Below, in pieces: positions 1 through 64,000 of a DNA stretch of 64,000 nucleotides. The notes below the pieces were generated by a model. It did not search any database, was not told the DNA's origin, and worked only from the letters and a program-made list of their open reading frames with translations. The translations under genes were made by a program, and so were the position numbers. The stretch covers positions 620,001 to 684,000 of the forward strand of contig JAWQEG010000723.1 in the NCBI GenBank assembly GCA_033782935.1. The letters run 5' to 3'. Within the stretch, counting starts at the first letter, position 1. Every line of letters begins with the position of its first letter. The DNA is from Petrolisthes cinctipes. Its lineage: Eukaryota > Arthropoda > Malacostraca > Decapoda > Porcellanidae.

Positions 1-113
1 CCTAAATATCGAATTTTCTGTTGTTTTGGGACTGAATTTGAGATATCGACTTTTTGGCACCTAAAAGATCGATTTTTAGCATGTTTTTAGCCTATATTTT
101 GAAAATATTCTAG

Positions 114-123
114 CACTGTACAG
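114..123 (+). repeat. Recurrent 10-bp deletion allele CACTGTACAG at a C-to-A junction
   Basis: The usual CACTGTGTAGGCATGTACAG is shortened by 10 bp to CACTGTACAG. The same form begins at 1,283, 22,102, 23,596, 25,590 and 26,759, and at 14,100 and 40,419 with CACTGTACAT. The pairs 114/25,590, 1,283/26,759 and 14,100/40,419 are D1/D2 counterparts. The deletion ends at repeated TGT, so slippage is plausible. It removes most of the otherwise best-conserved motif of the monomer. Confidence 0.9.
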
Positions 124-3100
124 ATTGCTTCTGGGACCCCAAAATATTGAATTTTCGGGTGTTTTGAGCCTGAATTTGAGATATAAACGGGTACAGAAGA
201 TACATGCTCATATTGACTTTGGGCACCAAAAATATCGATTTTCAGCATGTTTTGGGCCTGAATTTTGAAAATACTCTAACACGGAGTAGGCATGTACAGA
301 TCGCTTCTGGGACCCCAAAATATCGAATTTTCGGGTGTTTAGGGCCAGAATTTGAGATATAAACGGGTACAGATGATGCATGCACATATCGACTTTTGGG
401 CACCTGAGAGATCGATTTTCAGTATGTTTTTGGCCTGTATTTTGAAAATACTCTAACACGGAGTAGGCATGTACAGATACCTTCTGGGACCTCTAAATAT
501 CGAATTTTCGGGTGTTTTGGAACTGAATTTGAGATATCGATTTATTGGCACCTAAAATGTCGATTTTTAGCATGTTTTTCGCCTATATTTTGAAAATATT
601 CTAGCACTGTGTAGGCATGTACAGATTGCTTCTGGGACCCCAAAATATTGAATTTTCGGGTGTTTTGAGCCTGAATTTGAGATATAAACGGATACAGAAG
701 ATACATGCACATATTGACTTTGGGCACCAAAAATATCGATTTTCAGCATGTTTTGGGCCAAAATTTTGAAAATACTCTAACACGGAGTAGGCATGTACAG
801 ATCGCTTCTGGGACCCCAAAATATCGACTTTTCGGGTGTTTAGGGCCAGAACTTGAGTTATAAACGGGTACAGAAGATGCATGCACATATCGACTTTTGG
901 GCACCTAAAAGATCGATTTTCAGTATGTTTTGAGCATGTTTTTTGAAAATACTCTAACACTAAGTAGGCATGTACAGATACCCTCTGGGACCTCTAAATA
1001 TCGAATTTTCGGGTGTTTTGAGTCTGAATTTGAGATATAAACGGGTACTGAAGATGCATGCACATATCGACTTTTGTGCACCTAAAAGATCGATTTTCAG
1101 TATGTTTTGAGCATGTATTTTGAAAATACTCTAACACTGAGTAGGCATGTACAGATCGCTTCTGGGGCCCCTAAATATCGAATTTTCTGGTGTTTTGGGA
1201 CTGAGTTTGAGATATCGACTTTTTGGCACCTAAAAGATCGATTTTTAGCATGTTTTTAGCCTATATTTTGAAAATATTCTAGCACTGTACAGATTGCTTC
1301 TGGGACCCCAAAATATTGAATTTTCGGGTGTTTTGAGCCTGAATTTGAGATGTAAACGGGTACAGAAGATACATGCATATATTGACTTTGGGCACCAAAA
1401 ATATCGATTTTCAGCATGTTTTGGGCCTGAATTTTGAAAATACTCTAACACGGAGTAGGCATGTACAGATCGCTTCTGGGACCCCAAAATATCGAATTTT
1501 CGGGTGTTTAGGGCCAGAATTTGAGATATAAACGGGTACAGAAGATGAATGCACATATCGACTTTTGGGCACCTAAAAAATCGATTTTCAGTATGTTTTT
1601 GGCCTGTATTTTGAAAATACTCTAACACGGAGTAGGCATGTACAGATACCTTCTGGGACCTTTAAATATCGAATTTTCGGGTGTTATGGGACTGAATTTG
1701 AGATATCGATTTTTTGGCACCTAAAATGTCGATTTTTAGCATGTTTTTACCCTATATTTTGAAAATATTCTAGCACTGTGTAGGCATGTACAGATTGCTT
1801 CTGGGACCCCAAAATATTGAATTTTCGGGTGTTTTGAGCCTGAATTTGAGATATAAACGGTTACAGAAGATAGATGCACATATTGACTTTGGGCATCTAA
1901 AATATCGATTTTCAGCATGTTTTGGGCCTGTATTTTGAAAATACTCTAACACTGAGTAGGCATGTACAGATCGCTTCTGGAACCCCAAAATATCGAATTT
2001 TCGGGTGTTTAGGGCCAGAATTTGAGATATAAACGGGTCCAGAAGATGCATGCACATATCGACTTTTGGGCACCTAAATGATCGATTTTCAGTATGATTT
2101 TGGCCTGTATTTTTGAAAATACTCTAACAAGGAGTAGGCATGTACAGATACCTTCTGGGACCTCTAAATATCGAATTTTCGGGTGTTTTGGGACTGAATT
2201 TGATATATCGATTTTTTGGCACCTAAAATGTCGACTTTTAGCATGTTTTTAGCCTATATTTTGAAAATATTCTAGCACTGTGTAGGCATGTACAGATTGC
2301 TTCTGGGACCCCAAAATATTGAATTTTTCGGGAGTTTTGAGCCTGAATTTGAGATATAAACGGGTACAGAAGATACATGCACATATTGACTTTGGGCATC
2401 TAAAATATCGATTTTCAGCATGTTTTGGGCCTGTATTTTGAAAATACTCTAACACTGAGTAGGCATGTACAGATTGCTTCTGGGACCCCAAAATATTGAA
2501 TTTTCGGGTGTTTTGAGCCTGAATTTGAGATATAAACGGGTACTGAAGATGCATGCACATATCGACTTTTGTGCACCTAAAAGATCGATTTTCAGTATGT
2601 TTTGAGCATGTATTTTGAAAATACTCTAACACGGAGTAGGCATGTACAGATCGCTTCTGGGACCCCTAAATATCGAATTTTCGGGTGTTTTGGGACTGAA
2701 TTTGAGATATCGACTTTTTGGCACCTAAAAGATCGATTTTTAGCATGTTTTTAGCCTATATTTTGAAAATATTCTAGCACTGAGTAGGCATGTACAGATT
2801 GCTTCTGGGACCCCAAAATATTGAATTTTCGGGTGTTTTGAGCCTGAATTTGAGATATAAACGGGTACAGAAGATACATGCACATATTGACTTTGGGCAC
2901 CAAAAATATCGATTTTCAGCATGTTTTGGGCCTAAATTTTGAAAATACTCTAACACGGAGTAGGCATGTACAGATCGCTTCTGGGACCCCAAAATATCGA
3001 ATATTCGGGTGTTTAGGGCCAGAATTTGAGATATAAACGGGTACAGAAGATGCTTGCACATATCGACTTTTGGGCACCTAAAAGATCGATTTTCAGTATG

Positions 3101-3134
3101 TTTTTGGCCTGTATGTTGAAAATACTCTAACAAG

Positions 3135-3430
3135 GAGTAGGCATGTACAGATCGCTTCTGGGACCCCTAAATATCGAATTTTCGTGTGTGTTGGGACTGA
3201 ATTTTAGATATCGACATTTTGGCACCTAAAAGATCGATTTTTAGCATGTTTTTAGCCTATATTTTGAAAATACTCTAACACGGAGTAGGCATGTACAGAT
3301 CGCTTCTGGGACCCCTAAATATCGAATTTTCGTGTGTGTTGGGACTGAATTTGAGATATCGACATTTTGGCACCTAAAAGATCGATTTTTAGCATGTTTT
3401 TAGCCTATATTTTGAAAATATTCTAGCACT
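3135..3430 (+). repeat. C-C monomer doublet (2 x 148 bp)
   Basis: Two short monomers stand directly in tandem, 3,135-3,282 and 3,283-3,430; both carry TTTTCGTGTGTGTTGGG. The first ends TACTCTAACACG, which is the A/B-type end, while the second ends TATTCTAGCACT, the normal C end. The first is therefore a chimera with a C body and an A/B tail, as expected from an exchange in the TTGAAAATA motif. The same doublet occurs in D2 at 28,611-28,906, so it predates the long duplication. Confidence 0.85.
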
Positions 3431-6400
3431 GAGTAGGCATGTACAGATTGCTTCTGGGACCCCAAAATATTGAATTTTCGGGTGTTTTGAGCCTGAATTT
3501 GAGATATAAACGGGTACAGAAGATACATGCACATATTGACTTTGGGCACCAAAAATATCGATTTTCAGCATGTTTTGGGCCTGAAATTTGAAAATTCTCT
3601 AACACGGGGTAGGCATGTACAGATCGCTTCTGGGACCCCAAAATATCGAATTTTCGGGTGTTTAGGGCCAGAATTTGAGATATAAACGGGTACAGAAGAT
3701 GCATGCACATATCGACTTTTGGGCACCTAAAAGATCGATTTTCAGTATGTTTTGAGCATGTATTTTGAAAATACTCTAACACGGAGTAGGCATGTACAGA
3801 TCGCTTCTGGGACCCCTAAATATCGAATTTTCGGGTGTTTTGGGACTGAATTTGAGATATCGACTTTTTGGCACCTAAAAGATCGACTTTTAGCATGTTT
3901 TTAGCCTATATTTTGAAAATATTCTAGCACTGAGTAGGCATGTACAGATTGCTTCTGGGACCCCAAAATATTGAATTTTTGGGTGTTTTGAGCCTGAATT
4001 TGAGATATAAACGGGTACTGAAGATGCATGCACATATCGACTTTTGTGCACCTAAAAGATCGATTTTCAGTATGTTTTGAGCATGTATTTTGAAAATACT
4101 CTAACACGGAGTAGGCATGTACAGATTGCTTCTGGGACCCCTAAATATCGAATTTTCGGGTGTTTTGGGACTGAATTTGAGATATCGACTTTTTGGCACC
4201 TAAAAGATCGATTTTTAGCATTTTTTTAGCCTATATTTTGAAAATATTCTAGCACTGAGTAGGCATGTACATATTGCTTCTGGGACCCCAAAATATTGAA
4301 TTTTCGGGTGTTTTGAGCCTGAATTTGAGATATAAACGGGTACAGAAGATACATGCACATATTGACTTTGGGCACCAAAAATATCGATTTCCAGCATGTT
4401 TTGGGCCTGAATTTTGAAAATACTCTAACACGGAGTAGGCATGTACAGATCGCTTCTGGGACCCCAAAATATCGAATTTTCCGGTGTTTAGGGCCAGAAT
4501 TTGAGATATAAACGGGTACAGAAGATGCATGCACATATCGACTTTTGGGCACCTAAATGATCGATTTTCAGTATGATTTTGGCCTGTATTTTGAAAATAC
4601 TCTAACAAGGAGTAGGCATGTACAGATACCTTCTGGGACCTCTAAATATCGAATTTTCGGGTGTTTTGGGACTGAATTTGAGATATCGATTTTTTGGCAC
4701 CTAAAATTTCGATTTTTAGCATGTTTTTAGCCTATATTTTGAAAATATTCTAGCACTGTGTAGGCATGTACAGATTGCTTCTGGGACCCCGAAATATTGA
4801 ATTTTCGGGTGTTTTGAGCCTGAATTTGAGATATAAACGGGTACAGAAGATACATGCACATATTGACTTAGGGCATCTAAAATATCGATTTTCAGCATGT
4901 TTTGGGCCTGTATTTTGAAAATACTCTAACACTGAGTAGGCATGTACAGATTGCTTCTGGGACCCCAAAATATTTAATTTTCGGGTGTTTTGAGCCTGAA
5001 TTTGAGATATAAACGGGTACTGAAGATGCATGCACATATCGACTTTTGTGCACCTAAAAGATCGATTTTCAGTATGTTTTGAGCATGTATTTTGAAAATA
5101 CTCTAACACGGAGTAGGCATGTACAGATCGCTTCTGGGACCCCTAAATATCGAATTTTCGGGTGTTTTGGGACTGAATTTGAGATATCGACTTTTTGGCA
5201 CCTAAAAGATCGATTTTTAGCATGTTTTTAGCCTATATTTTGAAAATATTCTAGCACTGAGTAGGCATGTACAGATTGCTTCTGGGACCCCAAAATATTG
5301 AATTTTCGGGTGTTTTGAGCCTGAATTTGAGATATAAACGGGTACAGAAGATACATGCACATATTGACTTTGGGCATCAAAAATATCGATTTTCAGCATG
5401 TTTTGGGCCTGAATTTTGAAAATACTCTAACACGGAGTAGGCATGTACAGATTGCTTCTGGGACCCCAAAATATCGAATATTCGGGTGTTTAGGGCCAGA
5501 ATTTGAGATATAAACGGGTACAGAAGATGCTTGCACATATCGACTTTTGGGCACCTAAAAGATCGATTTTCAGTATGTTTTTGGCCTGTATGTTGAAAAT
5601 ACTCTAACAAGGAGTAGGCATGTACAGATACCTTCTGGGACCTCTAAATATCGAATTTTCGGGTGTTTTGAGACTGAATTTGAGATATCGATTTATTGGC
5701 ACCTAAAATGTCGATTTTTAGCATGTTTTTAGCCTATATTTTGAAAATATTCTAACACTGTGTAGGCATGTACAGATTGCTTCTGGGACCCCAAAATATT
5801 GAATTTTCGGGTGTTTTGAGCCTGAATTTGAGATATAAACGGGTACAGAAGATACATGCACATATTGACTTTGGGCATCTAAAAGATCGATTTTCAGTAT
5901 GTTTTGAGCATGTATTTTGAAAATCCTCTAACACGGAGTAGGCATGTACAGATCGCTTCTGGGACCCCTAAATATCGAATTTTCGTGTGTGTTGGGACTG
6001 AATTTGAGATATCGACATTTTGGCACCTAAAAGATCGATTTTTAGCATGTTTTTAGCCTATATTTTGAAAATATTCTAGCACTGAGTAGGCATGTACAGA
6101 TTGCTTCTGGGACCCCAAAATATTGAATTTTCGGGTGTTTTGAGCCTGAATTTGAGATATAAACGGGTACAGAAGATACATGCACATATTGACTTTGGGC
6201 ACCAAAAATATCGATTTTCAGCATGTTTTGTGCCTGAATCTTGAAAATTCTCTAACGCAGAGTAGGCATGTACAGATCGCTTCTGGGACCCCAAAAAATC
6301 GAATTTTCGGGTGTTTAGGGCCAGAATTTGAGATATAAACGGGTACAGAAGATGCATGCACATATCGACTTTTGGGCACCTAAAAGATCGATTTTCAGTA

Positions 6401-6584
6401 TGTTTTGAGCATGTATTTTGAAAATACTCTAACACGGAGTAGGCATGTACAGATCGCTTCTGGGACCCCTAAATATCGAATTTTCGGGTGTTTTGGGACT
6501 GAATTTGAGATATCGACTTTTTGGCACCTAAAAGATCGACTTTTAGCATGTTTTTAGCCTATATTTTGAAAATATTCTAGCACT

Positions 6585-6909
6585 GAGTAGGCATGTACAG
6601 ATTGCTTCTGGGACCCCAAAATATTGAATTTTCGGGTGTTTTGAGCCTGAATTTGAGATATAAACGGGTACTGAAGATGCATGCACATATCGACTTTTGT
6701 GCACCTAAAAGATCGATTTTCAGTATGTTTTGAGCATGTATTTTGAAAATACTCTAACACGGAGTAGGCATGTACAGATCGCTTCTTGGACCCCTAAATA
6801 TCGAATTTTCGGGTGTTTTGGGACTGAATTTGAGATATCGACTTTTTGGCACCTAAAAGATCGATTTTTAGCATGTTTTTAGCCTATATTTTGAAAATAT
6901 TCTAGCACT
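6585..6909 (+). repeat. B2-C2 dimer (325 bp) present in D1, absent in D2
   Basis: A B2 monomer (6,585-6,761) directly follows a C2 monomer without an A between, and is followed by another C2 (6,762-6,909). In D2 the corresponding site near 32,060 runs from C2 straight into A1 and the offset drops by 325 bp. The break lies in a long stretch that is identical at both edges, so it cannot be placed to the base. Whether D2 lost it or D1 gained it is not decidable here. Confidence 0.82.
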
Positions 6910-8377
6910 GAGTAGGCATGTACAGATTGCTTCTGGGACCCCAAAATATTGAATTTTCGGGTGTTTTGAGCCTGAATTTGAGATATAAACGGGTACAGAA
7001 GATACATGCACATATTGACTTTGGGCACCAAAAATATCGATTTTCAGCATGTTTTGGGCCTGAATTTTGAAAATACTCTAACACGGAGTAGGCATGTACA
7101 GATCGCTTCTGGGACCCCAAAATATCGAATTTTCGGGTGTTTAGGGCCAGAATTTGAGATATAAACGGGTACAGAAGATGCATGCACATATCGACTTTTG
7201 GGCACCTAAAAGATCGATTTTCAGTATGTTTTTGGCCTGTATTTTGAAAATACTCTAACAAGGAGAAGGCATGTACAGATACCTTCTGGGACCTCTAAAT
7301 ATCGAATTTTCGGGTGTTTTGGGATGAATTTGAGATATCGATTTTTTGGCACCTAAAATGTCGATTTTTAGCATGTTTTTAGCCTATATTTTGAAAATAT
7401 TCTAGCACTGTGTAGGCATGTACAGATTGCTTCTGGGACCCCAAAATATTGAATTTTCGGGTGTTTTGAGCCTGAATTTGAGATATAAACGGGTACAGAA
7501 GATACATGCACATATTGACTTTGGGCATCTAAAATATCGATTTTCAGCATGTTTTCGGCCTGTATTTTGAAAATACTCTAACACTGAGTAGGCATGTACA
7601 GATTGCGTCTGGGACCCCAAAATATTGAATTTTTGGATGTTTTGAGCCTGAATTTGTGATATATACGGGTACTGAAGATGCATGCACATATCGACTTTTG
7701 TGCACCTAAAAGATCGATTTTCAGTATGTTTTGAGCATGTATTTTGAAAATACTCTAACACGGAGTAGGCATGTACAGATACCTTCTGGAACCTCTAAAT
7801 ATCGAATTTTCGGGTGTTTTGGGACTGAATTTGTGATATCGATTTTTTGGCACCTAAAATGTCGATTTTTAGCATGTTTTTAGCCTATATTTTGAAAATA
7901 TTCTAGCACTGTGTAGGCATGTACAGATTGCTTCTGGGACCCCAAAATATTGAATTTTCGGGTGTTTTGAGCCTGAATTTGAGATATAAACGGGTAAAGA
8001 AGATACATGCACATATTGACTTTGGGCATCTAAAATATCGATTTTCAGCATGTTTTGGGCCTGTATTTTGAAAATACTCTAACACTGAGTAGGCATGTAC
8101 AGATTGCTTCTGGGACCCCAAAATATTGAATTTTCGGGTGTTTTGAGCCTGAATTTGAGATATAAACGGGTACTGAAGATGCATGCACATATCGACTTTT
8201 GTGCATCTAAAAGATCGATTTTCAGTATGTTTTGAGCATGTATTTTGAAAATACTCTAACACGGAGTAGGCATGTACAGATCGCTTCTGGGACCCCTAAA
8301 TATCGAATTTTCGGGTGTTTTAGGACTGAATTTGAGATATCGACTTTTTGGCACCTAAAAGATCGATTTTTAGCATG

Positions 8378-8385
8378 TTTTTTTT
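8378..8385 (+). repeat. T8 tract insertion shared by D1 and D2
   Basis: The usual GCATGTTTTTAGCC has five T; here there are eight. The same T8 is at 33,529-33,536 in D2. It is a useful marker for the common ancestry of the two segments at offset 25,151. Confidence 0.93.
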
Positions 8386-8767
8386 AGCCTATATTTTGAA
8401 AATATTCTAGCACTGAGTAGGCATGTAAAGATTGCTTCTGGGACCCCAAAATATTGAATTTTCGGGTGTTTTGAGCCTGAATTTGAGATATAAACGGGTA
8501 CAGAAGATACATGCACATATTGACTTTGGGCACCAAAAATATCGATTTTCAGCATGTTTTGGGCCTGAATTTTGAAAATACTCTAACACGGAGTAGGTAT
8601 GTACAGATCGCTTCTGGGACCCCAAAATATCGAATTTTCGGGTGTTTAGGGCCAGAATTTGAGATATAAACGGGTACAGAAGATGCATGCACATATCGAC
8701 TTTTGGGCACCTAAAAGATCGATTTTCAGTATGTTTTTGGCCTGTATTTTGAAAATACTCTAACAAG

Positions 8768-8943
8768 GAGAAGGCATGTACAGATACCTTCTGTGACCTC
8801 TAAATATCGAATTTTCGGGTGTTTTGGGATGAATTTGAGATATAAACGGGTACAGAAGATGCATGCACATATCAACTTTTGGGCACCTAAAAGATCGATT
8901 TTCAGTATGTTTTTGGCCTGTATGTTGAAAATACTCTAACAAG
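8768..8943 (+). repeat. C1/B1 hybrid monomer marking a 991-bp length difference
   Basis: This monomer starts as C (GATACCTTCTGTGACCTCT, TTTTGGGATGAATTTGAG) and continues as B (ATATAAACGGGTACAGAAG, CATATCAACTTTTGGG). In D2 the same CTTCTGTGACCTCT start at about 33,940 continues as an ordinary C, and the CATATCAAC-bearing B lies about 1 kb further on near 35,015. D1 therefore appears to have lost about 991 bp by exchange within the shared GAATTTGAGATAT motif, and D2 keeps the older arrangement. Confidence 0.82.
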
Positions 8944-9592
8944 GAGTAGGCATGTACAGATACCTTCTGGGACCTCTAAATATCGAATTTTTGGGTGTTT
9001 TGTGACTGAATTTGAGATATCGATTTTTTGGCACTTAAAATGTCGATTTTTAGCATGTTTTTAGCCTATATTTTGAAAATATTCTAGCACTGTGTAGGCA
9101 TGTACAGATTGCTTCTGGGACCCCAAAATATTGAATTTTCGGGTGTTTTGAGCCTGAATTTGAGATATAAACGGGTAAAGAAGATACATGCACATATTGA
9201 CTTTGGGCATCTAAAATATCGATTTTCAGCATGTTTTGGGCCTGTATTTTGAAAATACTCTAACACTGAGTAGGCATGTACAGATTGCTTCTGGGACCCC
9301 AAAATATTGAATTTTCGGGTGTTTTGAGCCTGAATTTGAGATATAAACGGGTACTGAAGATGCATGCACATATCGACTTTTGTGCACCTAAAAGATCGAT
9401 TTTCAGTATGTTTTGAGCATGTATTTTGAAAATACTCTAACACGGAGTAGGCATGTACAGATCGCTTCTGGTACCCCTAAATATCGAATTTTCAGGTGTT
9501 TTGGGACTGAATTTGAGATATCGACTTTTTGGCACCTAAAAGATCGATTTTTAGCATGTTTTTAGCCTATATTTTGAAAATATTCTAGCACT

Positions 9593-9768
9593 GAGTAGGC
9601 ATGTACAGATTGCTTCTGGGACCCCAAAATATTGAATTTTCGGGTGTTTTGAGCCTGAATTTGAGATATAAACGGGTACAGAAGATACATGCACATATTG
9701 ACTTTGGGCACCAAAAATATCGATTTTCAGCATGTTTTGAACCTGAATTTTGAAAATACTCTAACACG
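9593..9768 (+). repeat. Monomer type A1 (176 bp), reference copy
   Basis: First monomer of trimer 1. Diagnostic features are ATATTGAATTTTCGG with TTTTGAGCCTG in the first half, GATACATGCACATATTGAC in the middle, GGGCACCAAAAATATCG, and a CTGAATTTTGAAAATAC end. It is one base shorter than type B because the TTTGGGCACC tract has one T fewer. It normally follows a C monomer and precedes B1. Confidence 0.9.
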
Positions 9769-9945
9769 AAGTAGGCATGTACAGATCGCTTCTGGGACCC
9801 CAAAATATCGAATTTTCGGGTGTTTAGGGCCAGAATTTGAGATATAAACGGGTACAGAAGATGCATGCACATATCAACTTTTGGGCACCTAAAAGATCGA
9901 TTTTCAGTATGTTTTTGGCCTGTATGTTGAAAATACTCTAACAAG
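9769..9945 (+). repeat. Monomer type B1 (177 bp), reference copy
   Basis: Second monomer of trimer 1. Diagnostic features are ATATCGAATTTTCGG with TTTAGGGCCAG in the first half, GATGCATGCACATAT, CTTTTGGGCACCTAAAAGATCG, and a GCCTGTATGTTGAAAATAC end followed by TAACAAG. The generic type B sequence has 30 C, 42 G and 6 CpG in 177 bp by hand count, so CpG is close to random expectation. Its length is a multiple of three, so reading frames pass through it without shifting. Confidence 0.9.
9775..9862 (+). repeat. Protomer h1 (88 bp), first half-unit of monomer B1
   Basis: From GCATGTACAGATCGCTTCTGGG to just before the matching GCATGCAC of the second half. Landmarks in order are GCATGTACAGAT, TTCTGGGACC, AAATATCGAATTTT, GGGCCAGAATTTGAGATATA. 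The second half repeats them as GCATGCACATAT, TTTTGGGCACC, AAAAGATCGATTTT, GGCCTGTATGTTGAAAATA in the same order and spacing. The two CGA(A)TTTT cores of the monomer lie 89 bp apart and the next core follows after 88 bp, so the monomer is a nearly even dimer. Confidence 0.75.
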
Positions 9946-9951
9946 GAGTAG
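9863..9951 (+). repeat. Protomer h2 (89 bp), second half-unit of monomer B1
   Basis: The diverged partner of the preceding 88 bp half-unit; it runs to just before the GCATGTAC of the next monomer. It contains the 8-bp palindrome TGCATGCA and the ClaI-type ATCGAT motif in AAAGATCGATTTT. In C monomers this half-unit is cut by 29 bp, which reduces the core spacing from 89 to 60 bp. Confidence 0.72.
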
Positions 9952-10093
9952 GCATGTACAGATACCTTCTGGGACCTCTAAATATTGAATTTTCGGGTGT
10001 TTTGGGACTGAATTTGAGATATCGATTTTTTGGCACTTAAAATGTCGATTTTTAGCATGTTTTTAGCCTATATTTTGAAAATATTCTAGCACT
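9946..10093 (+). repeat. Monomer type C1 (148 bp, short type), reference copy
   Basis: Third monomer of trimer 1. It begins GATACCTTCTGGGACCTCT, carries TTTTGGGACTG in the first half, and runs from GAATTTGAGATAT directly into CGATTTTTTGGCACC. The 29 bp that in type B hold AAACGGGTACAGAAG and TGCATGCACATAT are missing. It ends GCCTATATTTTGAAAATATTCTAGCACT. The missing block in B is bounded by ATAT on both sides, which fits a deletion between short direct repeats. Confidence 0.9.
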
Positions 10094-10269
10094 GTTTAGG
10101 CATGTACAGATTGCTTCTGGGACCCCAAAATATTGAATTTTCGGGTGTTTTGAGCCTGAATTTGAGATATAAACGGGTAAAGAAGATACATGCACATATT
10201 GACTTTGGGCATCTAAAATATCGATTTTCAGCATGTTTTGGGCCTGTATTTTGAAAACACTCTAACACT
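10094..10269 (+). repeat. Monomer type A2 (176 bp), reference copy
   Basis: First monomer of trimer 2. It resembles A1 but has GGGCATCTAAAATATCG instead of the CACCAAAAATATCG of A1, and ends CTGTATTTTGAAAA then TAACACT. Many A2 copies, this one included, also carry AAACGGGTAAAGAAG. The copy here has GTTTAGGCAT in place of GTGTAGGCAT at its start. Confidence 0.88.
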
Positions 10270-10446
10270 GAGTAGGCATGTACAGATTGCTTCTGGGACC
10301 CCAAAATATTGAATTTTCGGGTGTTTTGAGCCTGAATTTGAGATATAAACGGGTACTGAAGATGTATGCACATATCGACTTTTGTGCACCTAAAAGATCG
10401 ATTTTCAGTATGTTTTGAGCATGTATTTTGAAAATACTCTAACACG
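10270..10446 (+). repeat. Monomer type B2 (177 bp), chimeric A-like/B-like
   Basis: Second monomer of trimer 2. Its first half carries the A signature (CAGATTGCTTC, ATATTGAATTTTCGG, TTTTGAGCCTG). Its second half carries the B signature (GATGTATGCACATATCGAC here, ATGCATGCAC in most copies; CTTTTGTGCACCTAAAAGATCG; CAGTATGTTTTGAGCATG). The switch falls near the AAACGGGTACTGAAG block. This mixed make-up suggests an exchange between an A and a B monomer fixed when the second trimer arose. It is found at regular positions throughout the array. Confidence 0.85.
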
Positions 10447-10594
10447 GAGTAGGCATGTACAGATCGCTTCTGGGACCCCTAAATATCGAATTTTCGGGTG
10501 TTTTGGGACTGAATTTGAGATATCGACTTTTTGGCACCTAAAATATCGATTTTTAGCATGTTTTTAGCCTATATTTTGAAAATATTCTAGCACT
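10447..10594 (+). repeat. Monomer type C2 (148 bp), reference copy
   Basis: Third monomer of trimer 2. It has the same 29 bp absence as C1 but begins GATCGCTTCTGGGACCCCTAAATAT and has CGACTTTTTGGCACCTAAAA in the second half where C1 usually has CGATTTTTTGGCACCTAAAATG. The next A1 copy starts at 10,595 with an unusual GAGTGCCTATGTACAG instead of GAGTAGGCATGTACAG. Confidence 0.88.
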
Positions 10595-12598
10595 GAGTGC
10601 CTATGTACAGATTGCTTCTGGGACCCCAAAATATTGAATTTTCGGGTGTTTTGAGCCTGAATTTGAGATATAAACGGGTACAGAAGATACATGCACATAT
10701 TGACTTTGGGCACCAAAAATATCGATTTTCAGCATGTTTTGGGGCTGAATTTTGAAAATACTCTAACACGGAGTAGGCATGTACAGATCGCTTCTGGGAC
10801 CCCAAAATATCGAATTTTCGGGTGTTTAGGGCCAGAATTTGAGATATAAACGGGTACAAAAGATGCATGCACATATCGACTTTTGGGCACCTAAAAAATC
10901 GTTTTTCAGTATGTTTTTGGCCTGTATGTTGAAAATACTCTAACAAGAGGTAGGCATGTACAGATACCTTCTGGGACCTCTAAATATCGAATTTTCGGGT
11001 GTTTTGGGACTGAATTTGAGATATCGATTATTTGGCACCTAAAATGTCGATTTTTAGCATGTTTTTAGCCTATATTTTGAAAATATTCTAGCACTGTGTA
11101 GGCATGTACAGATTGCTTCTGGGACCCCAAAATATTGAATTTTCGGGTGTTTTGAGCCTGAATTTGAGATATAAACGGGTACAGAAGATACATGCACATG
11201 TTGACTTTGGGCACCAAAAATATCGATTTTCAGCATGTTTTGGGCCTGAATTTTGAAAATACTCTAACACGGAGTAGGCATGTACAAATCGCTTCTGGGA
11301 CCCCAAAATATCGAATTTTCGGGTGTTTAGGGCCAGAATTTGAGATATAAACGGGTACAGAAGATGCATGCACATATCGACTTTTGGGTACCTAAAAGAT
11401 CGATTTTCAGTATGTTTTTGGCCTGTATGTTGAAAATACTCTAACAAGGAGTAGGCATGTACAGATACCTTCTGGGACCCCTAAATATCGAATTTTCGGG
11501 TGTTTTGGGACTGAATTTGAGATATCGATTTTTTGGCACCTAAAATGTCGATTTTTAGCATGTTTTTAGCCTATATTTTGAAAATATTCTAGCACTGTGT
11601 AGGCATGTACAGATTGCTTCTGGGACCCCAAAATATTGAATTTTCGGGTGTTTTGAGCCTGAATTTGAGATATAAACGGGTAAAGAAGATACATGCACAT
11701 ATTGACTTTGGGCATCTAAAATATCGATTTTCAGCATGTTTTGGGCCTGTATTTTGAAAATACTCTAACACTGAGTAGGCATGTACAGATTGCTTCTGGG
11801 ACCCCAAAATATTGAATTTTCGGGTGTTTTGAGCCTGAATTTGAGATATAAACGGGTACTGAAGATGCATGCACATATCGACTTTTGTGCACCTAAAAGA
11901 TCGATTTTCAGTATGTTTTGAGCATGTATTTTGAAAATACTCTAACACGGAGTAGGCATGTACAGATCGCTTCTGGGACCCCTAAATATCGAATTTTCGG
12001 GTGTTTTGGGACTGAATTTGAGATATCGACTTTTTGGCACCTAAAAGATCGATTTTTAGCATGTTTTTAGCCTATATTTTGAAAATATTCTAGCACTGAG
12101 TAGGCATGTACAGATTGCTTCTGGGACCCCAAAATATTGAATTTTCGGGTGTTTTGAGCCTGAATTTGAGATATAAACGGGTACAGAAGATACATGCACA
12201 TATTGACTTTGGGCACCAAAAATATCGATTTTCAGCATGTTTTGGGCCTGAATTTTGAAAATACTCTAACACGGAGTAGGCATGTACAGATCGCTTCTGG
12301 GACCCCAAAATATCGAATTTTCGGGTGTTTAGGGCCAGAATTTGAGATTTAAACGGGTACAGAAGATGCATGCACATATCGACTTTTGGGCACCTAAAAG
12401 ATCGATTTTCAGTATGTTTTTGGCCTGTATTTTGAAAATACTCTAACAAGGAGTAGGCATGTACAGATACCTTCTGGGACCTCTAAATATCGAATTTTCG
12501 GGTGTTTTGGGACTGAATTTGAGATATCGATTTTTTGGCACCTAAAATGTCGATTTTTAGCATGTTTTTAGCCTATATTTTGAAAATATTCTAGCACT

Positions 12599-13099
12599 GT
12601 GTAGGCATGTACAGATTGCTTCTGGGACCCCAAAATATTGAATTTTCGGGTGTTTTGAGCCTGAATTTGAGATATAAACGGGTACAGAAGATACATGCAC
12701 ATATTGACTTTGGGCACCAAAAATATCGATTTTCAGCATGTTCTGGGCCTGAATTTTGAAAATACTCTAACACGGAGTAGGCATGTACAGATCGCTTCTG
12801 GGACCCCAAAATATCGAATTTTCGGGTGTTTAGGGCCAGAATTTGAGCTATAAACGGGTACAGAAGATGCATGCATATATCGACTTTTGGGTACCTAAAA
12901 GATCGATTTTCAGTATGTTTTTAGCCTGTATGTTGAAAATACTCTAACAAGGAGTAGGCATGTACAGATACCTTCTGAGACCTCTAAATATCGAATTTTC
13001 GGGTGTTTTGGGACTGAATTTGAGATATCGATTTTTTGGCACCTAAAATGTCGATTTTTAGCATGTTTTTAGCCTATATTTTGAAAATATTCTAGCACT
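12599..13099 (+). repeat. 501-bp trimer present in D1 only
   Basis: The A1-B1-C1 trimer at this site follows another A1-B1-C1 trimer and is missing at the matching place in D2, where the offset falls by exactly 501 bp (from 26,820 to 26,319). It carries private bases such as GTTCTGGGCC and ATTTGAGCTATAAACGGG. The change is a clean in-register gain or loss. Confidence 0.82.
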
Positions 13100-16000
13100 G
13101 TGTAGGCATGTACAGATTGCTTCTGGGACCCCAAAATATTGAATTTTCGGGTGTTTTGAGCCTGAATTTGAGATATAAACGGGTACAGAAGATATATGCA
13201 CATATTGACTTTGGGCACCAAAAATATCGATTTTCAGCATGTTTTGGGCCGAAATTTTGAAAATACTCTAACACGGAGTAGGCATGTACAGATCGCTTCT
13301 GGGACCCCAAAATATCGAATTTTCGGGTGTTTAGGGCCAGAATTTGAGATATAAACGGGTACAGAAGATGCATGCACATATCGACTTTTGGGCACCTAAA
13401 GGATCGATTTTCAGTATGTTTTTGGCCTGTATGTTGAAAATACTCTAACAAGGAGTAGGCATGTACAGATACCTTCTGGGACCTCTAAATATCGAATTTT
13501 CGGGTGTTTTGGGACTGAATTTGAGATATCGATTTTTTGGCACCTAAAATGTCGATTTTTAGCATGTTTTTAGCCTATATAATTTGAAAATATTCTAGCA
13601 CTGTGTAGGCATGTACAGATTGCTTCTGGGACCCCAAAATATTGAATTTTCGGGTGTTTTGAGCCTGAATTCGAGATATAAACGGGTAAAGAAGATACAT
13701 GCACATATTGACTTTGGGCATCTAAAATATCGATTTTCAGCATGTTTTGGGCCTGTATTTTGAAAATACTCTAACACTGAGTAGGCATGTACAGATTGCT
13801 TCTGGGACCCCAAAATATTGAATTTTCGGGTGTTTTGAGCCTGAATTTGAGATATAAACGGGTACTGAAGATGCATGCACATATCGACTTTTGTGCACCT
13901 AAAAGATCGATTTTCAGTATGTTTTGAGCATGTATTTTGAAAATACTCTAACACAGAGTAGACATGTACAGATCGCTTCTGGGACCCCTAAATATCGAAT
14001 TTTCGGGTGTTTTGGGACTGAATTTGAGATATCGACTTTTTGGCACCTAAAATGTCGATTTTTAGCATGTTTTTAGCCTATATTTTGAAAATATTCTAGC
14101 ACTGTACATATTGCTTCTGGGACCCCAAAATATTGAATTATCGGGTGTTTTGAGCCATAATTTGAGATATAAACGGGTACAGAAGATACATGCACATATT
14201 GACTTTGGGCACCAAAAATATCGATTTAGAGCATGTTTTGGGCCTGAATTTTGAAAATACTCTAACACGGAGTAGGCATGTACAGATCGCTTCTGGGACC
14301 CCAAAATATCGAATTTTTGGGTGTTTAGGGCCAGAATTTGAGATATAAACGGGTACAGAAGATGCATGCACATATCGACTTTTGGGCACCTAAAAGATCG
14401 ATTTTCAGTATGTTTTTGGCCTGTATTTTGAAAATACTCTAACACGGAGTAGGCATGTACAGATACCTTCTGGGACCTCTAAATATCGAATTTTCGGGTG
14501 TTTTGGGACTGAATTTGATATATCGATTTTTTGGCACCTAAAATGTCGATTTTTAGCATGTTTTTAGCCTATATTTTGAAAATATTCTAGCACTGTGTAG
14601 GCATGTACAGATTGCTTCTGGGACCCCAAAATATTGAATTTTCGGGTGTTTTGAGCCTGAATTTGAGATATAAACGGGTACTGAAGATGCATGCACATAT
14701 CGACTTTTGTGCACCTAAAAGATCGATTTTCAGTATGTTTTGAGCATGTATTTTGAAAATACTCTAACACGGAGTAGGCATGTACAGATCGCTTCTGGGA
14801 CCCCTAAATATTGAATTTTCGGGTGCTTTGGGACTGAATTTGAGATATCGACTTTTTGGCACCTAAAAGATCGATTTTTAGCATGTTTTTAGCCTATATT
14901 TTGAAAATATTCTAGCACTGAGTAGGCATGTACAGATTGCTTCTGGGACCCCAAAATATTGAATTTTCGGGCGTTTTGAGCCTGAATTTGAGAAATAAAC
15001 CGGTACAGAAGATACATGCACATATTGACTTTGGGCATCTAAAATATTTTTTTTTAGCATGTTTTGGGCCTGTATTTTGAAAATACTCTAACACTGAGTA
15101 GGCATGTACAGATTGCTTCTGGGACCCCAAAATATTGAATTTTCGGGTGTTTTGAGCCTGAATTTGAGATATAAACGGGTACTGAAGATGCATGCACATA
15201 TCGACTTTTGTGCACCTAAAAGATCGATTTTCAGTATGTTTTGAGCATGTATTTTGAAAATACTCTAACACGGAGTAGGCATGTACAGATCGCTTCTGGG
15301 ACCCCTAAATATCGAATTTTCGGGTGTTTTGGGACTGAATTTATGATATCGACTTTTTGGCACCTAAAAGATCGATTTCTAGCATGTTTTTAGCCTATAT
15401 TTTGAAAATATTCTAGCACTGAGTAGGCATGTACAGATTGCTTCTGGGACCCCAAAATATTGAATTTTCGGGTGTTTTGAGCCTGAATTTGAGATATAAA
15501 CGGGTACAGAAGATACATGCACATATTGACTTTGGGCACCAAAAATATCGATTTTCAGCATGTTTTGGGACTGAATTTTGAAAATTCTCTAACACGGAGT
15601 AGACATGTACAGATCGCTTCTGGGACCCCAAAATATCGAATTTTCGGGTGTTTAGGGCCAGAATTTGAGATATAAACGGGTACAGAAGATGCATGCACAT
15701 ATCGACTTTTGGGCACCTAAAAGATCGATTTTCAGTATGTTTTGAGCATGTATTTTGAAAATACTCTAACACGGAGTAGGCATGTTCAGATCGCTTCTGG
15801 GACCCCTAAATATCGAATTTTCGGGTGTTTTGGGACTGAATTTGAGATATCGACTTTTTTGCACCTAAAATATCGACTTTTAGCATGTTTTTAGCCTATA
15901 TTTTGAAAATATTCTAGCACTGAGTAGGCATGTACAGATTGCTTCTGGGACCCCAAAATATTAAATTTTCGGGTGTTTTGAGCCTGAATTTGAGATATAA

Positions 16001-19000
16001 ACGGGTACTGAAAATGCATGCACATATCGACTTTTGTGCACCTAAAAGATCGATTTTCAGTAAGTTTTGAGCATGTATTTTGAAAATACTCTAACACGGA
16101 GTAGGCATGTACAGATCGCTTCTGGGACCCCTAAATATCGAATTTTCGGGTGTTTTGGGACTGAATTTGAGATATCGACTTTTTGGCACCTAAAAGATCG
16201 ATTTTTAGCATGTTTTTAGCCTATATCATGAAAATATTCTAGCACTGAGTAGGCATGTACAGATTGCTTCTGGGACCCCAAAATATTGAATTTTCGGGTG
16301 TTTTGAGCCTGAAATTTGAGATATAAACGGGTACTGAAGATGCATGCACATATTGACTTTGGGCACCAAAAATATCGATTTTCAGCATGTTTTGGGCCTG
16401 AATTTTGAAAATACTCTAACACGGAGTAGGCATGTACAGATCGCTTCTGGGACCCCAAAATATCGAATTTTCGGGTGTTTAGGGCCAGAATTTGAGATAT
16501 AAACGGGTACAGAAGATGCATGCACATATCGACTTTTGGGCACCTAAAAGATCGATTTTCAGTATGTTTTTGGCCTGTATGTTGAAAATACTTTAACAAG
16601 GAGTAGGCATGTACAGATACCTTCTGGGACCTCTAAATATCGAATTTTCGGGTGTTTTGGGACTGAATTTGAGATATCGATTTTTTGGCACCTAAAATGT
16701 CGATTTTTAGCATGTTTTTAGCCTATATTTTGAAAATATTCTAGCACTGTGTAGGCATGTACAGATTGCTTCTGGGACCCCAAAATATTGAATTTTCGGG
16801 TGTTTTGAGCCAGAATTTGAGATATAAACGGGTACAGAAGATACATGCACATATTGACTTTGGGCATCTAAAATATCGATTATCAGCATGTTTTGGGCCT
16901 GTATTTTGAAAATACTCTAACACTGAGTAGGCATGTACAGATTGCTTCTGGGACCCCAAAATATTGAATTTTCGGGTGTTTTGAGCCTGAATTTGAGATA
17001 TAAACGGGTACTGAAGATGCATGCACATATCGACTTTTGTGCACCTAAAAGATCGATTTTCAGTATGTTTTGAGCATGTATTTTGAAAATACTCTAACAC
17101 GGAGTAGGCATGTACAGATCGCTTCTGGGACCCCTAAATATCGAATTTTCGGGTGTTTTGGGACTGAATTTGAGATATCGACATTTTGATACCTAAAAGA
17201 TCGATTTTTAGCATGTTTTTAGCCAATATTTTGAAAATATTCTAGCACTGAGTAGGCATGTACATATTGCTTCTGTGACCCCAAAATATTGAATTTTCGG
17301 GTGTTTTGAGCCTGAATTTGAGATATAAACGGGTACAGAAGATACATGCACATATTGACTTTGGGCACCAAAAATATCGATTTTCAGCATGTTTTGGGCC
17401 TGAATTTTAAAAATACTCTAACACGGAGTAGGCATGTACAGATCGCTTCTGGGACCCCAAAATATCGAATTTTCGGGTGTTTAGGGCCAGAATTTGAGAT
17501 ATAAACGGGTACAGAAGATGCATGCACATATCGACTTTTGGGTACCTAAAAGATCGATTTTCAGTATGTTTTTGGCCTGTATGTTGAAAATACTCTAACA
17601 AGGAGTAGGCATGTACAGATACCTTCTGGGACCTCTAAATATCGAATTTTCGGGTGTTTTGGGACTGAATTTGAGATATCGATTTTTTGGCACCTAAAAT
17701 GTCGATTTTTAGCATGTTTTTAGCCTATAATTTGAAAATATTCTAGCACTGTGTAGGCATGTACAGATTGCTTCTGGGACCCCAAAATATTGAATTTTCG
17801 GGTGTTTTGAGCCTGAATTTGAGATATAAACGGGTAAAGAAGATACATGCACATATTGACTTTGGGCATCTAAAATATCGATTTTCAGCATGTTTTGGGC
17901 CTGTATTTTGAAAATACTCTAACACTGAGTAGGCATGTACAGATTGCTTCTGGGACCCCAAAATATTGAATTTTCGGGTGTTTTGAGCCTGAATTTGAGA
18001 TATAAACGGGTACTGAAGATGCATGCACATATCGACTTTTGTGCACCTAAATGATCGATTTTCAGTATGTTTTGAGCATGTATTTTGAAAATACTCTAAC
18101 ACGGAGTAGGCATGTACAGATCGCTTCTGGGACCCCTAAATATCGAATTTTCGGGTGTTTTGGGACTGAATTTGAGATATCGACATTTTGATACCTAAAA
18201 GATCGATTTTTAGCATGTTTTTAGCCAATATTTTGAAAATATTCTAGCACTGAGTAGGCATGTACATATTGCTTCTGTGACCCCAAAATATTGAATTTTC
18301 GGGTGTTTTGAGCCTGAATTTGAGATATAAACGGGTACAGAAGATACATGCACATATTGACTTTAGGCACCAAAAATATCGATTTTCAGCATGTTTTGGG
18401 CCTGAATTTTGAAAATACTCTAACACGGAGTAGGCATGTACAGATCGCTTCTGGGACCCCAAAATATCGAGTTTTCGGGTGTTTAGGGCCAGAATTTGAG
18501 ATATAAACGGGTACAGAAGATGCATGCACATATCGACTTTTGGGTACCTAAAAGATCGATTTTCAGTATGTTTTTGGCCTGTATGTTGAAAATACTCTAA
18601 CAAGGAGTAGGCATGTACAGATACCTTCTGGGACCTCTAAATATCGAATTTTCGGGTGTTTTGGGACTGAATTTGAGATATCGATTTTTTGGCACCTAAA
18701 ATGTCGATTTTTAGCATGTTTTTAGCCTATATTTTGAAAATATTCTAGCACTGTGTAGGCATGTACAGATTGCTTCTGGGACCCCAAAATATTGAATTTT
18801 CGGGTGTTTTGAGCCTGAATTTGAGATATAAACGGGTACAGAAGATACATGCACATATTGACTTTGGGCACCAAAAATATCGATTTTCAGCATGTTTTGG
18901 GCCTGAATTTTGAAAATACTCTAACACGGAGTAGGCATGTACAGATCGCTTCTGGGACCAAAAAATATCGAATTTTCGGGTGTTTAGGGCCAGAATTTGA

Positions 19001-19150
19001 GATATAAACGGGTACAGAAGATGCATGCACATATCGACTTTTGGGTACCTAAAAGATCGATTTTCAGTATGTTTTTGGCCTGTATGTTGAAAATACTCTA
19101 ACTAGGAGTAGGCATGTACAGATACCTTCTGGGACCTCTAAATATCGAAT

Positions 19151-22100
19151 TTTCGGGTGTTTTGGGACTGAATTTGAGATATCGATTTTTTGGCACCTAA
19201 AATGTCGATTTTTAGCATGTTTTTAGCCTATATTTTGAAAATATTCTAGCACTGTGTAGGCATGTACAGATTGCTTCTGGGACCCCAAAATATTGAATTT
19301 TCGGGTGTTTTGAGCCTGAATTTGAGATATAAACGGGTACAGAAGATACATGCACATATTGACTTTCGGCATCTAAAATATCGATTTTTAGCATGTTTTG
19401 GGCTTGTATTTTGAATATACTCTAACACTGAGTAGGCATGTACAGATCGCTTCTGGGACCCCAAAATATTAAATTTTCGGGTGTTTTCAGCCTGAATTTG
19501 AGATATAAACGGGTACTGAAGATGCATGCACATATCGACTTTTGTGCACCTAAAAGATCGATTTTCAGTATGTTTTGAGCATGTATTTTGAAAATACTCT
19601 AACACGGAGTAGGCATGTACAGATCGCTTCTGGGACCCCTAAATATCGAATTTTCGGGTGTTTTGGGACTGAATTTGAGATATCGACTTTTTGGCACCTA
19701 AAAGATCGATTTTTAGCATGTTTTTAGCCTATATTTTGAAAATATTCTAGCACTGAGTAGGCATGTACAGATTGCTTCTGGGACCCCAAAATATTGAATT
19801 TTCGGGTGTTTTGAGCCTGAATTTGAGATATAAACGGGTACAGAAGATACATGCACATATTGACTTTGGGCACCAAAAATATCGATTTTCAGCATGTTTT
19901 GGGCCTGAATTTTGAAAATAATCTAACACGGAGTAGGCATGTACAGATCGCTTCTGGTACCCCAAAATATCGAATTTTCGGGTGTTTAGGGCCAGAATTT
20001 GAGATATAAACGGGTACAGAAGATGAATGCACATATCGACTTTTGTGCACCTAAAAGATCGATTTTCAGTATGTTTTTGGCCTGTATTTTGAAAATACTC
20101 TAACACGGAGTAGGCATGTACAGATACCTTCTGGGACCTTTAAATATCGAATTTTCGGGTGTTATGGGACTGAATTTGAGATATCGATTTTTTGGCACCT
20201 ATAATATCGATTTTTTGGCACCTATAATATCGATTTTTAGCATGTTTTTAGCCTATATTTTGAAAATATTCTAGCACTGTGTAGGCATGTACAGATTGCT
20301 TCTGGGACCCCAAAATATTGAATTTTCCGGTGTTTTGATCCTGAATTTGAGATATAAACGGTTACAGAAGATAGATGCACATATTGACTTTGGGCATCTA
20401 AAATATCGATTTTCAGCATGTTTTGGGCCTGTATTTTGAAAATACTCTAACACTGAGTAGGCATGTACAGATCGCTTCTGGAACCCCAAAATATCGAATT
20501 TTCGGGTGTTTAGGGCCAGAATTTGAGATATAAACGGGTCCAGAAGATGCATGCACATATCGACTTTTGGGCACCTAAAAGATCGATTTTCAGTATGTTT
20601 TTGGCCTGTATTTTGAAAATACTCTAACACGGAGTAGGCATGTACAGATACCTTCTGGGACCTCTAAATATCGAATTTTCGGGTGTTTTGGGACTGAATT
20701 TGAGATATCGATTTTTTGGCACCTAAAATGTCGATTTTTAGCATGTTTTTAGCCTATATTTTGAAAATATTCTAGCACTGTGTAGGCATGTACAGATTGC
20801 TTCTGGGACCCCAAAATATTGAATTTTCGGGTGTTTTGAGCCTGAATTTGAGATATAAACGGGTACAGATGATACATGCACATATTGACTTTGGGCATCT
20901 AAATTATCGATTTTCAGCATGTTTCGAGCCTGTATTTTGAAAATACTCTAACACTGAGTAGGCATGTACAGATTGCTTCTGGGACCCCAAAATATTGAAT
21001 TTTCGTGTGTTTTGAGCCTGAATTTGAGATATAAACGGGTACTGAAGATGCATGCACATATCGACTTTTGTGCACCTAAAAGATCGATTTTCAGTATGTT
21101 TTGAGCATGTATTTTGAAAATACTCTAACACGGAGTAGGCATGTACAGATACCTTCTGGGACCTCTAAATATCGAATTTTCGGGTGTTATGGGACTGAAT
21201 TTAAGATATCGATTTTTTGGCACCTATAATATCGATTTTTAGCATGTTTTTATCCTATATTTTGAAAATATTCTAGCACTGTGTAGGCATGTACAGATTG
21301 CTTCTGGGACCCCAAAATATTGAATTTTCGGGTGTTTTGAGCCTGAATTTGAGATATAAACGGGTACAGAAGATACATGCACATATTGACTTTGGGCACC
21401 AAAAATATCGATTTTCAGCATGTTTTGGGCCTGAATTTTGAAAATACTCTAACACGGAGTAGGCATGTACAGATCGCTTCTGGGACCCCAAAATATCGAA
21501 TTTTCGGGTGTTTAGTGCCAGAATTTGAGATATAAACGGGTACAGATGATGCATGCACATATCGACTTTTGGGCACCTGAGAGATCGATTTTCAGTATGT
21601 TTTTGGCCTGTATTTTGAAAATACTCTAACACGGAGTAGGCATGTACAGATACCTTCTGGGACCTCTAAATATCGAATTTTCGGGTGTTTTGGAACTAAA
21701 TTTGAGATATCGATTTATTGGCACCTAAAATGTCGATTTTTAGCATGTTTTTCGCCTATATTTTGAAAATATTCTAGCACTGTGTAGGCATGTATAGATT
21801 GCTTCTGGGACCCCAAAATATTGAATTTTCGGGTGTTTTGAGCCTGAATTTGAGATATAAACGGGTACAGAAGATACATGCACAAATTGACTTTGGGCAT
21901 CTAAAATATCGATTTTTAGCATGTTTTGGGCCGAAATTTTGAAAATACTCTAACACGGAGTAGGCATGTACAGATCGCTTCTGGGACCCCTGAATATCGA
22001 ATTTTCGGGTGTTTTGGGACTGAATTTGAGATATCGACTTTTTGGCACCTAAAAGATCGATTTTTAGCATGTTTTTAGCCTATATTTTGAAAATATTTTA

Positions 22101-25100
22101 GCACTGTACAGATTGCTTCTGGGACCCCAAAATATTGAATTTTCCGGTGTTTTGAGCCTGAATTTGAGATATAAACGGGTACAGAAGATACATGCATATA
22201 TTGACTTTGGGCACCAAAAATATCGATTTTCAGCATGTTTTGGGCCTGAAATTTGAAAATACTCTAACACGGAGTAGGCATGTACAGATCGCTTCTGGGA
22301 CCCCAAAATATCGAATTTTCGGGTGTTTAAGGCCAGAATTTGAGATATAAACGGGTACAGAAGATGAATGCACATATCGACTTTTGGGCACCTAAAAAAT
22401 CGATTTTCAGTATGTTTTTGGCCTGTATTTTGAAAATACTCTAACACGGAGTAGGCATGTACAGATACCTTCTGGGACCTTTAAATATCGAATTTTCGGG
22501 TGTTATGGGACTGAATTTGAGATATCGATTTTTTGGCACCTAAAATGTCGATTTTTAGCATGTTTTTAGCCTATATTTTGAAAATATTCTAGCACTGTGT
22601 AGGCATGTACAGATTGCTTCTGGGACCCCAAAATATTGAATTTTCGGGTGTTTTGAGCCTGAATTTGAGATATAAACGGGTACTGAAGATGCATGCACAT
22701 ATCGACTTTTGTGCACCTAAAAGATCGATTTTCAGTATGTTTTGAGCATGTATTTTGAAAATACTCTAACACGGAGTAGGCATGTACAGATTGCTTCTGG
22801 GACCCCTAAATATCGAATTTTCGGGTGTTTTGGGACTGAATTTGAGATATCGACTTTTTGGCACCTAAAAGATCGATTTTTAGCATTTTTTTAGCCTATA
22901 TTTTGAAAATATTCTAGCACTGTGTATGCATGTACATATTGCTTCTGGGACCCCAAAATATTGAATTTTCGGGTGTTTTGAGCCTGAATTTGAGATATAA
23001 ACGGGTACAGAAGATACATGCACATATTGACTTTGGGCATCTAAAATATCGATTTTTAGCATGTTTTGGGCCGAAATTTTGAAAATACTCTAACACGGAG
23101 TAGGCATGTACAGATCGCTTCTGGGACCCCAAAATATCGACTTTTCGGGTGTTTAGGGCCAGAACTTGAGATATAAACGGGTACAGAAGATGCATGCACA
23201 TATCGACTTTTGGGCACCTAAAAGATCGATTTTCAGTATGTTTTGAGCATGTTTTTTGAAAATACTCTAACACGGAGTAGGCATGTACAGATACCTTCTG
23301 GGACCTCTAAATATCGAATTTTCGGGTGTTTTGAGCCTGAATTTGAGATATAAACGGGTACTGAATATGCATGCACATATCGACTTTTGTGCACCTAAAA
23401 GATAGATTTTCAGTATGTTTTGAGCATGTATTTTGAAAATACTCTAACACGGAGTAGGCATGTACAGATCGCTTCTGGGACCCCTAAATATCGAATTTTC
23501 GGGTGTTTTGGGACTGAATTTGGGATATCGACTTTTTGGCACCTAAATGATCGATTTTTAGCATGTTTTTAGCCTATATTTTGAAAATATTCTAGCACTG
23601 TACAGATTGCTTCTGGGACCCCAAAATATTGAATTTTCGGGTGTTTTGAGCCTGAATTTGAGATATAAACGGGTACAGAAGATACATGCACATATTGACT
23701 TTGGGCACCAAAAATATCGATTTTCAGCATGTTTTGGGCCTGAATTTTGAAAATAATCTAACACGGAGTAGGCATGTACAGATCACTTCTGGGACCCCAA
23801 AATATTGAATTTTCGGGTGTTTTGAGCCTGAATTTGAGATATAAACGGGTACTGAAGATGCATGCACATATCGACTTTTGTGCACCTAAAAGATCGATTT
23901 TCAGTATGTTTTGAGCATGTATTTTGAAAATACTCTAACACGGAGTAGGCATGTACAGATCGCTTCTGGGACCCCTAAATATCGAATTTTCGGGTGTTTT
24001 GGGACTGAATTTGAGATATAAACGGGTCCAGAAGATGCATGCACATATCGACTTTTGGGCACCTAAAAGATCGATTTTCAGTATGTTTTTGGCCTGTATT
24101 TTGAAAATACTCTAACACGGAGTAGGCATGTACAGATACCTTCTGGGACCTCTAAATATCGAATTTTCGGGTGTTTTGGGACTGAATTTGAGATATCGAT
24201 TTTTTGGCACCTAAAATGTCGATTTTTAGCATGTTTTTAGCCTATATTTTGAAAATATTCTAGCACTGTGTAGGCATGTACAGATTGCTTCTGGGACCCC
24301 AAAATATTGAATTTTCGGGTGTTTTGAGCCTGAATTTGAGATATAAACGGGTACAGATGATACATGCACATATTGACTTTGGGCATCTAAATTATCGATT
24401 TTCAGCATGTTTCGAGCCTGTATTTTGAAAATACTCTAACACTGAGTAGGCATGTACAGATTGCTTCTGGGACCCCAAAATATTGAATTTTCGGGTGTTT
24501 TGAGCCTGAATTTGAGATATAAACGGGTACTGAAGATGCATGCACATATCGACTTTTGTGCACCTAAAAGATCGATTTTCAGTATGTTTTGAGCATGTAT
24601 TTTGAAAATACTCTAACACGGAGTAGGCATGTACAGATCGCTTCTGGGACCCCTTAATATCGAATTTTCGGGTGTTTTGGGACTGAATTTGAGATATCGA
24701 CTTTTTGGCACCTAAAAGATCGATTTTTAGCATGTTTTTAGCCTATATTTTGAAAATATTCTAGCACTGAGTAGGCATGTACAGATTGCTTCTGGGACCC
24801 CAAAATATTGAATTTTCGGGTGTTTTGAGCCTGAATTTGAGATATAAACGGGTACAGAAGATACATGCACATATTGACTTTGGGCACCAAAAATATCGAT
24901 TTTTAGCATGTTTTGGGCCTGAATTTTGTAAATACTCTAACACGGAGTAGGCATGTACATATCGCTTCTGGGACCCCAAAATATCGAATTATCGGGTGTT
25001 TAGGGCCAGAATTTGAGATATAAACGGGTACAGAAGATGCATGCACATATCGACTTTTGGGCACCTAAAAGATCGATTTTCAGTATGTTTTTGGCCTGTA

Positions 25101-25476
25101 TTTTGAAAATACTCTAACACGGAGTAGGCATGTACAGATACCTTCTGGGACCTCTAAATATCGAATTTTCGGGTGTTATGGGACTGAATTTAAGATATCG
25201 ATTTTTTGGCACCTATAATATCGATTTTTAGCATGTTTTTATCCTATATTTTGAAAATATTCTAGCACTGTGTAGGCATGTACAGATTGCTTCTGGGACC
25301 CCAAAATATTGAATTTTCGGGTGTTTTGAGCCTGAATTTGAGATATAAACGGGTACAGAAGATACATGCACATATTGACTTTGGGCATCTAAAATATCGA
25401 TTTTCAGCATGTTTTGGGCCTGTATTTTAAAAATACTCTAACACGGAGTAGGCATGTACAGATCGCTTCTGGGGCC
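19151..25476 (+). repeat. Mosaic satellite block between D1 and D2
   Basis: Same satellite, with pieces related to the first 2 kb of the window in changed order. GTTACAGAAGATAGATG near 20,361 matches 1,860. CACCTGAGAGATCG near 21,575 matches about 400 (offset +21,173). The 22,064-22,500 stretch matches 1,245-1,680 (offset +20,819). The 22,914-23,270 stretch matches 601-960 (offset +22,313), including the short GCATGTTTTTTGAAAAT. Two internal repeats are also seen: CATCTAAATTATCG with ATGTTTCGAGCCTG near 20,900 and 24,390, about 3,488 bp apart, and GTTATGGGACTGAATTTAAGAT near 21,188 and 25,177, 3,989 bp apart. No gene or foreign element is present. Confidence 0.82.
20183..20228 (+). repeat. 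23-bp tandem duplication inside a C monomer
   Basis: The unit starts ATCGATTTTTTGGCACC and ends TATAAT; it occurs twice in direct succession, at 20,183-20,205 and 20,206-20,228. It accounts exactly for the 524 bp (501+23) distance between the flanking A monomers. The related monomers near 1,700 and 27,170 have a single copy, so the duplication is local and recent. Confidence 0.92.
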
Positions 25477-28400
25477 CCTAAATATCGAATTTTCTGTTGT
25501 TTTGGGACTGAATTTGAGATATCGACTTTTTGGCACCTAAAAGATCGATTTTTAGCATGTTTTTAGCCTATATTTTGAAAATATTCTAGCACTGTACAGA
25601 TTGCTTCTGGGACCCCATAATATTGAATTTTCGGGTGTTTTGAGCCTGAATTTGAGATATAAACGGGTACAGAAGATACATGCTCATATTGACTTTGGGC
25701 ACCAAAAATATCGATTTTCAGCATGTTTTGGGCCTGAATTTTGAAAATACTCTAACACGGAGTAGGCATGTACAGATCGCTTCTGGGACCCCAAAATATC
25801 GAATTTTCGGGTGTTTAGGGCCAGAATTTGAGATATAAACGGGTACAGATGATGCATGCACATATCGACTTTTGGGCACCTGAGAGATCGATTTTCAGTA
25901 TGTTTTTGGCCTGTATTTTGAAAATACTCTAACACGGAGTAGGCATGTACAGATACCTTCTGGGACCTCTAAATATCGAATTTTCGGGTGTTTTGGAACT
26001 GAATTTGAGATATCGATTTATTGTCACCTAAAATGTCGATTTTTAGCATGTTTTTCGCCTATATTTTGAAAATATTCTAGCACTGTGTAGGCATGTACAG
26101 ATTGCTTCTGGGACCCCAAAATATTGAATTTTCGGGTGTTTTGAGCCTGAATTTGAGATATAAACGGATACAGAAGATACATGCACATATTGACTTTGGG
26201 CACCAAAAATATCGATTTTCAGCATGTTTTGGGCCAAAATTTTGAAAATACTCTAACACGGAGTAGGCATGTACAGATCGCTTCTGGGACCCCAAAATAT
26301 CGACTTTTCGGGTGTTTAGGGCCAGAACTTGAGTTATAAACGGGTACAGAAGATGCATGCACATATCGACTTTTGGGCACCTAAAAGATCGATTTTCAGT
26401 ATGTTTTGAGCATGTTTTTTGAAAATACTCTAACACTAAGTAGGCATGTACAGATACCCTCTGGGACCTCTAAATATCGAATTTTCGGGTGTTTTGAGTC
26501 TGAATTTGAGATATAAACGGGTACTGAAGATGCATGCACATATCGACTTTTGTGCACCTAAAAGATCGATTTTCAGTATGTTTTGAGCATGTATTTTGAA
26601 AATACTCTAACACTGAGTAGGCATGTACAGATCGCTTCTGGGGCCCCTAAATATCGAATTTTCTGGTGTTTTGGGACTGAGTTTGAGATATCGACTTTTT
26701 GGCACCTAAAAGATCGATTTTTAGCATGTTTTTAGCCTATATTTTGAAAATATTCTAGCACTGTACAGATTGCTTCTGGGACCCCAAAATATTGAATTTT
26801 CGGGTGTTTTGAGCCTGAATTTGAGATGTAAACGGGTACAGAAGATACATGCATATATTGACTTTGGGCACCAAAAATATCGATTTTCAGCATGTTTTGG
26901 GCCTGAATTTTGAAAATACTCTAACACGGAGTAGGCATGTACAGATCGCTTCTGGGACCCCAAAATATCGAATTTTCGGGTGTTTAGGGCCAGAATTTGA
27001 GATATAAACGGGTACAGAAGATGAATGCACATATCGACTTTTGGGCACCTAAAAAATCGATTTTCAGTATGTTTTTGGCCTGTATTTTGAAAATACTCTA
27101 ACACGGAGTAGGCATGTACAGATACCTTCTGGGACCTTTAAATATCGAATTTTCGGGTGTTATGGGACTGAATTTGAGATATCGATTTTTTGGCACCTAA
27201 AATGTCGATTTTTAGCATGTTTTTACCCTATATTTTGAAAATATTCTAGCACTGTGTAGGCATGTACAGATTGCTTCTGGGACCCCAAAATATTGAATTT
27301 TCGGGTGTTTTGAGCCTGAATTTGAGATATAAACGGTTACAGAAGATAGATGCACATATTGACTTTGGGCATCTAAAATATCGATTTTCAGCATGTTTTG
27401 GGCCTGTATTTTGAAAATACTCTAACACTGAGTAGGCATGTACAGATCGCTTCTGGAACCCCAAAATATCGAATTTTCGGGTGTTTAGGGCCAGAATTTG
27501 AGATATAAACGGGTCCAGAAGATGCATGCACATATCGACTTTTGGGCACCTAAATGATCGATTTTCAGTATGATTTTGGCCTGTATTTTTGAAAATACTC
27601 TAACAAGGAGTAGGCATGTACAGATACCTTCTGGGACCTCTAAATATCGAATTTTCGGGTGTTTTGGGACTGAATTTGATATATCGATTTTTTGGCACCT
27701 AAAATGTCGACTTTTAGCATGTTTTTAGCCTATATTTTGAAAATATTCTAGCACTGTGTAGGCATGTACAGATTGCTTCTGGGACCCCAAAATATTGAAT
27801 TTTTCGGGAGTTTTGAGCCTGAATTTGAGATATAAACGGGTACAGAAGATACATGCACATATTGACTTTGGGCATCTAAAATATCGATTTTCAGCATGTT
27901 TTGGGCCTGTATTTTGAAAATACTCTAACACTGAGTAGGCATGTACAGATTGCTTCTGGGACCCCAAAATATTGAATTTTCGGGTGTTTTGAGCCTGAAT
28001 TTGAGATATAAACGGGTACTGAAGATGCATGCACATATCGACTTTTGTGCACCTAAAAGATCGATTTTCAGTATGTTTTGAGCATGTATTTTGAAAATAC
28101 TCTAACACGGAGTAGGCATGTACAGATCGCTTCTGGGACCCCTAAATATCGAATTTTCGGGTGTTTTGGGACTGAATTTGAGATATCGACTTTTTGGCAC
28201 CTAAAAGATCGATTTTTAGCATGTTTTTAGCCTATATTTTGAAAATATTCTAGCACTGAGTAGGCATGTACAGATTGCTTCTGGGACCCCAAAATATTGA
28301 ATTTTCGGGTGTTTTGAGCCTGAATTTGAGATATAAACGGGTACAGAAGATACATGCACATATTGACTTTGGGCACCAAAAATATCGATTTTCAGCATGT

Positions 28401-31400
28401 TTTGGGCCTAAATTTTGAAAATACTCTAACACGGAGTAGGCATGTACAGATCGCTTCTGGGACCCCAAAATATCGAATATTCGGGTGTTTAGGGCCAGAA
28501 TTTGAGATATAAACGGGTACAGAAGATGCTTGCACATATCGACTTTTGGGCACCTAAAAGATCGATTTTCAGTATGTTTTTGGCCTGTATGTTGAAAATA
28601 CTCTAACAAGGAGTAGGCATGTACAGATCGCTTCTGGGACCCCTAAATATCGAATTTTCGTGTGTGTTGGGACTGAATTTTAGATATCGACATTTTGGCA
28701 CCTAAAAGATCGATTTTTAGCATGTTTTTATCCTATATTTTGAAAATACTCTAACACGGAGTAGGCATGTACAGATCGCTTCTGGGACCCCTAAATATCG
28801 AATTTTCGTGTGTGTTGGGACTGAATTTGAGATATCGACATTTTGGCACCTAAAAGATCGATTTTTAGCATGTTTTTAGCCTATATTTTGAAAATATTCT
28901 AGCACTGAGTAGGCATGTACAGATTGCTTCTGGGACCCCAAAATATTGAATTTTCGGGTGTTTTGAGCCTGAATTTGAGATATAAACGGGTACAGAAGAT
29001 ACATGCACATATTGACTTTGGGCACCAAAAATATCGATTTTCAGCATGTTTTGGGCCTGAAATTTGAAAATTCTCTAACACGGGGTAGGCATGTACAGAT
29101 CGCTTCTGGGACCCCAAAATATCGAATTTTCGGGTGTTTAGGGCCAGAATTTGAGATATAAACGGGTACAGAAGATGCATGCACATATCGACTTTTGGGC
29201 ACCTAAAAGATCGATTTTCAGTATGTTTTGAGCATGTATTTTGAAAATACTCTAACACGGAGTAGGCATGTACAGATCGCTTCTGGGACCCCTAAATATC
29301 GAATTTTCGGGTGTTTTGGGACTGAATTTGAGATATCGACTTTTTGGCACCTAAAAGATCGACTTTTAGCATGTTTTTAGCCTATATTTTGAAAATATTC
29401 TAGCACTGAGTAGGCATGTACAGATTGCTTCTGGGACCCCAAAATATTGAATTTTTGGGTGTTTTGAGCCTGAATTTGAGATATAAACGGGTACTGAAGA
29501 TGCATGCACATATCGACTTTTGTGCACCTAAAAGATCGATTTTCAGTATGTTTTGAGCATGTATTTTGAAAATACTCTAACACGGAGTAGGCATGTACAG
29601 ATTGCTTCTGGGACCCCTAAATATCGAATTTTCGGGTGTTTTGGGACTGAATTTGAGATATCGACTTTTTGGCACCTAAAAGATCGATTTTTAGCATTTT
29701 TTTAGCCTATATTTTGAAAATATTCTAGCACTGAGTAGGCATGTACATATTGCTTCTGGGACCCCAAAATATTGAATTTTCGGGTGTTTTGAGCCTGAAT
29801 TTGAGATATAAACGGGTACAGAAGATACATGCACATATTGACTTTGGGCACCAAAAATATCGATTTCCAGCATGTTTTGGGCCTGAATTTTGAAAATACT
29901 CTAACACGGAGTAGGCATGTACAGATCGCTTCTGGGACCCCAAAATATCGAATTTTCCGGTGTTTAGGGCCAGAATTTGAGATATAAACGGGTACAGAAG
30001 ATGCATGCACATATCGACTTTTGGGCACCTAAATGATCGATTTTCAGTATGATTTTGGCCTGTATTTTGAAAATACTCTAACAAGGAGTAGGCATGTACA
30101 GATACCTTCTGGGACCTCTAAATATCGAATTTTCGGGTGTTTTGGGACTGAATTTGATATATCGATTTTTTGGCACCTAAAATTTCGATTTTTAGCATGT
30201 TTTTAGCCTATATTTTGAAAATATTCTAGCACTGTGTAGGCATGTACAGATTGCTTCTGGGACCCCGAAATATTGAATTTTCGGGTTTTTTGAGCCTGAA
30301 TTTGAGATATAAACGGGTACAGAAGATACATGCACATATTGACTTAGGGCATCTAAAATATCGATTTTCAGCATGTTTTGGGCCTGTATTTTGAAAATAC
30401 TCTAACACTGAGTAGGCATGTACAGATTGCTTCTGGGACCCCAAAATATTGAATTTTCGGGTGTTTTGAGCCTGAATTTGAGATATAAACGGGTACTGAA
30501 GATGCATGCACATATCGACTTTTGTGCACCTAAAAGATCGATTTTCAGTATGTTTTGAGCATGTATTTTGAAAATACTCTAACACGGAGTAGGCATGTAC
30601 AGATCGCTTCTGGGACCCCTAAATATCGAATTTTCGGGTGTTTTGGGACTGAATTTGAGATATCGACTTTTTGGCACCTAAAAGATCGATTTTTAGCATG
30701 TTTTTAGCCTATATTTTGAAAATATTCTAGCACTGAGTAGGCATGTACAGATTGCTTCTGGGACCCCAAAATATTGAATTTTCGGGTGTTTTGAGCCTGA
30801 ATTTGAGATATAAACGGGTACAGAAGATACATGCACATATTGACTTTGGGCATCAAAAATATCGATTTTCAGCATGTTTTGGGCCTGAATTTTGAAAATA
30901 CTCTAACACGGAGTAGGCATGTACAGATTGCTTCTGGGACCCCAAAATATCGAATATTCGGGTGTTTAGGGCCAGAATTTGAGATATAAACGGGTACAGA
31001 AGATGCTTGCACATATCGACTTTTGGGCACCTAAAAGATCGATTTTCAGTATGTTTTTGGCCTGTATGTTGAAAATACTCTAACAAGGAGTAGGCATGTA
31101 CAGATACCTTCTGGGACCTCTAAATATCGAATTTTCGGGTGTTTTGAGACTGAATTTGAGATATCGATTTATTGGCACCTAAAATGTCGATTTTTAGCAT
31201 GTTTTTAGCCTATATTTTGAAAATATTCTAACACTGTGTAGCCATGTACAGATTGCTTCTGGGACCCCAAAATATTGAATTTTCGGGTGTTTTGAGCCTG
31301 AATTTGAGATATAAACGGGTACAGAAGATACATGCACATATTGACTTTGGGCATCTAAAAGATCGATTTTCAGTATGTTTTGAGCATGTATTTTGAAAAT

Positions 31401-34400
31401 CCTCTAACACGGAGTAGGCATGTACAGATCGCTTCTGGGACCCCTAAATATCGAATTTTCGTGTGTGTTGGGACTGAATTTGAGATATCGACATTTTGGC
31501 ACCTAAAAGATCGATTTTTAGCATGTTTTTAGCCTATATTTTGAAAATATTCTAGCACTGAGTAGGCATGTACAGATTGCTTCTGGGACCCCAAAATATT
31601 GAATTTTCGGGTGTTTTGAGCCTGAATTTGAGATATAAACGGGTACAGAAGATACATGCACATATTGACTTTGGGCACCAAAAATATCGATTTTCAGCAT
31701 GTTTTGTGCCTGAATCTTGAAAATTCTCTAACGCGGAGTAGGCATGTACAGATCGCTTCTGGGACCCCAAAAAATCGAATTTTCGGGTGTTTAGGGCCAG
31801 AATTTGAGATATAAACGGGTACAGAAGATGCATGCACATATCGACTTTTGGGCACCTAAAAGATCGATTTTCAGTATGTTTTGAGCATGTATTTTGAAAA
31901 TACTCTAACACGGAGTAGGCATGTCCAGATCGCTTCTGGGACCCCTAAATATCGAATTTTCGGGTGTTTTGGGACTGAATTTGAGATATCTACTTTTTGG
32001 CACCTAAAAGATCGACTTTTAGCATGTTTTTAGCCTATATTTTGAAAATATTCTAGCACTGAGTAGGCATGTACAGATTGCTTCTGGGACCCCAAAATAT
32101 TGAATTTTCGGGTGTTTTGAGCCTGAATTTGAGATATAAACGGGTACAGAAGATACATGCACATATTGACTTTGGGCACCAAAAATATCGATTTTCAGCA
32201 TGTTTTGGGCCTGAATTTTGAAAATACTCTAACACGGAGTAGGCATGTACAGATCGCTTCTGGGACCCCAAAATATCGAATTTTCGGGTGTTTAGGGCCA
32301 GAATTTGAGATATAAACGGGTACAGAAGATGCATGCACATATCGACTTTTGGGCACCTAAAAGATCGATTTTCAGTATGTTTTTGGCCTGTATTTTGAAA
32401 ATACTCTAACAAGGAGAAGGCATGTACAGATACCTTCTGGGACCTCTAAATATCGAATTTTCGGGTGTTTTGGGATGAATTTGAGATATCGATTTTTTGG
32501 CACCTAAAATGTCGATTTTTAGCATGTTTTTAGCCTATATTTTGAAAATATTCTAGCACTGTGTAGGCATGTACAGATTGCTTCTGGGACCCCAAAATAT
32601 TGAATTTTCGGGTGTTTTGAGCCTGAATTTGAGATATAAACGGGTACAGAAGATACATGCACATATTGACTTTGGGCATCTAAAATATCGATTTTCAGCA
32701 TGTTTTCGGCCTGTATTTTGAAAATACTCTAACACTGAGTAGGCATGTACAGATTGCGTCTGGGACCCCAAAATATTGAATTTTTGGATGTTTTGAGCCT
32801 GAATTTGTGATATATACGGGTACTGAAGATGCATGCACATATCGACTTTTGTGCACCTAAAAGATCGATTTTCAGTATGTTTTGAGCATGTATTTTGAAA
32901 ATACTCTAACACGGAGTAGGCATGTACAGATACCTTCTGGAACCTCTAAATATCGAATTTTCGGGTGTTTTGGGACTGAATTTGTGATATCGATTTTTTG
33001 GCACCTAAAATGTCGATTTTTAGCATGTTTTTAGCCTATATTTTGAAAATATTCTAGCACTGTGTAGGCATGTACAGATTGCTTCTGGGACCCCAAAATA
33101 TTGAATTTTCGGGTGTTTTGAGCCTGAATTTGAGATATAAACGGGTAAAGAAGATACATGCACATATTGACTTTGGGCATCTAAAATATCGATTTTCAGC
33201 ATGTTTTGGGCCTGTATTTTGAAAATACTCTAACACTGAGTAGGCATGTACAGATTGCTTCTGGGACCCCAAAATATTGAATTTTCGGGTGTTTTGAGCC
33301 TGAATTTGAGATATAAACGGGTACTGAAGATGCATGCACATATCGACTTTTGTGCATCTAAAAGATCGATTTTCAGTATGTTTTGAGCATGTATTTTGAA
33401 AATACTCTAACACGGAGTAGGCATGTACAGATCGCTTCTGGGACCCCTAAATATCGAATTTTCGGGTGTTTTAGGACTGAATTTGAGATATCGACTTTTT
33501 GGCACCTAAAAGATCGATTTTTAGCATGTTTTTTTTAGCCTATATTTTGAAAATATTCTAGCACTGAGTAGGCATGTAAAGATTGCTTCTGGGACCCCAA
33601 AATATTGAATTTTCGGGTGTTTTGAGCATGAATTTGAGATATAAACGGGTACAGAAGATACATGCACATATTGACTTTGGGCACCAAAAATATCGATTTT
33701 CAGCATGTTTTGGGCCTGAATTTTGAAAATACTCTAACACGGAGTAGGTATGTACAGATCGCTTCTGGGACCCCAAAATATCGAATTTTCGGGTGTTTAG
33801 GGCCAGAATTTGAGATATAAACGGGTACAGAAGATGCATGCACATATCGACTTTTGGGCACCTAAAAGATCGATTTTCAGTATGTTTTTGGCCTGTATTT
33901 TGAAAATACTCTAACAAGGAGAAGGCATGTACAGATACCTTCTGTGACCTCTAAATATCGAATTTTCGGGTGTTTTGGGATGAATTTGAGATATCGATTT
34001 TTTGGCACCTAAAATGTCGATTTTTAGCATGTTTTTAGCCTATATTTTGAAAATATTCTAGCACTGTGTAGGCATGTACAGATTGCTTCTGGGACCCCAA
34101 AATATTGAATTTTCGGGTGTTTTGAGCCTGAATTCGAGATATAAACGGGTACAGAAGATACATGCACATATAGACTTTGGGCATCTAAAATATCGATTTT
34201 CAGCATGTTTTCGGCCTGTATTTTGAAAATACTCTAACACTGAGTAGGCATGTACAGATTGCGTCTGGGACCCCAAAATATTGAATTTTTGGGTGTTTTG
34301 AGCCTGAATTTGAGATATAAACGGGTACTGAAGATGCAAGCACATATCGACTTTTGTGCACCTAAAAGATCGATTTTCAGTATGTTTTGAGCATGTATTT

Positions 34401-34744
34401 TGAAAATACTCTAACACGGAGTAGGCATTTACAGATCGCTTCTGGGACCCCTAAATATCGAATTTTCGGGTGTTTGGGGACTGAATTTGAGATATCGACT
34501 TTTTGGCACCTAAAAGATCGATTTTTAGCATGTTTTTAGCCTATATTCTGAAAATATTCTAGCACCGAGTAGGCATGTACAGATTGCTTCTGGGACCCCA
34601 AAATATTGAATTTTCGGGTGTTTTGAGCCTGAATTTGAGATATAAACGGGTACAGAAGATACATGCACATATTGACTTTGGGCACCAAAAATATCGATTT
34701 TCAGCATGTTTTGGGCCTGAATTTTGAAAATACTCTAACACGGA

Positions 34745-34752
34745 GTAGATCG
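34745..34752 (+). repeat. 10-bp deletion junction at a monomer start
   Basis: The sequence reads GGAGTAGATCGCTTC where neighbouring monomers read GGAGTAGGCATGTACAGATCG, so GCATGTACAG is missing. AG stands at the end of the preceding GTAG and of the deleted block, consistent with a slip between very short repeats. The B-type monomer that follows is itself a chimera that takes on A1 features (GATACATGCACATATTGAC, CACCAAAAATATCG) in its second half. Confidence 0.85.
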
Positions 34753-36235
34753 CTTCTGGGACCCCAAAATATCGAATTTTCGGGTGTTTAGGGCCAGAAT
34801 TTGAGATATAAACGGGTACAGAAGATACATGCACATATTGACTTTGGGCACCAAAAATATCGATTTTCAGCATGTTTTGGGCCTGAATTTTGAAAATACT
34901 CTAACACGGAGTAGGCATGTACAGATCGATTCTGGGACCCCAAAATATCGAATTTTCGGGTGTTTAGGGCCAGAATTTGAGATATAAACGGGTACAGAAG
35001 ATGCATGCACATATCAACTTTTGGGCACCTAAAAGATCGATTTTCAGTATGTTTTTGGCCTGTATGTTGAAAATACTCTAACAAGGAGTAGGCATGTACA
35101 GATACCTTCTGGGACCTCTAAATATCGAATTTTTGGGTGTTTTGTGACTGAATTTGAGATATCGATTTTTTGGCACTTAAAATGTCGATTTTTAGCATGT
35201 TTTTAGCCTATATTTTGAAAATATTCTAGCACTGTGTAGGCATGTACAGATTGCTTCTGGGACCCCAAAATATTGAATTTTCGGGTGTTTTGAGCCTGAA
35301 TTTGAGATATAAACGGGTAAAGAAGATACATGCACATATTGACTTTGGGCATCTAAAATATCGATTTTCAGCATGTTTTGGGCCTGTATTTTGAAAATAC
35401 TCTAACACTGAGTAGGCATGTACAGATTGCTTCTGGGACCCCAAAATATTGAATTTTCGGGTGTTTTGAGCCTGAATTTGAGATATAAACGGGTACTGAA
35501 GATGCATGCACATATCGACTTTTGTGCACCTAAAAGATCGATTTTCAGTATGTTTTGAGCATGTATTTTGAAAATACTCTAACACGGAGTAGGCATGTAC
35601 AGATCGCTTCTGGTACCCCTAAAAATCGAATTTTCAGGTGTTTTGGGACTGAATTTGAGATATCGACTTTTTGGCACCTAAAAGATCGATTTTTAGCATG
35701 TTTTTAGCCTATATTTTGAAAATATTCTAGCACTGAGTAGGCATGTACAGATTGCTTCTGGGACCCCAAAATATTGAATTTTCGGGTGTTTTGAGCCTGA
35801 ATTTGAGATATAAACGGGTACAGAAGATACATGCACATATTGACTTTGGGCACCAAAAATATCGATTTTCAGCATGTTTTGAACCTGAATTTTGAAAATA
35901 CTCTAACACGAAGTAGGCATGTACAGATCGCTTCTGGGACCCCAAAATATCGAATTTTCGGGTGTTTAGGGCCAGAATTTGAGATATAAACGGGTACAGA
36001 AGATGCATGCACATATCAACTTTTGGGCACCTAAAAGATCGATTTTCAGTATGTTTTTGGCCTGTATGTTGAAAATACTCTAACAAGGAGTAGGCATGTA
36101 CAGATACCTTCTGGGACCTCTAAATATTGAATTTTCGGGTGTTTTGGGACTGAATTTGAGATATCGATTTTTTGGCACTTAAAATGTCGATTTTTAGCAT
36201 GTTTTTAGCCTATATTTTGAAAATATTCTAGCACT

Positions 36236-36913
36236 GTTTAGGCATGTACAGATTGCTTCTGGGACCCCAAAATATTGAATTTTCGGGTGTTTTGAGCCTG
36301 AATTTGAGATATAAACGGGTAAAGAAGATACATGCACATATTGACTTTGGGCATCTAAAATATCGATTTTCAGCATGTTTTGGGCCTGTATTTTGAAAAC
36401 ACTCTAACACTGAGTAGGCATGTACAGATTGCTTCTGGGACCCCAAAATATTGAATTTTCGAGTGTTTTGAGCCTGAATTTGAGATATAAACGGGTACTG
36501 AAGATGTATGCACATATCGACTTTTGTGCACCTAAAAGATCGATTTTCAGTATGTTTTGAGCATGTATTTTGAAAATACTCTAACACGGAGTAGGCATGT
36601 ACAGATCGCTTCTGGGACCCCAAAATATCGAATTTTCGGGTGTTTAGGGCCAGAATTTGAGATATAAACGGGTACAAAAGATGCATGCACATATCGACTT
36701 TTGGGCACCTAAAAAATCGTTTTTCAGTATGTTTTTGGCCTGTATGTTGAAAATACTCTAACAAGAGGTAGGCATGTACAGATACCTTCTGGGACCTCTA
36801 AATATCGAATTTTCGGGTGTTTTGGGACTGAATTTGAGATATCGATTATTTGGCACCTAAAATGTCGATTTTTAGCATGTTTTTAGCCTATATTTTGAAA
36901 ATATTCTAGCACT
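36236..36913 (+). repeat. A2-B2-B1-C1 tetramer (678 bp) created by loss of C2-A1
   Basis: Order is A2 36,236-36,411, B2 36,412-36,588, B1 36,589-36,765, C1 36,766-36,913. In D1 the B2 and B1 are separated by C2 and A1 (10,447-10,770, 324 bp). The junction falls in the motif shared by C2 and B1, GAGTAGGCATGTACAGATCG followed by CTTCTGGGACC. Joining two 177 bp monomers keeps one minus-strand frame open for 178 codons, an accident of length rather than a gene. Confidence 0.85.
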
Positions 36914-38416
36914 GTGTAGGCATGTACAGATTGCTTCTGGGACCCCAAAATATTGAATTTTCGGGTGTTTTGAGCCTGAATTTGAGATATAAACGGGTAC
37001 AGAAGATACATGCACATGTTGACTTTGGGCACCAAAAATATCGATTTTCAGCATGTTTTGGGCCTGAATTTTGAAAATACTCTAACACGGAGTAGGCATG
37101 TACAAATCGCTTCTGGGACCCCAAAATATCGAATTTTCGGGTGTTTAGGGCCAGAATTTGAGATATAAACGGGTACAGAAGATGCATGCACATATCGACT
37201 TTTGGGTACCTAAAAGATCGATTTTCAGTATGTTTTTGGCCTGTATGTTGAAAATACTCTAACAAGGAGTAGGCATGTACAGATACCTTCTGGGACCCCT
37301 AAATATCGAATTTTCGGGTGTTTTGGGACTGAATTTGAGATATCGATTTTTTGGCACCTAAAATGTCGATTTTTAGCATGTTTTTAGCCTATATTTTGAA
37401 AATATTCTAGCACTGTGTAGGCATGTACAGATTGCTTCTGGGACCCCAAAATATTGAATTTTCGGGTGTTTTGAGCCTGAATTTGAGATATAAACGGGTA
37501 CAGAAGATACATGCACATGTTGACTTTGGGCACCAAAAATATCGATTTTCAGCATGTTTTGGGCCTGAATTTTGAAAATACTCTAACACGGAGTAGGCAT
37601 GTACAAATCGCTTCTGGGACCCCAAAATATCGAATTTTCGGGTGTTTAGGGCCAGAATTTGAGATATAAACGGGTACAGAAGATGCATGCACATATCGAC
37701 TTTTGGGTACCTAAAAGATCGATTTTCAGTATGTTTTTGGCCTGTATGTTGAAAATACTCTAACAAGGAGTAGGCATGTACAGATACCTTCTGGGACCCC
37801 TAAATATCGAATTTTCGGGTGTTTTGGGACTGAATTTGAGATATCGATTATTTGGCACCTAAAATGTCGATTTTTAGCATGTTTTTAGCCTATATTTTGA
37901 AAATATTCTAGCACTGTGTAGGCATGTACAGATTGCTTCTGGGACCCCAAAATATTGAATTTTCGGGTGTTTTGAGCCTGAATTTGAGATATAAACAGGT
38001 ACAGAAGATACATGCACATGTTGACTTTGGGCACCAAAAATATCGATTTTCAGCATGTTTTGGGCCTGAATTTTGAAAATACTCTAACACGGAGTAGGCA
38101 TGTACAAATCGCTTCTGGGACCCCAAAATATCGAATTTTCGGGTGTTTAGGGCCAGAATTTGAGATATAAACGGGTACAGAAGATGCATGCACATATCGA
38201 CTTTTGGGTACCTAAAAGATCGATTTTCAGTATGTTTTTGGCCTGTATGTTGAAAATACTCTAACAAGGAGTAGGCATGTACAGATACCTTCTGGGACCC
38301 CTAAATATCGAATTTTCGGGTGTTTTGGGACTGAATTTGAGATATCGATTTTTTGGCACCTAAAATGTCGATTTTTAGCATGTTTTTAGCCTATATTTTG
38401 AAAATATTCTAGCACT
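36914..38416 (+). repeat. Local triplication of one 501-bp trimer in D2
   Basis: Three nearly identical A1-B1-C trimers at 36,914-37,414, 37,415-37,915 and 37,916-38,416 share CACATGTTGACTTTGG, GTACAAATCGC and GGGTACCTAAAAG. D1 has one such trimer, at 11,096-11,596. The C monomers record the exchanges. D1 C monomers carry either CTCT with CGATTATTTGG (upstream) or CCCT with CGATTTTTTGG (downstream). In D2 the C starting near 37,267 is CCCT plus ATTTTTT, that near 37,768 is CCCT plus ATTATTT (a hybrid), and that near 38,269 is CCCT plus ATTTTTT. Confidence 0.88.
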
Positions 38417-41400
38417 GTGTAGGCATGTACAGATTGCTTCTGGGACCCCAAAATATTGAATTTTCGGGTGTTTTGAGCCTGAATTTGAGATATAAACGGG
38501 TAAAGAAGATACATGCACATATTGACTTTGGGCATCTAAAATATCGATTTTCAGCATGTTTTGGGCCTGTATTTTGAAAATACTCTAACACTGAGTAGGC
38601 ATGTACAGATTGCTTCTGGGACCCCAAAATATTGAATTTTCGGGTGTTTTGAGCCTGAATTTGAGATATAAACGGGTACTGAAGATGCATGCACATATCG
38701 ACTTTTGTGCACCTAAAAGATCGATTTTCAGTATGTTTTGAGCATGTATTTTGAAAATACTCTAACACGGAGTAGGCATGTACAGATCGCTTCTGGGACC
38801 CCTAAATATCGAATTTTCGGGTGTTTTGGGACTGAATTTGAGATATCGACTTTTTGGCACCTAAAAGATCGATTTTTAGCATGTTTTTAGCCTATATTTT
38901 GAAAATATTCTAGCACTGAGTAGGCATGTACAGATTGCTTCTGGGACCCCAAAATATTGAATTTTCGGGTGTTTTGAGCCTGAATTTGAGATATAAACGG
39001 GTACAGAAGATACATGCACATATTGACTTTGGGCACCAAAAATATCGATTTTCAGCATGTTTTGGGCCTGAATTTTGAAAATACTCTAACACGGAGTAGG
39101 CATGTACAGATCGCTTCTGGGACCCCAAAATATCGAATTTTCGGGTGTTTAGGGCCAGAATTTGAGATTTAAACGGGTACAGAAGATGCATGCACATATC
39201 GACTTTTGGGCACCTAAAAGATCGATTTTCAGTATGTTTTTGGCCTGTATTTTGAAAATACTCTAACAAGGAGTAGGCATGTACAGATACCTTCTGGGAC
39301 CTCTAAATATCGAATTTTCGGGTGTTTTGGGACTGAATTTGAGATATCGATTTTTTGGCACCTAAAATGTCGATTTTTAGCATGTTTTTAGCCTATATTT
39401 TGAAAATATTCTAGCACTGTGTAGGCATGTACAGATTGCTTCTGGGACCCCAAAATATTGAATTTTCGGGTGTTTTGAGCCTGAATTTGAGATATAAACG
39501 GGTACAGAAGATATATGCACATATTGACTTTGGGCACCAAAAATATCGATTTTCAGCATGTTTTGGGCCGAAATTTTGAAAATACTCTAACACGGAGTAG
39601 GCATGTACAGATCGCTTCTGGGACCCCAAAATATCGAATTTTCGGGTGTTTAGGGCCAGAATTTGAGATATAAACGGGTACAGAAGATGCATGCACATAT
39701 CGACTTTTGGGCACCTAAAGGATCGATTTTCAGTATGTTTTTGGCCTGTATGTTGAAAATACTCTAACAAGGAGTAGGCATGTACAGATACCTTCTGGGA
39801 CCTCTAAATATCGAATTTTCGGGTGTTTTGGGACTGAATTTGAGATATCGATTTTTTGGCACCTAAAATGTCGATTTTTAGCATGTTTTTAGCCTATATA
39901 ATTTGAAAATATTCTAGCACTGTGTAGGCATGTACAGATTGCTTCTGGGACCCCAAAATATTGAATTTTCGGGTGTTTTGAGCCTGAATTCGAGATATAA
40001 ACGGGTAAAGAAGATACATGCACATATTGACTTTGGGCATCTAAAATATCGATTTTCAGCATGTTTTGGGCCTGTATTTTGAAAATACTCTAACACTGAG
40101 TAGGCATGTACAGATTGCTTCTGGGACCCCAAAATATTGAATTTTCGGGTGTTTTGAGCCTGAATTTGAGATATAAACGGGTACTGAAGATGCATGCACA
40201 TATCGACTTTTGTGCACCTAAAAGATCGATTTTCAGTATGTTTTGAGCATGTATTTTGAAAATACTCTAACACAGAGTAGGCATGTACAGATCGCTTCTG
40301 GGACCCCTAAATATAGAATTTTCGGGTGTTTTGGGACTGAATTTGAGATATCGACTTTTTGGCACCTAAAATGTCGATTTTTAGCATGTTTTTAGCCTAT
40401 ATTTTGAAAATATTCTAGCACTGTACATATTGCTTCTGGGACCCCAAAATATTGAATTATCGGGTGTTTTGAGCCATAATTTGAGATATAAACGGGTACA
40501 GAAGATACATGCACATATTGACTTTGGGCACCAAAAATATCGATTTAGAGCATGTTTTGGGCCTGAATTTTGAAAATACTCTAACACGGAGTAGACATGT
40601 ACAGATCGCTTCTGGGACCCCAAAATATCGAATTTTTGGGTGTTTAGGGCCAGAATTTGAGATATAAACGGGTACAGAAGATGCATGCACATATCGACTT
40701 TTGGGCACCTAAAAGATCGGTTTTCAGTATGTTTTTGGCCTGTATTTTGAAAATACTCTAACACGGAGTAGGCATGTACAGATACCTTCTGGGACCTCTA
40801 AATATCGAATTTTCGGGTGTTTTGGGACTGAATTTGATATATCGATTTTTTGGCACCTAAAATGTCGATTTTTAGCATGTTTTTAGCCTATATTTTGAAA
40901 ATATTCTAGCACTGTGTAGGCATGTACAGATTGCTTCTGGGACCCCAAAATATTGAATTTTCGGGTGTTTTGAGCCTGAATTTGAGATATAAACGGGTAC
41001 TGAAGATGCATGCACATATCGACTTTTGTGCACCTAAAAGATCGATTTTCAGTATGTTTTGAGCATGTATTTTGAAAATACTCTAACACGGAGTAGGCAT
41101 GTACAGATCGCTTCTGGGACCCCTAAATATTGAATTTTCGGGTGTTTTGGGACTGAATTTGAGATATCGACTTTTTGGCACCTAAAAGATCGATTTTTAG
41201 CATGTTTTTAGCCTATATTTTGAAAATATTCTAGCACTGAGTAGGCATGTACAGATTGCTTCTGGGACCCCAAAATATTGAATTTTCGGGCGTTTTGAGC
41301 CTGAATTTGAGAAATAAACCGGTACAGAAGATACATGCACATATTGACTTTGGGCATCTAAAATATTTTTTTTTAGCATGTTTTGGGCCTGTATTTTGAA

Positions 41401-44400
41401 AATACTCTAACACTGAGTAGGCATGTACAGATTGCTTCTGGGACCCCAAAATATTGAATTTTCGGGTGTTTTGAGCCTGAATTTGAGATATAAACGGGTA
41501 CTGAAGATGCATGCACATATCGACTTTTGTGCACCTAAAAGATCGATTTTCAGTATGTTTTGAGCATGTATTTTGAAAATACTCTAACACGGAGTAGGCA
41601 TGTACAGATCGCTTCTGGGACCCCTAAATATCGAATTTTCGGGTGTTTTGGGACTGAATTTATGATATCGACTTTTTGGCACCTAAAAGATCGATTTCTA
41701 GCATGTTTTTAGCCTATATTTTGAAAATATTCTAGCACTGAGTAGGCATGTACAGATTGCTTCTGGGACCCCAAAATATTGAATTTTCGGGTGTTTTGAG
41801 CCTGAATTTGAGATATAAACGGGTACAGAAGATACATGCACATATTGACTTTGGGCACCAAAAATATCGATTTTCAGCATGTTTTGGGACTGAATTTTGA
41901 AAATTCTCTAACACGGAGTAGACATGTACAGATCGCTTCTGGGACCCCAAAATATCGAATTTTCGGGTGTTTAGGGCCAGAATTTGAGATATAAACGGGT
42001 ACAGAAGATGCATGCACATATCGACTTTTGGGCACCTAAAAGATCGATTTTCAGTATGTTTTGAGCATGTATTTTGAAAATACTCTAACACGGAGTAGGC
42101 ATGTTCAGATCGCTTCTGGGACCCCTAAATATCGAATTTTCGGGTGTTTTGGGACTGAATTTGAGATATCGACTTTTTTGCACCTAAAATATCGACTTTT
42201 AGCATGTTTTTAGCCTATATTTTGAAAATATTCTAGCACTGAGTAGGCATGTACAGATTGCTTCTGGGACCCCAAAATATTAAATTTTCGGGTGTTTTGA
42301 GCCTGAATTTGAGATATAAACGGGTACTGAAAATGCATGCACATATCGACTTTTGTGCACCTAAAAGATCGATTTTCAGTAAGTTTTGAGCATGTATTTT
42401 GAAAATACTCTAACACGGAGTAGGCATGTACAGATCGCTTCTGGGACCCCAAAATATCGAATTTTCGGGTGTTTAGGGCCAGAATTTGAGATATAAACGG
42501 GTACAGAAGATGCATGCACATATCGACTTTTGGGCACCTAAAAGATCGATTTTCAGTATGTTTTTGGCCTGTATGTTGAAAATACTTTAACAAGGAGTAG
42601 GCATGTACAGATACCTTCTGGGACCTCTAAATATCGAATTTTCGGGTGTTTTGGGACTGAATTTGAGATATCGATTTTTTGGCACCTAAAATGTCGATTT
42701 TTAGCATGTTTTTAGCCTATATTTTGAAAATATTCTAGCACTGTGTAGGCATGTACAGATTGCTTCTGGGACCCCAAAATATTGAATTTTCGGGTGTTTT
42801 GAGCCAGAATTTGAGATATAAACGGGTACAGAAGATACATGCACATATTGACTTTGGGCATCTAAAATATCGATTATCAGCATGTTTTGGGCCTGTATTT
42901 TGAAAATACTCTAACACTGAGTAGGCATGTACAGATTGCTTCTGGGACCCCAAAATATTGAATTTTCGGGTGTTTTGAGCCTGAATTTGAGATATAAACG
43001 GGTACTGAAGATGCATGCACATATCGACTTTTGTGCACCTAAAAGATCGATTTTCAGTATGTTTTGAGCATGTATTTTGAAAATACTCTAACACGGAGTA
43101 GGCATGTACAGATCGCTTCTGGGACCCCTAAATATCGAATTTTCGGGTGTTTTGGGACTGAATTTGAGATATCGACATTTTGATACCTAAAAGATCGATT
43201 TTTAGCATGTTTTTAGCCAATATTTTGAAAATATTCTAGCACTGAGTAGGCATGTACATATTGCTTCTGTGACCCCAAAATATTGAATTTTCGGGTGTTT
43301 TGAGCCTGAATTTGAGATATAAACGGGTACAGAAGATACATGCACATATTGACTTTGGGCACCAAAAATATCGATTTTCAGCATGTTTTGGGCCTGAATT
43401 TTAAAAATACTCTAACACGGAGTAGGCATGTACAGATCGCTTCTGGGACCCCAAAATATCGAATTTTCGGGTGTTTAGGGCCAGAATTTGAGATATAAAC
43501 GGGTACAGAAGATGCATGCACATATCGACTTTTGGGTACCTAAAAGATCGATTTTCAGTATGTTTTTGGCCTGTATGTTGAAAATACTCTAACAAGGAGT
43601 AGGCATGTACAGATACCTTCTGGGACCTCTAAATATCGAATTTTCGGGTGTTTTGGGACTGAATTTGAGATATCGATTTTTTGGCACCTAAAATGTCGAT
43701 TTTTAGCATGTTTTTAGCCTATAATTTGAAAATATTCTAGCACTGTGTAGGCATGTACAGATTGCTTCTGGGACCCCAAAATATTGAATTTTCGGGTGTT
43801 TTGAGCCTGAATTTGAGATATAAACGGGTAAAGAAGATACATGCACATATTGACTTTGGGCATCTAAAATATCGATTTTCAGCATGTTTTGGGCCTGTAT
43901 TTTGAAAATACTCTAACACTGAGTAGGCATGTACAGATTGCTTCTGGGACCCCAAAATATTGAATTTTCGGGTGTTTTGAGCCTGAATTTGAGATATAAA
44001 CGGGTACTGAAGATGCATGCACATATCGACTTTTGTGCACCTAAAAGATCGATTTTCAGTATGTTTTTGAGCATGTATTTTGAAAATACTCTAACACGGA
44101 GTAGGCATGTACAGATCGCTTCTGGGACCCCTAAATATCGAATTTTCGGGTGTTTTGGGACTGAATTTGAGATATCGACTTTTTGGCACCTAAAAGATCG
44201 ATTTTTAGCATGTTTTTAGCCTATATTTTGAAAATATTCTAGCACTGAGTAGGCATGTACAGATTGCTTCTGGGACCCCAAAATATTGAATTTTCGGGTG
44301 TTTTGAGCCTGAATTTGAGATATAAACGGGTACATAAGATACATGCACATATTGACTTTGGGCACCAAAAATATCGATTTTCAGCATGTTTTGGGCCTGA

Positions 44401-46150
44401 ATTTTGAAAATACTCTAACACGGAGTAGGCATGTACAGATTGCTTCTGGGACCCCAAAATATTGAATTTTCGGGTGTTTTGAGCCTGAATTTGAGATATA
44501 AACGGGTACTGAAGATGCATGCACATATCGACTTTTGTGCACCTAAATGATCGATTTTCAGTATGTTTTGAGCATGTATTTTGAAAATACTCTAACACGG
44601 AGTATGCATGTACAGATCGCTTCTGGGACCCCTAAATATCGAATTTTCGGGTGTTTTGGGACTGAATTTGAGATATCGACATTTTGATACCTAAAAGATC
44701 GATTTTTAGCATGTTTTTAGCCAATATTTTGAAAATATTCTAGCACTGAGTAGGCATGTACATATTGCTTCTGTGACCCCAAAATATTGAATTTTCGGGT
44801 GTTTTGAGCCTGAATTTGAGATATAAACGGGTACAGAAGATACATGCACATATTGACTTTGGGCACCAAAAATATCGATTTTCAGCATGTTTTGGGCCTG
44901 AATTTTGAAAATACTCTAACACGGAGTAGGCATGTACAGATCGCTTCTGGGACCCCAAAATATCGAGTTTTCGGGTGTTTAGGGCCAGAATTTGAGATAT
45001 AAACGGGTACAGAAGATGCATGCACATATCGACTTTTGGGTACCTAAAAGATCGATTTTCAGTATGTTTTTGGCCTGTATGTTGAAAATACTCTAACAAG
45101 GAGTAGGCATGTACAGATACCTTCTGGGACCTCTAAATATCGAATTTTCGGGTGTTTTGGGACTGAATTTGAGATATCGATTTTTTGGCACCTAAAATGT
45201 CGATTTTTAGCATGTTTTTAGCCTATATTTTGAAAATATTCTAGCACTGAGTAGGCATGTACAGATTGCTTCTGGGACCCCAAAATATTGAATTTTCGGG
45301 TGTTTTGAGCCTGAATTTGAGATATAAACGGGTACAGAAGATACATGCACATATTGACTTTGGGCACCAAAAATATCGATTTTCAGCATGTTTTGGGCCT
45401 GAATTTTGAAAATACTCTAACACGGAGTAGGCATGTACAGATCGCTTCTGGGACCCCAAAATATCGAATTTTCGGGTGTTTAGGGCCAGAATTTGAGATA
45501 TAAACGGGTACAGAAGATGCATGCACATATCGACTTTTGGGCACCTAAAAGATCGATTTTCAGTATGTTTTTGGCCTGTATGTTGAAAATACTCTAACAA
45601 GGAGTAGGCATGTACAGATACCTTCTGGGACCTCTAAATATCGAATTTTCGGGTGTTTTGGGACTGAATTTGAGATATCGATTTTTTGGCACCTAAAATG
45701 TCGATTTTTAGCATGTTTTTAGCCTATATTTTGAAAATATTCTAGCACTGTGTAGGCATGTACAGATTGCTTCTGGGACCCCAAAATATTGAATTTTCGG
45801 GTGTTTTGAGCCTGAATTTGAGATATAAACGGGTACAGAAGATACATGCACATATTGACTTTGGGCACCAAAAATATCGATTTTCAGCATGTTTTGGGCC
45901 TGAATTTTGAAAATACTCTAACACGGAGTAGGCATGTACAGATCGCTTCTGGGACCAAAAAATATCGAATTTTCGGGTGTTTAGGGCCAGAATTTGAGAT
46001 ATAAACGGGTACAGAAGATGCATGCACATATCGACTTTTGGGTACCTAAAAGATCGATTTTCAGTATGTTTTTGGCCTGTATGTTGAAAATACTCTAACT
46101 AGGAGTAGGCATGTACAGATACCTTCTGGGACCTCTAAATATCGAATTTT

Positions 46151-49100
46151 CGGGTGTTTTGGGACTGAATTTGAGATATCGATTTTTTGGCACCTAAAAT
46201 GTCGATTTTTAGCATGTTTTTAGCCTATATTTTGAAAATATTCTAGCACTGTGTAGGCATGTACAGATTGCTTCTGGGACCCCAAAATATTGAATTTTCG
46301 GGTGTTTTGAGGCTGAATTTGAGATATAAACGGGTAAAGAAGATACATGCACATATTGACTTTGGGCATCTAAAATATCGATTTTCAGCATGTTTTGGGC
46401 CTGTATTTTGAAAATACTCTGACACTGAGTAGGCATGTACAGATTGCTTCTGGGACCCCAAAATATTGAATTTTCGGGTGTTTTGAGCCTGAATTTGAGA
46501 TATAAACGGGTACTGAAGATGCATGCACATATCGACTTTTGTGCACCTAAAAGATCGATTTTCAGTATGTTTTGAGCATGTATTTTGAAAATACTCTAAC
46601 ACGGAGTAGGCATGTACAGATCGCTTCTGGGACCCCTAAATATCGAATTTTCGGGTGTTTTGGGACTGAATTTGAGATATCAACTTTTTGTCACATAAAA
46701 GATCGATTTTTAGCATGTTTTTAGCCTATATTTTGAAAATATTCTAGCACTGAGTAGGCATGTACAGATTGCTTCTGGGACCCCAAAATATTGAATTTTC
46801 GGGTGTTTTGAGGCTGAATTTGAGATATAAACGGGTAAAGAAGATACATGCACATATTGACTTTGGGCATCTAAAATATCGATTTTCAGCATGTTTTGGG
46901 CCTGTATTTTGAAAATACTCTGACACTGAGTAGGCATGTACAGATTGCTTCTGGGACCCCAAAATATTGAATTTTCGGGTGTTTTGAGCCTGAATTTGAA
47001 ATATAAACGGGTACTGAAGATGCATGCACATATCGACTTTTGTGCACCTAAAATATCGATTTTCAGTATGTTTTGAGCATGTATTTTGAAAATACTCTAA
47101 CACGGAGTAGGCATGTACAGATCGCTTCTGGGACCCCTAAATATCGAATTTTCGGGTGTTTTGGGACTGAATTTGAGATATCGACTTTTTGTCACCTAAA
47201 AGATCGATTTTTAGCATGTTTTTAGCCTATATTTTGAAAATATTCTAGCACTGTGTAGGCATGTACAGATTGCTTCTGGGACCCCAAAATATTGAATTTT
47301 CGGGTGTTTTGAGCCTGAATTTGAGATATAAACGGGTACAGAAGATACATGCACATATTGACTTTGGGCACCAAAAATATCGATTTTCAGCATGTTTTGG
47401 GCCTGAATTTTGAAAATACTCTAACACGGAGTAGGCATGTACAGATCGCTTCTGGGACCCCAAAATATCGAATTTTCGGGTGTTTAGGGCCAGAATTTGA
47501 GATATAAACGGGTACAGAAGATGCATGCACATATCGACTTTTGGGCACCTGAAAGATCGATTTTCAGTATGTTTTTGGCCTGTATGTTGAAAATACTCTA
47601 ACAAGGAGTAGGCATGTACAGATACCTTCTGGGACCTCTAAATATCGAATTTTCGGGTGTTTTGGGACTGAATTTGAGATATCGACTTTTTGGCACCTAA
47701 AATGTCGATTTTTAGCATGTTTTTCGCCTATATTTTGAAAATATTCTAGCACTGTGTAGACATGTACAGATTGCTTCTGGGACCCCAAAATATTGAATTT
47801 TCGGGTGTTTTGAGCCTGAATTTGAGATATAAACGGGTACTGAAGATGCATGCACATATCGACTTTTGTGCACCTAAAAGATCGATTTTCAGTATGTTTT
47901 GAGCATGTATTTTGAAAATACTCTAACACGGAGTAGGCATGTACAGATCGCTTCTGGGACCCCTAAATATCGAATTTTCGGGTGTTTTGGGACTGAATTT
48001 GAGATATCGATTTTTTGGCACCTAAAATGTCGATTTTTAGCATGTTTTTAGCCTATATTTTGAAAATATTCTAGCACTGTGTAGGCATGTACAGATTGCT
48101 TCTGGGACCCCAAAATATTGAATTTTCGGGTGTTTTGAGCCAGAATTTGAGATATAAACGGGTACAGAAGATACATGCACATATTGACTTTGGGCATCTA
48201 AAATATCGATTATCAGCATGTTTTGGGCCTGTATTTTGAAAATACTCTAACACTGAGTAGGCATGTACAGATTGCTTCTGGGACCCCAAAATATTGAATT
48301 TTCGGGTGTTTTGAGCCTGAATTTGAGATATAAACGGGTACAGAAGATACATGCACATATTGACTTTGGGCATCTAAAATATCGATTTTCAGCATGTTTT
48401 GGGCCTGTATTTTGAAAATACTCTAACACTGAGTAGGCATGTACAGATTGCTTCTGGGACCCCAAAATATTGAATTTTCGGGTGTTTTGAGCCAGAATTT
48501 GAGATATAAACGGGTACAGAAGATGCATGCACATATCGACTTTTGGGTACCTAAAAGATCGATTTTCAGTATGTTTTTGGCCTGTATGTTGAAAATACTC
48601 TAACAAGGAGTAGGCATGTACAGATACCTTCTGGGACCTCTAAATATCGAATTTTCGGGTGTTTTGGGACTGAATTTGAGATATCGATTTTTTGGCACCT
48701 AAAATGTCGATTTTTAGCATGTTTTTAGCCTATATTTTGAAAATATTCTAGCACTGTGTAGGCATGTACAGATTGCTTCTGGGACCCCAAAATATTGAAT
48801 TTTCGGGTGTTTTGAGCCTGAATTTGAGATATAAACGGGTAAAGAAGATACATGCACATATTGACTTTGGGCATCTAAAATATCGATTTTCAGCATGTTT
48901 TGGGCCGGTATTTTGAAAATACTCTAACACTGAGTAGGCATGTACAGATTGCTTCTGGGACCCCAAAATATTGAATTTTCGGGTGTTTTGAGCCTGAATT
49001 TGAGATATAAACGGGTACTGAAGATGCATGCACATATCGACTTTTGTGCACCTAAAAGATCGATTTTCAGTATGTTTTTGAGCATGTATTTTGAAAATAC

Positions 49101-52100
49101 TCTAACACGGAGTAGGCATGTACAGATCGCTTCTGGGACCCCTAAATATCGAATTTTCGGGTGTTTTGGGACTGAATTTGAGATATCGACTTTTTGGCAC
49201 CTAAATGATCGATTTTTAGCATGTTTTTAGCCTATATTTTGAAAATATTCTAGCACTGAGTAGGCATGTACAGATTGCTTCTGGGACCCCAAAATATTGA
49301 ATTTTCGGGTGTTTTGAGCCTGAATTTGAGATATAAACGGGTACAGAAGATACATGCACATATTGACTTTGGGCACCAAAAATATCGATTTTCAGCATGT
49401 TTTGGGCCTGAATTTTGAAAATACTCTAACACGGAGTAGGCATGTACAGATCGCTTCTGGGACCCCAAAATAACGAATTTTCGGGTGTTTAGGGCCAGAA
49501 TTTGAGATATAAACGGGTACAGAAGATGCATGCACATATCGACTTTTGGGCACCTAAAAGATCGATTTTCAGTATGTTTTTGGCCTGTATGTTGAAAATA
49601 CTCTAACAAGGAGTAGGCATGTACAGATACCTTCTGGGACCTCTAAATATCGAATTTTCGGGTGTTTTGGGACTGAATTTGAGATATCGATTTTTTGGCA
49701 CCTAAAATGTCGATTTTTAGCATGTTTTTAGCCTATATTTTGAAAATATTCTAGCACTGTGTAGGCATGTACAGATTGCATCTGGGACCCCAAAATATTG
49801 AATTTTCGGGTGTTTTGAGCCTGAATTTGAGATATAAACGGGTACAGAAGATACATGCACATATTGACTTTGGGCACCAAAAATATCGATTTTCAGCATG
49901 TTTTGGGCCTGAATTTTGAAAATACTCTAACACGGAGTAGGCATGTACAGATCGCTTCTGGGACCCCAAAATATCGAATTTTCGGGTGTTTAGGGCCAGA
50001 ATTTGAGATATAAACGGGTACAGAAGATGCATGCACATATCGACTTTTGGGTACCTAAAAGATCGATTTTCAGTATGTTTTTGGCCTGTATGTTGAAAAT
50101 ACTCTAACAAGGAGTAGGCATGTACAGATACCTTCTGGGACCTCTAAATATCGAATTTTCGGGTGTTTTGGGACTGAATTTGAGATATCGATTTTTTGGC
50201 ACCTAAAATGTCGATTTTTAGCATGTTTTTAGCCTATATTTTGAAAATATTCTAGCACTGTGTAGGCATGTACAGATTGCTTCTGGGACCCCAAAATATT
50301 GAATTTTCGGGTGTTTTGAGCCTGAATTTGAGATATAAACGGGTAAAGAAGATACATGCACATATTGACTTTGGGCATCTAAAATATCGATTTTCAGCAT
50401 GTTTTGGGCCTGTATTTTGAAAATACTCTGACACTGAGTAGGCATGTACAGATTGCTTCTGGGACCCCAAAATATTGAATTTTCGGGTGTTTTGAGCCTG
50501 AATTTGAGATATAAACGGGTACTGAAGATGCATGCACATATCGACTTTTGTGCACCTAAAAGATCGATTTTCAGTATGTTTTGAGCATGTATTTTGAAAA
50601 TACTCTAACACGGAGTAGGCATGTACAGATCGCTTCTGGGACCCCTAAATATCGAATTTTCGGGTGTTTTGGGACTGAATTTGAGATATCGACTTTTTGT
50701 CACCTAAAAGATCGATTTTTAGCATGTTTTTAGCCTATATTTTGAAAATATTCTAGCACTGAGTAGGCATGTACAGATTGCTTCTGGGACCCCAAAATAT
50801 TGAATTTTCGGGTGTTTTGAGCCTGAATTTGAGATATAAACGGGTACAGAAGATACATGCACATATTGACTTTGGGCACCAAAAATATCGATTTTCAGCA
50901 TGTTTTGGGCCTGAATTTTGAAAATACTCTAACACGGAGTAGGCATGTACAGATCGCTTCTGGGACCCCAAAATATCGAATTTTCGGGTGTTTAGGGCCA
51001 GAATTTGAGATATAAACGGGTACAGAAGATGCATGCACATATCGACTTTTGGGCACCTAAAAGATCGATTTTCAGTATGTTTTTGGCCTGCATGTTGAAA
51101 ATACTCTAACAAGGAGTAGGCATGTACAGATACCTTATGGGACCTCTAAATATCGAATTTTCGGGTGTTTTGGGACTGAATTTGAGATATCGACTTTTTG
51201 GCACCTAAAAGATCGATTTTTAGCATGTTTTTAGCCTATATTTTGAAAATATTCTAGCACTGTGTAGGCATGTACAGATTGCTTCTGGGACCCCAAAATA
51301 TTGAATTTTCGGGTGTTTTGAGCCTGAATTTGAGATATAAACGGGTACTGAAGATACATGCACATATTGACTTTGGGCACCAAAAATATCGATTTTCAGC
51401 ATGTTTTGGGTCTGAATTTTGAAAATACTCTAACACGGAGTAGGCATGTACAGATCGCTTCTGGGACCCCAAAATATCGAATTTTCGGGTGTTTAGTGCT
51501 AGAATTTGAGATATAAACGGGTACAGAAGATGCATGCACAAATCGACTTTTGGGCACCTGAAAGATCGATTTTCAGTATGTTTTTGGCCTGTATTTTGAA
51601 AATACTCTAACACGGAGTAGGCATGTACAGATACCTTCTGGGACCTCTAAATATCGAATTTTCGGATGTTTTGGGACTGAATTTGAGATATCGATTTATT
51701 GGCACCTAAAATGTCGATTTTTAGCATGTTTTTCGCCTATATTTTGAAAATATTCTAGCACTGTGTAGACATGTACAGATTGCTTCTGGGACCCCAAAAT
51801 ATTGAATTTCCGGGTGTTTTGAGCCTGAATTTGAGATATAAACGGGTACTGAAGATGCATGCACATATCGACTTTTGTGCACCTAAAAGATCGATTTTCA
51901 GTATGTTTTGAGCATGTATTTTGAAAATACTCTAACACGGAGTAGGCATGTACAGATCGCTTCTGGGACCCCTAAATATCGAATTTTCGGGTGTTTTGGG
52001 ACTGAATTTGAGATATCGATTTTTTGGCACCTAAAATGTCGATTTTTAGCATGTTTTTAACCTATATTTTGAAAATATTCTAGCACTGTGTAGGCATGTA

Positions 52101-55100
52101 CAGATTGCTTCAGGAACCCCAAAATATTGAATTTTCGGGTGTTTTGAGCCAGAATTTGAGATATAAACGGGTACAGAAGATACATGCACATATTGACTTT
52201 GGGCATCTAAAATATCGATTATCAGCATGTTTTGGGCCTGTATTTTGAAAATACTCTAACACTGAGTAGGCATGTACAGATTGCTTCTGGGACCCCAAAA
52301 TATTGAATTTTCGGGTGTTTTGAGCCTGAATTTGAGATATAAACGGGTACTGAAGATGCATGCACATATCGACTTTTGTGCACCTAAAAGATCGATTTTC
52401 AGTATGTTTTGAGCATGTATTTTGAAAATACTCTAACACGGAGTAGGCATGTACAGATCGCTTCTGGGACCCCAAAATATCGAATTTTCGGGTGTTTAGG
52501 GCCAGAATTTGAGATATAAACGGGTACAGAAGATGCATGCACATATCGACTTTTGGGTACCTAAAAGATCGATTTTCAGTATGTTTTTGGCCTGTATGTT
52601 GAAAATACTCTAACAAGGAGTAGGCATGTACAGATACCTTCTGGGACCTCTAAATATCGAATTTTCGGGTGTTTTGGGACTGAATTTGAGATATCGATTT
52701 TTTGGCACCTAAAATGTCTATTTTTAGTATGTTTTTAGCCTATATTTTGAAAATATTCTAGCACTGTGAAGGCATGTACAGATTGCTTCTGGGACCCCAA
52801 AATATTGAATTTTCGGGTGTTTTGAGCCTGAATTTGAGATATAAACGGGTAAAGAAGATACATGCACATATTGACTTTGGGCACCAAAAATATCGATTTT
52901 CAGCATGTTTTGGGCCTGAATTTTGAAAATACTCTAACACGGAGTAGGCATGTACAGATTGCTTCTGGGACCCCAAAATATCGAATTTTCGGGTGTTTAG
53001 GGCCAGAATTTGAGATATAAACGGGTACAGAAGATGCATGCACATATCGACTTTTGGGCACCTAAAAGATCGATTTTCAGTATGTTTTTGGCCTGTATGT
53101 TGAAAATACTCTAACAAGGAGTAGGCATGTACAGATACCTTCTGGGACCTCTAAATATCGAATTTTCGGGTGTTTTGGGACTGAATTTGAGATATCGACT
53201 TTTTGGCACCTAAAAGATCGATTTTTAGCATGTTTTTAGCCTATATTTTGAAAATATTCTAGCACTGTGTAGGCATGTACAGATTGCTTCTGGGACCCCA
53301 AAATATTGAATTTTCGGGTGTTTTGAGCCTGAATTTGAGATATAAACGGATACTGAAGATACATGCACATATTGACTTTGGGCACCAAAAATATCGATTT
53401 TCAGCATGTTTTGGGTCTGAATTTTGAAAATACTCTAACACGGAGTAGGCATGTACAGATCGCTTCTGGGACCCCAAAATATCGAATTTTCGGGTGTTTA
53501 GTGCTAGAATTTGAGATATAAACGGGTACAGAAGATGCATGCACAAATCGACTTTTGGGCACCTGAAAGATCGATTTTCAGTATGTTTTTGGCCTGTATT
53601 TTGAAAAAACTCTAACACGGAGTAGGCATGTACAGATACCTTCTGGGACCTCTAAATATCGAATTTTCGGATGTTTTGGGACTGAATTTGAGATATCGAT
53701 TTATTGGCACCTAAAATGTCGATTTTTAGCATGTTTTTCGCCTATATTTTGAAAATATTCTAGCACTGTGTAGACATGTACAGATTGCTTCTGGGACCCC
53801 AAAATATTGAATTTTCGGGTGTTTTGAGCCTGAATTTGAGATATAAACGGGTACTGAAGATGCATGCACATATCGACTTTTGTGCACCTAAAAGATCGAT
53901 TTTCAGTATGTTTTGAGCATGTATTTTGAAAATACTCTAACACGGAGTAGGCATGTACAGATCGCTTCTGGGACCCCTAAATATCGAATTTTCGGGTGTT
54001 TTGGGACTGAATTTGAGATATCGATTTTTTGGCACCTAAAATGTCGATTTTTAGCATGTTTTTAGCCTATATTTTGAAAATATTCTAGCACTGTGTAGGC
54101 ATGTACAGATTGCTTCTGGGACCCCAAAATATTGAATTTTCGGGTGTTTTGAGCCAGAATTTGAGATATAAACGGGTACAGAAGATACATGCACATATTG
54201 ACTTTGGGCATCTAAAATATCGATTATCAGCATGTTTTGGGCCTGTATTTTGAAAATACTCTAACACTGAGTAGGCATGTACAGATTGCTTCTGGGACCC
54301 CAAAATATTGAATTTTCGGGTGTTTTGAGCCTGAATTTGAGATATAAACGGGTACTGAAGATGCATGCACATATAGACTTTTGTGCACCTAAAAGATCGA
54401 TTTTCAGTATGTTTTGAGCATGTATTTTGAAAATACTCTAACACGGAGTAGGCATGTACAGATCGCTTCTGGGACCCCAAAATATCGAATTTTCGGGTGT
54501 TTAGGGCCAGAATTTGAGATATAAACGGGTACAGAAGATGCATGCACATATCGACTTTTGGGCACCTAAAAGATCGATTTTCAGTATGTTTTTGGCCTGA
54601 ATTTTGAAAATACTCTAACACTGAGTAGGCATGTACAGATCGCTTCTGGGACCCCAAAATATCGAATTTTCGGGTGTTTTGAGCCTGAATTTGAGATATA
54701 AACGGGTACTGAAGATGCATGCACATATCGACTTTTGTGCACCTAAAAGATCGATTTTCAGTATGTTTTGAGCATGTATTTTGAAAATACTCTAACACGG
54801 AGTAGGCATGTACAGATACCTTCTGGGACCTCTAAATATCGAATTTTCGGATGTTTTGGGACTGAATTTGAGATATCGATTTATTGGCACCTAAAATGTC
54901 GATTTTTAGCATGTTTTTCGCCTATATTTTGAAAATATTCTAGCACTGTGTAGACATGTACAGATTGCTTCTGGGACCCCAAAATATTGAATTTTCGGGT
55001 GTTTTGAGCCTGAATTTGAGATATAAACGGGTACTGAAGATGCATGCACATATCGACTTTTGTGCACCTAAAAGATCGATTTTCAGTATGTTTTGAGCAT

Positions 55101-55625
55101 GTATTTTGAAAATACTCTAACACGGAGTAGGCATGTACAGATCGCTTCTGGGACCCCTAAATATCGAATTTTCGGGTGTTTTGGGACTGAATTTGAGATA
55201 TCGATTTTTTGGCACCTAAAATGTCGATTTTTAGCATGTTTTTAGCCTATATTTTGAAAATATTCTAGCACTGTGTAGGCATGTACAGATTGCTTCTGGG
55301 ACCCCAAAATATTGAATTTTCGGGTGTTTTGAGCCAGAATTTGAGATATAAACGGGTACAGAAGATACATGCACATATTGACTTTGGGCATCTAAAATAT
55401 CGATTATCAGCATGTTTTGGGCCTGTATTTTGAAAATACTCTAACACTGAGTAGGCATGTACAGATTGCTTCTGGGACCCCAAAATATTGAATTTTCGGG
55501 TGTTTTGAGCCTGAATTTGAGATATAAACGGGTACTGAAGATGCATGCACATATCGACTTTTGTGCACCTAAAAGATCGATTTTCAGTATGTTTTGAGCA
55601 TGTATTTTGAAAATACTCTAACACG
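46151..55625 (+). repeat. Right-hand array region with private variants and a 2-kb duplication
   Basis: Same satellite, but collinearity with D1 has ended. Private variants recur here and are rare or absent to the left: CTCTGACACTGAG (near 46,418, 46,919 and 50,427), CTTTTTGTCACC (near 47,186 and 50,694), GTGTTTAGTGCTAG (near 51,490 and 53,497) and TTCGGATGTTTTGGG (near 51,661 and 53,666). The 51,262-53,266 stretch is repeated from 53,267 at an offset of 2,005 bp, equal to steps of 826, 678 and 501 bp between successive A monomers. The repeat unit is therefore still monomer-based. No gene or unrelated sequence is visible. Confidence 0.82.
54093..54799 (+). repeat. Run of four long monomers A2-B2-B1-B2 (707 bp)
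   Basis: A2 54,093-54,268, B2 54,269-54,445, a B1-start chimera 54,446-54,622, then a B2-type monomer 54,623-54,799, with no C monomer between them. The third monomer begins as B1 (TTTAGGGCCAG) and ends like an A monomer (GCCTGAATTTTGAAAATAC, TAACACT). Lack of the frame-shifting C monomer leaves a minus-strand frame of 237 codons open at 54,085-54,798. It has no features of a gene and consists only of repeated satellite translation. Confidence 0.83.
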
Positions 55626-55950
55626 GAGTAGGCATGTACAGATCGCTTCTGGGACCCCAAAATATCGAATTTTCGGGTGTTTAGGGCCAGAATTTGAGAT
55701 ATAAACGGGTACAGAAGATGCATGCACATATCGACTTTTGGGTACCTAAAAGATCGATTTTCAGTATGTTTTTGGCCTGTATGTTGAAAATACTCTAACA
55801 AGGAGTAGGCATGTACAGATACCTTCTGGGACCTCTAAATATCGAATTTTCGGGTGTTTTGGGACTGAATTTGAGATATCGATTTTTTGGCACCTAAAAT
55901 GTCGATTTTTAGCATGTTTTTAGCCTATATTTTGAAAATATTCTAGCACT
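55273..55950 (+). repeat. A2-B2-B1-C1 tetramer (678 bp), right-hand variant HOR
   Basis: A2 55,273-55,448, B2 55,449-55,625, B1 55,626-55,802, C1 55,803-55,950. The same arrangement is found at 52,088-52,765, 57,278-57,955 and 62,587-63,264. All four carry CGATTATCAGCATG and GAGCCAGAATTTGAG in A2 and GGGTACCTAAAAG in B1, so they share one origin. The tetramer at 36,236 lacks these marks and probably arose separately. Confidence 0.83.
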
Positions 55951-58900
55951 GTGTAGGCATGTACAGATTGCTTCTGGGACCCCAAAATATTGAATTTTCG
56001 GGTGTTTTGAGCCTGAATTTGAGATATAAACGGGTAAAGAAGATACATGCACATATTGACTTTGGGCATCTAAAATATCGATTTTCAGCATGTTTTGGGC
56101 CTGTATTTTGAAAATACTCTAACACTGAGTAGGCATGTACAGATTGCTTCTGGGACCCCAAAATATTGAATTTTCGGGTGTTTTGAGCCTGAATTTGAGA
56201 TATAAACGGGTACTGAAGATGCATGCACATATCGACTTTTGTGCACCTAAAAGATCGATTTTCAGTATGTTTTTGAGCATGTATTTTGAAAATACTCTAA
56301 CACGGAGTAGGCATGTACAGATCGCTTCTGGGACCCCTAAATATCGAATTTTCGGGTGTTATGGGACTGAATTTGAGATATCGACTTTTTGTCACCTAAA
56401 TGATCGATTTTTAGCATGTTTTTAGCCTATATTTTGAAAATATTCTAGCACTGAGTAGGCATGTACAGATTGCTTCTGGGACCCCAAAATATTGAATTTT
56501 CGGGTGTTTTGAGCCTGAATTTGAGATATAAACGGGTACAGAAGATACATGCACATATTGACTTTGGGCACCAAAAATATCGATTTTCAGCATGTTTTGG
56601 GCCTGAATTTTGAAAATACTCTAACACGGAGTAGGCATGTACAGATCGCTTCTGGGACCCCAAAATATCGAATTTTCGGGTGTTTAGTGCTAGAATTTGA
56701 GATATAAACGGGTACAGAAGATGCATGCACAAATCGACTTTTGGGCACCTGAAAGATCGATTTTCAGTATGTTTTTGGCCTGTATTTTGAAAATACTCTA
56801 ACACGGAGTAGGCATGTACAGATACCTTCTGGGACCTCTAAATATCGAATTTTCGGATGTTTTGGGACTGAATTTGAGATATCGATTTATTGGCACCTAA
56901 AATGTCGATTTTTAGCATGTTTTTCGCCTATATTTTGAAAATATTCTAGCACTGTGTAGACATGTACAGATTGCTTCTGGGACCCCAAAATATTGAATTT
57001 TCGGGTGTTTTGAGCCTGAATTTGAGATATAAACGGGTACAGAAGATACATGCACATATTGACTTTGGGCACCAAAAATATCGATTTTCAGCATGTTTTG
57101 GGCCTGAATTTTGAAAATACTCTAACACGGAGTAGGCATGTACAGATCGCTTCTGGGACCCCTAAATATCGAATTTTCGGGTGTTTTGGGACTGAATTTG
57201 AGATATCGATTTTTTGGCACCTAAAATGTCGATTTTTAGCATGTTTTTAGCCTATATTTTGAAAATATTCTAGCACTGTGTAGGCATGTACAGATTGCTT
57301 CTGGGACCCCAAAATATTGAATTTTCGGGTGTTTTGAGCCAGAATTTGAGATATAAACGGGTACAGAAGATACATGCACATATTGACTTTGGGCATCTAA
57401 AATATCGATTATCAGCATGTTTTGGGCCTGTATTTTGAAAATACTCTAACACTGAGTAGGCATGTACAGATTGCTTCTGGGACCCCAAAATATTGAATTT
57501 TCGGGTGTTTTGAGCCTGAATTTGAGATATAAACGGGTACTGAAGATGCATGCACATATCGACTTTTGTGCACCTAAAAGATCGATTTTCAGTATGTTTT
57601 GAGCATGTATTTTGAAAATACTCTAACACGGAGTAGGCATGTACAGATCGCTTCTGGGACCCCAAAATATCGAATTTTCGGGTGTTTAGGGCCAGAATTT
57701 GAGATATAAACGGGTACAGAAGATGCATGCACATATCGACTTTTGGGTACCTAAAAGATCGATTTTCAGTATGTTTTTGGCCTGTATGTTGAAAATACTC
57801 TAACAAGGAGTAGGCATGTACAGATACCTTCTGGGACCTCTAAATATCGATATTTCGGGTGTTTTGGGACTGAATTTGAGATATCGATTTTTTGGCACCT
57901 AAAATGTCGATTTTTAGCATGTTTTTAGCCTATATTTTGAAAATATTCTAGCACTGTGTAGGCATGTACAGATTGCTTCTGGGACCCCAAAATATTGAAT
58001 TTTCGGGTTTTTTGAGCCTGAATTTGAGATATAAACGGGTACAGAAGATGCATGCACATATCGACTTTTGGGTACCTAAAAGATCGATTTTCAGTATGTT
58101 TTTGGCCTGTATTTTGAAAATACACTAACACGGAGTAGGCATGTACAGATCGCTTCTGGGACCCCTAAATATCGAATTTTCGGGTGTTTTGGGACTGAAT
58201 TTGAGATATCGACTTTTTGTCACCTAAAAGATCGATTTTTAGCATGTTTTTAGCCTATATCATGAAAATATTCTAGCACTGAGTAGGCATGTACAGATTG
58301 CTTCTGGGACCCCAAAATATTGAATTTTCGGGTGTTTTGAGCCTGAATTTTAGATATAAACGGGTACAGAAGATACATGCACATATTGACTTTGGGCACC
58401 AAAAATATCGATTTTCAGCATGTTTTGGGCCTGAATTTTGAAAATACTCTAACACGGAGTAGGCATGTACAGATCGCTTCTGGGACCCCAAAATATCGAA
58501 TTTTCGGGTGTTTAGGGCCAGAATTTGAGATATAAACGGGTACAGAAGATGCATGCACATATCGACTTTTGGGCACCTAAAAGATCGATTTTCAGTATGT
58601 TTTTGGCCTGTATGTTGAAAATACTCTAACAAGGAGTAGGCATGTACAGATACCTTCTGGGACCTCTAAATATCGAATTTTCGGGTGTTTTGGGACTGAA
58701 TTTGAGATATCGACTTTTTGGCACCTAAAAGATCGATTTTTAGCATGTTTTTAGCCTATATTTTGAAAATATTCTAGCACTGTGTAGGCATGTACAGATT
58801 GCTTCTGGGACCCCAAAATATTGAATTTTCGGGTGTTTTGAGCCTGAATTTGAGATATAAACGGGTACTGAAGATACATGCACATATTGACTTTGGGCAC

Positions 58901-60934
58901 CAAAAATATCGATTTTCAGCATGTTTTGGGTCTGAATTTTGAAAATACTCTAACACGGAGTAGGCATGTACAGATCGCTTCTGGGACCCCAAAATATCGA
59001 ATTTTCGGGTGTTTAGTGCTAGAATTTGAGATATAAACGGGTACAGAAGATGCATACACAAATCGACTTTTGGGCACCTGAAAGATCGATTTTCAGTATG
59101 TTTTTGGCCTGTATTTTGAAAATACTCTAACACGGAGTAGGCATGTACAGATACCTTCTGGGACCTCTAAATATCGAATGTTCGGATGTTTTGGGACTGA
59201 ATTTGAGATATCGATTTATTGGCACCTAAAATGTCGATTTTTAGCATGTTTTTCGCCTATATTTTGAAAATATTCTAGCACTGTGTAGACATGTTCAGAT
59301 CGCTTCTGGGACCCCTAAATATCGAATTTTCGGGTGTTTTGGGACTGAATTTGAGATATCGACTTTTTGGCACCTAAAAGATCGACTTTTAGCATGTTTT
59401 TAGCCTATATTTTGAAAATATTCTAGCACTGAGTAGGCATGTACAGATTGCTTCTGGGACCCCAAAATATTAAATTTTCGGTTGTTTTGAGCCTGAATTT
59501 GAGATATAAACGGGTACTGAAGATGCATGCACATATCGACTTTTGTGCACCTAAAAGATCGATTTTCAGTATGTTTTGAGCATGTATTTTGAAAATACTC
59601 TAACACGGAGTAGGCATGTACAGATCGCTTCTGGGACCCCTAAATATCGAATTTTCGGGTGTTTTGGGACTGAATTTGAGATATTGACTTTTTGGCACCT
59701 AAAAGATCGATTTTTAGCATGTTTTTAGCCTATATCTTGAAAATATTCTAGCACTGAGTAGGCATGTACAGATTGCTTCTGGGACCCCAAAATATTGAAT
59801 TTTCGGGTGTTTTGAGCCTGAAATTTGAGATATAAACGGGTACTGAAGATGCATGCACATATTGACTTTGGGCACCAAAAATATCGATTTTCAGCATGTT
59901 TTGGGCCTGAATTTTGAAAATACTCTAACACGGAGTAGGCATGTACAGATCGCTTCTGGGACCCCAAAATATCGAATTTTCGGGTGTTTAGGGCCAGAAT
60001 TTGAGATATAAACGGGTACAGAAGATGCATGCACATATCGACTTTTGGGCACCTAAAAGATCGATTTTCAGTATGTTTTTGGCCTGTATGTTGAAAATAC
60101 TTTAACAAGGAGTAGGCATGTACAGATACCTTCTGGGACCTCTAAATATCGAATTTTCGGGTGTTTTGGGACTGAATTTGAGATATCGATTTATTGGCAC
60201 CTAAAATGTCGATTTTTAGCATGTTTTTAGCCTATATTTTGAAAATATTCTAGCACTGTGTAGGCATGTACAGATTGCTTCTGGGACCCCAAAATATTGA
60301 ATTTTCGGGTGTTTTGAGCCAGAATTTGAGATATAAACGGGTACAGAAGATACATGCACATATTGACTTTGGGCATCTAAAATATCGATTATCAGCATGT
60401 TTTGGGCCTGTATTTTGAAAATACTCTAACACTGAGTAGGCATGTACAGATTGCTTCTGGGACCCCAAAATATTGAATTTTCGGGTGTTTTGAGCCTGAA
60501 TTTGAGATATAAACGGGTACTGAAGATGCATGCACATATCGACTTTTGTGCACCTAAAAGATCGATTTTCAGTATGTTTTGAGCATGTATTTTGAAAATA
60601 CTCTAACACTGAGTAGGCATGTACAGATCGCTTCTGGGACCCCTAAATATCGAATTTTCGGGTGTTTTGGGACTGAATTTGAGATATCGACATTTTGGCA
60701 CCTAAAAGATCGATTTTTAGCATGTTTTTAGCCAATATTTTGAAAATATTCTAGCACTGAGTAGGCATGTACAGATTGCTTCTGTGACCCCAAAATATTG
60801 AATTTTCGGGTGTTTTGAGCCTGAATTTGAGATATAAACGGGTACAGAAGATACATGCACATATTGACTTTGGGCACCAAAAATATCGATTTTCAGCATG
60901 TTTTGGGCCTGAATTTTGAAAATACTCTAACACG
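55626..60934 (+). repeat. 5,309-bp tandem duplication, copy 1
   Basis: From about 56,130 the sequence matches the stretch 5,309 bp downstream almost base for base. Shared rare variants include GTTATGGGACTG near 56,359 and 61,668, AAATATCGATATTTCGG near 57,843 and 63,152, GGGTTTTTTGAGCC near 58,006 and 63,315, ATACACTAACACGG near 58,120 and 63,429, TATATCATGAAAAT near 58,256 and 63,565, and GAATTTTAGATATAAA near 58,346 and 63,655. Toward the left edge a few differences appear, such as CGATTTTTTGG against CGATTTATTGG, so the left boundary at the B1 monomer start is approximate. Much of the far right of this unit (59,291-60,934) is also a copy of part of D1. Confidence 0.85.
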
Positions 60935-61400
60935 GAGTAGGCATGTACAGATCGCTTCTGGGACCCCAAAATATCGAATTTTCGGGTGTTTAGGGCCAGA
61001 ATTTGAGATATAAACGGGTACAGAAGATGCATGCACATATCGACTTTTGGGTACCTAAAAGATCGATTTTCAGTATGTTTTTGGCCTGTATGTTGAAAAT
61101 ACTCTAACAAGGAGTAGGCATGTACAGATACCTTCTGGGACCTCTAAATATCGAATTTTCGGGTGTTTTGGGACTGAATTTGAGATATCGATTTATTGGC
61201 ACCTAAAATGTCGATTTTTAGCATGTTTTTAGCCTATATTTTGAAAATATTCTAGCACTGTGTAGGCATGTACAGATTGCTTCTGGGACCCCAAAATATT
61301 GAATTTTCGGGTGTTTTGAGCCTGAATTTGAGATATAAACGGGTAAAGAAGATACATGCACATATTGACTTTGGGCATCTATAATATCGATTTTCAGCAT
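59291..61400 (+). repeat. Further copy of the D1 part at 15,782-about 17,900 (offset 43,509)
   Basis: A run of rare variants matches in order at a constant offset of 43,509 bp: CATGTTCAGATCGC (15,781), TATTAAATTTTCGG (15,960), GCCTGAAATTTGAG (16,308), an altered TATATC(A/T)TGAAAAT (16,223), ATACTTTAACAAGG (16,587), CGATTATCAGCATG (16,877), GCCAATATTTTG (17,222) and CTTCTGTGACCCC (17,271). The left junction is visible: the monomer begins TGTGTAGACATG, as in the local family near 53,768, and switches to the D1-type sequence inside the shared ATG(T)CAGAT motif at about 59,291. The right edge is diffuse. Confidence 0.8.
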
Positions 61401-64000
61401 GTTTTGGGCCTGTATTTTGAAAATACTCTAACACGGAGTAGGCATGTACAGATTGCTTCTGGGACCCCAAAATATTGAATTTTCGGGTGTTTTGAGCCTG
61501 AATTTGAGATATAAACGGGTACTGAAGATGCATGCACATATCGACTTTTGTGCACCTAAAAGATCGATTTTCAGTATGTTTTTGAGCATGTATTTTGAAA
61601 ATACTCTAACACGGAGTAGGCATGTACAGATCGCTTCTGGGACCCCTAAATATCGAATTTTCGGGTGTTATGGGACTGAATTTGAGATATCGACTTTTTG
61701 TCACCTAAATGATCGATTTTTAGCATGTTTTTAGCCTATATTTTGAAAATATTCTAGCACTGAGTAGGCATGTACAGATTGCTTCTGGGACCCCAAAATA
61801 TTGAATTTTCGGGTGTTTTGAGCCTGAATTTGAGATATAAACGGGTACAGAAGATACATGCACATATTGACTTTGGGCACCAAAAATATCGATTTTCAGC
61901 ATGTTTTGGGCCTGAATTTTGAAAATACTCTAACACGGAGTAGGCATGTACAGATCGCTTCTGGGACCCCAAAATATCGAATTTTCGGGTGTTTAGTGCT
62001 AGAATTTGAGATATAAACGGGTACAGAAGATGCATGCACAAATCGACTTTTGGGCACCTGAAAGATCGATTTTCAGTATGTTTTTGGCCTGTATTTTGAA
62101 AATACTCTAACACGGAGTAGGCATGTACAGATACCTTCTGGGACCTCTAAATATCGAATTTTCGGATGTTTTGGGACTGAATTTGAGATATCGATTTATT
62201 GGCACCTAAAATGTCGATTTTTAGCATGTTTTTCGCCTATATTTTGAAAATATTCTAGCACTGTGTAGACATGTACAGATTGCTTCTGGGACCCCAAAAT
62301 ATTGAATTTTCGGGTGTTTTGAGCCTGAATTTGAGATATAAACGGGTACAGAAGATACATGCACATATTGACTTTGGGCACCAAAAATATCGATTTTCAG
62401 CATGTTTTGGGCCTGAATTTTGAAAATACTCTAACACGGAGTAGGCATGTACAGATCGCTTCTGGGACCCCTAAATATCGAATTTTCGGGTGTTTTGGGA
62501 CTGAATTTGAGATATCGATTTTTTGGCACCTAAAATGTCGATTTTTAGCATGTTTTTAGCCTATATTTTGAAAATATTCTAGCACTGTGTAGGCATGTAC
62601 AGATTGCTTCTGGGACCCCAAAATATTGAATTTTCGGGTGTTTTGAGCCAGAATTTGAGATATAAACGGGTACAGAAGATACATGCACATATTGACTTTG
62701 GGCATCTAAAATATCGATTATCAGCATGTTTTGGGCCTGTATTTTGAAAATACTCTAACACTGAGTAGGCATGTACAGATTGCTTCTGGGACCCCAAAAT
62801 ATTGAATTTTCGGGTGTTTTGAGCCTGAATTTGAGATATAAACGGGTACTGAAGATGCATGCACATATCGACTTTTGTGCACCTAAAAGATCGATTTTCA
62901 GTATGTTTTGAGCATGTATTTTGAAAATACTCTAACACGGAGTAGGCATGTACAGATCGCTTCTGGGACCCCAAAATATCGAATTTTCGGGTGTTTAGGG
63001 CCAGAATTTGAGATATAAACGGGTACAGAAGATGCATGCACATATCGACTTTTGGGTACCTAAAAGATCGATTTTCAGTATGTTTTTGGCCTGTATGTTG
63101 AAAATACTCTAACAAGGAGTAGGCATGTACAGATACCTTCTGGGACCTCTAAATATCGATATTTCGGGTGTTTTGGGACTGAATTTGAGATATCGATTTT
63201 TTGGCACCTAAAATGTCGATTTTTAGCATGTTTTTAGCCTATATTTTGAAAATATTCTAGCACTGTGTAGGCATGTACAGATTGCTTCTGGGACCCCAAA
63301 ATATTGAATTTTCGGGTTTTTTGAGCCTGAATTTGAGATATAAACGGGTACAGAAGATGCATGCACATATCGACTTTTGGGTACCTAAAAGATCGATTTT
63401 CAGTATGTTTTTGGCCTGTATTTTGAAAATACACTAACACGGAGTAGGCATGTACAGATCGCTTCTGGGACCCCTAAATATCGAATTTTCGGGTGTTTTG
63501 GGACTGAATTTGAGATATCGACTTTTTGTCACCTAAAAGATCGATTTTTAGCATGTTTTTAGCCTATATCATGAAAATATTCTAGCACTGAGTAGGCATG
63601 TACAGATTGCTTCTGGGACCCCAAAATATTGAATTTTCGGGTGTTTTGAGCCTGAATTTTAGATATAAACGGGTACAGAAGATACATGCACATATTGACT
63701 TTGGGCACCAAAAATATCGATTTTCAGCATGTTTTGGGCCTGAATTTTGAAAATACTCTAACACGGAGTAGGCATGTACAGATCGCTTCTGGGACCCCAA
63801 AATATCGAATTTTCGGGTGTTTAGGGCCAGAATTTGAGATATAAACGGGTACAGAAGATGCATGCACATATCGACTTTTGGGCACCTAAAAGATCGATTT
63901 TCAGTATGTTTTTGGCCTGTATGTTGAAAATACTCTAACAAGGAGTAGGCATGTACAGATACCTTCTGGGACCTCTAAATATCGAATTTTCGGGTGTTTT
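60935..64000 (+). repeat. 5,309-bp tandem duplication, copy 2 (cut by window end)
   Basis: Second copy of the unit that starts at 55,626; it is still matching at the last base of the window, so its right end is unknown. It repeats copy 1 including single-base oddities and monomer order, with the A2-B2-B1-C1 tetramer at 62,587-63,264 corresponding to 57,278-57,955. The low divergence suggests it is among the younger rearrangements in this stretch. Confidence 0.85.

Follow-up and report, generated by a model that had tools for sequence, protein, structure and literature searches.

Abutting copies of a block of at least 25.3 kb in a satellite array of Petrolisthes cinctipes, and the repeat-sized length changes that distinguish them

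The DNA investigated in this study, referred to as the window, is a stretch of 64,000 nucleotides from the decapod Petrolisthes cinctipes, which covers positions 620,001-684,000 of the 1.63-Mb contig C722 (JAWQEG010000723.1) in an assembly of 1.48 Gb consisting of 9,385 contigs (GCA_033782935.1). All 64 kb belong to a single satellite array on the + strand, in which 384 anchors delimit 383 head-to-tail monomers, predominantly of 177 bp (133), 148 bp (116) and 176 bp (112), with 22 of other lengths. The 148-bp monomer corresponds to the 177-bp form minus 29 bp. The recurring order 177-176-148 constitutes the commonest higher-order repeat of 501 bp, and one long and one short monomer together account for 325 bp. 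The surrounding region of the contig (540,001-804,000) has 84-100% of its 15-mers per 4-kb bin in common with the window, and the 40 scored places resembling it, among 250 candidates, are spread over nine contigs. The features relevant for the following discussion are listed below in window coordinates.

1-64,000, + strand: satellite array, 383 complete monomers with lengths of mainly 177, 176 and 148 bp
1-19,225, + strand: D1, the part within the window; its true start is at contig position 613,926, which precedes the window by 6,074 bases
19,226-19,314, + strand: hybrid junction between D1 and D2, whose 89 bp match both parental edges exactly
19,226-46,222, + strand: D2, tandem copy; its right edge lies between 46,222 and 46,311 owing to the junction homology
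55,407-64,000, + strand: D3 start, left copy of a second tandem pair
56,127-64,000, + strand: tandem gain with a period of 5,309 bp inside D3, whose second copy leaves the window

The array also contains several local peculiarities. A 23-bp unit is repeated 2.5 times with zero mismatches within a monomer of the odd length of 171 bp (20,181-20,238), and seven monomers of 138 bp (at 1,152; 13,969; 21,971; 23,465; 25,459; 26,628 and 40,288) are all confined to the first 41 kb, with none in the last 23 kb. CENP-B-like boxes show no excess, with two one-mismatch matches to the core against 6.1 expected. A literature search with six monomer words on both strands returned zero papers matching the satellite, searches by length returned nothing attributable to it, and exact satellite patterns had 0 matches in viral contigs and prokaryote genomes.

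The relationship between D1 and D2 is reflected in the distribution of rare words. In the window, 3,801 of 4,588 48-mers that are present exactly twice fall inside one offset band of 2 kb, compared to at most 1,321 in any such band after shuffling the order of repeat units 100 times. K-mers of this kind define nine collinear blocks with offsets of 25,476, 25,151, 26,142, 25,818, 26,820, 26,319, 25,994, 26,496 and 26,997, and their matches stop at 19,150 and 46,147, close to the limits of 19,150 and 46,150 originally proposed. For 16 out of 19 pieces of D1 of 1 kb each, the best match (once a tied one) is found at the partner position in D2, and the three exceptions (starting at 6,001, 10,001 and 16,001) each cross a length change. 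The eight length changes that had been predicted are recovered in size and order (-325, +991, -324, +1002, -501, -325, +502 and +501), and optimisation of their breakpoints places four of the extra segments in D1 and four in D2. The list was incomplete, as a ninth change of 176 bp emerged once the flanks were included. Substitutions are as scarce as had been described, with 20 in 17,675 aligned bases (0.113%) inside the window and 25 in 23,825 bases (0.105%), next to the nine length changes, in the full alignment with flanks. The assertion that structural turnover has outpaced point mutation consequently depends on the unit of counting: it is correct for bases (4,647 against 25) and incorrect for events (9 against 25). 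Among the 20 substitutions in the window, ten look derived in D2 and three in D1, a polarity that is weak since in the larger region both alleles are present elsewhere for 14 of the 25. Transitions and transversions amount to 9:16 in this pair and 13:21 in the pair D3/D4, a spectrum that is not special to the duplications since singleton variants across the entire window are likewise rich in transversions (70 transitions, 89 transversions).

The edges of the two copies reveal how they are joined. Position 1 of the window does match position 25,477, as noted in the original prediction, but this pair of positions is merely the image of the left window edge and not the start of a copy. The identity between the edges continues beyond the last rare k-mer to 19,314, and the sequence at contig positions 639,226-639,314 matches the right edge of D2 up to 639,314 and the left edge of D1 from 639,226 onwards. 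Since the end of D1 thus equals both parental edges, the two copies abut and the switch from one to the other lies within 89 identical base pairs, with a single base nearby (639,367) unlike either parent. What had appeared as a spacer between 19.2 and 25.5 kb is the beginning of D2, and it conceals the 176-bp change. The duplicated block comprises at least 25.3 kb, with its copies arranged head to tail; by arithmetic, the length of the unit would be 28,472 bp if every long form were ancestral and 26,969 bp if the 1,002-bp segment and a contested 501-bp segment were gains. Outside of the exact stretch of 89 bp, the parental edges have little in common, with an ungapped identity of 78% in the 2 kb surrounding the switch. 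Direct abutting copies connected by a hybrid junction, of 89 bp in this case and 249 bp in the second pair, are the features expected for tandem duplication by unequal homologous exchange, and the joined ends lack the long near-identical overlap that would characterize a falsely duplicated assembly. The flanks therefore support the amplification that had been proposed, in a block whose size greatly exceeds the 501-bp repeat.

The adjoining pair D3/D4 displays the same organization on a larger scale. D3 extends from 675,407 to 745,263 of the contig and its right copy D4 from 745,015 to 803,422, the two abutting with an offset of 69,608 at the left edge and a switch within 249 bp. Their alignment contains 34 substitutions in 56,255 bases (0.060%, compared to the 0.105% of D1/D2, P = 0.045), and this duplication is the younger of the two. 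Its gaps include 12 of unit scale and one of a single base; in both pairs together, about 80 kb of alignment required no other gap of this kind. The gap of 5,634 bp is composed of the 5,309-bp tandem gain and a separate 325-bp change, and we thus count 13 events. The gain shows one mismatch in 5,456 bp and is missing in D4, from which it appears to postdate the 69.6-kb duplication. A further gap of 5,987 bp in D3 contains a fresh tandem duplication of 1,646 bp and was assigned neither to gains nor to losses.

A related array on contig C651 provides an outgroup. It carries the left flank of D1 followed by the duplicated unit, from which it differs by 62 mismatches in 10,863 bases (0.57%), a value based on ten blocks picked for their collinearity. 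In the 10 kb read after the unit, no restart of the unit is found as a run, and the right flank of D2 is matched over a single stretch of 163 bp, which is compatible with other places as well. Part of the unit on C651 recurs at the corresponding place with a period of 7,655 bp (C651:614,490-628,134). This array may belong to the homologue, to a homoeologue or to another chromosome.

The nine length changes between D1 and D2 are listed in the following, each with its mismatches to the neighbouring sequence.

6,541-6,865, + strand: 325 bp, only in D1, placement ambiguous over 131 bp, loss-like, 4/325 mismatches
10,425-10,748, + strand: 324 bp, only in D1, present in C651 and thus probably lost in D2, 136/324 mismatches
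12,478-12,978, + strand: 501 bp, only in D1, short form in C651, 8/501 mismatches
16,077-16,401, + strand: 325 bp, only in D1, loss-like, 50/325 mismatches
20,719-20,894, + strand: 176 bp, only in D2, the D1 site lying left of the window, 16/176 mismatches
33,982-34,972, + strand: 991 bp, only in D2, 529/991 mismatches
36,996-37,997, + strand: 1,002 bp, only in D2, near-identical 501-bp units, 14/1002 mismatches
43,921-44,422, + strand: 502 bp, only in D2, loss-like by the tandem-copy test, 20/502 mismatches
45,042-45,542, + strand: 501 bp, only in D2, loss-like, 3/501 mismatches, P = 0.016

The assignment of these changes relies on C651 and on a tandem-copy test, which exploits that a recent tandem gain is necessarily accompanied, in the longer allele, by an almost identical copy next to it. 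The changes of 176 and 991 bp appear to be losses in D1, since C651 carries the long form in both cases, in the latter except for a difference of 10 bp. Conversely, the short form of C651 agrees with the fresh 501-bp units in pointing to the 1,002-bp change as a probable gain in D2. The 501-bp segment of D1 is contested, as it bears six alleles that are unique in the window, yet is absent from C651, so that gain and loss would both fit. Both 325-bp events and the 501-bp event of D2 are loss-like by the tandem-copy test, with C651 providing no decision, and for the latter the assignment is marginal. At the 502-bp site a loss is weakly indicated: a third copy at 59.4-61.9 kb of the window is collinear with the long form of D2, whereas the short form fits better in outgroup scans, at positions whose correspondence to this site is uncertain. 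The nine events thus comprise three losses supported by the outgroup, four suggested by the tandem-copy test only (two of them weakly), one probable gain and one contested case.

We consider it highly probable that a misaligned homologous exchange has duplicated the block head to tail and that substitutions and length changes of repeat size have accumulated thereafter. Sister chromatids or homologues would have paired out of register, or a broken end would have re-copied sequence located behind itself, and a switch inside the 89-bp identical stretch would have generated a duplication of about 27-28.5 kb, whose copies subsequently acquired the 25 substitutions and nine length changes. The same process would account for the younger adjoining duplication of 69.6 kb, with the 5.3-kb tandem gain inside. 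As to the kind of exchange, unequal homologous exchange and break-induced re-copying fit the data equally, and the losses of units would be consistent with deletion between similar repeats. Two segments, of 501 bp in D1 and of 502 bp in D2, count against this explanation, as neither fits a simple loss in the outgroup scans.

An assembly that has strung two haplotypes of one locus into a single contig would turn D1 and D2 into alleles, and two alleles of an array could also differ by 0.1% substitutions and unit-sized length changes. We regard this as very unlikely, as the sequence common to the parental edges would hardly allow accurate reads to be overlapped in error, the related array C651 resides on a separate contig and contains the unit without its restart in the next 10 kb, small indels are nearly absent, and the neighbouring pair shows a different divergence. 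Similarly, the length changes could have been introduced during copying of the block by a fork that switched its template, instead of gradually thereafter, and break-induced replication with template switching could leave unit-sized gaps at once (PMC8997354). Since only one copy can be new, gaps in both copies speak against such an origin, and segments of C651 are absent from either one (176 and 991 bp in D1, 324 bp in D2). Both duplications moreover contain about one unit-scale length change per 2.7 substitutions (9/25 in D1/D2 and 13/34 in D3/D4), as predicted for gradual change, and we thus assign a low probability to their formation during copying.

More serious is the proposal that the small changes reflect balanced neutral unequal exchange, with the excess of losses being an artefact of the test and insertions originating from non-adjacent units. 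In both pairs, 18 of the 22 unit-scale changes are loss-like (two weakly), two are gain-like and two belong to neither class, which corresponds to P = 0.0004 for 18 against 2 and to P = 0.004 if the remaining two are counted as gains. A conservative tally, which sets aside the 502- and 501-bp events of D2, retains 16 loss-like events (P = 0.001 of 18 and 0.05 of 22), and the events decided by the outgroup alone comprise seven losses and two gains (P = 0.18), a result compatible with balance. For numerous extra segments, nearly identical sequences exist at other places in the array, in which case a non-adjacent unit may have been inserted, and when both forms were compared to third copies, for 19 of the 22 events by omitting those inside or above gaps of 3 kb, the short form fits somewhat better in eight, including the 1,002-, 502- and 501-bp events of D1/D2. 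Conversely, all six planted gains were detected by the adjacent near-perfect copy they leave, while only one of the 22 real events, the one of 5,309 bp, shows such a copy; fresh small tandem gains are found elsewhere in the region, such as 501 bp at 565,738 and 677 bp at 609,605. Likewise, a close third copy (<5 per kb) of the short form is found in none of the 19 events scanned, whereas four events of D3/D4 (325, 325, 501 and 325 bp) have one of the long form and can thus be considered losses. Balanced exchange therefore retains an appreciable, though minor, share of the probability, and the excess of losses, which is based mainly on the tandem-copy test, is suggestive. The description of the copies as edited after duplication holds, with later changes that mostly resemble losses of whole units next to at least two likely gains. 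An initial version, in which all length changes were deletions, was dropped as the 5,309-bp gain and C651 reveal gains and a contested case. A preference of losses for long identical tracts, which looked positive in the window alone, is not claimed: it was found in D1/D2 (P = 0.002, 7/9 events testable) but not in D3/D4 (P = 0.97, 11/12 testable) or upon pooling (P = 0.14).

Returning to duplication by misaligned exchange followed by gradual change, a broader reading can be formulated, which we advance tentatively and consider rather doubtful as a whole. Gains would proceed as rare tandem blocks (5.3, 25.3 and 69.6 kb, besides some 501-bp amplification) and losses as frequent deletions, each removing a single unit or a small number of them, the size of the array resulting from many small losses balanced against few large gains, and the similar rate of length changes per substitution would allow nested duplications to serve as a structural clock. 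Two datable block duplications with junctions defined at the level of bases, together with an unduplicated relative in this assembly, permit gains and losses to be counted against substitutions, which bears on the old question of how the size and uniformity of satellite arrays are maintained. If the asymmetry were general, a neutral process of unequal exchange, in which gains equal losses, would be an insufficient explanation.

Block duplication in satellite arrays is already known. Within the DXZ1 array of humans, blocks of hundreds of kilobases have been duplicated (PMC9859433), which, as in our case, far exceed the repeat and reside within one array, although they are larger and the satellite is unrelated; the passages considered describe no junctions. 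Another parallel is a de novo tandem duplication of 56 kb on chromosome 9, a single event of tens of kilobases that encompasses many higher-order repeats and is interrupted by a small unit-scale change (PMC12746033). This event was observed directly in a pedigree, in a different satellite and species, and germline events were more often insertions in the same account, which runs against a general excess of losses in the germline. For a new variant of an alpha-satellite higher-order repeat, about 100 insertions and deletions have been inferred (PMC11062924). Finally, models of unequal exchange and of break-induced replication both expect adjacent copies joined in the register of the repeat, as found here (PMC8997354). 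The former has no bias towards either gain or loss, and the latter is said to yield duplications preferentially, whereas the unit-scale changes described in this study lean towards losses.
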